Assembly (NCBI RefSeq): GCF_000477435.1
Contig: NC_022576.1
Coordinates: 248,001 to 312,000, forward strand
DNA length: 64,000 bases
Reading direction: 5' to 3'
Source of the DNA: Candidatus Symbiobacter mobilis CR
Lineage (GTDB): Bacteria > Pseudomonadota > Gammaproteobacteria > Burkholderiales > Burkholderiaceae_C
In this document: piece by piece, positions 1 to 64,000 of the stretch
Position numbering within the stretch: the stretch's first letter is position 1
Layout of the letters: each line of letters starts with the position of its first letter
Translations under genes and position numbers: made by a program
Notes under the pieces: model-generated
Database searches by the model: none
Told to the model about the DNA's origin: nothing
The model's input: the letters and a program-made list of their open reading frames with translations, nothing else

Positions 1-75
1 TTGTGCCAGCGCCTGGGCACCCATTAGCCATGCAGCCAGCAAAATGGCTGTGCTTGTCAAATAACCAGATTTCAT
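1..75 (-). CDS. Secreted protein, N-terminal fragment only
   Basis: Only the first 25 codons are in the window; the gene runs off the left edge. They encode a clear Sec signal peptide: one Lys near the start, a hydrophobic core rich in Leu/Ala/Ile, and a likely cleavage site after Ala-Gln-Ala-Leu-Ala. An AAAGGA Shine-Dalgarno lies about 7 bases before the ATG at 75, which supports this start. It is on the same strand as the WD40-caspase and TPR-CHAT genes and lies beyond an insertion-sequence remnant from them. The mature product cannot be identified. Confidence 0.6.
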   Translation of the reverse strand, partial: MKSGYLTSTAILLAAWLMGAQALAQ

Positions 76-135
76 CGTTCTGTCCTTTCATTGAAAGCAA
101 CGCACGTTTTGCCCAACATCCTATCACCCCGGATG

Positions 136-651
136 GGCACTGGTTCAGTTGAATGGGATTTGAGGGACTCCACTTCAGAATATGGTAGATGAAGCGAAAC
201 AAGCGTTTTGAAGCACCGCTTGCCACCAACAAATGTGGACGACATCCAGAGGCAGTAAGCATTCTCTCCGTTTAAAAAACAAAGGCTCCCAAGCTCATAA
301 AAAAGGTCCGAAACGTCCAAAATATCAAGAACCGCAATCGGAACATCCGCCAACCGTTCAGGATATTAACGAAAATGATATTCATGCGAATCACTGCGAA
401 GCGTTCAACAGCGATCTTCGCCGTCGCAATCCAGCCTTTGGCCGACGTACAAATACATATGCGAAAACGAGAATGGACTTCAAAGAACACTGGACGTTCT
501 TTGGGTGATACATAACTTCATCCGGACGCATTTCACTACAAAAAAGTTCCGGCTGTTGCACCAGGAATTCTTGATAAGAAGCTCTCTTTGGGCGAACTTT
601 TCATGATTCCCTTGACCGCATAGCCAAATCCCATTCAATTGAACCAGTGCC
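136..651. mobile_element. Degenerate insertion sequence with 27-bp terminal inverted repeats
   Basis: The ends are inverted repeats of 27 bp (136-162 and 625-651) that match at 26 positions and start GGCACTGGTTCA. Inside is the broken 3' part of a DDE-type transposase gene on the plus strand. The element is only 516 bp, so most of the transposase N-terminus is missing. No target-site duplication is evident in the 9 bases on either side. It sits 16 bp beyond the stop codon of the WD40-caspase gene. The IS family was not assigned. Confidence 0.7.
233..606 (+). pseudogene. Transposase C-terminal fragment, frameshifted
   Basis: The first reading frame encodes a stretch with EAFNSDLRRRNPAF followed by GRRTNTYAKT, a pattern I recognise from DDE transposases. 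Near position 485 the frame breaks and similarity continues in another frame (RTLDVLWVIHNFIRTHF), ending at a TGA at 604-606. The N-terminal half and the first catalytic residues are absent. It cannot encode a working enzyme. It lies wholly inside the 516-bp element with inverted-repeat ends. Confidence 0.6.
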
Positions 652-667
652 AATTTTTCCGAACCCC

Positions 668-3600
668 TCATTTTTTTATGTCAAAGAACAAAAAGCCATC
701 AGGTTCCTTGCTTCGACGGAAGTAGAAAAGTGTAGGGGACTGTGCGACCACAGTGCGGGTTGTCTTTTCGGAATTCAAGCGCCTCGCCCCTCGGGAGCCG
801 GGAGCAAGAGACAATGTTCCAGAGCGAATTTGTCGCGCCAGCTCTGGCACTCGCAAGGTTGAATAAGTCAGCCATTCAACCAACCCAACAATTCCGTCCT
901 TGGGCGCAAAGTCGGCCGCTTTTGTGTCGAGACCATCAACCATCAGCGCATAGCTCAGTAAGCCCTGCCTCAGTTGACTGCTTTCTAGCGCCACGTCATC
1001 TGCCTGCGTAGCAACCAGAACTGCAACACCTTTATCGTAGGCCAACTGACCCAAACTGCGACTATCCATCGGGCCGGGAACAAACCCCTCGGCATCGACC
1101 GATGCAGCGGCGTGGCAGGCATCAATAATTAGCACGGTCTGGTAAGTGTCAAGTCCATCCATCCATCCAGACAATTCTTCACTTGCAATAGCATGACTTA
1201 ACAACTCCGGGGTAATTGAACGAGAACTACCTGCACCAGTGTCAGATGGCAACAGGTAAAACTTGCTCTCGTTATCCGTCAAACCATGTCCTGCGAAGCT
1301 GATGATGACGGTGTCGTTTATATCTGCACGACGCAACCCGGCCAACACAGGGTCGCTACTAGCCGGCGCCTGCCCCGCAAGAATTTGAATTGCCTCACGG
1401 ATGCGCGCTTTGCTGGCCGTGTCGCCGCTGTCATCTGACACTAAGGACACCTGAATCCCTTCGCCCATCACGCCAAATTTGGCCAATTGAGCAGCCAGAG
1501 AGTTACCTATTAGCCTTGCGTCATTGGCCGCATAGTCCAGGTTGAAACTTGCGTTCTCGTGGCGGTTCACCCCAATGTTGATGAGAAAAACCCTCTTGCG
1601 GCTATGTGCCTGGGTAAGGTTATTGACATCCCACACCGGTTTGTAGTCAACGGCCGCAGTGCTACTTACTCCTTCCAAATCATAAGCAGTTGCCTCAAAC
1701 CGAAGTGACGGAATGCCTGGTTTGTAGCTCACTGGATCAACAATGAGCTTAAACCGCACCTTACCCGCCAATGACGCAGGCATATCTTCTTTTCTAAAGA
1801 CTTTTACCTGCACTCCATCACGAAGCAAGCGCACCCCTCCCAACTTGGCGGTGTTTGACTGCACTTCTATTTCCACCCGCAGCGCAGCAGGGTCACTTGC
1901 AGACGATGCCACCTTGCTTATGCGCACCTCCGGTGGATCAAACTTGGCCGACGCTTTCACCTGCCTGGTGGACAAGCCATTGGCCAACGTATGCCGCAGC
2001 AATCGTGGCTCAAACCCCGAGCGGGCTAACCATTCAAATGGCAGCGGCTTCAGAGGTTGGTCGGCTCGATACCAAGCGAGAGACCGAAGGTCTGCAATAT
2101 CGCCCGCGTCAAATCGTCCATCGGACGTGTTCACCAACCAGGGGAACATCTGCAGACAGATCCCCACTGAGCAGTTATTGCCAAAAATTTCAGGAAAAAT
2201 CCGCATCTCCAGCAACGGCAAAGGCTGGTCAACCTGCCACAGGCGCAGAGCATGGTCCTCCTCCAGAACGACCAAATGTCTCGCGTCCAGCCAAACAGCC
2301 GAGTAAGGGAAAACGAGTTGACCAAAGTCTGTTGCGCGACCAGTGACTGTGTCAAGCCAAGCAGATTTCTGCCCCCAAGTGCCTAGCAGTGCAAGCCGTT
2401 TTCCGTCAGTTGAGCGCGTAAGTTGCGTACCAAAAGACCCGGTCGCAATAGGTGTATGCCAGCGGGGCGCCGTGTTGCCGGATACGCCATAGGCACTCAC
2501 CCCGCGCTCAGTCGCTATCCACACCTCGCTGCCATCAAGAGACAGTTGCTCTGCGCTTATAGAAAAGAAAGTGTCGGACGTGGGCTGTAGGGACAGTAGC
2601 CGACTGCCACTGGCAACGTCAGTCACTTCGAGAACATTTGCACCACCTATGAGTAAGCGCTCCCCCTTTTCATCCAGACTTAACCGCTGGGGCTGGTGCA
2701 GCGTCGGTAGTACGGTGACGGGTTGAAGGTCAGGTAGAGCATATACGCCAACCCCTCCCTGTTGTCGAGCGACAAAGGCATGGCGTCCCGCTATATCCGT
2801 TGCAAGAGCCATTGGGTGATCGTTTAATTCTTTCTTTGCTACGACACGCCCCTCCCGCAAGTCGTAAATCATCAAGAAGCGATCATTCGCAGGCCCCTCG
2901 CTCCCAATCAGCAACACTTTCTGATCGGGCAAAAAGCTTGCAAATTTTGTGTCCCATAGGTTCCCGGGTTCGACGGTGTAACTAGGACGGCCGCTCTCCA
3001 TATCCCATAGCGTCAGTTTTCCTAGGCCTGCCTGAAGCAACCAGCGGCCATCGGTACTTGCTGCAATGACATAGTCAGACGGCGCTGCTACCACTGCAAT
3101 GCGCCCAAGCAGTTTTCCACTGTGGCGGTTGAGCGTAATAACTCCTGCGTTTCCCGCCACAACCACAACATCCTTCCGTATCGCCACCAAATTGAGATCG
3201 CCAAGACCGTCGCCAATCGACATCCCTTGCGCATTCTCATTCGGCCAAAGTTCCTGGCGCTGACTGCCGCGCATCAGCGTCAGCGTACGCCCACTACTGG
3301 CTGCAACAAATCCATCTGCCGTTAGGGCGATGGATGAATTACGCGCATCACCCACACCATAATCCGTTACCGGCCCCGGCTTACCCTTACTGTCGAAAAC
3401 CTGTAACGTGCCATTAGCCAACTGAACTGCCACGCCAAGACTGGGCTCAGGTGCTGCAATCAACCGCACTGCGTTACCAGCCAAGGCAACTTTCCAGATT
3501 AGTTTCCCAGTTGTATCCAGACTGCGTAGCTCGCCGCTACCCAGCAACCACCAGCCGTCCGAGTGCTCAAGTGCGTCCGCCAAGAAACCACTCGCATCGG

Positions 3601-4114
3601 CCTGTTGCCCTGCGTGCAGTTTCTGGGGCGCGAGCTTTCGACAACCTTTGGCCTGGAAACGATGAAGCACCCCAAAGTTTGTTAGCCCCCAGCCATCGCC
3701 TGAATTGTTCACATGTACACGGATGAAATCTAAAACTTCAAAGAATCTATTTGGGTCATGGTCAAACTGAAAAGCGCAGACCACTTTGCCGTCTGCAACC
3801 CGCCATAGGCGCACCTCAGCGCCATCTGCGCCACTGATCAGCAGTGCCCCGTCATCACTAAATGCCAGGGAATGCACACCATGTCCGTGTCCTCTGAGGG
3901 TCTTCCACTGTCGGCCCGACGCCGGATGCCAGATGTTGATGGTCTTGTCTGCCGCCCCTGTTGCAACCCATTGTGCGTTTGCCGATACGGCCATCACGTC
4001 CGGGACATGGGCGTGTGGCACCATCAGCCTAATTTCACTCACTACAGCCCAGGTAGCTGACCAGGACATCAACACCACAACCCCAAGCAAGCTTGTGATG
4101 CCTATCGTTCTCAC
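668..4114 (-). CDS. WD40-repeat/caspase-domain protein
   Basis: About 1148 residues. A membrane-anchor or signal segment at the N-terminus is followed by a long WD40-like propeller region (for example INIWHPASG, VRLWRVADG, LTLWDMESG) and a C-terminal caspase-like (peptidase C14) domain. The catalytic dyad is visible: His about 943 in SFAGHGLTD and Cys about 1000 in IIDACHAAA. The chosen start is GTG at 4114. It overlaps the TGA stop of the upstream TPR-CHAT gene in a GTGA tetranucleotide and has GGGGA just upstream. A longer reading frame would need a TTG at 4147 and would run over the CHAT tail. The predicted role is a protease triggered through its propeller sensor, co-translated with the CHAT protein. 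The substrate is unknown. Confidence 0.85.
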   Translation of the reverse strand: MRTIGITSLLGVVVLMSWSATWAVVSEIRLMVPHAHVPDVMAVSANAQWVATGAADKTINIWHPASGRQWKTLRGHGHGVHSLAFSDDGALLISGADGAEVRLWRVADGKVVCAFQFDHDPNRFFEVLDFIRVHVNNSGDGWGLTNFGVLHRFQAKGCRKLAPQKLHAGQQADASGFLADALEHSDGWWLLGSGELRSLDTTGKLIWKVALAGNAVRLIAAPEPSLGVAVQLANGTLQVFDSKGKPGPVTDYGVGDARNSSIALTADGFVAASSGRTLTLMRGSQRQELWPNENAQGMSIGDGLGDLNLVAIRKDVVVVAGNAGVITLNRHSGKLLGRIAVVAAPSDYVIAASTDGRWLLQAGLGKLTLWDMESGRPSYTVEPGNLWDTKFASFLPDQKVLLIGSEGPANDRFLMIYDLREGRVVAKKELNDHPMALATDIAGRHAFVARQQGGVGVYALPDLQPVTVLPTLHQPQRLSLDEKGERLLIGGANVLEVTDVASGSRLLSLQPTSDTFFSISAEQLSLDGSEVWIATERGVSAYGVSGNTAPRWHTPIATGSFGTQLTRSTDGKRLALLGTWGQKSAWLDTVTGRATDFGQLVFPYSAVWLDARHLVVLEEDHALRLWQVDQPLPLLEMRIFPEIFGNNCSVGICLQMFPWLVNTSDGRFDAGDIADLRSLAWYRADQPLKPLPFEWLARSGFEPRLLRHTLANGLSTRQVKASAKFDPPEVRISKVASSASDPAALRVEIEVQSNTAKLGGVRLLRDGVQVKVFRKEDMPASLAGKVRFKLIVDPVSYKPGIPSLRFEATAYDLEGVSSTAAVDYKPVWDVNNLTQAHSRKRVFLINIGVNRHENASFNLDYAANDARLIGNSLAAQLAKFGVMGEGIQVSLVSDDSGDTASKARIREAIQILAGQAPASSDPVLAGLRRADINDTVIISFAGHGLTDNESKFYLLPSDTGAGSSRSITPELLSHAIASEELSGWMDGLDTYQTVLIIDACHAAASVDAEGFVPGPMDSRSLGQLAYDKGVAVLVATQADDVALESSQLRQGLLSYALMVDGLDTKAADFAPKDGIVGLVEWLTYSTLRVPELARQIRSGTLSLAPGSRGARRLNSEKTTRTVVAQSPTLFYFRRSKEPDGFLFFDIKK

Positions 4115-6840
4115 AACCAATTCCCCATCAAAATAAACGGCGCCCAAAAATACGGGTGCGCATAGGGTGCTGTGGGGTTAAAGGCAAAGGCGGCAGCGGT
4201 GCCCTGCCTTGGCACGAGCTGCGCACCACGCTGCTCCGGTGTAGTGTTGGGCTGCTCGCCCGCCTTGGCACCGGTGCCTTGCAGCAAGGCCAGTTGCGCC
4301 TGGCGCAGGGCTTCGGCTTTGGTCAGGTGATCGCTTTCGCGCAATTGGTAGAAGCGCGCCATCAGCAGCGCAGTGCTGGCGTCGGCCACCGGCCACAGCG
4401 TGGCCATCACGGCCTTGGCACCTTGGCGCTGGGCGATGAACGAGAGGCCATCGACTTCGCGCCCGTTGCTGTCTTTGCCGCCGCCAATGCCGGTTTCGCA
4501 CGCCGACAGGGTGAGCAGGTCAACCCCGCCAAAGAGGTTGTTTTGCCGAACCAACTGCGCCAGGGTGATCGGGTCTCCGGCACCGGTCAGCAGGTAGCTC
4601 ATGGTGTCGTTGCCAGGCTCCAGGTTGAAGTGGCTGGCGACGTGGATCAGCGGGTATTTGCCCTTGCGCTTGAGTTCGTCTTGCATCGTGGCCCAGGTGA
4701 ATTCGGGGTTCAAAAGCCGCGTGCCTGGCATCACGCCCTGGCCGCCAGGCACGCGAATCACGGTATCAAGCTCACGCGCCACCGCTGGCAGCGCCATGAA
4801 ACTCCTTTGCTCCACCGTGCGCGCTTCGCTCACGCCCAGGCCCAGCGCGTTCCATCGGGTTTTGGGGGCATCCTTGAGGTTGCCCAGACTGGCCGGGGTG
4901 AAGGTGGTCAGGCGGTAGCGCTCCACCAGGTACTTCTCGCCATCATGCAGCGCCGCCAGCGGCAACAGGCGCAAAACACCATCCAGGTGCCACATCAGAG
5001 TGCCAGCTTTGGCCTGTTGCAGTTCGGCGCGCGCCGCCGGGGGCAGAATCACATCCAGCAATGCACGTGCTTGCGGCACCGGATCCAGGGTTGGGGCCTT
5101 GAGGGTGGTACGCCAGGCGGCAATCTGCTCGTTAAGGGCACTGGCCTTGATCGGCACGGTGTGGGCACGCCGGTACTCGGCTGTGGTCAGGATCAGGGAA
5201 TAGCTCTCTGGGTCAACCACGGTATAAAGGGCCACCACGGGCTGGCCCAGGCGTTCACCCAGCTCGCGCAGAATGTCTTGCAACCCCTGCGCGTCCTTGA
5301 TCTCATCCACCTTGTCGGGGCGCGTGGTGGTGAGTGCGGCAAGCACCCGGTCAAAGGCTTGCTGGAAGGCTTCTCCGGCTTGATCCAACTGGATTTGCAG
5401 ACTCTGGCGGCGGCTGTCTTCGGCGGCACTGCGGTTCTTTTTGTTGTCAAGCTCGGTGAATTCGCTGTAGAGCTGTGCCAACGGCGCACCGGCTTGAAGC
5501 AGCATCTTGTCCTGGGTGGCTTCAAAAGCAGTCAACGTGGCTCGCCCTGATGTAGAGGCCAAAGTAGCATCGCGGCGAACAAACTGAAACTGCTCCTGCT
5601 CTTTGAGCAGTTCAAGCACCCGCTCTGCCTCAACCAGTCGGCTTTGGGCGATAAGCAGGTGCGCCAGACTGCGGTAGGTGCCCTCAATGGTGGCATCAAA
5701 GCTCTTGAGCGTGTCCTTGCCCAACTCGGCCACATTGGCGCGCAACCCTTGCAAGGTATTGACCGCCTGCTTGCCAAAGAAGATGGCGGCATCGGGCTTG
5801 TCTTGGGACTTGAACAGATCGCTGAGATTGTTTTGAACGTGTCGCAGCAACTCGGGGTTGCCGGCCTTGAAGGCTATGCGGTAGGCACGGCGATAGAGCG
5901 GCTCGGCTTGGGTGGGTTGGCCCATGGATTGGTACAGCCCGGCCAGGTTGTTCAGGCTCGTTCCGGTTGAGGGATGGTCGGGGCCTTCGGCTTTTTCAGA
6001 GATCGCCAAAGCGCGCACATAGAGCGGCTCAGCTCGGGCGTACTGGCCCATGGATCGGTATAGCCCGGCCAGGTTGTTCAGGCTCGTTCCGGTTGAGGGA
6101 TGGTCGGGGCCTTCGGCTTTTTCAGAGATCGCCAAAGCGCGCACATAGAGCGGCTCAGCTCGGGCGTACTGGCCCATGGATTGGTACAGCCCGGCCAGGT
6201 TGTTCAGGCGCGTTCCGGTTGAGGGATGTTCGGGGCCTTCGGCTTTTTCAGAGATCGCCAAAGCGCGCACATAGAGCGGCTCAGCGCGGGCGTACTGGCC
6301 CATGGATCGGTACAGCCCGGCCAGGTTGTTCAGGATCGTGCCGGTTGAGGGATGGTCGGGGCCGTTGGCTTTTTCAGAGATCGCCAAAGCGCGCACATAG
6401 AGCGGCTCAGCGCGGGCGTACTGGCCCATGGATCGGTACAGCCCGGCCAGGTTGTTCAGGCTCGTTCCGGTTGATGGATGTTCGGGGCCATTGGCTTTTT
6501 CTGAAATGGCCAATGCGCGCACATAGAGCGGCTCGGCGCGGGCGTACTGGCCCATGGATTCGTACAGCCCGGCCAGGTTGTTCAGGCTCGTGCTGGTTGA
6601 AGGATGTTCGGGGCCATTGGCTTTTTCTGAGATGGCCAGTGCGCGTTGGGCAGGAATCAGCGCGGCGGCGTATTGACCTGCTTGGTAGAGCTTGATCACT
6701 TCACTGTTGAGTCGGTCAATTTCAGCTTGGCTACTGGCCTCAGCCGTAGGCGACTGGGATGCCTCAGGTGTTTGTGCTTGCGCCTGCGGCAGTTGCAGGC
6801 ATAGGCTGAACAGTAGCCCGGTTAAGGTGAGTGTTTTCAT
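4111..6840 (-). CDS. TPR-repeat CHAT-domain protease
   Basis: 909 residues. A signal peptide (about residues 1-22) is followed by six almost identical 42-residue tetratricopeptide repeats of the kinesin-light-chain type (about residues 68-319, with motif SLNNLAGLY), a helical linker, and a C-terminal CHAT (caspase HetF-associated) domain. The CHAT His (HVASHFN) and Cys (TLSACETG) are both present, so it is probably an active cysteine protease. GGAGG lies 7 bases before the ATG at 6840 and settles the start; a TTG immediately upstream is less likely. Its stop overlaps the start of the WD40-caspase gene (GTGA). TPR-CHAT proteins are known effectors in some immune-like systems, for example the CHAT protease TPR-CHAT/Csx29. 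The partner here is unknown. Confidence 0.9.
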   Translation of the reverse strand: MKTLTLTGLLFSLCLQLPQAQAQTPEASQSPTAEASSQAEIDRLNSEVIKLYQAGQYAAALIPAQRALAISEKANGPEHPSTSTSLNNLAGLYESMGQYARAEPLYVRALAISEKANGPEHPSTGTSLNNLAGLYRSMGQYARAEPLYVRALAISEKANGPDHPSTGTILNNLAGLYRSMGQYARAEPLYVRALAISEKAEGPEHPSTGTRLNNLAGLYQSMGQYARAEPLYVRALAISEKAEGPDHPSTGTSLNNLAGLYRSMGQYARAEPLYVRALAISEKAEGPDHPSTGTSLNNLAGLYQSMGQPTQAEPLYRRAYRIAFKAGNPELLRHVQNNLSDLFKSQDKPDAAIFFGKQAVNTLQGLRANVAELGKDTLKSFDATIEGTYRSLAHLLIAQSRLVEAERVLELLKEQEQFQFVRRDATLASTSGRATLTAFEATQDKMLLQAGAPLAQLYSEFTELDNKKNRSAAEDSRRQSLQIQLDQAGEAFQQAFDRVLAALTTTRPDKVDEIKDAQGLQDILRELGERLGQPVVALYTVVDPESYSLILTTAEYRRAHTVPIKASALNEQIAAWRTTLKAPTLDPVPQARALLDVILPPAARAELQQAKAGTLMWHLDGVLRLLPLAALHDGEKYLVERYRLTTFTPASLGNLKDAPKTRWNALGLGVSEARTVEQRSFMALPAVARELDTVIRVPGGQGVMPGTRLLNPEFTWATMQDELKRKGKYPLIHVASHFNLEPGNDTMSYLLTGAGDPITLAQLVRQNNLFGGVDLLTLSACETGIGGGKDSNGREVDGLSFIAQRQGAKAVMATLWPVADASTALLMARFYQLRESDHLTKAEALRQAQLALLQGTGAKAGEQPNTTPEQRGAQLVPRQGTAAAFAFNPTAPYAHPYFWAPFILMGNWL
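5884..6639 (-). repeat. Six tandem 126-bp TPR-coding repeats
   Basis: Six consecutive 126-bp units encode the 42-residue TPRs of the CHAT protein. They differ mainly at ANGPEH/AEGPDH-type positions and at the residue before SMGQ (E, R or Q). The high identity suggests recent duplication or gene conversion. Confidence 0.85.
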
Positions 6841-6986
6841 CAAAAGACCTCCAGTTGGCAGTAGTTACATCAGGGTTGGACAATGCTCACGATGGATGTC
6901 ACATCCGTTTAGGCTGTTACAGAATTCATGAATACAAATGAAATCAGGACTTGGGTTATAGGAATTTTTGATTGGAAATTATCCGA

Positions 6987-7704
6987 TCAGATCCCATGGC
7001 GTTGAAGCAGCCGAGTGACCTCCGCTTCGCTTAAGCCGACTAGGCTGGTGATCAATTGGGGTGGCAGACCGTTTCGGTGTGCGTTGAAAATGACGGCATG
7101 ACGTTCGGCCAGACGGCCTTCCTCCTCACCATCTTTCCTAGCCTTTGTCAATGCATCCCGCTGCAAAATAATAAAGTCCCGCCGTTTGTGTTGGGCTTCT
7201 AGTTCTGCTTCGCTTAAACCCGCCTCGTTGATCATCTCAAAGGCTTGGTGAATGCACGGGGTGTCAAGGCTTTGCGGGATGATGTCGAGTTTGCCTGCGT
7301 TTTTGATGAAGTAAATCCATTTTTGCTAATAAAACAAAATCTGTAAAGGTGAGTGCGATGACGGGGTTGAGCATTTTGTAATGCTCGCCCTGGTGCAGTT
7401 GGCTGGAGTATTGTTTGGCAGCGTTGTAGAGAATGCGTTGTTCGAAGCCTTCCACATTGAGCACCTGCATTTCGATGATGACCTGGCTGCCATTGGCCAG
7501 CACGGCCTTGACATCGACAAAGCTGTCTTTCATGCCCTTGAGCAGGGGAATTTGGTAGGGATCGACAATCTCCAGGTCAGCAATGGCAAATTCGCCAGCG
7601 CAATCAAGCATGGCATTGAGAAAGTCGATCAACACCGGTTTGGACTGTTGCGAACCAAAAACTTTTTTGAAAGCAAAATCGGTTCTGACATCAAGAAAGC
7701 GCAT
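6987..7704 (-). pseudogene. Rpn-family PD-(D/E)XK nuclease, internally deleted and frameshifted
   Basis: The 5' part (7704 down to about 7335) encodes the start of an Rpn (recombination-promoting nuclease/putative transposase) protein: FLDVRTDFAFKKVFG, then VDVKAVLANG and IIEMQV, which contain the nuclease core residues. After LTFTDFVLL about 70 expected residues are missing. The sequence resumes in another frame (KWIYFIKNAGKL) and continues to the typical C-terminus with GLSEAELEAQHKRRDF, ending at 6987. The gene is therefore broken. Rpn genes are mobile and often found in accessory regions, which fits this neighbourhood. Confidence 0.8.
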
Positions 7705-7792
7705 GGTGACTCCGTGGTGGGTCGTGAATGAGGCGCCACTTTACTGGTGCGGGCCATTCGTCTTGGTTATTGGTCGCTACAGGCTATTTCCC

Positions 7793-7831
7793 TTACAACC
7801 AATTCCCCATCAAAATAAACGGTGCCCAATA
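7793..7831 (-). pseudogene. Relic 3' tail of a second TPR-CHAT gene
   Basis: These 39 bases encode WAPFILMGNWL and a stop, identical in protein to the last residues of the intact CHAT gene ending at 4111. The homology stops at the edge of an insertion-sequence remnant that begins at 7832. A second CHAT gene probably once lay upstream on this strand and was removed or interrupted there. Confidence 0.7.
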
Positions 7832-8579
7832 GAGCCTCTTGCAAACCCCCCATTCCGAAGCTGAATTTTGCCGGTTGAGGCAAAAATTTCGGGTGCGGGC
7901 GCGCCATTTCTAGCAAGATGAAGTTCTTCAATCCGACATCGAACGCCCGCAAAATGAATAGTAATCGACGTGAACTTCTCATACAACGTTGGAGCATTGT
8001 CCAAGAAGAGCTTTTGCCCGAACTCTGGAATGAGGTGGGGCCGTTGACACCCAAACTGGAGAAAGTGATCCATACCCTGGAGTGGGTTCGCCTTGAGGAA
8101 TATGTACGGGCATCGTGGTGCGGTCTCGGTCGCCCGCCGCACGAACGCTCGTGGCTGGCAAACGCTTTTGTCGCCAAGGTGGTATTGGGGATTACCACGA
8201 CGGTGGGGTTGATCGAACGCTACAACGAACGTACCGCTGCAGAGCGCACCAATGCTCGTCTCAAGGACGAGTTTGGCGCAAGCCACCTCATGGTCAGGGG
8301 CGCTACCAAAGTAATGAGCCACCTGATGTTCGGCGTACTGGCGCTGTCCGCTGACCAATTGATGCGATTGTGATCATGATCCCCCTTTCTCCCGCCTTGG
8401 AATCCACGGCATCCGCAGATGTCGGCTTCCGTTCGCGCTGAATCATGAAATACCGACCTTCAGGATAGACACAGGAACGATTCCACTCCGGAATCAGCCC
8501 TTTGACTCCAAAAAATCGCAATTTATAGGCGACAAATGCAGTCGGCTATTCGCTTCGGCAGGAGTTTTGCAAGAGGCTC
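7832..8579 (+). mobile_element. Internally deleted insertion sequence (748 bp)
   Basis: The ends are inverted repeats: GAGCCTCTTGCAAAC at 7832 and its complement GTTTTGCAAGAGGCTC at 8564-8579. It carries a shortened transposase gene. Its first about 147 bp and last about 60 bp recur at 11566-11818, so both are derivatives of one element. No target duplication could be assigned. Confidence 0.75.
7918..8373 (+). pseudogene. DDE transposase with large in-frame internal deletion
   Basis: The frame is open for 151 codons but is a fusion of the two ends of a normally much longer transposase. The N-terminus (LLPELWNEVGPLTPKLEKV, then RPPHERSWLANAFVAKVVLG) ends at TTVGLIER. It is joined to the C-terminus (YNERTAAERTNARLKDEFG, ending FGVLALSADQLMRL). 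The central catalytic core is missing, so it should be inactive as a transposase. An ATG at 7954 (MNSNRRELLIQ) may be the original start. A truncated protein could still bind the element ends. Confidence 0.75.
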
Positions 8580-8596
8580 AACCATAAAAGACACCC

Positions 8597-11536
8597 CTAC
8601 CTGGGTTTGACCTCAAATTCACCCACCTGCACCACATGGCCTTCACCTTTCAGGCGAAGCGTCATCATTTTCTCTTGCGCCTCTGCTGTGCCAAACCCAC
8701 TGCTCAGTTTGACCTGTAGGGTGGTTGCATTGGCCACGATCTGCTGGCGTGAGCCATAGAAATTGGCTTCGATCTTGTATTTGCCAGGTAGGGCGTTTCT
8801 CAGCGAAAACTCCTCTGGCCCATACCCCAATGTACAGTCAGTGGACATGCGCCCGCCCTGATAGGTCAGTTGGTTCCCATAGAAGGACTTCTCTCCACGG
8901 GGGTCAGTGACCCACAAATCCATGTCGCTGTTGTCTGCGTCCCAGGTCAGCACCACGCGCAAGTCCATCGGCAGGTTTTTGTTCAGGCGTGGGTCGATGC
9001 GGCTGGTATCGAGTTTGCCGGTTGGTTGCGATGCGATGATGGCATTCATTTCTGCCAAAGCAATCAGTTCAATGTCGCCAAACCTGCGTTCCCACGGGCG
9101 AATGACCACCTCGTAAAGCTGGTCGATGGCCTGCTGAGGGTGTCCGGCCGCAGCTTGCGCCAAGCCCAGATCTCGAAATGACTGCGGTTCATCCTGCGCC
9201 AGGTACTGCACTTTTTCAAAGACGGATACGGCCAACTCTGGCGCACCTGCCTGCAACAGCCGGTAACCCAATAGACGCAAAACGTGCCGGTTTTCCAAGT
9301 CCATTTCTGCCAGGTTGGACAGAACCCGCAAAGCCAGTTCACGCAAGCCCTTGTCGATCAGCAAGTCAGCCACATCCAAAAAGAATGCGCTGCTGTCGGC
9401 GTAAGACGGTTTTTCGTCCAAGTATTGTGCATACAGGGTGTCTGCACTGGCTGCACCCAGTCGCGCAATGTAGGGCGCATCAGATGTCCATTTTTTCAGG
9501 GCGATACCGACGACCGGGCTGCTCGGTTCCTGGTTCAGACTGGCATTGCTCTGATAGCTGGGGGATAGCCTGGCCATGGCATCCTCGGGCCGGGAGTGTG
9601 CCGCAGAACCCACTTCAACGGGTGCAGGTGGGGCCATAACAAACACATCTTCTGATTCAGGTACGGCTACTGCCACAGGCGGCGCAACTGACATTCGGGC
9701 CACGTCACTGCTTAAGGGTGTTGCAATAGAGGCAAGCGGGTTATCTTTTGGAAAAGACCGCTCCCACCAAGCCACTTTGCCCTCAAAGTCACGCACCACT
9801 TGTTCCAGATGTCTTTGTTGCCGTCCAGTCTTGTCCAGGCGGCGCTGATCCATCAATTGTTCATAGCTGGCCAGCAGGTCTGCCGGTGGTGTCAGTTCGT
9901 AGCGAACGTAATCCTCCACGCTGTCGAGCACGATCAGCGAGGTTTCACGAGTTGGAATGCCCAGCGCTGTCCCGATGCGGCGAATCTCGCCACGGTGCAG
10001 TTCAAAGTCGCCTTCAAGTTGGCGCAAGCGATAGTTGCCCCACAAATACGCAGCCAGCGCATGGGTTGGCGCATTGGCTGAGACTGCGAGGGTGATATTT
10101 TTGGGCTTTCCGTGCTCCAGCAGTGTCAGGCTTACCTCAGCCTTGGGCTGTGTCAATTTGCCAACCAGGCGCAGCAAGCCCTGGCGCGGGTCCACCGTAT
10201 CCACCAGCACATCGCCAGCACCCGTGGCGCGCAGCGATTGCACATGCGGCCCTTGGGTCAAAAGGACTTGCGCTGCTGCGCTGGGTTGGTCGGCCTGCAC
10301 CTGCACCCACTCTCCGCCACTGGCCTGCGCCCAGGCCGCAAGGCGTGCGGTATCTGCGGTCACGGATGCGTTCAGGGCGTACAAACGTTGCCCTGCTGCC
10401 AGCGTTGGAAAGCGCGCATTGCCGTAGTTGTGCAGGCCGTCGCTGACCAGCAGGTACTCGCTGACATCGGTTTGTTCCTGCCAATCGGCCAGGTTGCTGG
10501 CACCGTCGTACACCGTGTTTTGCAAGCTTTGGCGTAGCTCGTCCCAACGGCCATTGACGATCTTGAAGTTTTGCGGTGGGTCGGCTCGGTCGCGCAGGTG
10601 TGTCAGGCGAACCTCGACGTTGGCAACTGTCTTGAAGTAGTCATCCAGCACCCGCAAAATCGCATCATTGGCGCGAAGCGCGCCTGAGCTTGAACTGTCC
10701 CACAACAAACCCACCACCTTGGGCAACTCACGCGGGCTGCGTTGGGGTGACACCGGGATCTCGGTCACAAAATAGGTCGTTCCCTCATGCTCTTGCACGT
10801 AGGTGGTCGCTTGCGCGGGGGCATTCATCAGCAATTTGAGTTGGCCGTTGGCCACATAGTGGGTTTTATCGACCTTTGACGTCAAGCCCTGGCGGGTGCG
10901 CGCAAACTGGATCGGCCCCAGCGCACCGCTGGCAGTGGGCGGTACAGCCGTGCCCTTCACATTGACAGTCAGCTTGAAGTCTTTCAGTTGATCCGGGTAG
11001 GCAAGCGGCAGGCGATAGACGGACTGTGAACCTTCGCGTCCCAGAGCTTGCACATATTTCAGCTCGACCGTGCGCGTGGACTTGGCAGCGATGGGGTAAA
11101 CGCGCAGACTGAAATTGTTGCCCTGGGTGTTTTCAAGTAGGGCGGGGTCAGTCTTGCGTCGTTCAACGGCTTCAAAGATCTGACGGCCTTTGGCTTTTTC
11201 GACCGGAACCGCAGGGCGCATCTGGCCATTGATGTCCAGGGCAAAAGCCGTGATCTGCTGGCCGTCAAGCAATGGAAACTGCAACTGTCCCTCAAGGGCA
11301 CGCTGGTTGGGGTTGAAAAACACCATGCGCACCGTGGTGAGTGCCAGGCAGCCGCTGATGTCTGCATCGATGTGCAGGCTTTGCAGCCGGATGGGCCGCT
11401 CGCCGCCCAAGGTATCCATCAAGCGAGGCGCGGCCATGGCGGCATGGCAGGCCGCAAGGGCCAGCAAGCTCGCCGCCATGCAGACCCTACAGCGCCACAG
11501 CGCCACAGAGATCAGGGTGTGAACGATATTTGTCAT
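8597..11536 (-). CDS. VIT/VWA/TPR/DUF2135 secreted protein
   Basis: About 979 residues. After a signal peptide comes a VIT (vault/inter-alpha-trypsin) domain (about residues 35-165), then a von Willebrand A-like domain with an intact MIDAS DxSxS motif (LLWDSSSSG, about residue 277). A low-complexity linker and a helical, TPR-like region (about residues 690-830) follow. A C-terminal DUF2135-type beta domain contains DNSDMDLWVTDPRGE. The start at 11536 has GAGGA 6 bases upstream; a longer frame starts seven codons earlier without support. It is flanked by two related insertion-sequence remnants. It probably acts in the periplasm or at the envelope in metal-dependent protein binding. VIT/VWA proteins are frequent next to NTPase- and caspase-based conflict genes. 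Confidence 0.85.
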   Translation of the reverse strand: MTNIVHTLISVALWRCRVCMAASLLALAACHAAMAAPRLMDTLGGERPIRLQSLHIDADISGCLALTTVRMVFFNPNQRALEGQLQFPLLDGQQITAFALDINGQMRPAVPVEKAKGRQIFEAVERRKTDPALLENTQGNNFSLRVYPIAAKSTRTVELKYVQALGREGSQSVYRLPLAYPDQLKDFKLTVNVKGTAVPPTASGALGPIQFARTRQGLTSKVDKTHYVANGQLKLLMNAPAQATTYVQEHEGTTYFVTEIPVSPQRSPRELPKVVGLLWDSSSSGALRANDAILRVLDDYFKTVANVEVRLTHLRDRADPPQNFKIVNGRWDELRQSLQNTVYDGASNLADWQEQTDVSEYLLVSDGLHNYGNARFPTLAAGQRLYALNASVTADTARLAAWAQASGGEWVQVQADQPSAAAQVLLTQGPHVQSLRATGAGDVLVDTVDPRQGLLRLVGKLTQPKAEVSLTLLEHGKPKNITLAVSANAPTHALAAYLWGNYRLRQLEGDFELHRGEIRRIGTALGIPTRETSLIVLDSVEDYVRYELTPPADLLASYEQLMDQRRLDKTGRQQRHLEQVVRDFEGKVAWWERSFPKDNPLASIATPLSSDVARMSVAPPVAVAVPESEDVFVMAPPAPVEVGSAAHSRPEDAMARLSPSYQSNASLNQEPSSPVVGIALKKWTSDAPYIARLGAASADTLYAQYLDEKPSYADSSAFFLDVADLLIDKGLRELALRVLSNLAEMDLENRHVLRLLGYRLLQAGAPELAVSVFEKVQYLAQDEPQSFRDLGLAQAAAGHPQQAIDQLYEVVIRPWERRFGDIELIALAEMNAIIASQPTGKLDTSRIDPRLNKNLPMDLRVVLTWDADNSDMDLWVTDPRGEKSFYGNQLTYQGGRMSTDCTLGYGPEEFSLRNALPGKYKIEANFYGSRQQIVANATTLQVKLSSGFGTAEAQEKMMTLRLKGEGHVVQVGEFEVKPR

Positions 11537-11565
11537 GCAGGGTCCTCGTGGGTTCAATCAAATAG

Positions 11566-11818
11566 GAGCCTCTTGCAAACCTCCCATTCCGAAGCTGAAT
11601 TTCGCCGGTTGAGGCAAGAAATTCGGGTGCGGGCGCGCCATTTCTAGCAAGATGAAGTTCTTCAATCCGACATCGAACGCCCGCAAAATGAATAGTAATC
11701 GACGTGAACTTTAGTGTGCATGGCGGCTGGGTAAACACGGATTCAGGTTTAGATTTAGGTTTATAGGCGACAAATGCAGTCGAACTATTCGCTTCGGCAG
11801 AAGTTATGCTAAAGACTC
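11566..11818 (+). mobile_element. MITE-like derivative of the element at 7832-8579
   Basis: 253 bp. The left 147 bp are almost identical to 7832-7978 and start with the same GAGCCTCTTGCAAAC. The right about 58 bp (11761-11818) match the other copy's right end, but the terminal repeat is degraded (GTTATGCTAAAGACTC). The transposase coding region is lost. It lies between the divergent VIT/VWA and giant CHAT genes and ends 18 bp before the latter's ATG, so it forms the 5' leader of that gene. Confidence 0.7.
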
Positions 11819-11836
11819 ATATCGAAAGGGATTTCC

Positions 11837-14800
11837 ATGTTCAAGTACGGTGTTTCGCGTCTGGCGCAATCGGTCATGGCCTTGACATTATGCGGGGGGG
11901 TGGCGGTTACACCTTCAGCTTGGTCGGTAGACAAAGCCGAGGGTACGGTTGTGAGCGGTACGCCGCTGTCGGCCAGTGCGGCAAATCTTTTCGATGATGC
12001 CCGCGTCAAACTCTGGTCCGCCGACTTCCTGGCGGAACGGAAGTCCGCCGTGGTAGAAGCAGTGGCGGCGGATTTGGCGGGCAATGCTCCCCATCCCTTC
12101 GCCGCCCAGGTTTGGCTGCGGGTTCAGGAGAGTTTGGGCGTGAAGCCGCTGCAAGCGGTATCCTTGGCTCCTGCCGCTGCGCAGGAAAAGCTGGCGGCTA
12201 TCGCAGACATAGAAAGCCTTTCAGGGGCAGGTCGCAACGACGAGTTGCTGGCACGGTTTCCCGTCGGCGACCTAAAGAAATTCAATGATCCGTGGGCTGT
12301 GACTCTCCTGATTTCGGCCGCAGAAGCCGAGGAACGTCTGGATCTGGCCTTCGCCTACCGCATGGCAAGCTGGCAGCTCAACCCGCAGTTATTTAGCCCG
12401 GTTTGGAATTTCATCGACCAGTTCTCTTCGAAGAACACGCTTACGGACCGTCAGAAGGCCTTGGAGATGGCGGCTACGTTTGCCGCTACCCGTAGTGGTC
12501 CAGCAGTAGCGAGAATAGCGCAGGATCGTGCGCTGTATGGACTTGACTATGCGTCCATTGCCCAACTCTGGAACGATACCAGCGACTGGCACGCCCTGCG
12601 CTATCGGGCGAGCATGGCCTATGGCAGCCAGCGCTGGGATGAGTCCATCGAACTGCAGCGGCGCGCCGAATCCGCCTTTCCCTTCCGCAATCCGGGCGTG
12701 CGCATGGCCAAGGCCATGATTCGTGCCAACCGCCTGGAGGAGTCCCGGCGCATGCTGGCCCAAAATGCCCTGCGGTATGCGCCAACCGGAGTCGCTACCG
12801 AGCGACAGGCTCTTGCTGACCTGGCTGCGGCACTGCAGGAAGCCGGGGAGCAAGGCGAACAACGCAGTGTTCTCGATCAGGCATTGAATCGCTGGCCCGA
12901 CGATGTGGAATTCCTCAATGCCAAAGCGGAACTGGAGCAGGGCAGCAATCGCCCTGCGGAGGCCGTGACCATTTGGCGCCGGGTGCTTCTCCTAGAGCCA
13001 AAGAATGCTTATGCCTGGTCCCGCTTGGTGGAGGCCAGTCAGGCGAACGGCAAACTTCAGCAGGCGCTGGACGCCTACCGGGATGCCCTGGCGGCGGTTG
13101 GCAAGCCTGACCCACGCCTCTTCAACGTCATGCTGGGTGTGTTGCAAGCGCGGGGGGAACATGAAGAAGCGGTGAAGGCCGTGCGATCTCGGGAGAGCGA
13201 GCGCCATCTTGGGGGGTGGACGCTACGCAACCTAGCCTTGTCCTTACAGAAGCTGGGACGAAAACCCGAGGCCCTGGAAGAACTGCGCCGTTCTTTCGTG
13301 GAAGACGGACTCACCGCCTGGGGGGCTGACCGCTATTTTGAACTGGTGGACGACATTCACGGTGCGGCGGGCAGCGAGGTGGAAATACAACGCCTGCGGC
13401 GGGAGTTCCCCGAAGCTTCGCTGATCGCGGACAGGCTCGAGACTCGGTTGTTGCGGCGATCCGGCAAGGATCGACATCCGGTTCAGGTCATGGACGACGA
13501 AGCGATCGCCCTGGCGCCGCAGGCCTACTGGCCCTATTACTACCGCGCCTGGGAAGCGGCCGAGGCTGGGAATTATGAGGAAATGCAGGCGCACATTACC
13601 CGGGGATTAGCGGCTATGCCCGCAGATTTGCAGGGGCGGCGAACAGAACTGCTTCTGAAGAGGGCCGCGCTGACGTCGAAGATCGAAAAGCAAAGGCCGG
13701 TGGTCAATGCCGATCACCTGCGGGCGGCGCTTGCTGACCTGGATGAAGCGGAAAAGGGGGGCTACGGCCTGGGAGAAGTTCATCACCAACGTTTCGACAT
13801 ATTGTCCTTGCTCAGCAGAAACCCGGAGGCAGCCCGGGAATTGATGGCCTGGAGCGCGGCATCGCCGGATGATGGGAGCGCCGTGGCGACTCTCTTTCAA
13901 TTCAGCGACAACGCCATTGGTGCCCGCAGTTTCCTGGCACTGAATCGCTATATTCATCGCAATCCTTACGATGGGCAGCGTCTGGCGGAGGGTCTGGAGC
14001 GCCACGCGAAGTGGGGTGGCAGCCCTGTGGTTGGCTTGGCCTACAGCAGGCTACTTGAAGAAAGGGCTCCAGGCGTAGCGCGGGAGTGGAGGCCTATCTA
14101 CAACAAGAGTACTGCGCTCAATAGTCTCGGAGCGCACCAAGACCACTACCGTGCTACATACGATGGTTCTTCATCGATTGCGCCAAGTGACCGCTATGTG
14201 GGCTGGTTTGAATCGGCCCGGGGGCAGGCACAGTCGAATCGATCCTTCTTGTTGCCCGAGAAACTAGATTTGGTGCATATGCACGCCACCATCGTTGACC
14301 CCAGCGGCATCGAGGTGGAGCGTGGCTACCATCCGATTACCGGCCGCCTGACCTTCCTGCGGGTCGGTGCCGCCTCGGTCAGTGCGGAATACGATGCGCG
14401 GGGCATTAATCTGCTGCGGCTGGCGGACTCGGGGGGATCTGAAATTCGCCTGGAATACGATGCCCAGGACCTCATCACCCGCATCACCCAAAAGGGAGGT
14501 GATGAACTCAGCTTTGAGTACGCCCCCAATAGCAAGCCTTCCCGCATCAGCGTGAAGGGGGTCGGTGACATAAAGATCGAATACGACGCGAACAACGAGA
14601 TCAGCAAGGTGGTGGCCGGTGGTGGCCCCAAAGTGGCGCTGCGCGTAACCTCGGCCTTTCAGGAGCTTCTCGGCCTGTCCAAGAGATTCGAGCGGGCGAG
14701 TGCGGATGAAGTGCCAGATTTGCCGGTTCAAGATAGTGCTTTCGAGAAGCTTGAGCAAGCGGAGAGTGCAGTTGAAGCGACCGTGCGAGGAAAACCCGGC

Positions 14801-17800
14801 AAGAATCGGGATGCCCTGGCGGAACGGATTCTCAAGGCCAAACTCGCCACCGCCACCTGGCTGGCCGAGCATCTCGGGGATCGCCGTAAATATGCCCGTG
14901 ATTTGGGGGACAGGCTGGCTGCCATCCTGGAAGCCGCATGGCAGCCGGGCGCGACACCTGCCACCCTCCGGGCCGGCCTTGATGCCGCCGTCCTGTGGCA
15001 TCGGGTGACCCTCAGGTTGCACAGCCATGGTGTCGCCGAGGAGGACTGGCGCAAGTGGAGCCGCTTGCAGGCCTGGCTGGGCGAGATGCCTACCAAAGCC
15101 CCTTCTTTAGTGGCCTTGAGTGCCAAGGTGCTGGCCCAGTTTTCGAAGGATCCGCTCAAACTGATGGATCTGGCCCACTGGTTGCCCCGTTCCTATATCG
15201 ACAACGTGGGCTTTTGGCAGCGCTATCCGATGCGCAGCGTAGTGCCGGCCAACTTGGCGGAGAATGCCCGTGCTGAGGCCGTGCTGGTGCGGCGCAATGG
15301 CGATGTGGTGGTGGGTTCCCGGGTGGGCCTGTCGGTGCTGCGCCGCGGCTTCTGGGAATGGTTTGCCTGGGACACCGCCAGTGAGCGGTTTTCCCCGGAT
15401 ATTTCCTACGACGCAGCCGGAAGGGCTCTCGCGGTGCTGTCCCTGGCGGAGGACAGCCAGGGTGCGTTGTGGGTAGGTACCGACAATGGTCTGGTACGCA
15501 TTGCCGGAGACTATGGCGGCGCGGCTGGGCGTTGGACCTTGCCCGCACCCCGGGTCGAACGGCTTGCGCCATATCGTGACGGAGTGCTCGCCGGCACCCC
15601 GGCAGGCTTGATGTTCTATGGCGAAAAGGGCGCCGGAATCCTGCCGCCAGCCCTCGCGCCCCAGCAGGCGAGCCGCATCACCCTGCTCAAAGCGCAGGAG
15701 GCACCGGATGACGCGCAAGTGGTACTGATTGGGACCGACAACACCCTTGTCGGCGTGAGCGGAGATCAGGTACAGACCCTTGTGACCGGCCAGGGCGTGC
15801 GCGATGCCCAATGGCTCAATGGCCGGGTATTCATATTGCGTCAGAACGATGTGACCGTGGCCACGTGGACTGGCGAGGGCAAGCCGGGCAACCCGGAGAG
15901 GATCGCCGATGCAGGTGGTATCCATTTCTCGCGCCAGATAGAAGGCCTGTCCGCCCTGCTGGCCGATGACGGCAGCCAGGTTCTTGCGGTGCTCACCGAC
16001 CTGGGCTTGTCATTATTCAGGGACGAGCATTTCGAGGAAAAGAAGCTGCCTCTGGCCGACCGGGATGCGGTTGTCTCCCTGCTGGCCTCGGCGGGGAGCA
16101 AGACCTTCATGGCTACCAGTGAGGGTATCTATGCGCTCGACCGCGACAAGGTGTCGGGTGACAACGACGGACGCGTTTACGATCTGCTTACCGATACGGG
16201 CCGCGGGGTAACTTTCGTTGCACGCGGCGACCGGCTGGAAGTGGTTACCCTCACCCGGCCACGAGCCGGCGCACGTCCGTTCAGCGACATTAAGTCGACT
16301 CGCCTGGCGCTGGATGTCGCGGGCGGCTTGATCACCAACGATGGTACGACCATCCTGCGCTTTCCGGCTGATAGCATGTCCCCGACGGAACTGTTCGACG
16401 CTAGGGCCAAGGGAGAAGGGGGGCAGCATTTCGACGCGATCACAAGTCTGCTAGTCGCGTCCGATGGCACGATATGGGTTTCGTCCGGGGCATCGGTCTT
16501 CCGACACAAGGATGGCCAGACCAGTGAATTCAGCATCTACAAAGATCCAGAGGTCTTTCCTGCCCGTAGCCACATGATTTCCAGGGTTTTGGAGACTGTG
16601 GACAAGCGCATCTGGGTGGTGGCCTCTGACGAAGGTCATCTTTATTTCCGTGGCCAGGCCATGAAAGGCGGTTTGCTAGAGTGGGATGGAAGGCGATTTG
16701 TCATTAAGGAAACTCCGAAGGATGGGTCGTGGTTTATCAGCAGCTACACCAATATCGGCCCGGATTCCGCCATTGTTGGCACTGCTGCCGGATTTGCCCG
16801 CCAGAGTGGCCAGCGCTACGATCTGGTGGAATCCCTGAAGGAGGCTTCGTACAGTGATTTGAAGAAACGCCAGCCCATGCTGTTCCTGGGCAGCCGTGGG
16901 GCCCGTCTAGGCGAGGATATGTGGTTGTTCGGCACGGCCGGCGGCGTGGTGGCTTTGCGCGGTGGCCGCTGGATACTGCCAGATCGTCTCAACTGGCTAC
17001 TGCCAGACCGTCACCTGGCGTCCTATGGTGGTCGCATGGTGCATGCCGTCGCCACCGATGCTGCTGGCCGAATATATGCAGGCACCGACCGGGGGCTTCT
17101 GATCTATGAGACGGGCGGGGCCGATCCCATGCAGTTCCTGCTTACTGAAAATCTTTCCGACCTGGCGCTAGGGGAACTGGAGTCCGAAAAATTGCGGGCC
17201 GAAGCCGGTGCTCTCCTGCCCGGCTTGCCCAAAGATAGCATCACCGGCAAGATGGCTCAACAGTTCAGCGCAGGCAACACCCAGATTGCCGCGTTGAAAG
17301 CACGACGCGACCGGCCCAATCCCATGCTGGTAGATGTTGTAGCTACGCAGAGTAGTGGCAAGGAAACGGCATCGTTGATGCCCGGGCCTAACCTGGATCA
17401 GGAACTGGACCAGCGCGAACGGGCACAGCGTGAATTGTTGACGCGCATTGAGCGTGATGCCTTTGGCCTGTATCAGATGCTGGAACTGAAGCCCATCGAT
17501 TTGGACATATGGCGTAAACGGCTGTCGCCGGAGGATGTGGTGGTCCAGTACCTGCCCACCGCTGACCGACTGCTCATCCACATCGCCAAGCGCGGGGGCG
17601 GCGAAGTGCGCGAGGTGGCGGTGAAAAGCCAGGAACTGTACGCACGTGCCCAAGCTGTGAGTACGGTCATCGCCCAAGAGGCCGCACGATTGAGGATGGA
17701 TCGTGGTGCAAATCCTGTCCTCACGGGAGACGATTTGCTCACCTTCCAGTTGAAGTCTCGTGGTGCAGAGGGGCTGACGGAGGAACTGCACTGGCTCTAT

Positions 17801-18580
17801 GAGCAATTGCTGCGTCCCGTCGAGCACGACCTAGCCGGGTATCAGCACGTTTACATCGTGCCCGTGGGGTCGCTTGCCCATCTGCCATTTTCTGCGCTGG
17901 TGCGCAGCGTAAAACCCCTCCCCGAATACGTGGCGCAGAGGATGGACATCGGCGTGCTGCCATCGTTGTACCTGATGGATCTGGTTCTGCGGGCCCGGGA
18001 ATCCCATCCGGGCGGGGCGGCAATATTCGGAAATCCTGATGGCACCCTGCCTGGAGCCGAGCGGGAGGCGGAAACCATCCGCAGCATTGTCGGCAGTAAC
18101 AGCGTTGTTCGTATCGGTTCAGCGGCCACGATGCAGGCCCTGAAGGACGGCGCAGGGGATACCAGGTGGCTGCACCTGGCCACCCACGGCAACCTGAATG
18201 CTCAGGATCCGTCGAAGAGCTTCCTTGTCCTTGCTGGCGGCACCCGCATGTCCATGGTGGACGCTATGCTCTTGCCCTTGACGCATACGGAAATGGTGGT
18301 TTTGTCCGCCTGCGAAAGCGGCGTAGGGGCCAACGGCATGGATTACGCCACCCTGGCCCGCTCCTTCGCTTACGCTGGCGCGCCCTCCGTGGTGGCCAGC
18401 CTGTGGCGGGTGAACGATGACGCTACGGCCCGACTCATGGAGCGCTTCTACAGCCACCGGCAGAACGGTAGGGATGTCTTCTCCGCTTTGTCCTCGGCCC
18501 AGCGGGACATGATCAGCTCCGGCGGCTCCCTGGCCGCGCCCGCTGCTTGGTCCGGTTTCCTTGCCTTCGGCCGACCGTAA
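11837..18580 (+). CDS. Giant TPR/YD-like/propeller/CHAT protease
   Basis: 2247 residues. A signal peptide is followed by a long helical TPR-like region (about residues 60-750), for example WDESIELQRRAESAFPFRNP. A segment of YD/RHS-like strands (about 800-930: YHPITGRLTFLRVG, RLEYDAQDLITRI) comes next. A propeller region (about 1130-1750) has motifs like GALWVGTDNGLVRIAG. The C-terminal CHAT domain (about 1900-2247) has candidate His 2117 (LATHGN) and Cys 2159 (LSACESG). AAAGGG lies 7 bases before the ATG. Expected location is periplasmic or outer-surface. The architecture suggests a scaffold with two sensory regions feeding a C-terminal cysteine protease. The right end of a MITE-like remnant lies 18 bp upstream. 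No partner gene overlaps it. Confidence 0.85.
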   Translation: MFKYGVSRLAQSVMALTLCGGVAVTPSAWSVDKAEGTVVSGTPLSASAANLFDDARVKLWSADFLAERKSAVVEAVAADLAGNAPHPFAAQVWLRVQESLGVKPLQAVSLAPAAAQEKLAAIADIESLSGAGRNDELLARFPVGDLKKFNDPWAVTLLISAAEAEERLDLAFAYRMASWQLNPQLFSPVWNFIDQFSSKNTLTDRQKALEMAATFAATRSGPAVARIAQDRALYGLDYASIAQLWNDTSDWHALRYRASMAYGSQRWDESIELQRRAESAFPFRNPGVRMAKAMIRANRLEESRRMLAQNALRYAPTGVATERQALADLAAALQEAGEQGEQRSVLDQALNRWPDDVEFLNAKAELEQGSNRPAEAVTIWRRVLLLEPKNAYAWSRLVEASQANGKLQQALDAYRDALAAVGKPDPRLFNVMLGVLQARGEHEEAVKAVRSRESERHLGGWTLRNLALSLQKLGRKPEALEELRRSFVEDGLTAWGADRYFELVDDIHGAAGSEVEIQRLRREFPEASLIADRLETRLLRRSGKDRHPVQVMDDEAIALAPQAYWPYYYRAWEAAEAGNYEEMQAHITRGLAAMPADLQGRRTELLLKRAALTSKIEKQRPVVNADHLRAALADLDEAEKGGYGLGEVHHQRFDILSLLSRNPEAARELMAWSAASPDDGSAVATLFQFSDNAIGARSFLALNRYIHRNPYDGQRLAEGLERHAKWGGSPVVGLAYSRLLEERAPGVAREWRPIYNKSTALNSLGAHQDHYRATYDGSSSIAPSDRYVGWFESARGQAQSNRSFLLPEKLDLVHMHATIVDPSGIEVERGYHPITGRLTFLRVGAASVSAEYDARGINLLRLADSGGSEIRLEYDAQDLITRITQKGGDELSFEYAPNSKPSRISVKGVGDIKIEYDANNEISKVVAGGGPKVALRVTSAFQELLGLSKRFERASADEVPDLPVQDSAFEKLEQAESAVEATVRGKPGKNRDALAERILKAKLATATWLAEHLGDRRKYARDLGDRLAAILEAAWQPGATPATLRAGLDAAVLWHRVTLRLHSHGVAEEDWRKWSRLQAWLGEMPTKAPSLVALSAKVLAQFSKDPLKLMDLAHWLPRSYIDNVGFWQRYPMRSVVPANLAENARAEAVLVRRNGDVVVGSRVGLSVLRRGFWEWFAWDTASERFSPDISYDAAGRALAVLSLAEDSQGALWVGTDNGLVRIAGDYGGAAGRWTLPAPRVERLAPYRDGVLAGTPAGLMFYGEKGAGILPPALAPQQASRITLLKAQEAPDDAQVVLIGTDNTLVGVSGDQVQTLVTGQGVRDAQWLNGRVFILRQNDVTVATWTGEGKPGNPERIADAGGIHFSRQIEGLSALLADDGSQVLAVLTDLGLSLFRDEHFEEKKLPLADRDAVVSLLASAGSKTFMATSEGIYALDRDKVSGDNDGRVYDLLTDTGRGVTFVARGDRLEVVTLTRPRAGARPFSDIKSTRLALDVAGGLITNDGTTILRFPADSMSPTELFDARAKGEGGQHFDAITSLLVASDGTIWVSSGASVFRHKDGQTSEFSIYKDPEVFPARSHMISRVLETVDKRIWVVASDEGHLYFRGQAMKGGLLEWDGRRFVIKETPKDGSWFISSYTNIGPDSAIVGTAAGFARQSGQRYDLVESLKEASYSDLKKRQPMLFLGSRGARLGEDMWLFGTAGGVVALRGGRWILPDRLNWLLPDRHLASYGGRMVHAVATDAAGRIYAGTDRGLLIYETGGADPMQFLLTENLSDLALGELESEKLRAEAGALLPGLPKDSITGKMAQQFSAGNTQIAALKARRDRPNPMLVDVVATQSSGKETASLMPGPNLDQELDQRERAQRELLTRIERDAFGLYQMLELKPIDLDIWRKRLSPEDVVVQYLPTADRLLIHIAKRGGGEVREVAVKSQELYARAQAVSTVIAQEAARLRMDRGANPVLTGDDLLTFQLKSRGAEGLTEELHWLYEQLLRPVEHDLAGYQHVYIVPVGSLAHLPFSALVRSVKPLPEYVAQRMDIGVLPSLYLMDLVLRARESHPGGAAIFGNPDGTLPGAEREAETIRSIVGSNSVVRIGSAATMQALKDGAGDTRWLHLATHGNLNAQDPSKSFLVLAGGTRMSMVDAMLLPLTHTEMVVLSACESGVGANGMDYATLARSFAYAGAPSVVASLWRVNDDATARLMERFYSHRQNGRDVFSALSSAQRDMISSGGSLAAPAAWSGFLAFGRP

Positions 18581-18679
18581 ACCAAATTTAACGTCGGTTG
18601 TTGATATGAACCCAAATAATCCATTAGCAGGGTGTTGATTTTCAGGGTCATGCCTTCGCTCTATGGCCCTTGATTCTGG

Positions 18680-18793
18680 CTATATTTTCTTTTCAGAGCT
18701 TTTGCGGGGCCTATTGCCCGCTGCGTCAGCACGCGCTTGGGGAACAAACAACCCAAGGCTGGTGACTAGCGCGATGAGTGCGAGGGTTTTCAT
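18680..18793 (-). CDS. Possible 37-residue secreted peptide
   Basis: A short frame encodes a typical Sec signal peptide (MKTLALIALV, cleavage after QARA) and a 15-residue basic mature part rich in Lys/Arg/Ser. No good Shine-Dalgarno is visible. It follows the caspase-FGE gene on the same strand, 131 bp downstream. It may be a genuine micropeptide, or the remnant of a longer secreted protein whose 3' end is lost. The rest of 18581-18924 shows nothing else. Confidence 0.35.
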   Translation of the reverse strand: MKTLALIALVTSLGLFVPQARADAAGNRPRKSSEKKI

Positions 18794-18924
18794 TGCCGGG
18801 CTACAAGATGTAAGGGTTCAGGCATAGGGACTGCACGGACGTGACCAATGTGATGCACATGTGCTGCGTATGCGGGGTGGGTACCAGGCGTGGGTACCTG
18901 GTGGGCAGCATGTTTGCCAGTACT

Positions 18925-20547
18925 TCATTCCAGTTCTGTCACCACCCGAAACCCGATGTTGTCTTCCCGGCGGCTGACTGGGTACGCTGACCGGCTTGCG
19001 CTGCGTACCCCCTTGGCTGCTGTATCCCAGGAACCACCACGCAGGGTTCGTCGGGAGCAATCCCCCAGGGTGGTGGGCAGCCCGTTTTGGGGAATGTCCC
19101 GCAGGTCGGGGCTGTGGCAGTCTTGTGTCCACTCCCACACATTGCCTAGCAAGTCATGGAGCTTCCAAGGGTTGGCGGGAAAAGCGCCTGCCTCCGAGGT
19201 GCCTGGTCGGTTCGTACTGGCCCCACAGTCGCGGCAGCGAGCACTGCCATTGCCGATGTCATCCCCCCATGGTCGAGCGGTGCGCGTGCCAGCGCGTGCG
19301 GCGTATTCCCATTCGGATTCCGAAGGCAGGCGGTACGTGTACCCAGTCTTTTTGGAAAGCCAGTTCACATAGTGCTGCGCATCTTCCCAGCTTACGTGGA
19401 TCGCAGGCCGATTGCCGCGCCCCCATCCGTTGTCCTGCGGCCAATGGGTACAGCCCCCATCGAGCAGACACATCTCCCATTCCTGAAAACGCACCTCCAT
19501 TTTTCCGATGGCAAAGGGTTTGGCAAAGGTCACTTCCTTCTGTGGCCCTTCGCCAAGGTGGTGTCCCGGCTCGGTTTCGGGGGAACCAATCTGTACCCTG
19601 CCTGCGGGTAGCACATGCATCGTCGGGCAGCGTTCACAATCCCGAAACTCGTCATCCTTGATCGACCTGCCGGGTCTAGCAGACCGCGCAGCCCCAACTA
19701 CGGCATCACTACTGACCGTAGCGGCAGCAGTCATCGTTCCTGTAGGTGCTCCAATTGGGCGCAGAACCAGGTTGCCAGTCAGGGAAGTGGTTTCCCACGG
19801 AATCTGCTTGCCCCGGGTAGCTTGGGCTACCCCAAGGCGCGTGCGTTTGAATACGTCCTCGATGGTCAGATTCGGCTGTCCGAGTGCATTGAGCAAATGG
19901 GCCGTGTAGACCCCGTTTTCACCGGGGCGTCCGTCGATCGCCACATTCCCGGGGGAGGTGGCATAGGCAATCAGCATGCCCTGCGCTGCGTTGCTGACTG
20001 CGGCCAGCCCGCCACCGCCGCCACGGTTGCGGCCGAAAGGGTTGTTGCGGCAAGCATCCAGTATGACGACCTTGACCGGTGCCCCACTGCGCTCCAGCTC
20101 GTCGAGCACGTCCTGAAGCTTGATGGCGTTGTATTTCACAGCATCTTCTTGCTGCATGTCGTTGTCCGTGGGGATCAGATAGTTCTGCCCTTCCATCTGG
20201 ATGCCGTGGCCTGCAAAGTACACCAGCGCTACGCCTGCGCCACGCAGCCTTTCCCGAAAGTCTGTCAGTCCACGCAGCATGGCCGTGCGGTCGGCGTCGA
20301 TAAGTGTGTAGCCGGTCTCGAATTGCAGCTCATGCAATCGGATGGTCATTGCCTGGGCATCCAGCGGGGGGTTCGGCAAGGGCTGATTCTGGTATTTGCC
20401 GTTGCCGATGACCAGCGCTACCTTTCGCTGCATATTGATTGGGGTGGAAACTGGCGTACCCCCTCGCTCGGCTGTAGGCGGCGGGGGTACCGCAGTGGCC
20501 AGCGAGGCAGCCATCCATAGTGCAATGCCCCATAGGGTTTTCTTCAT
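18925..20547 (-). CDS. Caspase-domain protein fused to an FGE/sulfatase-modifying domain
   Basis: 540 residues. A signal peptide (to about residue 19) is followed by a caspase-like (peptidase C14) domain with His 114 (YFAGHGIQ) and Cys 166 (ILDACRNNP). A linker leads to an FGE/SUMF1-type domain (about residues 300-540) with VSWEDAQHYVNWLSKKTG, RLPSESEWEYAARAG and LLGNVWEWTQD. In bacteria such FGE-like domains often act as binding modules (DGR/EgtB-type fold) rather than as sulfatase activators. The start overlaps the upstream RCK-RyR stop (ATGA), with GAGG about 7 bases before. The pair is therefore likely co-translated. The caspase dyad looks intact; the FGE part probably binds target or ligand. 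Confidence 0.9.
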   Translation of the reverse strand: MKKTLWGIALWMAASLATAVPPPPTAERGGTPVSTPINMQRKVALVIGNGKYQNQPLPNPPLDAQAMTIRLHELQFETGYTLIDADRTAMLRGLTDFRERLRGAGVALVYFAGHGIQMEGQNYLIPTDNDMQQEDAVKYNAIKLQDVLDELERSGAPVKVVILDACRNNPFGRNRGGGGGLAAVSNAAQGMLIAYATSPGNVAIDGRPGENGVYTAHLLNALGQPNLTIEDVFKRTRLGVAQATRGKQIPWETTSLTGNLVLRPIGAPTGTMTAAATVSSDAVVGAARSARPGRSIKDDEFRDCERCPTMHVLPAGRVQIGSPETEPGHHLGEGPQKEVTFAKPFAIGKMEVRFQEWEMCLLDGGCTHWPQDNGWGRGNRPAIHVSWEDAQHYVNWLSKKTGYTYRLPSESEWEYAARAGTRTARPWGDDIGNGSARCRDCGASTNRPGTSEAGAFPANPWKLHDLLGNVWEWTQDCHSPDLRDIPQNGLPTTLGDCSRRTLRGGSWDTAAKGVRSASRSAYPVSRREDNIGFRVVTELE

Positions 20548-22898
20548 GGTGCTGCCTCGTGTGGTGGGCGCCGCAACACGCGCCCGGCTGCGTCCACGGC
20601 CCAATCGAAGCCCTGTGTGGGCAAGTCGCTGCCGTCAATGGACAACTGCAACACCCTATCCGGCTGCAAGGCAGGCATGGCGTCGCGTCGGTCGGGTAGG
20701 TACAGCACACCGGATGCCTGGCGCAGCAGGGTCAGCACCCGCGCCCGGGTAGGGTCGTCTGGCAACCCGCGCAGGTACCCATCCAAAGGTTCGGTGAGGA
20801 TCAAACCGATGCGCCCGCGCTTGGCAGCCTGCATGCGCTCGGCAACCCGCCACGCCAAGGCGCTGTCCGCCCCTAACCACAGCACAACGGCCTGTGGTGG
20901 TGCTGTGCAGGCCGTTGCCAATATGGTGTCGATGGCGTGGTCGAACGCTTCGGGAAAAGCCCACGGTGTACGCGGGCCACGCACAAGTAGATACTGGCAT
21001 CGACACAGTGCCCAGCCCATTTGCGCAAAAAGCTCCGGCATCTGCCGCACCACCTCGCGATCCAGCTCCCGCCGGTTCTCTGGCAACTCTTCCCACGGCA
21101 CGATGTCAGGGTGCTGTTTGCGGGCATCGTCACGCTCGGCTGCGTACTGCCACCCGGTCAGCAGACGCTGCACCATCCAGCGGTCGTGTTCTGTGCGGGA
21201 CAAGGCTTCCACTTGCGCGGCATTCCACTGGAAGGTGCCAGGTACCTCTTGGCGGGGCACCAGTGCAAGGCGCAGATCTTGCACCTTGATGAAGTGATGG
21301 TCTGCCGCCCATCGGTTGTCATCTTTCAGGTCTTCGGCCAGTAAGGGCCAGTGTTGCAGTGAGCGGCGGGAACCCAGCGCATCGCCACGTGCAAGGGAGT
21401 CATTGACGTAGCGCTCATGGATGCGTTCCGCCACGGCATCAAGCTGTTCGCCCATCAGGATTTCCTGTGCCACTTCCGCAGCAGTGCCAAAGTGCAGGAA
21501 CCATGGGTGCATTCCCAACGCCCCACGCAGTGCCTGTTTTCCTGGATGCACACAATGCAGGTACAGCGGCGGAAGGGGAAAGTTGGCTTGTACAAAAGCG
21601 CGCTGCACTGTCAGGGAAGCAGCCAGGTTTACCCCATCGTCTTCGTGGCAGAAATGGATGCCGGTGGGGTTGGGGAGCAGCGACAGCAAGTGGGACAACC
21701 CCGCTTCGCCCAGTTCCGCCGGTGCGGAAAGGAACACCATATTGGCCACGGCGCAGGCTCCAGGCCAACGGGCCAAAAAGGATGCACGGAATTCTTCGGC
21801 GTCGCGTCCCACCAGCGCCAGACTGGGGTATCGGGCCTGGCGCAAGGTGGCTACCGCCAATTCTTCCGCCAGGGGGGTGGTGCCCACGATCCATAGCCGA
21901 GGTGCTTGGTACCGTTCGGAATCTTGGAGCGTTGGTTGTGTATCGACATCGGCTGCGCATTGCTGGCATGGCGATGAATGCGGTGCAGACTGTCCTTGCC
22001 GGGGCAGCGTTTCCTCGTCTGTGCAACAAACCAGACTGGCCACCGGCTGCGAGGGAACACGCCAGAAATGCAGGGGGGCATCGCGCAGCAACCGGCGCAC
22101 CGCAATCTGTGCCGTAGAAAACAGTTTCCATTGCACCACCTCCCGCGCAGCAAACTGGTCGATCTGGCCACCCACACTCGCCCGCAAAAAGGGGTCGCCC
22201 ACGTGTACCAGCAACTGCAACGGGATGAGGGAGCGGTCGCGCTGTGCTGCGACGAGGCGAGCCACATGCACTGCTGCGTCGATGTTTTCGGTGTCACGCC
22301 CAGCAATGCAGGCTACCGTGTGTGCTGCGGCGATGCCGCTATGGATCAGGACGCGTTCATCGTCCCATCGTCCAGAGACGATTGCAGCACCTGCTTGCAA
22401 GGCTGCCCGGCGTGCGTCTTCGTTTTCCGCCACCACCAAAACCTGGCGCCCTGCACGCAGCCAGGGCTGCACCAGTTCCCATGTCACTGGGCACCATCCC
22501 AGCAACACGGCGTGCCCTCCGCGCTGCACCATCCACCGCCGCCGCAGGTAACGCCGCAGGCCCACTGCGCATCCTTCTGCGCACAACCACAGCCCCAATG
22601 CCGGCAGCACCCAGCGCCCCATCGGGGCAGGCCATGCAGCATCTGGCGTTGGCACTTGCCAGGGTGCCCAAACCAACCCCAGCGCCCCGAATGCAACACG
22701 CTGGGCATGGCGCACTTCGTCCCCCCACGGGGCCGGGGGCAGCCCTATGGCAAAGCCCCACAGCGCCAGCCCGTGCGCTGCCAAGAGCAGAAACACCGCA
22801 ACCACAACAGTGCGGCCACGCCAATCTGCCAACCCATGCCTAATGTCTGGATGTGCCATCGTGTGAAACACGGGTAACCGTGCAGTCCCCCAGCCCAT
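20544..22898 (-). CDS. Membrane RCK-like (TrkA-N)/RyR-domain protein, copy 1
   Basis: 784 residues. Two membrane helices lie near the N-terminus (about 30-55 and 90-112). A TrkA-N/RCK-like Rossmann segment (HAVLLGWCPVTWELV) follows, then a second Rossmann-like segment (LWIVGTTPLAEEL). An RyR domain has TEHDRWMVQRLLTGWQYA and DIVPWEELPE. A C-terminal alpha/beta region of about 150 residues (VVLWLGADSALAWRVAERM) resembles a nucleotide-binding fold. The first Rossmann loop lacks the classical GxGxxG. The layout resembles a two-helix channel with cytosolic RCK sensor, but no potassium selectivity filter is seen. The start is uncertain: TTG 22901, ATG 22898 or ATG 22859, none with a strong ribosome site. 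It overlaps the caspase-FGE gene (ATGA) and is divergent from the SIR2-TIR operon. Confidence 0.8.
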   Translation of the reverse strand: MGWGTARLPVFHTMAHPDIRHGLADWRGRTVVVAVFLLLAAHGLALWGFAIGLPPAPWGDEVRHAQRVAFGALGLVWAPWQVPTPDAAWPAPMGRWVLPALGLWLCAEGCAVGLRRYLRRRWMVQRGGHAVLLGWCPVTWELVQPWLRAGRQVLVVAENEDARRAALQAGAAIVSGRWDDERVLIHSGIAAAHTVACIAGRDTENIDAAVHVARLVAAQRDRSLIPLQLLVHVGDPFLRASVGGQIDQFAAREVVQWKLFSTAQIAVRRLLRDAPLHFWRVPSQPVASLVCCTDEETLPRQGQSAPHSSPCQQCAADVDTQPTLQDSERYQAPRLWIVGTTPLAEELAVATLRQARYPSLALVGRDAEEFRASFLARWPGACAVANMVFLSAPAELGEAGLSHLLSLLPNPTGIHFCHEDDGVNLAASLTVQRAFVQANFPLPPLYLHCVHPGKQALRGALGMHPWFLHFGTAAEVAQEILMGEQLDAVAERIHERYVNDSLARGDALGSRRSLQHWPLLAEDLKDDNRWAADHHFIKVQDLRLALVPRQEVPGTFQWNAAQVEALSRTEHDRWMVQRLLTGWQYAAERDDARKQHPDIVPWEELPENRRELDREVVRQMPELFAQMGWALCRCQYLLVRGPRTPWAFPEAFDHAIDTILATACTAPPQAVVLWLGADSALAWRVAERMQAAKRGRIGLILTEPLDGYLRGLPDDPTRARVLTLLRQASGVLYLPDRRDAMPALQPDRVLQLSIDGSDLPTQGFDWAVDAAGRVLRRPPHEAAP

Positions 22899-23142
22899 CA
22901 AACGCCGACTACGGTTGTCGGGAACGGAGGTGCCGAAGGAAGTGGTGTTGGTATATAAATCATAATTGATGCCAGATGAATACTGTAGAGGAATTGCACG
23001 TATAAATAGAATTGATTCAACGTATTGCGTAGAAAGTGCGGGCGTTCATGACTAAAAAACCTCTGTTCCTTGGTTATTTTGAACCAATTTTTTGCACCAT
23101 AGGAAACGGATTGTTCCCATGCCATCGATGACTGTTTCAATC

Positions 23143-23164
23143 TATCACTATCACTATCACTATC
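23143..23164. repeat. Short tandem repeat (TATCAC)x3.7
   Basis: Three full copies of TATCAC plus TATC lie 13 bases before the SIR2-TIR start codon, in an AT-rich intergenic region of 279 bp between divergent operons. No Shine-Dalgarno sits before this start. The repeat is in the leader, where copy-number change could alter expression. Confidence 0.8.
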
Positions 23165-23177
23165 TCCATGTTGCGCC

Positions 23178-24515
23178 ATGAACGACCTCACCACTTTTCC
23201 CTGGGACGACCTACTTTCCTATATCCGTGACCGCCGAGTGATTCCGGTCATTGGAAGCGGCGTACTGATGCCTGGCGACGACGGGCTGACGCTGTCTTGC
23301 TATCTGGCGCGACAGCTTGCATTGCGCTTGAAGCTGGAATACTTGCCCGGCGACGACCTGCGATCGGTGGCCGGGCGCTATGTGGGTGAGGGGGGCAAGC
23401 CGCGTGATTTGTACCTGCGGCTGGCAGCCTTGCTGAACGAGAACCCACCGCCACTGCCACCCGCTCTGCAACAACTGGCGGACATCACTGACTTTCCGCT
23501 GATGGTCACGCTGGGTGTGGACCCGCTGCTGGCCGATGCCGTGCGCGGGGCGCGGGGCAAAGTGGATGTGCGGGCCTTCAAGCCGCGATGGCGCAACAAG
23601 CAAGAGCATGATTTGCCCCTGCCCATTGAATCTCTGAGCCTGCCCACGGTCTATCACTTGCTGGGCAAAAGCTCCAATACCGCTGACCACGTTGTCACCG
23701 ACGAAGACCTGCTTGAATTCCTCAACGCGCTGCACGGCGAAACCCAGCGCCCTGAGCACCTCTTTGGCGCACTCGCCGAACAGCACCTGCTCATCCTGGG
23801 GGTTGATTTGCCCGACTGGGCCATGCGTTTGCTGTTGCGACTGTTGCGGGGTGACCTGCTGTCACGTCGGCGAGATTCCACCGAATACCTGGTCATGCCA
23901 TCGACCCACGACACACTGGCCGAATTTTTAAGCCAGTTTGGTGGCGACATCACCACCGTAAGCTCCGGCACCGAAGCCTTTGTGGCCGAACTGCACCGGC
24001 GCTGGATGGAAACACGCCCGCCAGTGCCTCAGTTAGGCGAAGACGAAGCCGCCTTGCCAGACCCCCGCACCTGCCACGGCAAAATTTTTATCAGCTACGC
24101 CAGCGAAGACCGTCCCGCCGTTGAAAAGTTGGCCAGACAACTCCATGACAGTGGCATCGATGCCTGGTTTGACCGTGACCGGCTGGAGAGCGGTGACCTC
24201 TATGCCCACAAAATTCAGGAAGCCATTCAGCGCTGCGACTTCTTTGTGCCCGTCATCTCGCAACACACCGAAGCGCGACTGGAAGGCTTTTTCAGACGCG
24301 AATGGCGCTGGGCCAGCGAACGCCAACACGCCCAACACCACAGCCGAGCATTTTTGCTGCCCGTAGTCATTGACAACACCCAGCCCTACGGTGCCCGTGT
24401 CGAAGAATCTTTCAATGCCACCCAGTGGACTTCAGCCCCCGACGGTGTGGTCGATGAGGCCTTTGTCACCCGACTGAGAAGTCTGGTGCGTGAACTGCGT
24501 CGAGGTGTCCGATGA
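23178..24515 (+). CDS. SIR2-like/TIR-domain protein, copy 1 (catalytic residues present)
   Basis: 445 residues. The N-terminal SIR2-like domain (about 15-255) has VIPVIGSGVL and PTVYHLLGK, in which His 160 is the likely catalytic position. A C-terminal TIR domain (about 300-430) starts KIFISYASEDRPAVEKL. DRDRLESGDLY holds Glu 337, which aligns with the catalytic Glu of NAD-cleaving TIR domains such as SARM1. Both domain types can destroy NAD+. The stop overlaps the nSTAND gene start (ATGA), so sensor and effector are probably made together. Prediction: activation by the nSTAND partner causes NAD+ depletion. No signal peptide, so cytoplasmic. Confidence 0.9.
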   Translation: MNDLTTFPWDDLLSYIRDRRVIPVIGSGVLMPGDDGLTLSCYLARQLALRLKLEYLPGDDLRSVAGRYVGEGGKPRDLYLRLAALLNENPPPLPPALQQLADITDFPLMVTLGVDPLLADAVRGARGKVDVRAFKPRWRNKQEHDLPLPIESLSLPTVYHLLGKSSNTADHVVTDEDLLEFLNALHGETQRPEHLFGALAEQHLLILGVDLPDWAMRLLLRLLRGDLLSRRRDSTEYLVMPSTHDTLAEFLSQFGGDITTVSSGTEAFVAELHRRWMETRPPVPQLGEDEAALPDPRTCHGKIFISYASEDRPAVEKLARQLHDSGIDAWFDRDRLESGDLYAHKIQEAIQRCDFFVPVISQHTEARLEGFFRREWRWASERQHAQHHSRAFLLPVVIDNTQPYGARVEESFNATQWTSAPDGVVDEAFVTRLRSLVRELRRGVR

Positions 24516-27500
24516 ACGCCACCCCCACCCCCGATAGCCTGAGCCGCGAACGTCCCTGGCCCGGGTTGGCTGCCTACACCGAAGCCGACAGCGCCTACTT
24601 CTTTGGCCGTGAAGCTGAGGCCGAAGACCTGACCCGTCGCATCCGCCGCGAACGCCTGACCGTGCTGTTTGGCCAATCAGGCCTGGGCAAAACCTCGCTG
24701 CTGCAAGCCGGACTCTTCCCCCGCCTGCGTGCAGTTGACCTGCAACCCATCTACCTGCGCCTGGACTACACCACCCAGGCACGCCCGCTGGCCCAACAGG
24801 TGCTGGCCGAAATCACCGCCGTCATCCAGCGCGAAGCACTCGATGCCCCCTTACCCCAACCAGATGAAGGGCTGTGGGACTACTTTCATCGCCGCGACCT
24901 GGAATGGTGGAGCGCTCGCAACCGCTTGCTGACCCCCGTGCTGGTATTTGACCAGTTTGAAGAAATTTTTACCCTGGGCCGCGCCGATGCCCAACGCAGC
25001 CAGACCTTTCTGGACGAACTGGCCGACCTGATTGAAAACCGCCAGCCCGATCAAGCCCCCGCTGACGGGCAGGACAACGGCCAAGTGGTGGGCAAACTGC
25101 TGCTGAGCTTTCGGGAAGACTTTTTACCCGACTTTGAAGCGCTCAAAGGACGCATCCACTCGCTATTTTTGAACCGCCTGCGACTGGAACGCCTGAGCGG
25201 CAGCGCAGCGTGCAAGGTGCTGGAAGACTCTGGCGGCCAGTTGCTGGCACCAGGGCTGGCAGAAAACATCGTGCGCTTTGTGGCAGCCGAAAAGAAACCG
25301 CGCCCGCTCCAGGAACTGACCATCGAACCAGCGCTGCTCTCGGTGGTTTGTCGCGAACTCAACGAACGGCGCATCAGCCGGCACGCCGACCAGATTGGTG
25401 CGGACATGCTGGAGCTGGGGCAACATGAAATTTTGCGCGAACTGGTAGCACGGGCACTGATCCATCAACCTGCCGCCCTGGTCGAAGGACTGGAAGAACA
25501 CCTGCTGACCGACGGAGGCCACCGCGCCCAGTACCCGCTGCAAGACCTGATGCAGCGCACCGGTGTGGGGCGAGATGCCATTCAGGGCCTGGTCACCCAG
25601 CGCATTTTGCGCATGGAGCCACGCGGCGACGTGGAGTGGCTAGAACTCACCCACGACCTGCTGGCCCCCGTGGTCAGAGAAAACCGAGACCGAAGGCGCG
25701 AAGCGGTGGAACGGGAAAAGAACCGGCGCAAGCTGAAAAGGATGTGGGCGTTTGCGGGTGCCATGGTGGTATTGGTGCTGGTGATGGCGGGGTTAAGCTG
25801 GAAGATGTTTGAGGCGAGGGAGGAGACTGCCATAGCCTTGGCTGAATCCCGCAAGCAGCAGGCTCTGGCCCATGCACAGGCAAAGGTGGTGCTTGCACGA
25901 TCATTGGCCATGCAGGCCAATGAGATATTGGGGGGGCGTTCGGCTTACCCGTGGGTGCTGGGGTCTTTGCTGGCGCTGGAGGCCCATGCCATTGCCCCGG
26001 ACTTTGTAACCCGGGGGGCACTGCTCAACGCCAGACAGCGCAATGAAGTGCCATCGTCTGTCTTGTTCGCAGGCACCATAATCATTGCAGTCGCCTATAG
26101 CCCGGACGGCAAGGTTCTCGCTTCGGGCAGTGCCGACAACACCGTGCGGTTGTGGGACGTTGCCACCCGCAAACCCTTGGGCGAGCCTTTGCGGGGGCAT
26201 GAAGATATTGTCAGTTCCGTCGCCTTTAGCCCGGACGGCAAGGTGCTCGCTTCGGGCAGTCTGGACAAGACCGTGCGGTTGTGGGACGTTGCCACCCGCG
26301 AACCTTTGGGAGAGCCTTTGCGGGGGCATGAAGCTGATGTCAAATCAGTCGCATTCAGCCCAGATGGCAAGGTGCTCGCTTCGGGCAGTGATGACAAGAC
26401 CGTGCGGTTGTGGGACGTTGCCACCCGCAAACCCTTGGGCGAGCCTTTGCGGGGGCATGAAGCTGAAGTCAGTTCCGTCGCCTTTAGCCCGGACGGCAAG
26501 GTGCTCGCTTCGGGCAGTTGGGACAAGACCGTGCGGTTGTGGGACGTTGCCACGCGCAAACCCTTGGGCGAGCCTTTGCGGGGGCATGAAGAGAGTGTCC
26601 GTTCCGTCGCCTTTAGCCCGGACGGCAAGGTGCTCGCTTCGGGCAGTTGGGACAAGACCGTGCGGTTGTGGGACGTTGCCACGCGCAAACCCTTGGGCGA
26701 GCCTTTGCGGGGGCATGAAGCTGATGTCTATTCCATCACCTTTAGCCCGGACGGCAAGGTGCTCGCTTCGGGCAGTATGGACGAGACCGTGCGGTTGTGG
26801 GACGTTGCCACGCGCAAACCCTTGGGCGAGCCTTTGCGGGGGCATGAAGCTGATGTCTATTCCATCACCTTTAGCCCGGACGGCAAGGTGCTCGCTTCGG
26901 GCAGTATGGACGACACCGTGCGGTTGTGGGACGTTGCCACGCGCAAACCCTTGGGCGAGCCTTTGCGGGGGCATGAAGCTGATGTCTATTCCATCACCTT
27001 TAGCCCGGACGGCAAGGTGCTCGCTTCGGGCAGTTGGGACGACACCGTGCGGTTGTGGGACGTTGCCACCCGAAAGCCCTTGGGCGAGCCTTTAGGGCAT
27101 GAAAAGGGGGTCAATTCCGTCGCCTTTAGCCCGGACGGCAAGGTGCTCGCTTCGGGCAGTATGGACGAGACCGTGCGGTTGTGGGACGTTGCCACCCACA
27201 AACCCTTGGGCGAGCCTTTGCGGGGGCATGAAGCTGATGTCAGTTCCGTCGCCTATAGCCCGGACGGCAAGGTGCTCGCTTCGGGCAGTCTGGACAAGAC
27301 CGTGCGGTTGTGGGACGTTGCCACCCGAAAGCCCTTGGGCGAGCCTTTAGGGCATGAAGACTGGGTAACTTCCGTCGCCTATAGCCCGGACGGCAAGGTG
27401 CTCGCTTCGGGCAGTGACGACAACACCGTGCAGTTGTGGGACGTTGCCACCCACAAACCCTTGGGCGAGCCTTTGCGGGGGCATGAAGCTGATGTCAATT

Positions 27501-27970
27501 CCGTCGCCTTTAGCCCAGATGGCAAGGTGCTAGCTTCGGGCAGTCATGACAGTACCGTGCGGTTGTGGGACGTTGCCACCCGCAAACCCTTGGGCGAGCC
27601 TTTGCGGGGGCATGAAGATATTGTCAGTTCCGTCGCCTTTAGCCCGGACGGCAAGGTGCTTGCTTCGGGCAGTGTGGACAAGACCGTGCGGTTGTGGGAC
27701 GTTGCCACGCGCAAACCCTTGGGCGAGCCTTTGCGGGGGTATGAAAGCCTGGTCACTTCCGTCGCCTTTAGCCCGGACGGCAAGGTGCTTGCTTCGGGCA
27801 GTTGGGACCACACCGTGCTGCTTTGGGACATCAACCAGGCCAGTTGGCGGGACCACCTGTGCCAATGTGTCGGCCGCAACCTGACCCGCGCGGAATGGCA
27901 AGAGTTTCTTGGCGATTTGCTGCCCTACCGCAAAACTTGCCCTAACTTGCCCCTTGATGCCGACCGTTGA
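24512..27970 (+). CDS. nSTAND NTPase with 14 WD40 repeats, copy 1
   Basis: 1152 residues. An N-terminal nSTAND P-loop NTPase has Walker A GQSGLGKTSLL (about residue 53-63) and Walker B/sensor LVFDQFEEIF. A winged-helix-like segment follows, then one membrane helix (about 414-432) with a short coiled coil, and 14 WD40 repeats of 43 residues (two lack Arg-Gly and have 41). The repeats are nearly identical (consensus FSPDGKVLASGS.D.TVRLW), which fits two seven-bladed propellers. A conserved tail contains RNLTRAEWQEFLGD. It overlaps the SIR2-TIR gene by ATGA. Family knowledge: STAND proteins oligomerise on ligand binding to their repeats. Inference: the WD40 array is the ligand sensor and the SIR2-TIR protein the effector. 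Confidence 0.92.
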   Translation: MNATPTPDSLSRERPWPGLAAYTEADSAYFFGREAEAEDLTRRIRRERLTVLFGQSGLGKTSLLQAGLFPRLRAVDLQPIYLRLDYTTQARPLAQQVLAEITAVIQREALDAPLPQPDEGLWDYFHRRDLEWWSARNRLLTPVLVFDQFEEIFTLGRADAQRSQTFLDELADLIENRQPDQAPADGQDNGQVVGKLLLSFREDFLPDFEALKGRIHSLFLNRLRLERLSGSAACKVLEDSGGQLLAPGLAENIVRFVAAEKKPRPLQELTIEPALLSVVCRELNERRISRHADQIGADMLELGQHEILRELVARALIHQPAALVEGLEEHLLTDGGHRAQYPLQDLMQRTGVGRDAIQGLVTQRILRMEPRGDVEWLELTHDLLAPVVRENRDRRREAVEREKNRRKLKRMWAFAGAMVVLVLVMAGLSWKMFEAREETAIALAESRKQQALAHAQAKVVLARSLAMQANEILGGRSAYPWVLGSLLALEAHAIAPDFVTRGALLNARQRNEVPSSVLFAGTIIIAVAYSPDGKVLASGSADNTVRLWDVATRKPLGEPLRGHEDIVSSVAFSPDGKVLASGSLDKTVRLWDVATREPLGEPLRGHEADVKSVAFSPDGKVLASGSDDKTVRLWDVATRKPLGEPLRGHEAEVSSVAFSPDGKVLASGSWDKTVRLWDVATRKPLGEPLRGHEESVRSVAFSPDGKVLASGSWDKTVRLWDVATRKPLGEPLRGHEADVYSITFSPDGKVLASGSMDETVRLWDVATRKPLGEPLRGHEADVYSITFSPDGKVLASGSMDDTVRLWDVATRKPLGEPLRGHEADVYSITFSPDGKVLASGSWDDTVRLWDVATRKPLGEPLGHEKGVNSVAFSPDGKVLASGSMDETVRLWDVATHKPLGEPLRGHEADVSSVAYSPDGKVLASGSLDKTVRLWDVATRKPLGEPLGHEDWVTSVAYSPDGKVLASGSDDNTVQLWDVATHKPLGEPLRGHEADVNSVAFSPDGKVLASGSHDSTVRLWDVATRKPLGEPLRGHEDIVSSVAFSPDGKVLASGSVDKTVRLWDVATRKPLGEPLRGYESLVTSVAFSPDGKVLASGSWDHTVLLWDINQASWRDHLCQCVGRNLTRAEWQEFLGDLLPYRKTCPNLPLDADR
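26085..27830 (+). repeat. Fourteen tandem about 129-bp WD40-coding repeats
   Basis: Direct repeats of 129 bp (123 bp where Arg-Gly is missing), almost identical in DNA. Differences cluster in the two codons after GHE, the codon between V and S before (V)AFSPDG, and the two codons in GS.D.TV. This DNA also forms one arm of a long inverted repeat with 32724-34425. Confidence 0.9.
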
Positions 27971-28157
27971 TGCCGCGTGGGAACCAGTGGTAGTTCAGCT
28001 TGGCTTGCCCAATCGGTAAGGGGAACCTGGCATCCAGCCGCTGCAAGCTCCTCGGATCGCGCCAGAATGTCAGCGCATGGCAGGTCTGCGATAGGGCTGT
28101 GAGCCTACTGCTGCGGCTTGTCGTGGATACATCGATGAACGATGGGGAGTACGGTCC

Positions 28158-30065
28158 ATGATTTCCAAAAGTTGGCGCTGGGTTTTGGCCGTGGCCCTGG
28201 TGGGGTGTTTTGGGTTGGGGTGGCTGGGGCATTTCATCCACTGTCCGGCGCACTCCGAAACTTGCGGGCGGGTGGGCGATTCGTTGTACCGCACGGCACA
28301 GATGTTGGTGATCGGGCTGGATTTGCGGGATACGGTTGCCAATGGCCTGCTGGTGTGGATGCGGTTCCTACTTCCGATACTCACGGCCACGTCCCTGGTT
28401 GCGGCGGTTTTCGTTGCACTGAGTTCGCGATTACAGTGGCTGAGCCTGCGGGTGGCAGGGGCGGACACCATTCTGCTGGGGTGCGGGCGCAAGGCAACGG
28501 GCGTTGCGTCGTGCCTGGAATCGAACCGCCGGGTGCTGGCGATCGATATTGACATCACGAACCGCCACGCAGACAGGCTGAATGCCAGGCGATCCAGAAC
28601 TGCCTCGCTGATCCAGGCCGATGCCACGCAACACCGGGTGGTGTGCCAACTGCCCCTGCACAGAGCCAGTACGGTCTATATCCTGACTGGAGATGACCAT
28701 CGCAACGCGCTGGTGGCAAGGCAGGTGATTAGCAGGATCCGTGCAATCCGTGCAGCAAAGCCCCCCATCGTTGTCGTCGGGGTGACCGACCCCAGCTTGG
28801 CATTGCTTGCTTCGACTGATCCGGAACTGCAGGGTATAGAGCAGTGCCAAGTGTTCTGGTTCGATTGGTACGCCGGTGCTGCGCGTGCGTTGCTGGAAAA
28901 GTACCCCCCCATCGGCGGCCATACGGGGGGGTGTTCTATACACATCGGTTTCGTTGGATCCGGGGCGTTGTTGCACGCGCTGGTGTTGCACGCCATCCAG
29001 CAGTGCATTGGCTCGGAGGACGACGTGCCCAGCATCACGATTTTTACGGACGATACGGCGGCGTTGGATCGATTGTTTTTGCAGTACCCAGCGTTGCGGC
29101 CCGATGCGCAAGCCTGCAATGCATACCAGGGGGTGACTCCTATTGCACGGATTCACCACATTCCCATGGCGCCGGGGGTTGCAGACCCTGCAGCCATCAT
29201 GGCAGCGGAATGCAGGCACGGCCCTTTACACAAGATATATGTCGCCGTCGAATCGGACGACTTGTGTTTGGAAACCGCCGCCCACTTGCGCCAGACTGCG
29301 GAGGCACTGGACAGGCGGTATGCGGTAGTGTGTTGCGTGCAGGGTGCCCGCTTTGGTCATCGGTCGGAATACGAAGCCATTGTGCTGACGAACGGTAGTG
29401 GCAGCACCCCTGCCGGGGTGGAACCACGCTATGCAGGGATCGGGTTTTTCCACGCCGTCTCGGATCAGATATCGCCCGGAGAGTGTTATCCAGGCTCCGA
29501 CTTGGACACACTGGCCAAACTCATCCATCTGGTGTACACCCGCATGGGCAATTTGGACTGGTTGTGGCAGTCCTCCCCCCTCGATTTGCACAAAGCGGCG
29601 GAAGAAGCCTGGGAACCCATCGACACCCTGGACTGGTCCAACCGGTATGCAGCAGACCATTTGTTCGTCAAATTGCGTCTGCTGGGTTTTGTCTTGGAAC
29701 GAATTCCACGGGGGGATGCGCGGATGCTGGCATCGCGTGGGGTGGACGTATCGCTTTTGGCAGACCTGAAAACGGCTGTACTTGCGCGCTCCGAGGAGCT
29801 GCAGCGGCTGGAGCATCGCAGGTTTTGCGTGGAGCGGTTGCTTTCGGGCTGGCTATGGGCGCGCCCGACGGCAGACCGTGCGCTGGTTCGGGAACGCAAA
29901 GCCCGGTGGCTCAACGCCACCCTGGTTCCTTACGATGCCTTGCCAGCCGAAGAACGCCATAAAAACCAGGCGTCTATCGAGGCCATCCCCGGGATTGTTC
30001 GTGCAGTGACGGCATTGCCAGTGCGTATTTCACGCGAACGTGACCGCGAATTCGCAGAAGTGTGA
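28158..30065 (+). CDS. Membrane RCK-like (TrkA-N)/RyR-domain protein, copy 2, 3' end altered by IS21
   Basis: 635 residues. Two N-terminal membrane helices (about 7-28 and 67-89), an RCK-like Rossmann segment (TILLGCGRKATG, with a GxG loop), a second Rossmann-like segment (HIGFVGSGALLHALV), and an RyR domain (LEHRRFCVERLLSGWLWA, LVPYDALPAEERHKN). GGGGAG about 8 bases upstream supports the start. The final residues (RISRERDREFAEV) are read from the IS21 left end. Before insertion the frame would have run on at 32728 as GSPYRLGKPS and stop. Compared with copy 1 it lacks the C-terminal about 150-residue domain. It follows the nSTAND-WD40 gene by 187 bp on the same strand. Confidence 0.8.
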   Translation: MISKSWRWVLAVALVGCFGLGWLGHFIHCPAHSETCGRVGDSLYRTAQMLVIGLDLRDTVANGLLVWMRFLLPILTATSLVAAVFVALSSRLQWLSLRVAGADTILLGCGRKATGVASCLESNRRVLAIDIDITNRHADRLNARRSRTASLIQADATQHRVVCQLPLHRASTVYILTGDDHRNALVARQVISRIRAIRAAKPPIVVVGVTDPSLALLASTDPELQGIEQCQVFWFDWYAGAARALLEKYPPIGGHTGGCSIHIGFVGSGALLHALVLHAIQQCIGSEDDVPSITIFTDDTAALDRLFLQYPALRPDAQACNAYQGVTPIARIHHIPMAPGVADPAAIMAAECRHGPLHKIYVAVESDDLCLETAAHLRQTAEALDRRYAVVCCVQGARFGHRSEYEAIVLTNGSGSTPAGVEPRYAGIGFFHAVSDQISPGECYPGSDLDTLAKLIHLVYTRMGNLDWLWQSSPLDLHKAAEEAWEPIDTLDWSNRYAADHLFVKLRLLGFVLERIPRGDARMLASRGVDVSLLADLKTAVLARSEELQRLEHRRFCVERLLSGWLWARPTADRALVRERKARWLNATLVPYDALPAEERHKNQASIEAIPGIVRAVTALPVRISRERDREFAEV

Positions 30066-30176
30066 CCGGCGTTTCACGAAAGCGTGACCGCGATTTCACG
30101 GTGAACGTGACCGCTGAGTGGGAGCGTGATGGATAGTCCGAAGTAGCCTTGCTGTTTTTTTTGAAAGCGAGCGGGG

Positions 30177-31718
30177 ATGCCACAAGAGAGACTATCCATG
30201 AGAAAAATTCGAGACGTACTGCGTTACCGAAACGACACTGACCTGAGTCTGGAGGCGATTGCCCGGGCGCTGAGGCTATCGAAAGGGGTGGTATCGAAAT
30301 ACCTGAAGCTGGCGGAGAACGCCGGGCTGAAATGGCCATTGCCAGACGACCTGGATGACGGCGCTCTGGAGCATCGGCTGTATCGCCAATTGGCTGCCCG
30401 GGAGTCGGCATTTGTTGAGCCTGACCATGCGCTGATCCACCAGGAGCTGAAGAAGAAAGGTGTCACTCTCACCCTGCTGTGGGAAGAGTACAAGCAAGAG
30501 GCCGGGGAAACGGCTTACCAGTACACAGCTTTTTGTACCCGCTACAGAGCTTGGGCTGGTTCGCTCAAGCGCTCGATGCGTCAGATTCACCGTGCAGGTG
30601 AAAAGCTGTTTGCCGACTTTGCGGGCCCGACCGTTGCGATCTTCGATGCCGACACTGGTGAGAGCAGAGTGGCGAGCATCTTTGTTGCCGTGCTGGGCGC
30701 ATCCAGCTACACCTTTGCTTGTGCAACGGCTGGGCAAACGCAGGCAGACTGGCTGGGCGGGCTGGCCAGGGCGCTCGAGTTCATAGGTGGCGTGACAGAA
30801 CTGATCGTTCCGGACAATCCCAAGGCGCTGGTCAAAGTCGCCAACGCTTATGAGCCGGAACTGAACCGGGCAACAGCCGAATTTGCCCAACACTACGGAA
30901 CGGTGATATTGCCTGCGCGACCGAAGAAGCCGCAGGACAAGGCGAAGGTCGAAGTGGGTGTTCAGGTGGTCGAGCGCTGGATTCTGGCGCGACTACGGCA
31001 TCGCCAATTCTTCTCGCTGGTGGAACTGGACAGTGCCGTAGGTGAACTATTGCCAGTGCTGAACGACCGGCCATTCAAGAAACTGCCTGGTTCCCGGCGG
31101 GAAGCATTCGAGAGGCTGGACGTTGCGTGCCTGAAAGCCCTGCCGACCACCCGATTCGAACTGGCAGACTGGAAACGCGCACGTGTCAATATCGACTATC
31201 ACGTCGAGTTCGAGGGCCATTTCTACAGCGTACCGCATGTGCTGGCGCGGCAGGAAGTCGAATTGCGCATTACGCAAGGAATGGTGGAAATCCTGGCTCG
31301 CAATCGCAGGGTGGCAGGCCATGCGCGCAATACCAGCAAAGGCAACTACACGACCGTGGCCGAACACATGCCGGCGGCGCACCGCGCCCATGCAGAGTGG
31401 ACACCTGGGAAGTTGATCGCCTGGGGGACTTTGGTAGGCGTTGCCACTGGCGAATTGGTTCAGCGCATGCTCCTGGAAAAGCAGCATTCAGAGCAAGGGT
31501 ACCGCGCCTGCCTCGGCCTGATGCGTTTGGCCCGCAAGGTGGGCGCGGAACGGATGGAAGCCGCCTGTACCCGGGCACTGGCTATTGGCGCGTATCGCTT
31601 CCGGTCGGTGGCATCGATCCTGGACAAAGGTCTCGATCGCCAGCCCGTCGATCCCACCAAAACTGACACGCCCTTGCACAGCCATGCCAATGTGCGTGGG
31701 CCTGATTACTACCACTGA
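30177..31718 (+). CDS. istA: IS21-family transposase IstA
   Basis: 513 residues. An N-terminal helix-turn-helix ([20 protein letters not shown], about 21-42) is followed by an RNase H-like DDE core: DFAGPT, then VPDNPKAL and [13 protein letters not shown], and an SH3-like C-terminal part ([14 protein letters not shown]). It catalyses strand transfer of the element with its ATPase partner IstB. The start [12 protein letters not shown] matches the family's usual N-terminus; ATG at 30198 is an alternative. IstB follows 13 bp downstream. Confidence 0.93.
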
Positions 31719-31731
31719 TGAAGGAGGAATC

Positions 31732-32469
31732 ATGTTGATGGAACAGACCGTACAAACTCTCAAGACCCTGCGTCTGCCTGGCATGCTTGCCGCATTCGAA
31801 GAGCAGCAGACGAATAGCGCAGCCGCCAGCCTGTCATTCGACGAACGATTCGCCATGCTCGTCGATCGTGAACAGACTTGGCGGGAAAACCGCCGTGTTT
31901 CTCGTCTGCTGCGCGAGGCCCGCATGAAGTCTGGTCAAGCGTGCCTGGAGGATGTGCGCTACGGCACCGACCGGAAACTGGACAAAGCGTCCATGGCGCA
32001 GCTAGGTTCCTGCCAGTGGATACGAGCGCATCAAAATGTGATTTTGACGGGTGCCACGGGGTGTGGAAAGACCTGGCTTGCTTGCGCACTGGGCAACGCC
32101 GCATGCCGTCAGGGACTGTCCGTGGCGTATGTTCGTACCCCCCGGTTCTTCGAGGAACTGCGCATCGCGCACGGTGATGGCAGTTTCGGCAAGAAATTAG
32201 CCAGCCTGTCCAAGACGGACTTGCTGATCCTGGACGATTGGGGCCTGGCTGCGCTCAACCAGTCCGAGCGCAATGACCTGCTGGAGGTTCTCGACGATCG
32301 CGTCGGCTCCCGATCGACCCTGATAACGAGCCAATTGCCGGTCGAGCATTGGCATGCCTACCTGAACGATCCCACACTGGCCGATGCCATTCTCGACCGA
32401 GTCATCCATGCTGCGCACAAGATTGCCCTAGCGGGCGAATCCATGCGCAAACAGAAAGAACTTCAGTGA
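31732..32469 (+). CDS. istB: IS21-family helper ATPase IstB
   Basis: 245 residues, a normal length. DnaC/DnaA-like AAA+ ATPase with Walker [12 protein letters not shown] and Walker B LLILDDWG. It selects target DNA and stimulates IstA. AAGGAGG lies before the ATG at 31732 and fixes the start, although the frame is open further upstream. Intact. Confidence 0.95.
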
Positions 32470-32723
32470 GACCGGTTCCATCCAAACCGGGTTACCCACC
32501 GCGCCGTCCACCTCCGGCAGGAAAGATACCTGCGGCGAACGGCACCGTGGATAACCCTATCCCCGTACCCATTTCATGCCATCGTGACCGGCGTTTCGCA
32601 AAAGCGTGTCCGCCATTTCACGAAAGCGTGACCGATTGAACCTACCATCTAGCCCTATCCATTTCGCACCCACTATCGGTCACGTTCGCGTGAAATCACC
32701 GGTCACGTTCCGCGAAATACGCA

Positions 32724-34425
32724 CCAGGCTCCCCTTACCGATTGGGCAAGCCAAGCTGAACTACCACTGATGCCCACGCAGCATCAACGGTCGGCATCAA
32801 GGGGCAAGTTGGGGCACGTTTTGCGGTAGGGCAGAAAATCGCCAAGAAACTCTTGCCATTCCGCGCGGGTCAGGTTGCGGTGGACACATTGGCACAGGTG
32901 GTCCCGCCAACTGGCCTGGTTGATGTCCCAAAGCCGGACGGTGTTGTCCTTACTGCCCGAAGCGAGCACCTTGCCGTCCGGACTAAATGCGACTGAAAAG
33001 ACACCATCTTCATGTCCCTGCAAAGGCTCGCCCAAGGGTTTGCGGGTGGCAACGTCCCACAACCGCACGGTCTTGTCCCCACTGCCCGAAGCGAGCACCT
33101 TGCCGTCCGGGCTAAAGGCGACGGAACTGACATCAGCTTCATGCCCCCGCAAAGGCTCGCCCAAGGGTTTGCGGGTGGCAACGTCCCACAACCGCACGGT
33201 GTCGTCCCAACTGCCCGAAGCGAGCACCTTGCCGTCCGGGCTAAAGGCGACGGAATTGACCCCCTTTTCATGCCCCCGCAAAGGCTCGCCCAAGGGTTTG
33301 CGGGTGGCAACGTCCCACAACCGCACGGTGTCGTCCCAACTGCCCGAAGCGAGCACCTTGCCGTCCGGGCTAAAGGCGACGGAATTGACCCCCTTTTCAT
33401 GCCCCCGCAAAGGCTCGCCCAAGGGTTTGCGGGTGGCAACGTCCCACAACCGCACGGTCTTGTCCCAACTGCCCGAAGCGAGCACCTTGCTGTCCGGGCT
33501 AAAGGCGACGGAATTGACCCCCTTTTCATGCCCCCGCAAAGGCTCGCCCAAGGGTTTGCGGGTGGCAACGTCCCACAACCGCACGGTCTTGTCCCCACTG
33601 CCCGAAGCGAGCACCTTGCCGTCCGGGCTAAAGGCGACGGAACTGACATCAGCTTCATGCCCCCGCAAAGGCTCGCCCAAGGGTTTGCGGGTGGCAACGT
33701 CCCACAACCGCACGGTCTTGTCCCCACTGCCCGAAGCGAGCACCTTGCCGTCCGGGCTAAAGGCGACGGAACTGACATCAGCTTCATGCCCCCGCAAAGG
33801 CTCGCCCAAGGGTTTGCGGGTGGCAACGTCCCACAACTGCACGGTCTTGTCCCTACTGCCCGAAGCGAGCACCTTGCCGTCCGGGCTAAAGGTGATGGAA
33901 TAGACAGTATCTTCATGCCCCCGCAAAGGCTCGCCCAAGGGTTTGCGCGTGGCAACGTCCCACAACCGCACGGTCTGGTCCAGACTGCCCGAAGTGAGCA
34001 CCCTGCCGTCCGGGCTAAAGGCGACGGAACGTACCCAGCTTTCATGCCCCCGCAAAGGCTCGCCCAAGGGTTTGCGGGTGGCAACGTCCCACAACCGCAC
34101 GGTGTTGTCCCCACTGCCCAAAGCGAGCACCTTGCCGTCCGGGCTAAAGGCGACGGAAGTGACATTACTTTCATGCCCCCGCAAAGGCTTGCCCAAGGGT
34201 TTGCGGGTGGCAACGTCCCACAACCGCACGGTGTCGTCCCTACTGCCCGAAGCGAGCACCTTGCCGTCCGGGCTAAAGGCGACGGAATTGACCCCCTTTT
34301 CATGCCCCCGCAAAGGCTCGCCCAAGGGTTTGCGGGTGGCAACGTCCCACAACCGCACGGTCTTGTCCCTACTGCCCGAAGCGAGCACCTTGCCGTCCGG
34401 GCTAAAGGCGACTCCACTGATTGTG
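32724..34425 (-). repeat. Second arm of inverted repeat; 12 tandem 129-bp WD40 repeats
   Basis: This arm covers the 3' flank, tail and WD40 array of the copy 2 nSTAND gene and is inverted relative to about 26085-28035. The non-repeat tail and 3' flank (27835-28035 versus 32724-32930) are also almost identical, so this is a true duplication and not just similar repeats. The homology ends at a CCAGG, which is where IS21 inserted. Confidence 0.85.
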
Positions 34426-36215
34426 GTGCCTGCGGACAAGACGGACGATGGCACTTCATTGTGCTGTCTGGCGTTGAGCAATGCCCCCCGGGTTACAAAG
34501 TCCGGGGCAATGGCATGGGCCTCCAGCGCCAGCAAAGACCCCAGCACCCAGGGGTAAGCCGAACGCCCCCCCAATATCTCATTGGCCTGTATGGCCAATG
34601 ATCGTGCAAGCGCCACCTTTGCCTGTGCATGGGCCACAGCTTGGCTGTTGCGTGCCTGCTGTTCAGCCAACAGGGCTTTTTGGAGTGCATGCGCCGTTTC
34701 TTCCCGGGCCCACAATGCTGCCTTGCGTTCAGCCTCCGCCTGTTCACGCTGCTGTTGGGCCACTCGTTCAGCGGTGAGGGCTGCATTGCGGCTGTCATTG
34801 GCCAGAGCCTGCTGCTTGCGGGATTCGGCCAAGGCCATGGAGGCATCCTCCTTCGCCTGAAACATCTTCCAGCTCAAGCCGACCATCACCAGCACAAGCG
34901 CCAACATCGACATCGCCAATGCACCCATGCGGCGCACTCTTTGGCGATTTCTCTGAACTTGCAGGCGCGCCTCTTCTTGGGCTTGTGCTTCTCGCCGTTG
35001 ATCGCGGCTGGCCTTTGCCACCCCGGCCAACACATCATGAATCAGTTCCAGCCGCACCTGCCCCCCACGCTCCTCACGGCGCAGGATGCGCCGATCCACC
35101 AAGGTTTGCAGGGCGACTTCGCTGATGCCGGGTTCGGCCAGTGCGTTGTCCAGTGCATAACTATCGCGGTAGCCTGCCGCAGTCAGCAGGCGATCTTCCA
35201 CAAAATAGCGCACAGCGTTGCCAAGGCCAGCCAAACCCTGCTCATAGAACTGTTCCAAGATGAGTTTGGCGTGGTCTGCCTGCAGTAGGGCCACCGATAT
35301 GGCAGCTTCCTGTCGCGCCAGGCGTTGTGCATTCAATTCCCGACAAACCAGCGAAAGCAGCGCAGGCTCAACGTTTTGGGCACCACGTTGCGCTTTGGTG
35401 CCACTCACAAAACGGACGATGATGGGCGCTACCGCTGGGGTAACGATATGCCCGCCACCGGCAGCCAGGATGGCGGCTTCGGCAGCCGGGGCTTCCATGG
35501 GTTGCAGGCGTAGCCGGTTGCTGGTACGTCCACGGATGTAGTCGTACAACACGTCGAAATCGGGCAGATAGTCTTCACGAAAAGAGAACACCACCCGCAC
35601 CCGTTCGTGTCGCGGGGCATAGCGTGTTGCCAGGTCAGGGTTTTGTTCAATGCGGGCGCGCAAGGCTTCGGGTCGACGGTTTTCCACCAGGTCGCCAATC
35701 TGTTCCAGCAGTTCTTCGCAGCGGGCACGGTGTTTGTCATCCTGCCGCCCCAGGGTGAAGACTTCTTCGAATTGGTCAAAGACGAGAACGGGGGTCAATA
35801 ACCGGTCGTCAGCGCTCCAGAAATCGGCTTCGCGCTGATGAAAGTATTCCCACAGCGTGGTCTGCCCTTCCTGCGGCACGGGCGACTGCGCGTCGTGCAG
35901 TCGAGATTGCTGGGCAATTTCCGCCTGAATCTGCGTCAGAATGTCTGGAGCCTCGTCACTGAAGTCCAGGCGAATACGAATCGGGAAAAAATTCTCCTCC
36001 CGCAGGCGGGGGAACAACCCTGCTTGCAGCAGCGAGGTTTTGCCTAGGCCGGAACGGCCATAGAGGATGGTCAGCGTTTCGCGCTGCACCAAGCGCAGCA
36101 GTTCGGTCGTTTCGGTATCGCGCCCAAAAAACCAGCGGCTGGCTGTTTCATCGTAGCTTTGCAAACCCGGCCAGGGGGCGTTATCGTCGATCAGCGTGGC
36201 GTTCGGGGCTGTCAT
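32784..36215 (-). CDS. nSTAND NTPase with 12 WD40 repeats, copy 2
   Basis: 1143 residues. Same layout as the paralogue at 24512: nSTAND domain with Walker A GRSGLGKTSLL and LVFDQFEEVF, one membrane helix (LALVLVMVGLSW), then 12 WD40 repeats and a tail with RNLTRAEWQEFLGD. The coiled coil after the membrane helix is about 55 residues longer (NDSRNAALTAERVAQQQ and on) than in copy 1. Repeat tips differ from copy 1 (for example R/K, G/N, L/Q, W/D). The start overlaps the stop of the upstream SIR2-TIR gene (ATGA). The NTPase looks intact although its partner appears catalytically dead. The 3' end and about 75 bp beyond are nearly identical to copy 1, in inverted orientation. Confidence 0.92.
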   Translation of the reverse strand: MTAPNATLIDDNAPWPGLQSYDETASRWFFGRDTETTELLRLVQRETLTILYGRSGLGKTSLLQAGLFPRLREENFFPIRIRLDFSDEAPDILTQIQAEIAQQSRLHDAQSPVPQEGQTTLWEYFHQREADFWSADDRLLTPVLVFDQFEEVFTLGRQDDKHRARCEELLEQIGDLVENRRPEALRARIEQNPDLATRYAPRHERVRVVFSFREDYLPDFDVLYDYIRGRTSNRLRLQPMEAPAAEAAILAAGGGHIVTPAVAPIIVRFVSGTKAQRGAQNVEPALLSLVCRELNAQRLARQEAAISVALLQADHAKLILEQFYEQGLAGLGNAVRYFVEDRLLTAAGYRDSYALDNALAEPGISEVALQTLVDRRILRREERGGQVRLELIHDVLAGVAKASRDQRREAQAQEEARLQVQRNRQRVRRMGALAMSMLALVLVMVGLSWKMFQAKEDASMALAESRKQQALANDSRNAALTAERVAQQQREQAEAERKAALWAREETAHALQKALLAEQQARNSQAVAHAQAKVALARSLAIQANEILGGRSAYPWVLGSLLALEAHAIAPDFVTRGALLNARQHNEVPSSVLSAGTTISGVAFSPDGKVLASGSRDKTVRLWDVATRKPLGEPLRGHEKGVNSVAFSPDGKVLASGSRDDTVRLWDVATRKPLGKPLRGHESNVTSVAFSPDGKVLALGSGDNTVRLWDVATRKPLGEPLRGHESWVRSVAFSPDGRVLTSGSLDQTVRLWDVATRKPLGEPLRGHEDTVYSITFSPDGKVLASGSRDKTVQLWDVATRKPLGEPLRGHEADVSSVAFSPDGKVLASGSGDKTVRLWDVATRKPLGEPLRGHEADVSSVAFSPDGKVLASGSGDKTVRLWDVATRKPLGEPLRGHEKGVNSVAFSPDSKVLASGSWDKTVRLWDVATRKPLGEPLRGHEKGVNSVAFSPDGKVLASGSWDDTVRLWDVATRKPLGEPLRGHEKGVNSVAFSPDGKVLASGSWDDTVRLWDVATRKPLGEPLRGHEADVSSVAFSPDGKVLASGSGDKTVRLWDVATRKPLGEPLQGHEDGVFSVAFSPDGKVLASGSKDNTVRLWDINQASWRDHLCQCVHRNLTRAEWQEFLGDFLPYRKTCPNLPLDADR

Positions 36216-37645
36216 GCTCGATCTTTCGCGCTTTTGCGGCTTTCACGCACGCTGGCCTTGACCTGATCCAGAAACTGTTCGGTCGTAATGCCGTCTGGAA
36301 GATGCTGGCACGTCAGGGCACGCAGACCGGCTGGCAGCAGCGGGTCGTTCAAGCCCACATCGTCGATGCGAACCAGCTTGATGGCCAAGCTACCTTCAAA
36401 AAGCTCGGCACGGGCCAAGGCCAGTTTCCATTCCTTCAAAAAATAGGGCTCATGTGCCGGATCATTCCGATGCTCGTCGCGCCATTTGGCGAGTCGGGCC
36501 AGGGTGGCGCGTGAGAGGACGGGAACGAAAACCCCGCACAGACCGATGTTGCGCTTGATGATCTTTTCATAGCTGTCGCCGCTGCCAAGCCGTTTGGCAT
36601 CAAACCAGACATCGATGCGCCGACCAGTCATGGCGCCGTGCAGGCTGGTGGCGGCGACGGCGTCGTCGCTGGCGTAGCTCAGAAACACACCCCCAGGGTG
36701 TAAATCAGGGGGCACATCGGCGGCGACAGTGGGAGAGGAGCTTTGTCTGCGCGCTTGCCAGCGCGTTTCCAGCTCGGTGACAAAAGCTGCTGGGTCCACC
36801 TGAAGGCAGTGGGTGCGTGGGCTGAAATGGTCCAGAAACGTGACCAGGCCCGGTTGGTTGGGCAGGCGCGTATCCACGATGGTTTCGCTTTCATTGCGGG
36901 CTAGCGTTTCGGAAAGTCGCCCTTCGCGCGTCAGACGGACAAAAAACCGCAGCAGCCAGTCGGGCAGTGTGCAGCCCAAAAAGAGCAGATGGTGCGAACG
37001 CAAGGCATCGAAGATGTGCTGGGGCTGGTGGTCGGTGTCTTGCAGCGAGGCAATCCATTCCAGCAGGTCTTCTTCGCTGATGACAAACTCCGGCGCCGCG
37101 CAGCTTTTGCCAAAGAGTGCATACACATGGGGTTCGTCGAGTTGTCTGGCCGGGGCAGGTATATCGATTTCAGTGCGGCGCAGGTTGGGGGCATAGCCGA
37201 TATGCTGCTTTTTGGGGTTGTGAAGATCACGGTTCTTTTCCAGCGCATGGATCAGCAGCGTGTCAAAACACAGGCTGAGATAAAGCCGAAAGCCCTCGAT
37301 GCGCGCCAAGGCAAGCAGGGGTTCGGGTGGTTCTAGTGCGCACAATCCACGCAAAATGTTATGTACTTCGGTGTGGTAGTCGGTAATGGTTTGTTCAAGC
37401 CGGTCTGCACGCTGTGCCTGGGCCACGATAGCGTGGAGCGATATGTCTTCGTCGTCGACAGCATCGACCTCAACATCAAAGCGCCTTGCCAGCCGCCGGG
37501 CAATAGCCTGTTCCAGCCGCTCGGTACGGCCATCCACGGTGACTTGCAACAGCCACGGGCCAACGACCGGAATCACCCGGCCTTCTTCAATTTTGGCCAG
37601 CAGGGTGTTCCAGAATTTTTCAGTGGGCTGTGTTTTGATAGCCAT
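36212..37645 (-). CDS. SIR2-like/TIR-domain protein, copy 2 (probable pseudoenzyme)
   Basis: 477 residues from the ATG at 37645; a TTG at 37681 would add 12. The domain order matches copy 1: SIR2-like (VIPVVGPWLL, PHVYALFGK), then TIR (GVFLSYASDDAVA, WFDAKRLGSGDSY). The His expected in VY(H)LLGK is Ala 176, and the TIR catalytic Glu is replaced by Gly 354 in RLGSGD. Both NAD-cleaving sites are therefore probably dead, although the frame is intact and the fold motifs are kept. It overlaps the nSTAND gene (ATGA). It may act as a scaffold, inhibitor or decoy. A degraded WD40-gene tail lies just upstream. Confidence 0.85.
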   Translation of the reverse strand: MAIKTQPTEKFWNTLLAKIEEGRVIPVVGPWLLQVTVDGRTERLEQAIARRLARRFDVEVDAVDDEDISLHAIVAQAQRADRLEQTITDYHTEVHNILRGLCALEPPEPLLALARIEGFRLYLSLCFDTLLIHALEKNRDLHNPKKQHIGYAPNLRRTEIDIPAPARQLDEPHVYALFGKSCAAPEFVISEEDLLEWIASLQDTDHQPQHIFDALRSHHLLFLGCTLPDWLLRFFVRLTREGRLSETLARNESETIVDTRLPNQPGLVTFLDHFSPRTHCLQVDPAAFVTELETRWQARRQSSSPTVAADVPPDLHPGGVFLSYASDDAVAATSLHGAMTGRRIDVWFDAKRLGSGDSYEKIIKRNIGLCGVFVPVLSRATLARLAKWRDEHRNDPAHEPYFLKEWKLALARAELFEGSLAIKLVRIDDVGLNDPLLPAGLRALTCQHLPDGITTEQFLDQVKASVRESRKSAKDRA

Positions 37646-37694
37646 GGGTGGTTTGGTTGGGGATCTGGCACCTGGCTTCAATCAGGCTTTGGCA

Positions 37695-37770
37695 GGTTGG
37701 GTCAGGTTTTGCGGAAGGAAAGCAATCGCCAAGGAACTCTTGCCATTCTGCCCAGGTCAGGTTACGGTCG
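37695..37770 (-). pseudogene. Relic tail of a third WD40 gene
   Basis: Read on the minus strand this stretch encodes RNLTWAEWQEFLGD followed by a Pro/Lys/Cys-containing end. It is clearly related to the RNLTRAEWQEFLGD tails of both nSTAND-WD40 proteins but lacks any propeller before it. It shows that another nSTAND/WD40 gene once preceded the SIR2-TIR copy 2. Confidence 0.65.
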
Positions 37771-37805
37771 ATGAATTGGCATCAATGGTCTGGTCAACTA
37801 GCCAA

Positions 37806-39038
37806 TCAGGTTTGCTTGGATGGCTGCATTCCTTTCAGCTCCTGGATTCGGGACTCAAGGATGTCGCGCAGCGATTGCATGTCGGCTTGTTTGGTTCCTG
37901 GGTGTTCGGTGGCACTTCGTAGCAGATCGAGGGAGCGTTGGTATACGGCCAGTGCCTCGGCCGTGCGGTTCGATTCCGATAGCACCATACCCAGGTTCAA
38001 GAGTGTGGCAACCCTTTCGTCTGGGGGAGCGTTGCGTTGCATATCGATGGAGGCTGCTTGGGTCAGGGTTTGCAGTGCTGCTTCTTTGTCACCACGCAAT
38101 AGCTGCCAAACCCCTTGCAGTCCGCGCACATTGGCGGCGGCGGCGCTGATCTGTTTCCCTGCCTGATCCAGGATGGTCAACGCTTCTTCCAGCAAGGCAA
38201 AAGCTTGGGGGCGATCCCGGTATCGGTAGAACGCACGGGCTTGTGCAACAAGTGCCAGCGCGGTGTCTTCGGGGTGTGGTGTGCGTAGGCGGCGATAGAG
38301 AGTGGTTCCGGCACCGTGCAGCCCCAGGGTTGTTTCCTTGTTACCGAGCAGGAGGGCGTGTTCCCCTGCTGCCATAAATGCCCAAGCGAGGCTTTGGTCT
38401 GCCGCGCTGGCTTGGGGAAGCCGCCCTGCCAAGGCGAGCATTTGTGCCAGGGGTTCCCGTGCGGCATCGGGGGACATGGCAGCGACAACCCGGCGCTGGG
38501 TCGCGTAAACCTCTGCCAAGTACTCGGCATCGCGGCGGATTGATGCTGCCTGGGTTGCATCTTCCACGCGAACCATACGCAGTGCTGCGTCTACGAAGTT
38601 GCAACCGCTCTCGTTGGCTTCCTCACGCCAGGTTGCGGACCAGTTCCCTGCCACAGCGGAGGCTTGGAGAACGCCGATGTGTTGGTTGGTAGACAGCGAA
38701 AGTAGCGCTGCGGTCGATGCGCCCGGGCCCCAACGAAGTTGTATGGGGTGCATGTCTCCCCATAGCATCCATAGAGGAGAGGAATCAGGAGATTGGTCGC
38801 CCGGTTCTGTAGACATCAAGCCAAAAACAGTCAATCGGTAAGGTAGCGATGGTTGCGCGCCACATTCGCTGCCGACGTGTTGGCGCACCTCCAATTCCCC
38901 GCGCCAGGCTGTTGCATTGGTGGTGTCGGCCATTGCAGCCACTGGCGGCGCGGCAAGGCAAAGGCATAGGCGTAGCATCATTGCCAGGCGCGATGAGCGC
39001 CGAGGTTGCCGGGCTGTAGCATGGGGGAGAGGATGCAT
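37806..39038 (-). CDS. TPR-containing secreted protein
   Basis: About 410 residues from the ATG at 39038. A signal peptide (MMLRLCLCLAAPPVAAMA after a basic stretch) precedes a region with WGDMHPIQLRWGPGAST and a C-terminal set of TPR-like helices (about 230-400), including AFALLEEALTILDQAG and ALAVYQRSLDLL. No Shine-Dalgarno is visible, and ATGs at 39098, 39086, 39038 and 38981-38978 are all possible starts. It probably acts in the periplasm as a scaffold. The function is not recognised. It is in the same accessory block as the caspase-DUF4384 gene but on the other strand. Confidence 0.7.
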   Translation of the reverse strand: MHPLPHATARQPRRSSRLAMMLRLCLCLAAPPVAAMADTTNATAWRGELEVRQHVGSECGAQPSLPYRLTVFGLMSTEPGDQSPDSSPLWMLWGDMHPIQLRWGPGASTAALLSLSTNQHIGVLQASAVAGNWSATWREEANESGCNFVDAALRMVRVEDATQAASIRRDAEYLAEVYATQRRVVAAMSPDAAREPLAQMLALAGRLPQASAADQSLAWAFMAAGEHALLLGNKETTLGLHGAGTTLYRRLRTPHPEDTALALVAQARAFYRYRDRPQAFALLEEALTILDQAGKQISAAAANVRGLQGVWQLLRGDKEAALQTLTQAASIDMQRNAPPDERVATLLNLGMVLSESNRTAEALAVYQRSLDLLRSATEHPGTKQADMQSLRDILESRIQELKGMQPSKQT

Positions 39039-39645
39039 GGTATGGGTGACTTGGGTGGTTGGGATTGCGTGGAATGTGGAAGCCATGGTGATTTGCATGA
39101 GAGGAAGGATGTTGCAGTACCCTCGCGATTGCTGCTGGATGCTACCGATCGCAAAGACCAGACAGGTGTCTTTGAGGGGGACAATGCACGTATAGACGAT
39201 GCACTTGCCGTTTGTCAAGTTGTTTTTCAACAGATGTGTTGTAATTACCCTGCAAAATTTTTTCTGCAGGGCTGCCAGAGCAAGCAAGAGCATGCAAGGG
39301 AAAAGGAAATGGATACAGTGCAACCTCGGCTACGGTATGTACGGTATACATCCATTTTTCGGCTTTCAGAATCCATCGCGGCTTCCGTCGCTTCTACCAA
39401 AGCGTAGCATCTCTATCCTTGGTGTTTTGTGCTGGCGACTGTTGTTGCATGCCTCCCTGCTGTCCTTTTGCACCTACCCCTAGTTGTGGGCACCACTCGT
39501 GTTGATGGAACGTTGGGCATGATGTCCAGATGGTATGCGATGGGCGGTATTTTTACAGTATCGAATGAAGATGCCGTGAATATCTATTGCATTAGATAGA
39601 TTTGTTAACAATATATTTTTCTTGCTAACCAAAAGGAGTGTGATA
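39039..39645. other. Intergenic region between divergent genes
   Basis: About 600 bp. The right part (39500-39640) is AT-rich and presumably holds the promoter of the small secreted protein at 39646. In the left part the upstream frame of the TPR gene stays open to 39323, but nothing supports a start there. No RNA gene or repeat was seen. Confidence 0.5.
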
Positions 39646-40137
39646 ATGAAAATCATGATTACTGCCATAATTGCTGGACTGTTTTGTTTTTCCACTATTG
39701 CAGGCGAGGATAAAGAAGAAAAAGCTGGAGATATTCGTATAGCACGGTTGCTAAAAGAACAAGATTTGAAATACACTGTTGATAAGGATGGGGATTTTCT
39801 TTTATATAATTCTGCAGGGAATGATAGATCACAAATTATTTTTATTTCTTCCGATACTTCTGAGTTAGGATCGCTGGAGATCAGAGAAGTATGGGCTGTC
39901 GCATACCGATCAAAAACTCCTCTTACGGCAGATATCGCTAATCAGCTTCTTACGCAAAATTCCAAGGTAAAACTTGGAGCATGGGAGTTGAGAAAAATGA
40001 GTAATAATTTTGTTGCTGTGTTTTCAGCAAAGATTGATGCCAATTCCGATGGAGAGTCCTTGCTTGCAGCAATCTTGGCGGTAACAAAAACTGCAGATCC
40101 AATGGAGAAGGAGCTGACCAGTGAAGATGAATTTTGA
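39646..40137 (+). CDS. Small secreted protein, possibly YbjN-like
   Basis: 163 residues. A signal peptide (MKIMITAIIAGLFCFSTIAG) is followed by an alpha/beta domain (LLKEQDLKYTVDKDGDFLLY and onward) that resembles YbjN/type III chaperone-like folds. That resemblance is only a guess. AAGGAG lies 7 bases upstream and decides the start. The gene is much richer in A+T than its neighbours, a sign of transfer. The caspase, PPC and HtrA genes follow on the same strand. Confidence 0.75.
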   Translation: MKIMITAIIAGLFCFSTIAGEDKEEKAGDIRIARLLKEQDLKYTVDKDGDFLLYNSAGNDRSQIIFISSDTSELGSLEIREVWAVAYRSKTPLTADIANQLLTQNSKVKLGAWELRKMSNNFVAVFSAKIDANSDGESLLAAILAVTKTADPMEKELTSEDEF

Positions 40138-40239
40138 GATCAACGTTCGCCTGCAACTGTAAGTTATTTTCCCTTTTGTACGTTGCGACAGTTCCTTGGC
40201 GCATCCGGAGGTTTGTTTGGGTTTGGTGATGGAGGCGGT

Positions 40240-41751
40240 ATGCGATACAGCGTTTCTCAATGCATGTCGGATGATCAAAGCATTGGCTGCAATGCAGCCA
40301 CAGCAACGGAATTGGCGTTTTGGCGCAGATTCCGTGTTCTGTGGATGGTGTGGTTGGCATTGCCTTTCATGCTGGCCCAGCACGCGTTGGCTCAGGTCCA
40401 GTTGCCTGGAGCAGCTTCGGGGTCTTCGGGTTTCGCGGCAGTCGTTGCGCAGGTCGCCCCAGGAGTAGTGGGTATTTCGGTAAGCCAGTCCCGGTCTGCA
40501 GACAACCCATTGCTGAATGACCCTGTTTTTCGGCGATTTTTCGAAGATCTGCAGGGTGAGCGTGGTCATGGAGACAGTGCTTCGCACACTGATCGGCCCG
40601 TGATGCGGCCCGCTGGTTCCGGTGTCGTGGTGGACGCTGCGCGCGGCTTGGTGCTGACGAACCACCACGTTGTGCAAGGGGCTTCGCGCCTTATGGTGAT
40701 GTTGAATGACCGCCGCGAACTGCTGGCAGAACTGGTGGGCTCTGATCCTGGGACAGACGTGGCTGTACTGCGTGTGCGGCCCGAGAAGCTCACAGCAGTG
40801 CCAGTGGGAGATTCCGATGCCTTGCGCGTGGGGGATCTCGTCGTGGCGATAGGCAATCCCTTCGGGTTGGGGCAGACAGTGACCTCAGGAATCGTGTCTG
40901 CAATGGGCAGGGGACTTTCCCCAGAAGGGTACGAGGACTACATCCAGACCGATGCTGCCGTCAACCCTGGGAATTCCGGTGGCGCGCTGATCAATATGCG
41001 CGGTGAACTCGTTGGAATCAATACGGCCATTCTGAGTGGTGGAAGGGGAGGGCAAGGCGGGAATATCGGCATTGGCTTTGCTATTCCGACCAGTATGGCG
41101 CAGGCTGTGCTGGATCAGATCATTCGATTCGGCGAAGTCATGCGTGGCCGCATTGGCGTACAGGCGGAAGAAGTTACCGAGGCCGTGGTGGCACGGGAAG
41201 GACTTCCCATTATTGCCGGGGCGTTGGTGCGTTCCGTAGCCAGCGGTTCTTCGGCAGACAGGGCGGGTCTCCGAGTAAATGACGTTGTGCTGGAAGTGGA
41301 TGGTCGTCCGGTGCGTACAGTGTCAGACCTTCGTAACCGGGTGGCGCTGATCCCCGTGGGGAACCAGATTCGGCTGAAAGTCTGGCGGCGCGGTGTGCAG
41401 TCGGTTTTGCAAGTCCCGGTTGAGGCCGTCAGTGCCGACGAAGTTGCCAAGGCACAGCAGCAGACGCCTGCCAGTAGTGCCCCCGGTGTGGCCAAGCCTA
41501 GTGCCCCCGAGTCCACCTCCGTACTCCAAGGGATGCAGTTGTCCCGCGGGCGTGATGGGTTGTTGGTGAGTGGCGTGCGTGCGGGTGCCCCCGCTCATGC
41601 GCTAGGCTTTCGCAATGGCGATGTGATTCTGGGGGTTGATCGGGCGCCGGTTTCTACCGTCCAAGAATTTGGTGCTGTACTTCGTCGAAGTGGCAGCAAG
41701 GTCATTTCCGTTTTGAGAGGGGAGGTCAAGCTGCGATTGCATGTGGGCTAG
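40240..41751 (+). CDS. HtrA/Deg-type periplasmic serine protease
   Basis: 503 residues. After an N-terminal signal or anchor segment comes a trypsin-like protease domain with a full triad: His 143 (TNHHVV), Asp 173 (GTDVAVL) and Ser 246 (NPGNSGGAL). Two PDZ domains follow (about 320-410 and 440-503). It degrades or refolds misfolded envelope proteins in the family's usual role. GGAGG lies just before the ATG at 40240. The frame opens earlier at a TTG without support. It may form a unit with the downstream PPC and caspase genes, so it could also process one of them. That is inference. Confidence 0.9.
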   Translation: MRYSVSQCMSDDQSIGCNAATATELAFWRRFRVLWMVWLALPFMLAQHALAQVQLPGAASGSSGFAAVVAQVAPGVVGISVSQSRSADNPLLNDPVFRRFFEDLQGERGHGDSASHTDRPVMRPAGSGVVVDAARGLVLTNHHVVQGASRLMVMLNDRRELLAELVGSDPGTDVAVLRVRPEKLTAVPVGDSDALRVGDLVVAIGNPFGLGQTVTSGIVSAMGRGLSPEGYEDYIQTDAAVNPGNSGGALINMRGELVGINTAILSGGRGGQGGNIGIGFAIPTSMAQAVLDQIIRFGEVMRGRIGVQAEEVTEAVVAREGLPIIAGALVRSVASGSSADRAGLRVNDVVLEVDGRPVRTVSDLRNRVALIPVGNQIRLKVWRRGVQSVLQVPVEAVSADEVAKAQQQTPASSAPGVAKPSAPESTSVLQGMQLSRGRDGLLVSGVRAGAPAHALGFRNGDVILGVDRAPVSTVQEFGAVLRRSGSKVISVLRGEVKLRLHVG

Positions 41752-41832
41752 GGCGGCCCAGCGACGACTGCGTGGCACGTTGGCCGTTGCTGTCGTCAAT
41801 TCATTATTTTCAATTTTTTTTGGGGGTTTTGT

Positions 41833-42528
41833 ATGTCGTTTCAGACTCGTTTGGTTCCCTTTGCTTTTGCAGCGGTATCGCTGTTCTGCATCCCGGTTTT
41901 TGCTGATGGCAATCCAAAGAGTTCGAATGTGGGAGAGGCTACTGCGCCCACGGCCAGTTCGACTGCTGTCGATCATTGGGAAACAGCAATGGCTTTGGTC
42001 CGTTATGGAGATAGCAAGCAGGACGCACTGGCGATGATTGCGGCTGCCCGGATCATGAAGGAGGTGGGTGATAGTCCCTCGAAGGCCGCAGTCGTCAAGG
42101 GCTCTGGTCAAACAACATCGGCAGACAAGAAAACAGACACGTTGACTGTGGAAGCAATCTTGGCCAGGGCCAAGCAGTATGCCGGGGATCGCAAGGATCT
42201 GGTAGCTTTGGCGGAGGATGCAGCCAGGGTAGGAGGGCGCGGTGCCGTGCATGGCCCTGGGCGTAAGAGTACCCTTGTGTACAGAGGTACGCAGGACGTA
42301 TATCAGGTAGCTTTTCGTGGCGGTGAGCCAGCCATTGTGTTTGCTGCGGGGGACGGGGACTCCGATCTGGACTTGTATGTATATGACGAGAATGAAAACC
42401 TGATTTGTAGTGATACAGACCTCACTGATCGGATGCTGTGCCGTTGGTCGCCAAGATGGACTGGGCAGTTTACGATCAAGGTCAAAAACCTGGGTATGGC
42501 CAATTACTACACGATCGTCCATAACTGA
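41833..42528 (+). CDS. Secreted PPC-domain protein
   Basis: 231 residues. A signal peptide (to about residue 24, VFADG) precedes a helical middle part. The C-terminal domain of about 95 residues has DSDLDLYVYDENENLI and a final beta-rich segment typical of bacterial pre-peptidase C-terminal (PPC) domains. These are usually binding or export modules of secreted proteases. Here it stands alone, between an HtrA protease and a caspase-domain protein. GGGGG sits just upstream of the ATG. Confidence 0.8.
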   Translation: MSFQTRLVPFAFAAVSLFCIPVFADGNPKSSNVGEATAPTASSTAVDHWETAMALVRYGDSKQDALAMIAAARIMKEVGDSPSKAAVVKGSGQTTSADKKTDTLTVEAILARAKQYAGDRKDLVALAEDAARVGGRGAVHGPGRKSTLVYRGTQDVYQVAFRGGEPAIVFAAGDGDSDLDLYVYDENENLICSDTDLTDRMLCRWSPRWTGQFTIKVKNLGMANYYTIVHN

Positions 42529-42653
42529 TGTTGTAGGGCAGCACATGGCTCCAGGTACAGGCAATGTCGGCCTGCCATGGCTGCCTTCTTGACAACAGTC
42601 TGTGGGGGTTTTCCCATGTCGCTGTGTGTCTCACACTTTGCTGAGTCTCTGTT

Positions 42654-44819
42654 ATGAACGTCCATCGTTTCATGCGTTGTTGTGTATTGGGTATTGTCGT
42701 GTGGGCTATTTCCATGGCAGCAAGTGCGTCTCCCACTCCGTCAAGATACCGGGCGCTTCTTGTTGGAGTGTCGGAGTATCCATTGCTCCAAAAAAGAGAT
42801 CTATACGGTCCCAAAAATGATGTTGCCAAGATGCGCGAATTGTTGGCAAGTTATGGTGTCCCCAAAGGGAATATCACCGTTTTGGCGGATGGGGTGGAAG
42901 GCTCTGTGTCTATGCCAACCCGCAAAGATATTCTCGCTTCTTTGAAGCAGCTTGCTGACAGTACCTTGCCTGGAGACTACGTCATTCTTTTTATGGCAGG
43001 GCATGGGAGCCAGCTCCCTGTACCAGAGCGCAGCCCTTTCGCGATAGATGAGCCGGATGGTTTGTTCGAGGTTTTTTTGCCACGGGATATTGCACGTTGG
43101 GAAGGCGATGAGCAAGATGGCGATGCGAAGCAAAACCAAGCGATTGTGGATCACGAAATTCGCGCCCATGTAGATCGGATTGCGACAGCGGGCGCCTTTG
43201 TTTGGGCAATTTTTGATTCGTGTCACTCTGCCACGATGGTGCGGGGTGGGGATGTACGACTGCGACAGGTGTCACCATCGGACTTGGGAGTTCCCCAGAG
43301 TGCCATCACAAAAGCTGCCAGTCGTGCAGCTTCCGTATCTGGAAGCGTGCAGCGCCAACGTAGCTCTTCTGGAAGTGGGCGTTCTGTGTATTTTTATGCG
43401 GCACAGACTGATGAACAAGCACCCGAAATGCCTTTCCCTAGAGATGTTCGGGAAAGGGCGAAGCAGGGTGGTGTCGACTACGGCCTTTTCAGTCACACGC
43501 TGCAGCAAGCGCTGGAGGGTGGTGCGGGAATGACTTACCGTCAATTGGCGCAGCAGATTTTGACTCGCTATCGGGCAATGGGTCGTGGAGATGCACAGGC
43601 TACTCCACTGTTTTCTGGATCGGGACTCGACGAGGATGTGCTCGGTAAGCCTGCCGTTTCATATCGGCAGTGGCAACTCGACTTCGAACCGCCAATGAGT
43701 ATTCCGGCCGGAGAGTTGGCTGAGGTGTACGAGGGTGCTGTGTTTGCCATTCTGCCTTCGGCAACTGCAGAATCGACAGAAGCATTGGGCTACGTTCAAG
43801 CTATCCATACTAGTGCTACCAGCGCGGAGCTGGCCCCGGTGGCCTTCGGGCAAAAGCCTGCGTTTTCGGAGTCACAGTTACAAGTTGGCAAGATCGCCAG
43901 ACTGGTGCAGTCATCTGTGCCATTTTCTCTGGCTGTGGCCACAGATTTGACGCAATGCAAGATACCTTGTCCTTTTGCGGAACCGCTACACAAATTGGCC
44001 ACTGCGCCACAGCAAGCAGATGCGATCAGAGATGTACGTTGGGTCGATCATGCGGATGAGGCACAAGTGGTTTTGCGTGCGCAAGGTACCCGACTGTGGT
44101 TCTTGCCACAGAGTGTGGCTTCGCTGAAAGTAGAAGACTCCGTAATGCCCGAAAAGCGCTATGTGTATCTGGATCTCGGTCCAAAGGCAACTGCTGAAGG
44201 GATACGTACAAAATTGGTACAGAATTTGCGGTCGGTGCGGAAAGCCACCAATATTGCTCGTGCTGCTGCAAGCCTATCCAATCAGTCCGTAAACAATTCC
44301 TTGGAAGTTAAAATATCTCGAACGAAAGATAGACAGGAATTGCCAATAAATCCTAATGAAGCTATTCCTACATTTTATCCAGGAGATGTTATCAAGGTTC
44401 GCATGAAGAATACTGGCTTAAAAAATCTTGATGTCACTGCACTATATGTAGATAGCAAGTTTGGAATAACGATTATGTTTCCGAATCCGGTGGGGTCAAG
44501 CAATCGACTACAGCCTGGAGCCAGCTTTCCGTTCGAATTCCAGATTACTGATTCTACTTTGGGAATGGAACAGATTGTGCTGGTGGTAGTGGAGGCCAAA
44601 GAACATTCCGATCGGGCAGATTTTTCTTTTTTGCAACAAGATGCAGTTCCGAGCGAAATTGTTCGCCGAGGGACAGCAGAGCAAGATCGGTTGATTCTTG
44701 ATCAATTTATTCGGGGTATGGGCGCTCCAGAATACGCAGTTCGTAGTGCAAGTCCTAGCCCTTCATTGTCTGCAACAGGGATGCAGGCATTCTGGTGGAA
44801 GGTGGAGTCGCGACCCTAG
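42654..44819 (+). CDS. Caspase-domain protein with C-terminal DUF4384
   Basis: 721 residues. A signal peptide (to about residue 25) is followed by a metacaspase-like domain with His 117 (MAGHGSQ) and Cys 190 (FDSCHSAT). A middle region is unassigned. The C-terminal DUF4384-like beta domain (about 560-690) contains FYPGDVIKVRMKNTG and GITIMFPNP. The dyad is intact. It is exported, so it is likely active in the periplasm. It follows the PPC gene on the same strand and lies in the accessory block. The C-terminal 180 residues are more A+T-rich than the rest. Confidence 0.88.
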   Translation: MNVHRFMRCCVLGIVVWAISMAASASPTPSRYRALLVGVSEYPLLQKRDLYGPKNDVAKMRELLASYGVPKGNITVLADGVEGSVSMPTRKDILASLKQLADSTLPGDYVILFMAGHGSQLPVPERSPFAIDEPDGLFEVFLPRDIARWEGDEQDGDAKQNQAIVDHEIRAHVDRIATAGAFVWAIFDSCHSATMVRGGDVRLRQVSPSDLGVPQSAITKAASRAASVSGSVQRQRSSSGSGRSVYFYAAQTDEQAPEMPFPRDVRERAKQGGVDYGLFSHTLQQALEGGAGMTYRQLAQQILTRYRAMGRGDAQATPLFSGSGLDEDVLGKPAVSYRQWQLDFEPPMSIPAGELAEVYEGAVFAILPSATAESTEALGYVQAIHTSATSAELAPVAFGQKPAFSESQLQVGKIARLVQSSVPFSLAVATDLTQCKIPCPFAEPLHKLATAPQQADAIRDVRWVDHADEAQVVLRAQGTRLWFLPQSVASLKVEDSVMPEKRYVYLDLGPKATAEGIRTKLVQNLRSVRKATNIARAAASLSNQSVNNSLEVKISRTKDRQELPINPNEAIPTFYPGDVIKVRMKNTGLKNLDVTALYVDSKFGITIMFPNPVGSSNRLQPGASFPFEFQITDSTLGMEQIVLVVVEAKEHSDRADFSFLQQDAVPSEIVRRGTAEQDRLILDQFIRGMGAPEYAVRSASPSPSLSATGMQAFWWKVESRP

Positions 44820-44851
44820 TGAAACGTGGAAACGAATTTCACACACCGGAA

Positions 44852-46879
44852 TTAGCCTGAAGTAGTGTGGACTGGTACCGCCTTTGCCAGCCTCTTCCAC
44901 TCCCTACGTAGCGCGGCAAGTTGCTGGGAGAGAGAACCCTGCTGCGGCTTGGGTGGGGCGTAGCGCAGGGTTTCCATGCGCAGCAGCCAGCCTTGCAGCG
45001 CTGGCGTAGGTTGGAGCGCCAGCAAGGCTGCAATGCCCCGGGGGGTGGGGTGCACGGGCAGGGGCCACCCGCGTTGGCGCAGTCTTGTGGTCACGGCGTG
45101 GAATAGGCGTAACCAGGGGTCTTGCCGTTGGCGCAGCAGGTATCGCAACGCGGCCCATACGGCGGCGATGGTTGCCATGGTGCCGAAGAGAGCGATGCCG
45201 AGATGTTGCCAGCTTGGGCTGTCGAAACCCAGGTTGCGCAGCAGGTCGAACTGGCGGGTCTGTCCATAGTGCAATACCCAATCGTTCCAGCGCGTGTTGG
45301 CTGCGTCCCATAGTGCGCGCAGTTCCCACGCCAGGCGGGGGTGTACGCGCTCAAACAGGGCCGTATTGCCGAGCGTCATCGGTGCGCGTTGCAGGGTGCC
45401 GATCCTGGCGGGGGCGACAACGGCAGTGGGGTCGATGCGAAACCATCCCCGCCCGGGCATCCATAGCTCGGCCCAGGCGTGCGCGTCGCTGTGGCGGACA
45501 GTCCACAGCCCATCGATGGGATTGCGTTCTCCGCCCTGGTAGCCAGTCACGACGCGGGCGGGGATGCCGAGGGCACGCAGCAGGATGACGAAGCTCGATG
45601 CAATGTGCTCGCAAAAACCCAGCTTGCGGTCGAACCAATACTCGTCTGCGCTGTGCAGGCCATAGATGCCGACGTCGAGCGTGTAGCGGTACCCGCCTTG
45701 GCGCAGGTGATTCAGGGCAAATTGGGCCCAGTCCAGGGCTGTGTTGTCAGCGTTGCGGGGGTCATTGCGCAGTTGTGCGGCCCAGGCTTGGGTGCGGGGG
45801 TTGCTCCATGTGGGAAGCCACTGAAAGGGGAGCAGGGAGGGTTCGGCGGTGCGCGGGCCGTGCTCAAAGTGGGGGTAGCTTTCGACGTCGTACCGCAGTA
45901 CTTCCATGATGGGCTTCGGGTGCAGCCATTGCAGGTCACGGGTCATCACTGCACGCTGGCCTTCGATGGCCACGGCGGCTTCCAGCACAGGTAGCCAGGG
46001 GAGTCGATTCGGTTCCTGCGTCACCTGGTAGCGCACGGGGTTGCCGTGGATGCGCAGCTCGGGTTCGGGAAGGGGGGTATTTACCATCCAATGGTTGCGT
46101 GCGCGCCAGGTTCTGCCGTCGAAGGCCCACAGGACCGGCCCGCGAAAGTAGAGCTGGGTGGGGTCGGGAATCGGGCCTGCAAAGCGGATGCGCATGGCAA
46201 TGCCGTCGTCGAGGGCAAGGTGCGTGACGTCGCCAACGGTCATGCTGCCGGACAAGCCACTGCGCCCGGTCAGTGCATTGCCCGGTGTGCCCCATAGCGG
46301 GGACAGGCGTGGGAAGAACAGAAAAAGCAGCAGCATCAGGGGGGTAGCCCAGAGCAGGATGCGGCCTGCTGTGTAGGCGGACTGACGCAACGCAGGCGAA
46401 TTGCCGATACGGTGTGCATGCACCAGCGCGGTCAGCAGCCCCAAAAGCCCGGCGAGCATCCCTGCTGCGGTCAGCAAGGATTGCGAATGGAAAAACTGCG
46501 CCAGCAGCAGGAAAAACCCCACGAAAAACAGCACGAAGGCATCGCGCCGCGCACGCAATTCCAGTGTTTTGAGTACGAGCAAGAGCAGGAGCAGGCACAC
46601 CCCCGCATCCTGACCTAGCAGGGTGCGGTACGTCAGCGCCGTCGATACCACCGCAGCGAGCAGCAAGCCGCCGACGAGCCACTTAGGCGGCAGGGGCATC
46701 CCACGCCATGCCAGGATGGCACGCCAGCCAAGGACGGCCGCACAAGCCAGCCCGCACCACAACGGGGTGAAACGGAACTGCGGCAGCGCCACCCAGAGCA
46801 GCACAACCAGGATGAACAGCGTATCCCGTGCGTCACGGGGAAGGCGCAGGAACGCGGAAGCTAGCACGGGGTTCCTCAT
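44852..46879 (-). CDS. TgpA-type membrane transglutaminase
   Basis: 675 residues. An N-terminal DUF3488 region has about six membrane helices. A periplasmic transglutaminase-like domain has the Cys-His-Asp triad (KLGFCEHI, SDAHAWAEL, IDPTAV). Another membrane helix (about 565-585) and a DUF4129 cytoplasmic tail follow. This is the essential Pseudomonas TgpA family, probably acting on cell-envelope protein substrates. In many bacteria it follows moxR and a DUF58 gene, which are not next to it here. It is convergent with the caspase-DUF4384 gene. Confidence 0.9.
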   Translation of the reverse strand: MRNPVLASAFLRLPRDARDTLFILVVLLWVALPQFRFTPLWCGLACAAVLGWRAILAWRGMPLPPKWLVGGLLLAAVVSTALTYRTLLGQDAGVCLLLLLLVLKTLELRARRDAFVLFFVGFFLLLAQFFHSQSLLTAAGMLAGLLGLLTALVHAHRIGNSPALRQSAYTAGRILLWATPLMLLLFLFFPRLSPLWGTPGNALTGRSGLSGSMTVGDVTHLALDDGIAMRIRFAGPIPDPTQLYFRGPVLWAFDGRTWRARNHWMVNTPLPEPELRIHGNPVRYQVTQEPNRLPWLPVLEAAVAIEGQRAVMTRDLQWLHPKPIMEVLRYDVESYPHFEHGPRTAEPSLLPFQWLPTWSNPRTQAWAAQLRNDPRNADNTALDWAQFALNHLRQGGYRYTLDVGIYGLHSADEYWFDRKLGFCEHIASSFVILLRALGIPARVVTGYQGGERNPIDGLWTVRHSDAHAWAELWMPGRGWFRIDPTAVVAPARIGTLQRAPMTLGNTALFERVHPRLAWELRALWDAANTRWNDWVLHYGQTRQFDLLRNLGFDSPSWQHLGIALFGTMATIAAVWAALRYLLRQRQDPWLRLFHAVTTRLRQRGWPLPVHPTPRGIAALLALQPTPALQGWLLRMETLRYAPPKPQQGSLSQQLAALRREWKRLAKAVPVHTTSG

Positions 46880-47248
46880 GGGAAGGGGATGGATATCGAA
46901 AGGATGGAATCAGCTTGCACTGGTGGCTGCGGAATCGGCAGGAAGCACAGCGTACACGCAGTGCGCACGCTGCAAAGCGGTATGGGCAAACTTGCAGGCA
47001 AAAAAAAACCACTGCCGGGCGAACCTGGCAGTGGTCGAAAGCAATCGAGATGATGAACTACCGCACTGAATTGCTGTACGGGTACTGCGCATCATCCCCA
47101 CACCAACGGATGCCCCTTGGGGGCAAACCCACAGGGGAGCAAGAAGGATCAGAGGGATGTATCACCAAGGGATGCATTACAAAGTGACGCATCGCAGAGA
47201 TGCACACCGCTACACCCTCCTTGCAGGATCAAGGACGATGGTTGTTGA
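46880..47248. other. Intergenic region with terminator
   Basis: About 370 bp between two minus-strand genes. It holds the 3' untranslated part of the DUF1566 gene, the terminator at 47000-47034, and the presumed promoter region of tgpA. The 47150-47180 part has short repeats (GGGATG, ATCACCAA). No gene is seen. Confidence 0.5.
47000..47034 (-). terminator. Rho-independent terminator of the DUF1566 gene
   Basis: On the minus strand a hairpin with an 8-bp perfect stem (CCACTGCC/GGCAGTGG) is followed by a run of at least 8 U. It lies about 215 bp after the stop at 47249. Confidence 0.85.
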
Positions 47249-49117
47249 TCAGCGCTTGTTGACCCAGAATCCCACACCTTGCCCAAGCTTTTTCTGGCCG
47301 AAGGCAAGATAGCCGTTGGCTTGAATGTGATCAGCCAAGTGCGTTCCACCACGGTTGTCCAATTCCGGAGCGTAAAAGTACCACTTGCCTTGGGGACTGT
47401 CCCAAGCCCACAGTGTGTAGAAGTTTTGAGGAATGACGCCAGTAGGTGGAGCTGTGGTGCCGATATTGATATTGAAATACTGAGGCGTGCGATCTTCACC
47501 AAAGGCGATCAAGCTCCAACCGGACTTCAGAGCGTGTGTACCACCTTCCTGGTAGGCCGTGACGGTGACAGGCGCGCCAGTGGGGACGGGTAGATCGAAA
47601 GCCGTGATGGCGTTGACCCAAAAACCCTCACCAGGCTTGATTTCTGACAGGACACCGTACCGCTTGCTTGCAGCGTAGGTAGCCAAATCTGCGGCGGGCA
47701 TCGACGGGGTGTAGAACTGCCACGTTGCAGAGTCCGGATCGAACTTCCACACTGTGCTGACCTTCGTTGGATCCTTGATCAAGTCAGCCACGTTCATCGT
47801 GGTATTCCGACCGTTGCCAAGCAAGTTCCACCCGGCGGAAACGGGGAGGGAACTCATCGTCACATGCACTGCCATGTTGGCGCTCATCGTCACGGTGCAT
47901 TGGCGGCCATAGGTCACCCCTTCGGCGTTCTTTTCTTGACAATTGCCTTCCCATGTCGCGAAGGGGTTGGTAGTCACCAAAGCGACCTGCGTGCCGCTGG
48001 TGTAGGTGCCAGTGCATTGGGTACCACAGTTGATACCTGCCAAAGTAGTACTCGTGACTTCTCCGCTCCCAGTCTTGGTCACAGTCAAGTTGTAAGCATC
48101 TACAGGGATGCCACCGCGAACGAGCCGGACGGAATTGGTCTGAAAGTAATCTCCAGTAGAGCTGCCGTCCCAAAAATGCACGAGCCAAGAGCTATCGGCA
48201 TAATAGCCTGCCTGGGCAGGTTCTTTGATTGGTGTGTTGGTATAAAAATAACCATTGCTGGCATTGGGAAATACCATCCTATTCAAAGAAGAATCGAACT
48301 TCTTGAAATCGACGAGGCTCAGCATTTCGTCGAGGGTAGGCAAGCGCCAGTCGTTGTACCCGGCAAAAGAATTTTCGTCTGCCAATTGTTTAGCTTGAGC
48401 AAAATTCAATAACGATGCCGTGCCGGAGCAGGTGTAGGCATTGGTTTGCGCATCAAGCTGCCAAGTTTGGCCCATGGCACAGCGCTGCCACATCAACCCC
48501 GTCGGGCTGTGCATGACAGTGCCGTTGTTGTTTGCTACGTACTGGGAATCCGGACGCTCCACATTCAACAATGCCGATGTAGTTGGGCCAGTTACCAAGC
48601 GTAGGGCCAGATTACCACTGGTACCAAAGTATTGGACATCACCAAAAGCAAATTTGACTGCATGAGCAAAATTCGTATTGGGTTGGGATTCCTGTGTGAA
48701 AAGCGAGGAAGTGCTGGACCAATACCAAAATCTTTCACCTTCCAGCGCTGTAGCAGGGAAAACAGCAGCGTTGGGGAAAACCGTTCCGTCAATGGAAGGG
48801 TACGTTTTGCTGGTATCAACAATCGTTTGCAATTCACGGATCGTAGGCAAACGCCAAGTATTGCGACCTGCAAAGGTGGTGCGATGTGCATTGGCGTCCG
48901 CCCAGTTCATGAGCGTAGCTTCACCGTTGCACGTGGTGCCGTTCCAGGTTTGGCCTACGGCGCAGCGCATCCAGGTGAGCCCTGTGGTGGGGTCGGTCAC
49001 GGTGCCATCACCGTTGTCTGTGTAGGTTTTGGCTGCGAAGGAGTGGCTGGCACCCACGACACAGCTTGCGATTGCCAGCAAACGCAACGAGGGGAGGAGG
49101 CGGCGAGCAATAGTCAT
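47249..49117 (-). CDS. Secreted DUF1566-repeat protein
   Basis: 622 residues. A signal peptide (to about residue 28) precedes two DUF1566/Lcl-type domains (about 30-175 and 190-335), each with TYTDNGDGTVTDPTTGLTW-like and RLPT.(R/D)E motifs. A beta-domain with paired Cys follows (about 345-425, resembling InlB B-repeat-type modules). The C-terminal region of about 190 residues has SAGWNLLGNGRN. AAAGGA lies 8 bases before the ATG. It is expected on the cell surface or in the periplasm. The role is not known. Confidence 0.85.
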   Translation of the reverse strand: MTIARRLLPSLRLLAIASCVVGASHSFAAKTYTDNGDGTVTDPTTGLTWMRCAVGQTWNGTTCNGEATLMNWADANAHRTTFAGRNTWRLPTIRELQTIVDTSKTYPSIDGTVFPNAAVFPATALEGERFWYWSSTSSLFTQESQPNTNFAHAVKFAFGDVQYFGTSGNLALRLVTGPTTSALLNVERPDSQYVANNNGTVMHSPTGLMWQRCAMGQTWQLDAQTNAYTCSGTASLLNFAQAKQLADENSFAGYNDWRLPTLDEMLSLVDFKKFDSSLNRMVFPNASNGYFYTNTPIKEPAQAGYYADSSWLVHFWDGSSTGDYFQTNSVRLVRGGIPVDAYNLTVTKTGSGEVTSTTLAGINCGTQCTGTYTSGTQVALVTTNPFATWEGNCQEKNAEGVTYGRQCTVTMSANMAVHVTMSSLPVSAGWNLLGNGRNTTMNVADLIKDPTKVSTVWKFDPDSATWQFYTPSMPAADLATYAASKRYGVLSEIKPGEGFWVNAITAFDLPVPTGAPVTVTAYQEGGTHALKSGWSLIAFGEDRTPQYFNINIGTTAPPTGVIPQNFYTLWAWDSPQGKWYFYAPELDNRGGTHLADHIQANGYLAFGQKKLGQGVGFWVNKR

Positions 49118-49399
49118 AAATTGGTTCCTTTCGTGAATCTACCCACTGCACCCGCAGCAGGATAGCCCGTGGATTTTAGCCACGCTATACGTAGCACTGG
49201 GGACGATGTGAAATATAGATGGGGTGCGAAATATCACGAATCGGACATGGAATCGGAGCACAAATTCGTGATCCAGTCCATTGCATCGACAAATTACCCC
49301 CGTGGGCACATCGCAGCAACTGCCGAGCCTCGTGCAGGGAAACACCGGGAAATGCAGAGAAAAATCCCCATCCATGCGGGTGGGGGCAGGATCACCGGA
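49118..49399. other. Intergenic region with no gene seen
   Basis: 282 bp between the DUF1566 gene and the lipoprotein, both on the minus strand. It presumably holds the DUF1566 promoter. No hairpin terminator or RNA gene was identified. Confidence 0.4.
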
Positions 49400-49798
49400 T
49401 CAATGTTGTGCTGCGTGGCCGCCCTGTTCCGGCTCTTCTTCCTCTTCTTCTTCCTCCTCGGAGTGTTCTTTGGGGGGAGGGGGCGGCGGCGGGGGAGCTG
49501 ATACTGGAGCCGAAGGGGGAGGCTCGGGCGGGAGGGGAATTTCCGCGCGGATTCCCTCGATTTGGTTTTCCCGCATGTAGGAATCCATTTCGCGCCATCC
49601 AGCATAGATGGCTGCTTTATCTATGTTGCGGTGCAAGGTATAGCAGTCCTCGATGCCTCGCATTCCGAACCGGCAGGAAGCGCCGATAGCGCGCGCCTCG
49701 GCCTCCAGCCGGGGATCGGGGCCTAGCCCGATCATCCCGAGGTCGAAATCACAGCCGGACAGTGCAGCAAGACACAGACCGAACACTGCAATGCGCAT
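49400..49798 (-). CDS. Small lipoprotein with Pro- and Glu-rich tail
   Basis: 132 residues. It begins with a lipoprotein signal (lipobox LAALSGC, Cys 16). A conserved middle part (ASCRFGMRGIEDCYTLH, REMDSYMRENQIEG) is followed by a tail of eight consecutive Pro and nine consecutive Glu. I recognise the middle part from Comamonadaceae genomes next to yccA; its role is unknown. The start is the ATG at 49798; the frame is open further upstream without reason to use it. It lies 35 bp from the YccA gene. Confidence 0.8.
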   Translation of the reverse strand: MRIAVFGLCLAALSGCDFDLGMIGLGPDPRLEAEARAIGASCRFGMRGIEDCYTLHRNIDKAAIYAGWREMDSYMRENQIEGIRAEIPLPPEPPPSAPVSAPPPPPPPPKEHSEEEEEEEEEPEQGGHAAQH

Positions 49799-49833
49799 GG
49801 CAAGGGGGCGTGTATCGCGCTGAAAGCGGAGGG

Positions 49834-50529
49834 TTAGTCGTGTTCGCCGCCGAAGATACCCAGCAATGCCAACAAGCTCTGAAACACGTTGAAGGCGTCG
49901 AGGTACAGCGCCAGCGTGGCACGGATGTAGTTGTCCTCTCCTCCATCGACGATGCGTTTGAGGTCGTACAACATGAGGGCGCTGAATATGCCAATGGCGG
50001 CAACGGATAGCGCCATCATTGCTGCCGTGGAGCCAACGAAGACGTTGATCACGCCCCCAACCAGAATCGCGAGCACGCCGACGAAGAGCCATTGGCCCAT
50101 TCCGGACAAATCCCTGCGGATGACGGTGGAAAGACCAGCCATGGCGGCAAAGATACTGGCTGTACCGGCAAAGGCCGTCATGATTAGGGCCACGCCGTTG
50201 CGCAACCCGAGGATGGAGGCAATCAACCCGGAAAGCATCACACCCATGAAAAAGGTAAACGCGAGCAGGATGTAGACCCCCGCAGCGCGGTGGCTATTTT
50301 TTTCGATAGCAAACATGAATCCGAAAGCGCCGCCAAGAAACACCAGCAACCCCAGCCATCCGTGGAAAAACTGCGCCATGCCGGTTATTACGCCGATCCA
50401 TGCACCGGCCACGGTGGGTACCAAACTCAGCGCGAGCAATCCATACGTGTTGCGCAGCACTTTGTTGCGATCCACCGCAGCGGTGCCATAGCCGAATACC
50501 GGTCGCAGTGCTTGTTCACGATCCGTCAT
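49834..50529 (-). CDS. Bax inhibitor-1/YccA family membrane protein
   Basis: 231 residues with about seven hydrophobic helices. The family is a set of membrane proteins (YccA/YbhL) that in E. coli interact with FtsH. AGGAG lies 9 bases before the ATG. The start overlaps the end of the TonB-like gene by 14 bases. A lipoprotein gene follows. Confidence 0.93.
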   Translation of the reverse strand: MTDREQALRPVFGYGTAAVDRNKVLRNTYGLLALSLVPTVAGAWIGVITGMAQFFHGWLGLLVFLGGAFGFMFAIEKNSHRAAGVYILLAFTFFMGVMLSGLIASILGLRNGVALIMTAFAGTASIFAAMAGLSTVIRRDLSGMGQWLFVGVLAILVGGVINVFVGSTAAMMALSVAAIGIFSALMLYDLKRIVDGGEDNYIRATLALYLDAFNVFQSLLALLGIFGGEHD

Positions 50530-51352
50530 GACGTAGATCTCCTAGGGAAGAAGGGTGGAAAAAAGAGGATTCGATTGTAGAAAGCCGAGAAGTTGCAGCT
50601 TGTGCGGCAGTGTGGGTGTGTCGTGTGGACGATGTGAGCTCGAATCGAAAAGGCACGTCGTGCCATCGTTCTTGGGGGGCACCGGCAAGCATGGCAGGAC
50701 GGTATTTCCATGACAAGGCGGTGCGGAGGCTGGCTGTGTCCAAGCGGCGAAAACCGCTGGAACGGTGGATGTGCGCATCCTTCGCCGTGCCATCCTTGCC
50801 GATCGAGACCCGAACGACGACGCTCCCTTCCTCCCGATACCTGCGGCTCAACGCTGGGTAGTCCGGTGCTGGGGCATCAATGGGTTCGGCGTCGGTCAGG
50901 ATGGGAGGCGAGTCGGCTGGAATGGAGACTGGGGTATTCGATTTTGGGAGAGTGGGTGCTGTAGCCCCTTGTGTAGAGGCGACATCGGACGTAGTGCTGA
51001 CGAGGGCATGGGGGGCGACGGGACTGTCTACAGGCCCGGCCACCGGCAGCAAACCGCGTCGCTGCGGGTTCGGTATGCGCTGTGGGGGAGCAGGATCGAC
51101 TGTGGCAACCGTCGCGACCGAGGGGGGCGAGGGAGTTGCTGGTGTCGTGGTGGGAATGGGGATGGATGGAGTCTCGACGTGCAAGGCCGCGACTATGCGC
51201 AGTCTGTGCGGTATCGGGTGATGCAGCGGTGGGGGCTGCATCAGCGTAGAGGAACCTGTCGAAGGGGATGTCTCGGATATCGTTGATAGCGTTGACAGTC
51301 TCAAGCTGGCAAAGAGCGCTCCGTGCGCCACAGTGATGGCGAGAGAGAGCAT
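50516..51352 (-). CDS. TonB-family energy transducer
   Basis: 278 residues from the ATG at 51352; a start at 51415 would add 21 residues and give a more basic N-terminus. One N-terminal membrane helix ([14 protein letters not shown]) precedes a long Pro/Thr/Ser-rich periplasmic linker. A C-terminal TonB domain (about 180-245) has [19 protein letters not shown] and [13 protein letters not shown]. It transfers energy from the inner-membrane proton force to outer-membrane receptors. No exbBD is next to it. It is divergent from rpsF. Confidence 0.85.
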
Positions 51353-51509
51353 TGCTATCGAAACAGGGGAAAACGGGAAACGGAAATATGGGGTACGGAA
51401 ACAGGGGAAACGCATCGCTAGAATCGCTGGTTTTCCTTCCCACACCCCATTCGACGCCGGGGGTGGGAGCACGGCCACAAGGCCTATCCATAAGGAACGA
51501 GGTGAACTA

Positions 51510-51881
51510 ATGCGTCATTATGAAGTGGTGCTCATGATCCATCCGGATCAGAGCGAACAGGTTCCAGCCATGCTGGAACGGTACAAAAACATGGTTACTG
51601 CCGGGAATGGGCGCATCCATCGGGTGGAAGACTGGGGACGTCGCGTGTTGGCGTACTCCATCGACCGTCTCTCCAAAGCCCATTACCTGTGCTTGAATAT
51701 CGAGGCCGACCAGAACGTCATGGGGGAACTGGAACATGCTTTCCGGTTCAACGACGCGATTCTGCGCAGCCTCACGGTACGCCGGAACAAGGCCGAGACC
51801 GCGCCTTCCGCAATGATGCGGTCTGCGGAACGAGAGGATGCGCGCAAGGTAGCCTCTACCGAGCCGTCGCCGTCGGTTTGA
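51510..51881 (+). CDS. rpsF: 30S ribosomal protein S6
   Basis: 123 residues, normal length. The core [31 protein letters not shown] and a variable tail identify S6, which binds S18 in the 30S platform. AGGAACGAGGTG lies just before the ATG at 51510. A longer open frame upstream has no support. First gene of the rpsF-priB-rpsR-rplI operon. Confidence 0.97.
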
Positions 51882-51893
51882 GCGTTCGCGCAG

Positions 51894-52343
51894 GTGGTTT
51901 CGACGACGCAGCGGACGACTGCACAGGATACGAGCCAGGCTACAGATCACGATACGAATCACTTGTGCATCGTTGCCACGATTGCGGAAATCGCGCAATT
52001 GCGTTACTCCCCGGCGGGTGTACCCATTCTGGGTTGCACGCTGGCGCATGAGTCCGTCAACAAAGAAGACGGAGTGCAACGGGTAGTACGGCTGGTGCTT
52101 CGGGCGGTCTGTTTCGGATGCGTTGCAGAACGGCTTGCGCAGCAAGACTTGGGTACCTGCTGGTCGTTTCGGGGTTTTTTGTTTTCTCCCCGTAGCGGTC
52201 GGGTTGTATACCAAATTCAGGATTTTTTGGCTTTCCCCCAACTTTCGGAACAAGAAGGAGCCCATCATGGCTGGACCGAGGCGGTCACTCACGAAAAATC
52301 GGCGCCCCAAACGCGCTGCCCAGAATTTGCTTTTCCGTCGTAA
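51894..52343 (+). CDS. priB: Primosomal replication protein N (PriB), extended C-terminus
   Basis: 149 residues, against about 100 in relatives. The OB-fold core ([53 protein letters not shown]) is clear. It binds single-stranded DNA and helps restart stalled replication. The start is a GTG. There is no stop after the OB-fold. The frame runs 77 bases into rpsR, so the last about 45 residues are extra. This could be real or due to a sequence change that removed the original stop. Confidence 0.85.
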
Positions 52344-52551
52344 GCGTTTCTGCCGCTTTACGGTGACTGGGGTCGAGGAAATCGACTACAAGGATCTCGA
52401 TACGCTCCGCGATTTCATTGCGGAAAACGGAAAAATCATTCCGGCTCGCTTGACTGGGACGCGCGCCATTTACCAACGGCAACTCAATACTGCGATCAAA
52501 CGTGCGCGGTACTTGGCACTGTTGCCCTACTCTGACCAGCACAAGGTCTGA
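52267..52551 (+). CDS. rpsR: 30S ribosomal protein S18
   Basis: 94 residues. Contains [20 protein letters not shown] and [10 protein letters not shown], diagnostic for S18. AAGAAGGAG is placed before the ATG at 52267. It partners with S6 in the platform of the 30S subunit. It overlaps the unusual extended end of priB. Confidence 0.97.
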
Positions 52552-52562
52552 AGGAGCAAGAG

Positions 52563-53015
52563 ATGCAAATAATTTTGCTCGATAAGGTCATCAACCTAGG
52601 CAATTTGGGCGACGTGGTGCGCGTCAAGGATGGGTATGCAAGGAATTTCCTCATTCCCAGTGGCCGTGCGCGTCGCGCATCGGCAGCCGCCTTGCAGGAA
52701 TTTCAGGCACGCCGTGCGGAGCTGGAACGGGTTGCCGCAGAAAAAAAGGCACTGGCTGTCGCGCTGGGCGAAAAGCTCTCCGGCTTTGTGTGCAAATTGA
52801 CGCAGAAAGCGGGTGTCGACGGGCGACTGTTCGGCTCTGTCACGAACGCCGATATTGCAGAGGAACTAGGCCGCAATGGCTTTACCGTCCATAAATCGCA
52901 AATCCGCTTGCCTTCGGGTCATATCAAAACCGTGGGAGACTGCACGGTCAAGGTGGCACTACACACGGATGTCGCGGTGGAATTGGCTATCGCTGTCTAC
53001 GGGGAAACTGCCTGA
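52563..53015 (+). CDS. rplI: 50S ribosomal protein L9
   Basis: 150 residues. The N-terminal RNA-binding part ([33 protein letters not shown]) and a C-terminal domain joined by a long helix are typical for L9. AAGGAG precedes the ATG. Last gene of the operon. Confidence 0.97.
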
Positions 53016-53147
53016 TTGCGCTTGCGGTTGGATCATGGGTACCGTGCAGCCGGTGTTGCGGGAGGAAGCATCGTGCGATGCAGGCTGCATCGAAGGTGCT
53101 GAAAGTGCTGAAGGTGCTACTTCCGCTACTTGCTGTTACAACGGCCG

Positions 53148-53957
53148 TCACGTACCTGCAAAAGTGCGGAGCAGCACGTGTACAGCAGCGCAGTACAGCA
53201 GTACAGCAAAGGCTCGACGTAGCCAAAGGCTGCTGATTCGGTATGCGGTGTAGGCGCCTGCTGGCGCTGCAATCAGGCTGCCCAAACCCACGGCAGCGAG
53301 AGCGGGCAGGCTGATATACCCCACAGTACCAGATGACAAGCCTGATGCACCAGTAGAAGAAAGCAGGTATCCGGCAGTACTGACCACCGCAATGGGAAGG
53401 CCCATGGCTGCGGAGGTGGCGATCACGTTGCGCATTGGCAGGTTGCACCGCACCAACCACGGAACGCTCAAAAATCCTCCACCGGCTCCGACGAGTGCAC
53501 TGACGAACCCGATCACGGTGCCTACGGGGAGCATCCCCCGTAGGCTTGGTAGCGTGCCACCCTCCGCATGGTCCGCATGGTCAGACACTTTTTCATGCAG
53601 CAGTTGGGTGGCGGAGAACACTACGAACGTTGCGTAGAGTATGGCAAGCCAGTCGGCAGGGATCGTCGAAAAAACACCTACGCTGGCAATCCCAGCTCCG
53701 GCAAGCAAACCTGGCACGACGCCTTGCACCACATCCCAGCGGATGGTGTTGTGGCGGAAGTGTGCGGCTACGCTGGAGAGAGCTGTACACACCATGACCG
53801 CCGAGGAAGTGGCGATGGCTACCTTGATTCCTGATGCAGGCGAATAGCCCCCGCTTTGCAGCAGCCAGAACAAACCGGGTACGACGATCACGCCTCCCCC
53901 TATTCCAAAAAGTCCTGCAAGGAACCCGGCACCCAGGCCCAGGAATACCAAGCCCAT
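53148..53957 (-). CDS. TauE/SafE-family membrane permease
   Basis: 269 residues from the ATG at 53957; a TTG at 53990 would add 11. About eight membrane helices. The first helix includes GAGFLAGLFGIGGGVIVVPG and a later one has VSALVGAGGGFLSVPWLV, the two half-repeats of the TauE/SafE (sulfite/organosulfonate exporter) family. The substrate cannot be told. It is convergent with rplI. Confidence 0.9.
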   Translation of the reverse strand: MGLVFLGLGAGFLAGLFGIGGGVIVVPGLFWLLQSGGYSPASGIKVAIATSSAVMVCTALSSVAAHFRHNTIRWDVVQGVVPGLLAGAGIASVGVFSTIPADWLAILYATFVVFSATQLLHEKVSDHADHAEGGTLPSLRGMLPVGTVIGFVSALVGAGGGFLSVPWLVRCNLPMRNVIATSAAMGLPIAVVSTAGYLLSSTGASGLSSGTVGYISLPALAAVGLGSLIAAPAGAYTAYRISSLWLRRAFAVLLYCAAVHVLLRTFAGT

Positions 53958-54244
53958 CCAAAGCGGGCCATGAAGACCGAGAACAGTCAAGACAACACCG
54001 GCGCGGCAGACATGCAGACCAGAGGGCGGGAAGCGGGGAGGGAATAGCCAGGATAGGCTGGAGGGAGAAGGGTCTGCGCACGCCGCTGAACCGATGACTG
54101 AACCGGGGTTCAGGTGGGTAAGGTCACCCGCGCCTTGGGAAGTTCTAACGCGAGAAGATCACGCCGACGCGGAAATATTCCTAACCCTGGCTCAATGAGA
54201 ATTGGTTCAAGAATTACCAAGCCCAACGAACGTGGCAGACAAAG

Positions 54245-54400
54245 TCATTCTAGTCCAGGAACCTGACCGATTTCCCAGATCCCGCCTGCATAGCGACGGT
54301 GCGTAGCCTCGGGTGTGCCGTACTCCTGGGTACCGTCCTTGTTGACCCAAGGCAGGATAGAGGGTCTGCGCATTCCGTCGCTCTGCACATTCCGGTTCAT
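54245..54400 (-). CDS. Possible 51-residue ORF after ftsB
   Basis: A short frame from ATG 54400 to TGA at 54245 encodes a protein-like sequence with WVNKDGTQEYGTPEATHRRY and WEIGQVPGLE. The same frame remains open upstream. No Shine-Dalgarno is seen, and it lies beyond the ftsB terminator. It could be a small gene or a remnant. The rest of 53991-54540 shows only the terminator and a purine-rich repeat (GGAGGGAT at about 54510-54530). Confidence 0.3.
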   Translation of the reverse strand: MNRNVQSDGMRRPSILPWVNKDGTQEYGTPEATHRRYAGGIWEIGQVPGLE

Positions 54401-54465
54401 CGCTGCTGGCGCTATTGGTGTCCAGGCTTTGACGGGCTTGTAAAGGGGTGCGTCGGTTTGGGAGC

Positions 54466-54493
54466 AAAAAAAACCGCCGGGGTGAGCGGCGGT
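54466..54493 (-). terminator. Rho-independent terminator after ftsB
   Basis: On the minus strand a 7-bp stem ACCGCCG/CGGCGGT, with a seven-base loop, is followed by eight U. It lies about 47 bp after the ftsB stop and ends the pyrG-kdsA-eno-ftsB unit. Confidence 0.88.
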
Positions 54494-54540
54494 GTAAACA
54501 CGGGATGTAGGGAGGGATATAGGAGGGATGTAGGGGACAC

Positions 54541-54816
54541 CTACTGGGCAACGCGAACGAATACCTCATCCGGTTTGGTCATTCCAAACCCCATTCGCGC
54601 TTTTTCTTCCAATACTTCCGTACCCGAATCCCAACCAGCGATTTCTGCGGCCAGAAAACGATTTTCTTGCTCCATGCGGTCGTTGACTTGTTTCTGGGCA
54701 GCAAGGCGGGCGCGGCTCTGTGCGACGTCGGATCTTCCGCCACGTCCGTACATGATTTGGACACCCAGCATGACCAGAAGGATGATCAGCAGCCATGCAA
54801 AGTACCGCGAACCCAT
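54541..54816 (-). CDS. ftsB: Cell division protein FtsB
   Basis: 91 residues. One membrane helix (YFAWLLIILLVMLGVQI) is followed by a short coiled coil (SRARLAAQKQVNDRMEQEN) and a C-terminal tail (EEKARMGFGMTKPDEVF). It forms the FtsQBL complex of the divisome. The ATG at 54816 has GGGAAG upstream; a TTG at 54846 is less likely. It lies immediately after eno, the usual place in proteobacteria. Confidence 0.95.
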   Translation of the reverse strand: MGSRYFAWLLIILLVMLGVQIMYGRGGRSDVAQSRARLAAQKQVNDRMEQENRFLAAEIAGWDSGTEVLEEKARMGFGMTKPDEVFVRVAQ

Positions 54817-54874
54817 GGTTGTCTTCCCGCCCAGAAGAGTCGTCAACGCACCTTATGTGCCTAGCGTGCCTTGC

Positions 54875-56167
<1,293 letters not shown>

Positions 56168-56333
56168 TCAGGTTGATGAACAAGGGGAGAAAAACGTAGC
56201 CATACTCCATATTGCACATTGCTGCACACGGTGTGCTGGCTACAGGGGAAAAAATCGGGGGAGAGATGTCAAGAGCAGCGAGTCGAGGGCAACGTATACA
56301 TTCGCCAGCACCCGATTCGGCAGCACCCTGGCA

Positions 56334-57203
56334 TCATGACCCTGCATGGCAGGAAAGACGCTGTTCGAGGAATCCACGCTGCTTGACCACCGAATCGATG
56401 GCCATCAGCGATTCGAGCAGGCTTTCCATGAGGTGGAGCGGAACGGAATTGGGGCCGTCGCTCATCGCCCGATCAGGATCGGGGTGGGTTTCCATGAAGA
56501 TGCCACTGATCCCCGCTGCAACTGCCGCCCGAGCCAGTACCGGAACCATCTGGCGCTGCCCACCGCTGGCGTTGCCCAGCGCACCAGGCATTTGCACGGA
56601 GTGCGTTGCATCATACACGACGGGTGCGCCGGTCTCTCGCAGCAGGGAAAGCGACCGCATGTCGCTGACGAGGTTGTTGTAGCCGAAGCAGGCGCCGCGT
56701 TCGCACACCAGAAAACGATCCGTATCAAGCCCATGGCTTGCGGCTGCCTGGCGCGCTTTGTCGACGACATTGCCCATTTCAGCGGGGGAAAGGAATTGGC
56801 CCTTTTTGAGGTTGACCGGCTTGCCACAGCGGGCAACGGCGTGGATGAAATCGGTCTGTCTGCACAAAAAAGCAGGGGTTTGCAGCACATCGACGACGGC
56901 AGCGACGTCTTCGATTTGTTCATGGGTGTGTACATCCGTGAGCACGGGAACCCCCAATTCGTGGCGAATCTGGGCCAGGATGGCCAACCCTTCTTCCATT
57001 CCCGGGCCACGGAACGATTGCGCTCCAGAGCGGTTCGCTTTGTCGAAGCTGCTCTTGAAAACAAAAGGAATCCCGAGTCTGCTGGTGATGTCGCGAAGGG
57101 TGCCCGCCGTATCCATTTGCATCTGTTTGGATTCGATGACACAAGGCCCTGCGATCAAGAACAGAGGCCGATCCAGGCCGACTTCAAAGCCACAGAGTTT
57201 CAT
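56334..57203 (-). CDS. kdsA: 3-deoxy-8-phosphooctulonate synthase
   Basis: 289 residues. Condenses phosphoenolpyruvate with arabinose 5-phosphate to make Kdo 8-phosphate for lipopolysaccharide. Motifs: [35 protein letters not shown] and [16 protein letters not shown]. Lies 48 bp after pyrG, as in other betaproteobacteria. Confidence 0.97.
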
Positions 57204-57251
57204 GGGTTCGTTCCAGAAAAAGTGGAGGCATAAAAGGGGGGCATGGATGCC

Positions 57252-58949
<1,698 letters not shown>

Positions 58950-59126
58950 CTACGGAAGGCAAGGACATGGCGGAAAAGAGGAAATGACGCCGCAGGAAAA
59001 GAGAAGAAACCGGGGCGCCGTGGAATGGGCAAGACCCTACAGTCGGCGCCAATTCGGCTTGGTGCAGGGTAGGAAACCGAGAAAGCCGAGGAGAAGAAAA
59101 AGAGTCAAGATGCTACATTGGATTGC

Positions 59127-60386
59127 ATGGGTATGTTGGTCAACAAAAACATCTTGCTGGGGTTGACGGGCAGCATTGCCTGCTACAAGGCGGCCGAGAT
59201 ATGCCGCCTGCTGAGGCAAGCTGGTGCGCAGGTCCAAGTCGTGATGACTACCTCTGCCACCCGATTTCTTGCGCCGATGACGATGGAAGCGCTCAGTGGC
59301 AGGGTAGTTGTGCTATCGCCATGGGAGCATCCAGCACCGGGAGTCGCGCATGTCGATCTGGCCCGTTGGGCCGATGGTTGTTTGGTGGCCCCGTGTAGCG
59401 CCAATTTTCTTGCGAGGATTGCTTCGGGCCTGGCGGACGATGCTCTAGCCTTGGCTTGCCTTGCGCGCAAGATTCCCCAAACCCCCTTGTGGTTGGCTCC
59501 CGCGATGAATTGCGCGATGTGGGCACACCCCGCGACCCAGCGGAATCTGCGGCAAGTCGCTGCCGATGGGGCTGTGGTGCTGGGCGTCGGCACAGGGCCT
59601 ATGGCGTGCAACGAGGAAGGGGAGGGCCGGATGCTCGAACCGGCGCAGATCGTCGAAGCTCTTCAGGCTTCTTTCCAGCCCAAACTCCTTGCGGGGCAAC
59701 GGGTGGTGATCAGCGCAGGCCCGACTTTCGAGGCGATGGACCCCGTGCGGGGGCTGACCAATCGGTCCAGCGGCAAGATGGGCTTTGCGTTGGCGCGGGC
59801 ATGTCACGAGGCAGGGGCGGACGTGATCCTCGTATCCGGCCCTGTGGCATTGGAGACCCCTGACGGAGTGCGTCGTATCGACGTTGTTTCGGCTTTGGAC
59901 ATGCACAGTGCGGTAGTGGCGGCAGTCCAAGATGCCACCGTGTTCATTGCCACCGCTGCAGTGGCAGACTGGCGTTGCGCGGAAATCAGCGATCGCAAGC
60001 TCAAGAAGGGTGGTTCCGATACTGTGACCCACTCCACAGCCCATTCCACAACCTACGGCGCGCCTTCCTTGCACCTCGTGGAAAACCCCGACATCCTTGC
60101 GAGCATTGCGCACTCTTCCCGTGCGCAGGAAGGGAAGTTGTTTTGCGTGGGTTTTGCTGCGGAAACGGAGAACCTGTGTGCCAATGCCCAAGCCAAGCGT
60201 GTGCGCAAAGGGGTACCGATGCTTGTTGCCAACTTGGCCCAGGATGCGATCGGAACCGATGCCTGCTCCCTGACCATCGTTGATGCCGATGGGCTGCAAG
60301 CGCTGCCACGCGCAGACAAACCGGACTTGGCGCGGGAACTGGTTGCGCAGATTGCTCGCAGATTGCAGTCCGGTGCAGGAGGGTAG
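59127..60386 (+). CDS. coaBC: Bifunctional CoaBC (phosphopantothenoylcysteine synthetase/decarboxylase)
   Basis: 419 residues from the ATG at 59127; ATG 59133 is an alternative. The N-terminal FMN-dependent decarboxylase half has GLTGSIACYKAAE and PAMNCAMW. The C-terminal ligase half has ISAGPTFEAMDPVRGLTN and NRSSGKMGFALA. It makes 4'-phosphopantetheine for coenzyme A. No ribosome site is evident, so it may be leaderless. Confidence 0.95.
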   Translation: MGMLVNKNILLGLTGSIACYKAAEICRLLRQAGAQVQVVMTTSATRFLAPMTMEALSGRVVVLSPWEHPAPGVAHVDLARWADGCLVAPCSANFLARIASGLADDALALACLARKIPQTPLWLAPAMNCAMWAHPATQRNLRQVAADGAVVLGVGTGPMACNEEGEGRMLEPAQIVEALQASFQPKLLAGQRVVISAGPTFEAMDPVRGLTNRSSGKMGFALARACHEAGADVILVSGPVALETPDGVRRIDVVSALDMHSAVVAAVQDATVFIATAAVADWRCAEISDRKLKKGGSDTVTHSTAHSTTYGAPSLHLVENPDILASIAHSSRAQEGKLFCVGFAAETENLCANAQAKRVRKGVPMLVANLAQDAIGTDACSLTIVDADGLQALPRADKPDLARELVAQIARRLQSGAGG

Positions 60387-60596
60387 CGTGCCAAGAACAG
60401 TGCTCTATCCAAAGTAGAATTTTCTGCTTTTGTGTGGTGTCGGCATCCATCGAATTTGTCGAAGTACATTCGTCGAATTCGGTGGATACCCATCGCACAG
60501 CAGTGGCCATGCGGCTCGGCTTGCAACCATGCCAACGACGCAGCAGTTTGTTCGGTAGTTTTGTCGGTTGCACACTCACCCATCAGGGATGCTTTT

Positions 60597-62258
60597 ATGA
60601 GCGAAATAGCGATTACGACGAGTTTGTTGGCACTGGTGGCAGTGCTGGGGCTGTGGCTCGGCGGCCTCCAGTACAGGGGGGTTGGTCTGGGGATCGGCGG
60701 CGTCCTGTTCGGTGGTTTGTTCGTCGGCCACTTCGTGCAGGTGTATGGCATCCATCTGGATTTGCATACCTTGCATTTCGTCCGCGAATTCGGGTTGATT
60801 CTGTTCGTCTACACGATTGGGATTCAGGTCGGGCCTGGCTTTTTCGCTTCCCTGCGTAGTAGCGGGTTGCGCCTCAATGGGTACGCCGCGATGCTCGTCA
60901 CCTTGGGCGTGATGGTCGCTGCGAGTATTCACCTCGTGCTCGATGTGCCCCTGCATGAAGTGCTCGGGGTGTTCTCCGGCGCGGTGACGAACACCCCTTC
61001 GCTTGGTGCGGGCCAGCAGATCCTTGCTGAACTGGGCACGCCTGCTGAAAGCATTGCAAGCATGGGCATGGCGTATGCCATGGCTTATCCCTTCGGCATC
61101 TGTGGGATCTTGCTGACGATGTGGTTGATTCGGTTGTTTCTCCGTATCGATATCCATGCGGAAGCAGCGGACTTTGACAAACAGGCTGGTCTGGGCAAGA
61201 ACAAGCTCGGGACGATGAATGTCGCGCTGCGCAATGCCAACCTGCATGGATTGGCTTTGCGCGACGTTCCCGTGCTCGCAGATGGCAAGGTGGTTTGTTC
61301 GCGGATGAAGCGCGATGGCGTGCTGTCAGTGCCCAGGCCCCAAACGACTATGGAGGTGGATGACATCCTTCACCTCGTCGGGGAGCGCGACGATCTGCGC
61401 GTCGTGCAGTTGGTCATCGGGGAGGAAGTGGAAGAGTCCCTGTCTACCCATGGAACCGATATGCGCGTCGAGCGCGTGGTGGTGACGAGTACCAAAGTCA
61501 TCGGCAAAAAGATTTCGGAACTGGCTTTGCCCCAAACCTACGATGTGGTGATTTCTCGCCTGAACCGTGCCGGCGTCGAACTCATCCCTGACCATCGCAC
61601 CACCTTGCAGTTTGGCGATATCCTGAACCTCGTCGGGATGCAGGATGCCATCGAAGAGGTATCCGGCCTCGTTGGCAACGCGCACCAGAAGTTGCAGCAT
61701 GTACACATGTTGCCTGTATTCATCGGGATTGGCTTGGGGGTGTTGTTGGGTTCCATTCCTGTCTACTTGCCTGGATTCCCGGCGCCAGTCAAGTTGGGGC
61801 TTGCAGGGGGGCCGCTGATCGTCGCCTTGATCCTTTCCAGAATCGGTAGCGTCGGGTCGTTGTACTGGTTCATGCCGCCCAGTGCCAACTTGGCATTGCG
61901 GGAGATGGGCATCGTGCTGTTCCTTGCCGTAGTCGGGCTGCTATCCGGTGGCAAATTCCTTGATACCCTGTTGCATGGATCGGGTACAGATTGGCTGATG
62001 TACGGTGTACTGGTCACGTTGGTCCCTCTCTTGATCGTCGGGTTCATTGCGCGGATCGTCGACAAGATCAATTACCTGACCTTGTGCGGGTTGTTGGCAG
62101 GTTCGATGACCGATCCCCCGGCGCTGGCTTTTGCGAATGCCATGCATCCCACCAGCGGTGCAGCCGCTCTTGCTTACGCGACGGTGTATCCCTTGGTGAT
62201 GTTCATGCGGATTGCTGCTCCGCAGATCGTCGCGCTCCTGTTGTGGACGGCTGCATAG
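60597..62258 (+). CDS. YidE/AspT-family membrane antiporter
   Basis: 553 residues. Two membrane halves (about helices 1-5 and 6-10) flank a cytoplasmic region with two RCK-C/TrkA-C-like domains (about 200-365). Motifs [10 protein letters not shown] and [13 protein letters not shown] mark the two half-repeats. The family includes the aspartate:alanine exchanger AspT. The substrate of this member is not clear. AGGGAT lies before the ATG at 60597. A longer upstream frame is not supported. Confidence 0.9.
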
Positions 62259-62260
62259 CG

Positions 62261-62782
62261 TTGCCCTGCCGCTCCCTCCAGCAAAAACCACCGTTCCGGT
62301 GGTTTTTGCTTTGGTGGGTACTGGTGGCATGGGTAGGGTTCTCGGGGATTCCACTTGCCCATGCCCAGGAGGGGACAGTGCATGGGGAACTGCCCCTGCC
62401 CGGCCCACAACTTGATCTGTCCAGGCATGTTCTGGTCGTGGGAATGCATCGCATTGATGCCCAGGTTGCCGCTGACCCTGTGCAGCGTGAGCTGGGGCTG
62501 ATGTATCGCCGATACATGCCGAAGAACGAAGGCATGCTTTTCGTTTTTGAGCGCCCTACTATCCAGTGTTTCTGGATGCGAAACACTGTCCTGCCGCTGA
62601 CCGTGGCCTTTGTGGCAGAGGATGGGACGATCGTGCAGTTTGCCGATATGGAGCCGCTCAGTAACCGTTCGCATTGCAGTAGGGTGGCAGTGCGCTATGT
62701 GCTGGAAATGCACCAGGGGTGGTTTGCCCAGCGTGGGATACGCGAAGGGATGCGCATCCACGGCGGGCCTTTCGACCCTTGA
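62261..62782 (+). CDS. DUF192-family secreted protein
   Basis: 173 residues from TTG 62261; GTG 62243 is possible. A signal peptide with basic start and cleavage at AHA is followed by a DUF192/UPF0127 domain (QRELGLMYRRYMPKNEGMLF, CFWMRNTVLPLTVAFV). The function of this small beta-domain is unknown. A perfect 13-bp hairpin lies in the signal-peptide codons. It starts 2 bases after the YidE-like stop. Confidence 0.8.
   Translation: MPCRSLQQKPPFRWFLLWWVLVAWVGFSGIPLAHAQEGTVHGELPLPGPQLDLSRHVLVVGMHRIDAQVAADPVQRELGLMYRRYMPKNEGMLFVFERPTIQCFWMRNTVLPLTVAFVAEDGTIVQFADMEPLSNRSHCSRVAVRYVLEMHQGWFAQRGIREGMRIHGGPFDP
62281..62309. terminator. Hairpin within the DUF192 signal-peptide codons
   Basis: Perfect 13-bp inverted repeat GCAAAAACCACCG...CGGTGGTTTTTGC with a 3-base loop and a U-rich 3' arm. 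Its form is that of a bidirectional Rho-independent terminator, 22 bp after the YidE-like gene. The same bases are in frame with the DUF192 gene, so it may attenuate that gene. Confidence 0.7.
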
Positions 62783-62804
62783 CCGTGCTCAGGGCGCGAT
62801 GTCG

Positions 62805-63350
62805 TCAGATGCCCAGCCCGCTCTCCAGGCGCAATAGCGCGGCTTTGCGGTCCGTGCCTGCTGCGTAGCCGGATAGGGCGCCACTGGCATACACCACGCG
62901 GTGGCAAGGCTGAAACAGTAGCAAAGGGTTGGCTCGCAACGCTGCCGCCACGGCGCGGGGCGCGCAAGCCTTGCCATCTTTGGCGATGTATTTGCCCAGT
63001 GCCCCGTAGGCGATGGTGGTTCCATAGGGAATCGCCCGGGTTTGCTCCCACACGGCATGGCAAAAACTGCTACCCAGCCGATGGCCCAGGGGTACATCGA
63101 AGCGCGTTCTCTTCCCGGCAAAGTATTCCGCAAGTTCTTCTACCGCCTGATCCAGGACTGGAGACATGCCAGGTTGCACGTTCCAACTCGCCGTGCATGC
63201 AGGGCGCGCATCGACGAACCAAGCGCCAATCAACTCCCCCGCATGGCTTGCCAATGCCAGGCAGCCCAATGGATTGGGAAATGGACTGGGAAGTGGACTG
63301 GGGAAAGGACTGGAATACAGCGTTCCTGTGCAGAGTAAGGCTGTGTTCAT
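62805..63350 (-). CDS. ogt: Methylated-DNA-protein-cysteine methyltransferase
   Basis: 181 residues. C-terminal active-site motif QPCHRVV is intact; GTTIAYGALGKYIAKDG supports the DNA-binding helix. It repairs O6-alkylguanine by transferring the alkyl group to its own Cys. The N-terminus has repeated Pro-Phe/Leu-Pro-Ser, from four 12-bp DNA repeats. Convergent with the DUF192 gene. The symbol ogt is the general name; ada-type domains are absent. Confidence 0.92.
   Translation of the reverse strand: MNTALLCTGTLYSSPFPSPLPSPFPNPLGCLALASHAGELIGAWFVDARPACTASWNVQPGMSPVLDQAVEELAEYFAGKRTRFDVPLGHRLGSSFCHAVWEQTRAIPYGTTIAYGALGKYIAKDGKACAPRAVAAALRANPLLLFQPCHRVVYASGALSGYAAGTDRKAALLRLESGLGI
63271..63318. 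repeat. Four tandem 12-bp repeats in the ogt N-terminus
   Basis: Units of consensus GGACTGGGAANT are consecutive from 63271 to 63318. On the coding (minus) strand they give the repeated S-P-F/L-P segment. In-frame copy changes would lengthen or shorten the protein N-terminus. Confidence 0.8.
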
Positions 63351-63444
63351 ACCCCAAAACTTACAATGCCCCTCGTTTCGATTGGCTAATTCGGGCTAAT
63401 TCGCCTGTTTTCTTCCCCATATTTTTTCCCTATATCGGGATCGT

Positions 63445-64000
63445 ATGCAAGTATCTCCATCGATTTTCAAGGCCTACGACATTCGTGGGGTGGTTCCCGA
63501 TGCCCTCCATCCCGCAGTGGTCGCTGCGCTGGGGCGTGCCTTCGGGACGATAGCGAAGCGCAGGGGGCAGACCACGGTGGCGGTCGGTCGCGATGGAAGG
63601 CTGAGCGGCCCAGAATTGGCGGCAGCGTTGATCGAAGGGCTTTGCCAGGCAGGGGTGCAGGTGCTTGATGTAGGGATGGTCACGACCCCGATGCTCTACT
63701 TTGCCGCGCATACCCTGTGTGCAAGCGGAATCCAGCTCACCGGTAGCCACAACCCCAAGGACTACAACGGGTTGAAGATGGTGATTGACCGGCGGGCGTT
63801 GTATGGCGCGGATATTCAAGCGCTGCGCAGCATGGTGGAAACCGAAACATGGGAAAGCGCCCCCGGGGGTACGGTGCGCCAGGTCGATATTGGGCAGGCG
63901 TACCGTGACCGGATCGTTGGCGATATTCGCTTGGCGCGCCCGATGAAAGTGGTCGTCGACTGTGGCAATGGGGTGGCTGGGGTGTGCGCTCCGGAGTTGT
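63445..64000 (+). CDS. Phosphomannomutase/phosphoglucomutase, N-terminal part
   Basis: The first about 185 codons of an alpha-D-phosphohexomutase; it runs off the window. The N-terminus has FKAYDIRGVVPD, and the phosphoserine loop TGSHNPKDYNG is present. It interconverts mannose or glucose 6- and 1-phosphates for sugar-nucleotide and exopolysaccharide synthesis (AlgC/ManB type). It is divergent from ogt. Confidence 0.93.
   Translation, partial: MQVSPSIFKAYDIRGVVPDALHPAVVAALGRAFGTIAKRRGQTTVAVGRDGRLSGPELAAALIEGLCQAGVQVLDVGMVTTPMLYFAAHTLCASGIQLTGSHNPKDYNGLKMVIDRRALYGADIQALRSMVETETWESAPGGTVRQVDIGQAYRDRIVGDIRLARPMKVVVDCGNGVAGVCAPEL

Follow-up and report, generated by a model that had tools for sequence, protein, structure and literature searches.

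A ~50-kb island of immunity and cell-death domains, acquired by Candidatus Symbiobacter mobilis, with two SIR2-TIR/nSTAND1-WD40 modules and a candidate RyR-domain effector

Why does Candidatus Symbiobacter mobilis CR hold caspase, CHAT, TIR, SIR2, nSTAND and RyR proteins side by side, and do they form one system or several? We analyzed a 64,000-nucleotide stretch of its genome (contig NC_022576.1, positions 248,001 to 312,000; hereafter the window), in which a sequence-only reading had described a 44-kb island dense in these domains. Pfam scans and genome-wide counts confirmed the density but not the extent: the island spans ~50 kb (G000:242,734-292,851; in window coordinates, from about -5.27 kb to 44,851), and congener comparison placed its left end ~5.3 kb beyond the window's left edge. 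Gene T and the SLT_2 gene (L011) adjoin in six of the seven congeners fetched (out of 22 matched), with one ORF between them in the seventh. Because these flank genes are neighbours in congeners and split here, the block is an insertion, an acquired genomic island that is absent, with its flanks joined, in close relatives. Although it makes up 1.7% of the 2.99-Mb genome, domain searches placed all three caspase, all three CHAT and both SIR2-TIR matches of the genome inside it, together with both nSTAND1 matches over the cut-off. This concentration is more than chance (naive figure for six domains together 8e-9, with paralogues that are not independent). Border repeats were not found at the island ends, nor a tRNA within the window. 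Carriage by phage or plasmid was considered and set aside: relatives of H and of the SIR2-TIR proteins searched in viral contigs gave no confirmed case, and an H-only search of plasmids turned up a single weak match, to RyR alone.

Much of the gene inventory in the sequence-only reading stands (Table 1). Pfam recovered its three caspase-fold proteins (A, G and S), its two SIR2-TIR proteins (I and O) and its two nSTAND-WD40 NTPases (J and N, nSTAND1 E values 7.5e-32 and 1.8e-27). Other entries needed amendment. Its two CHAT proteases, B and F, are joined by a third TPR-CHAT gene at the window's left edge; of its two RCK-RyR proteins, H matched both domains but K matched TrkA_N alone, its RyR region being seen only by homology to H; and its VIT/VWA protein, E, carries VIT and also DUF2135 but matched no VWA model. 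Coupled starts, ascribed to most genes, are real as 4-base overlaps at H-G, I-J and O-N but were claimed too strongly overall, since for B and A the overlap concerns the open frames alone. The reported relics are borne out by PDDEXK_2, CHAT and nSTAND-WD40 fragments. The IS21 pair, in contrast, looks intact, with related repeats on both sides (30018-30090 and 32562-32634).

Table 1. Genes and elements of the island and its right border (window positions).
Feature	Position	Strand	Evidence or remark
CHAT0, TPR-CHAT, 1286 aa	1..75, on into left flank (L011:16215-20000)	-	TPR_12 + CHAT
A, beta-propeller + C-terminal caspase	668..4147	-	Pfam WD40; Peptidase_C14 1.2e-5
B, near-identical TPR repeats + CHAT	4111..6843	-	Pfam CHAT 1.9e-53
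PDDEXK_2 gene relic	7264..7704	-	covers profile 2-129 of 229
CHAT relic, 12 C-terminal residues of a further gene	7792..7831	-	11/12 as B, 12/12 as CHAT0
E, VIT + DUF2135	8597..11557	-	Pfam
F, 2247-aa TPR / propeller / CHAT	11837..18580	+	Pfam CHAT 2.3e-59
G, caspase C14 + FGE (C-lectin fold)	18925..20547	-	Pfam; start overlaps end of H
H, membrane helices + two RCK lobes + RyR + C-terminal alpha/beta region	20544..22901	-	Pfam TrkA_N + RyR
RyR domain of H with H572, W575, H597, D614	21006..21215	-	RyDEP residue numbers from available part of PMC13232231
I, putative pseudo-SIR2 (aa 1-281) + TIR (aa 301-441)	23178..24515	+	Pfam SIR2_2 + TIR_2
J, nSTAND1 + highly repetitive WD40 array (aa ~517-1109)	24512..27970	+	Pfam; P-loop, DQFEE
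K, second RCK protein, degenerate RyR	28158..30065	+	Pfam TrkA_N; RyR by homology to H
IS21-type istA/istB	30177..32469	+	Pfam; separates the two receptor modules
N, second nSTAND1 + highly repetitive WD40 array (aa ~588-1100)	32784..36215	-	Pfam
O, second putative pseudo-SIR2 + TIR	36212..37681	-	Pfam SIR2_2 + TIR_2; end overlaps N start by 4 bases
Third WD40 receptor relic, nSTAND-WD40 C-terminus / 3' end	37691..37803	-	DNA 78% identical to J and N 3' ends (114 aligned bases)
P, TPR-end protein	37806..39323	-	Pfam
Q, DegP-like trypsin + PDZ	40183..41751	+	Pfam; NHHV / DVAVLR / GNSGG
R2, small protein, weak pre-peptidase C-terminal similarity	41833..42528	+	PPC E 0.11, under cut-off
S, caspase C14 protein, right border	42654..44819	+	Pfam
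T, TgpA/transglutaminase, first gene beyond island	44852..46879	-	Pfam; adjoins SLT_2 gene in congeners

Several lines of evidence speak against one machine. CHAT and receptor genes are present as duplicates and as fragments, a sign of accretion. Around homologues of E, 17 fetched stretches (9-20 kb each) held one CHAT and no relative of the caspase, RCK-RyR, SIR2-TIR or nSTAND1 proteins; in one genome (G286:C44) a caspase match lies ~14 kb from the E homologue, beyond the fetched stretch. E is thus probably a passenger that stands alone elsewhere, which speaks against the island being a single machine. A single system was accordingly rejected, as the SIR2-TIR/nSTAND pairs also occur mostly without the rest. 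The gene set comprises acquired cell-death and immunity domains, and the evidence supports several systems over one, an option that the sequence-only reading had left standing; the island does not correspond to any one known system.

The core of the island is two SIR2-TIR/nSTAND1-WD40 pairs, a module that occurs elsewhere. Among the best 80 of 143 loci retrieved with a SIR2-half pattern, 77 carried the two-gene module and the other three lay at contig ends; a stricter gene-pair test on the same loci again gave 77/80. Within the same best 80, an RCK-RyR neighbour occurred in two loci, one of them with caspases too. The two pairs of genome G038 (20 kb fetched, compared with the window proteins at E 1e-5) had neither RCK-RyR nor caspase. 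The asparagine and histidine of the ThsA active site, which we take to be the catalytic pair, are absent from I and O and from all full-length SIR2-TIR relatives (0/83 each; 115 profile hits minus 32 shorter than 380 residues), in a register to ThsA that rests on a weak alignment (E 0.93). By motif, the TIR NADase glutamate is present in I and O and kept in 83/83 relatives. The best reading of these residues is that the SIR2 half is a pseudo-enzyme and that TIR alone can be the NADase; the SIR2 half likely serves assembly or nucleotide binding. Residue loss beside an intact TIR makes this a clean, testable pseudo-sirtuin case.

The partner proteins J and N have the STAND P-loop (GxSGxGKT) and Walker B (DQFEE) motifs and share a closely similar WD40 array. 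Mean identity between unit pairs is 0.80 (J) and 0.81 (N); over their best 120 residues, a period scan gave 0.95 and 0.97. Both pass the 0.7 minimum that Hu et al. (PMC5587647) set for internal repeat identity, and pass the stricter 85% rule of PMC4986451 by the best-stretch measure, not by the unit-pair mean. Variation falls mainly at five blade positions, which are those of the fungal HET-E receptors. Per-site pN/pS used positions chosen after looking; the fairer check, analysing J and N separately, gave the same five top positions (four of the 26 WD40 units, those at either end of each array, did not enter the site analyses). The likeness to HET-D/HET-E of Podospora and to prokaryotic repetitive WD40 proteins thus covers near-equal repeats, the same variable positions and repeat regions common to paralogues with more divergent N-terminal parts (PMC12222747, PMC4986451, PMC5587647, in the parts available). 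In contrast, J and N are bacterial, carry nSTAND1 instead of NACHT and have a separate SIR2-TIR gene as effector. They offer a bacterial system in which to watch receptor repeats diversify at positions known from fungal NLRs. Highly repetitive arrays are not a feature of all SIR2-TIR partners, as only 3/79 nSTAND1 proteins of the fetched loci reach 0.6; one of these three arrays (L054, minus strand) belongs to another STAND gene.

Between the first pair and the caspase G lies the candidate effector H, which overlaps G and is divergent from I, with 276 bases between open frames, so that H and I are not one operon here. H keeps all four cADPR-binding residues of the phage protein RyDEP (His, Trp, His, Asp) at the same spacing (PMC13232231, in the part available), as do 9/9 close H homologues. 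K scored 31 bits with an RyR model built from H and relatives and keeps only the first His, the Trp, second His and Asp being missing at those spacings; its last 15 codons lie inside the IS21-end repeat, and the native 3' end of K has thus been changed. The RCK lobes resemble those of MthK, GsuK and TrkA. Pfam found no channel-pore model in H or K (the K N-terminus also searched alone), the predicted membrane part of H has low pLDDT, and the relative P0134 carries a channel pore that matches a pore model. Titles and abstract openings, with subscription journals mostly outside the search, yielded no publication on an RCK-RyR effector. A separate search found no paper combining an RyR domain with SLOG, TIR and nucleotide, or with bacteria and TrkA (the hyphenated spelling 'RyR-domain' being missed). 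A 2015 survey of nucleotide-based conflict systems probably already forecast a nucleotide-sensing role for RyR domains, and the idea therefore does not belong to this analysis alone. The new details are the conserved loss of SIR2 residues with the TIR glutamate kept, the WD40 variation at five blade positions and the ligand residues of H.

We propose, at a probability of roughly 45%, an acquired defence or non-self-recognition island whose core is two NLR-like modules, with the TIR product acting on H. The cytoplasmic nSTAND1 NTPase would sense an intruder protein through its repetitive WD40 array and switch on its SIR2-TIR partner, whose TIR half would act as an NADase and make an ADP-ribose-type nucleotide. 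The RyR domain of H would bind this product and H would be opened or gated, after which G and the other caspase and CHAT proteins would execute damage. We infer this chain, from sensing and activation to nucleotide identity, channel function and the link from H to the proteases, as well as any anti-phage effect; a putative abortive infection role is plausible. The complete ligand site of H beside an active-looking TIR allows a direct test of RyR domains sensing TIR-made nucleotides in bacteria and, with it, of a bacterial origin of the animal cADPR-RyR link. The most novel version, a bacterial cADPR-ryanodine receptor axis in which TIR enzymes, turned on by NLR-like receptors that shuffle their repeats, produce an ADP-ribose-type signal that gates a channel-like RCK-RyR membrane protein genetically tied to a caspase and joins membrane failure to proteolysis, we consider rather unlikely.

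The strongest competitor, which we take seriously while expecting it to prove wrong, is that several independent defence systems accumulated at a single hotspot and exchange no signal: two NAD-depleting SIR2-TIR/nSTAND pairs, an RCK-RyR/caspase pair and duplicated TPR-CHATs. It fits the duplicated and relic pieces, the E homologues and SIR2-TIR/nSTAND pairs (best 80 of 143 loci) that stand mostly alone, and the caspase or FGE relatives of G, which are common (198/300 genomes) and had no RCK-RyR in seven fetched loci (L142-L148). Against it stands a distant bacterium (L023), where caspase, RCK-RyR, caspase-FGE, SIR2-TIR and nSTAND-WD40 genes recur in one same-strand run, opened by an S homologue (34% identical) and including a G homologue (65% identical) with the same overlap with the H homologue; here the H and I counterparts share one strand. 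This recurrence is hardly due to chance. The prediction that homologues would not occur singly in related genomes therefore had a mixed outcome: E and most SIR2-TIR/nSTAND pairs are alone, but the five-part set just named is together in L023. RCK-RyR genes are also often near TIR or STAND genes elsewhere (6/12 loci), although three of the six positive loci are soft, since L182 has no RyR or TrkA Pfam match and L180 (near copy L179) no RyR Pfam match, all three matching only our own RyR model, at 27-28 bits. No TIR or STAND gene was seen in the long stretches L176, L181 and L183 or the short contigs L140, L158 and L175. The 12-locus count leaves out L184 and L095 (brought in via SIR2-TIR), weaker RCK-only matches and the neighbourhoods of three other RyR genomes. 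The 16 control stretches were not random (seven caspase/FGE, seven congener, two own flanks); a seventeenth, L141, was left out, having been fetched for RyR, and has a weak TIR match (21 bits).

That H is instead an off-switch, with an RyR domain that hydrolyses the TIR-made nucleotide in the manner of phage RyDEP and thereby damps self-toxicity, appears improbable. The RyDEP catalytic dyad H75 and D117 corresponds to H572 and D614 in H, with the same spacing in 9/9 close homologues, but the ligand residues are conserved also in animal RyR R12 domains, adenine-ligand binders in a channel (PMC13232231, in part), and RCK lobes with membrane helices, and the pore in P0134, better match gating. 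The preferred reading takes the arrays as sensors of intruder proteins. Cell fusion is as a rule lacking in bacteria. The least probable alternative, HET-E-like kin or self/non-self recognition in communities instead of phage sensing, draws on the HET-E-type repeat pattern and the closely similar array common to both receptors, but HET-E arrays act after cell fusion (PMC12222747) and highly repetitive arrays, ~20% of prokaryotic WD40 proteins, have no single role (PMC5587647, both sources in part).

Of the systems described so far, conflict systems and TIR signalling of the Thoeris type come closest to the island, which partly supports the likeness to NTPase/caspase conflict systems drawn in the sequence-only reading. 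Ternary (MoxR-vWA) and EAD systems share caspase, CHAT, TIR, STAND and FGE parts (PMC7159879, PMC8195603, in the parts available), but the scanned island genes showed no MoxR, VMAP or iSTAND component, and the island therefore does not resemble the ternary conflict systems in appearance. Thoeris effectors comprise SIR2 ThsA (type I), TM-macro (type II) and caspase-like (type IV) proteins, and TIR signals are known to act through caspase as well as membrane effectors (PMC12847820, in part). The TIR NADase candidate of the island lies beside a candidate nucleotide-binding effector, a possible parallel to Thoeris; unlike in Thoeris, that candidate is an RCK-RyR membrane protein and the TIR is fused to a putative pseudo-SIR2 and paired with an nSTAND1-WD40 sensor. 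ThsA-type architecture (SIR2-SLOG, TM-macro) was not found among the scanned island proteins, and PADLOC returned only TIR, caspase, TPR, CHAT and WD40 cross-matches with no fitting system. In contrast to Avs5/SIR2-STAND and other antiviral STANDs, effector and STAND are separate genes, the SIR2 residues are lost, the TIR glutamate is kept and the sensor is WD40. RyDEP shares its RyR (R12) ligand site with H but is a small phage protein, whereas H is a bacterial RCK membrane protein.

The island holds six caspase-type proteases (three caspases, three CHAT), with motifs FAGHG / DACHA in A, FAGHG / DACRN in G and MAGHG / DSCHS in S, and HLASH / LSACET in CHAT0, HVASH / LSACET in B and HLATH / LSACES in F. 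CHAT0 is 51% identical to B, whose TPR repeats reach an identity of 0.94 in their best 120 residues. Export of the proteases, an impression only from N-terminal sequence, would bear on how cytoplasmic signals reach the caspases. Signal-peptide-like N-termini were seen in B, CHAT0, G, S, F and R2 and, by eye, in both L023 caspases; the crude predictor also flagged I, O and 7/17 flank ORFs.

The sequence-only reading had described an island dense in caspase, CHAT, TIR, SIR2, nSTAND and RyR proteins, and Pfam scans of the island's open reading frames bore out nearly all the domains it named. Within the genome, a single contig of 2,991,840 bases, one block contains all eight matches from family searches for caspase C14 (three), CHAT (three) and nSTAND1 over the cut-off (two), together with both full-length SIR2-TIR proteins; three weaker nSTAND1 matches, below the cut-off, lie elsewhere. 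Across the order, 4/300 genomes carried an RyR match, and the sole match here is H, an RCK-RyR membrane protein.

The island is an insertion. T, the TgpA gene outside its right border, had a match in each of the 23 genus members, this genome among them (weakly in two). In seven fetched congeners, T adjoins a homologue of the SLT_2 transglycosylase gene of the left flank (53-57% identical), directly in six and with one ORF between in the seventh. The two genes lie about 50.1 kb apart in this genome, and the caspase gene S ends 32 bases short of T's stop codon. A search of the borders for direct repeats and tRNA found none marking them. The island kept changing after insertion. An IS21 pair separates the two receptor modules; the repeat at its left end reaches into K, the second RCK gene, and supplies the last 15 codons of K, which may be a clipped gene. 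A 417-base match (97.6% identical), 3′ of the left-flank CHAT gene CHAT0 and of a relic CHAT end, indicates that CHAT genes were duplicated in tandem and that part of the duplication later disappeared. A 151-base direct repeat (97%) flanks the VIT and DUF2135 gene E on both sides; the gene may have been brought in or duplicated along with the repeat. A fourth CHAT gene and a third WD40 receptor survive as 3′-end scraps. Just beyond the island lies a protein with two stretches of Lcl_C domain matches.

Coordinates of features in the genome (G000; window, G000:C1:248001-312000) and in fetched stretches (L-numbers)
Feature	Location	Second location
Block with the caspase, CHAT and nSTAND1 matches	G000:244.2-291.6 kb	
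SLT_2 transglycosylase gene	L011:13534-14733	
417-base match	L011:15804-16220 (3′ of CHAT0)	window:7382-7798 (3′ of relic CHAT end)
151-base direct repeat	window:11561-11711 (upstream of E)	window:7828-7977
IS21 left end repeat	window:30018-30090	
Lcl_C protein	window:47249-49117	
STAND-WD40 gene	L054:1-3764	
TIR protein and RCK-RyR gene	L139:9195-12735	
RCK-RyR and Cas_NE0113 genes	L140:130-3207	
Runs with SIR2-TIR/nSTAND pairs	L023:6273-17966	L024:6318-17985

The two nSTAND1-WD40 receptor genes, J and N, are 90-93% identical in DNA across the linker, the WD40 array and the 3′ flank (ten longest inverted arms), whereas their NTPase parts are 46% identical (173/378 residues; summed bins to column 400). 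The five most variable of 43 blade positions were identical in three sets: 26 blades, J alone and N alone (12 and 10 blades, end blades left out). With the blade Trp set at 37, as numbered by Hu et al. (PMC5587647), they are 11, 12, 14, 30 and 32. Podospora HET-D/E repeats are classed by positions 10, 11, 12, 14, 30, 32 and 39, which have high dN/dS (PMC12222747), and the chance that five drawn positions all fall within those seven is 2e-5. At the five variable sites pN was 0.52 and pS 0.27, against 0.023 and 0.07 at the remaining 38; J alone had two further positions at 0.41. The arrays have diverged since being shared, because no identical blade is common to J and N. Hotspot-site diversity in repetitive WD40 proteins is already described by Hu et al. 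(PMC5587647); relative to that work, the setting in which it occurs is new. The TPR repeats of the CHAT genes B and CHAT0 are likewise highly repetitive (0.94 and 0.79 in the best stretch). A Nitrosomonas bin that also carries a SIR2-TIR pair encodes a further STAND-WD40 gene (internal repeat identity 0.90), adjoining a protein whose N-terminus looks TIR-like.

Fourteen RCK-RyR loci were obtained through class, family, named-handle and other-order searches, and the RyR-region model matched all 14 (E 1.4e-7 or better, 17 sequences); the weakest members, L182, L179 and L180 (the last two near copies of each other), scored 27-28 bits. L184 and L095, found via SIR2-TIR, were left out of the neighbour count. 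TIR or STAND genes lay within the fetched stretch at 6 of the remaining 12 loci (L139, L177, L178, L179, L180 and L182) and were not found in three long stretches (L176, L181 and L183); the other three are short contigs (L140, L158 and L175). Among the control stretches, 0/16 contained such genes. STAND neighbours of the RCK-RyR-like genes in L177, L180 and L182 carry DUF4062, recently described as a TIR-like NADase (PMC13174449). L179 has a STAND neighbour too, and a separate TIR gene lies between the STAND and RCK-RyR-like genes in L179 and L180. An RCK-RyR neighbour was present at 2 of the best 80 of 143 SIR2-TIR loci. Independent systems lying side by side are a possible explanation of the island, somewhat less likely than the linked model proposed below.

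The strongest sign of a functional mix, not merely a heap, is one locus, a seven-gene run on one strand in bin CTSoil_042 (L023). The genes encode a caspase and a caspase-FGE protein (34% identical to S and 65% identical to the caspase protein G, respectively), an RCK-RyR protein (58% identical to H), PilN/PilO, an ankyrin-repeat protein (with membrane helices, judged by eye), a SIR2-TIR protein 42% identical to the island's I, and an nSTAND1-WD40 protein whose N-terminal part shares 50% identity with N. The RCK-RyR and caspase-FGE genes overlap by ATGA, as do H and G. We tentatively propose a linked receptor-signal-receiver model in its broad form (probability roughly 0.45), for which we observed gene content, conservation and neighbourhood and inferred every biochemical step: nSTAND1-WD40 would be the receptor, TIR the signal maker, and RyR, perhaps with caspase, the receivers. 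For Thoeris it is established that TIR signals can act on effectors of the membrane or caspase type (PMC12847820); compared with these, a receiver of the RCK-RyR kind would represent a new variant.

A TIR protein with a peptidoglycan-binding domain precedes the RCK-RyR gene in L139, perhaps a compact two-gene TIR/RyR system. On the 3.5-kb contig L140, the RCK-RyR gene and a Cas_NE0113 gene point away from each other, hinting at a CRISPR-linked use of RyR proteins. In two bins (L023 and L024), SIR2-TIR/nSTAND pairs lie within runs that also contain ankyrin-repeat and PilN/PilO genes, along with genes that, judged by eye, resemble pilin and T2SF; such a run could be a defence operon linked to a pilus.
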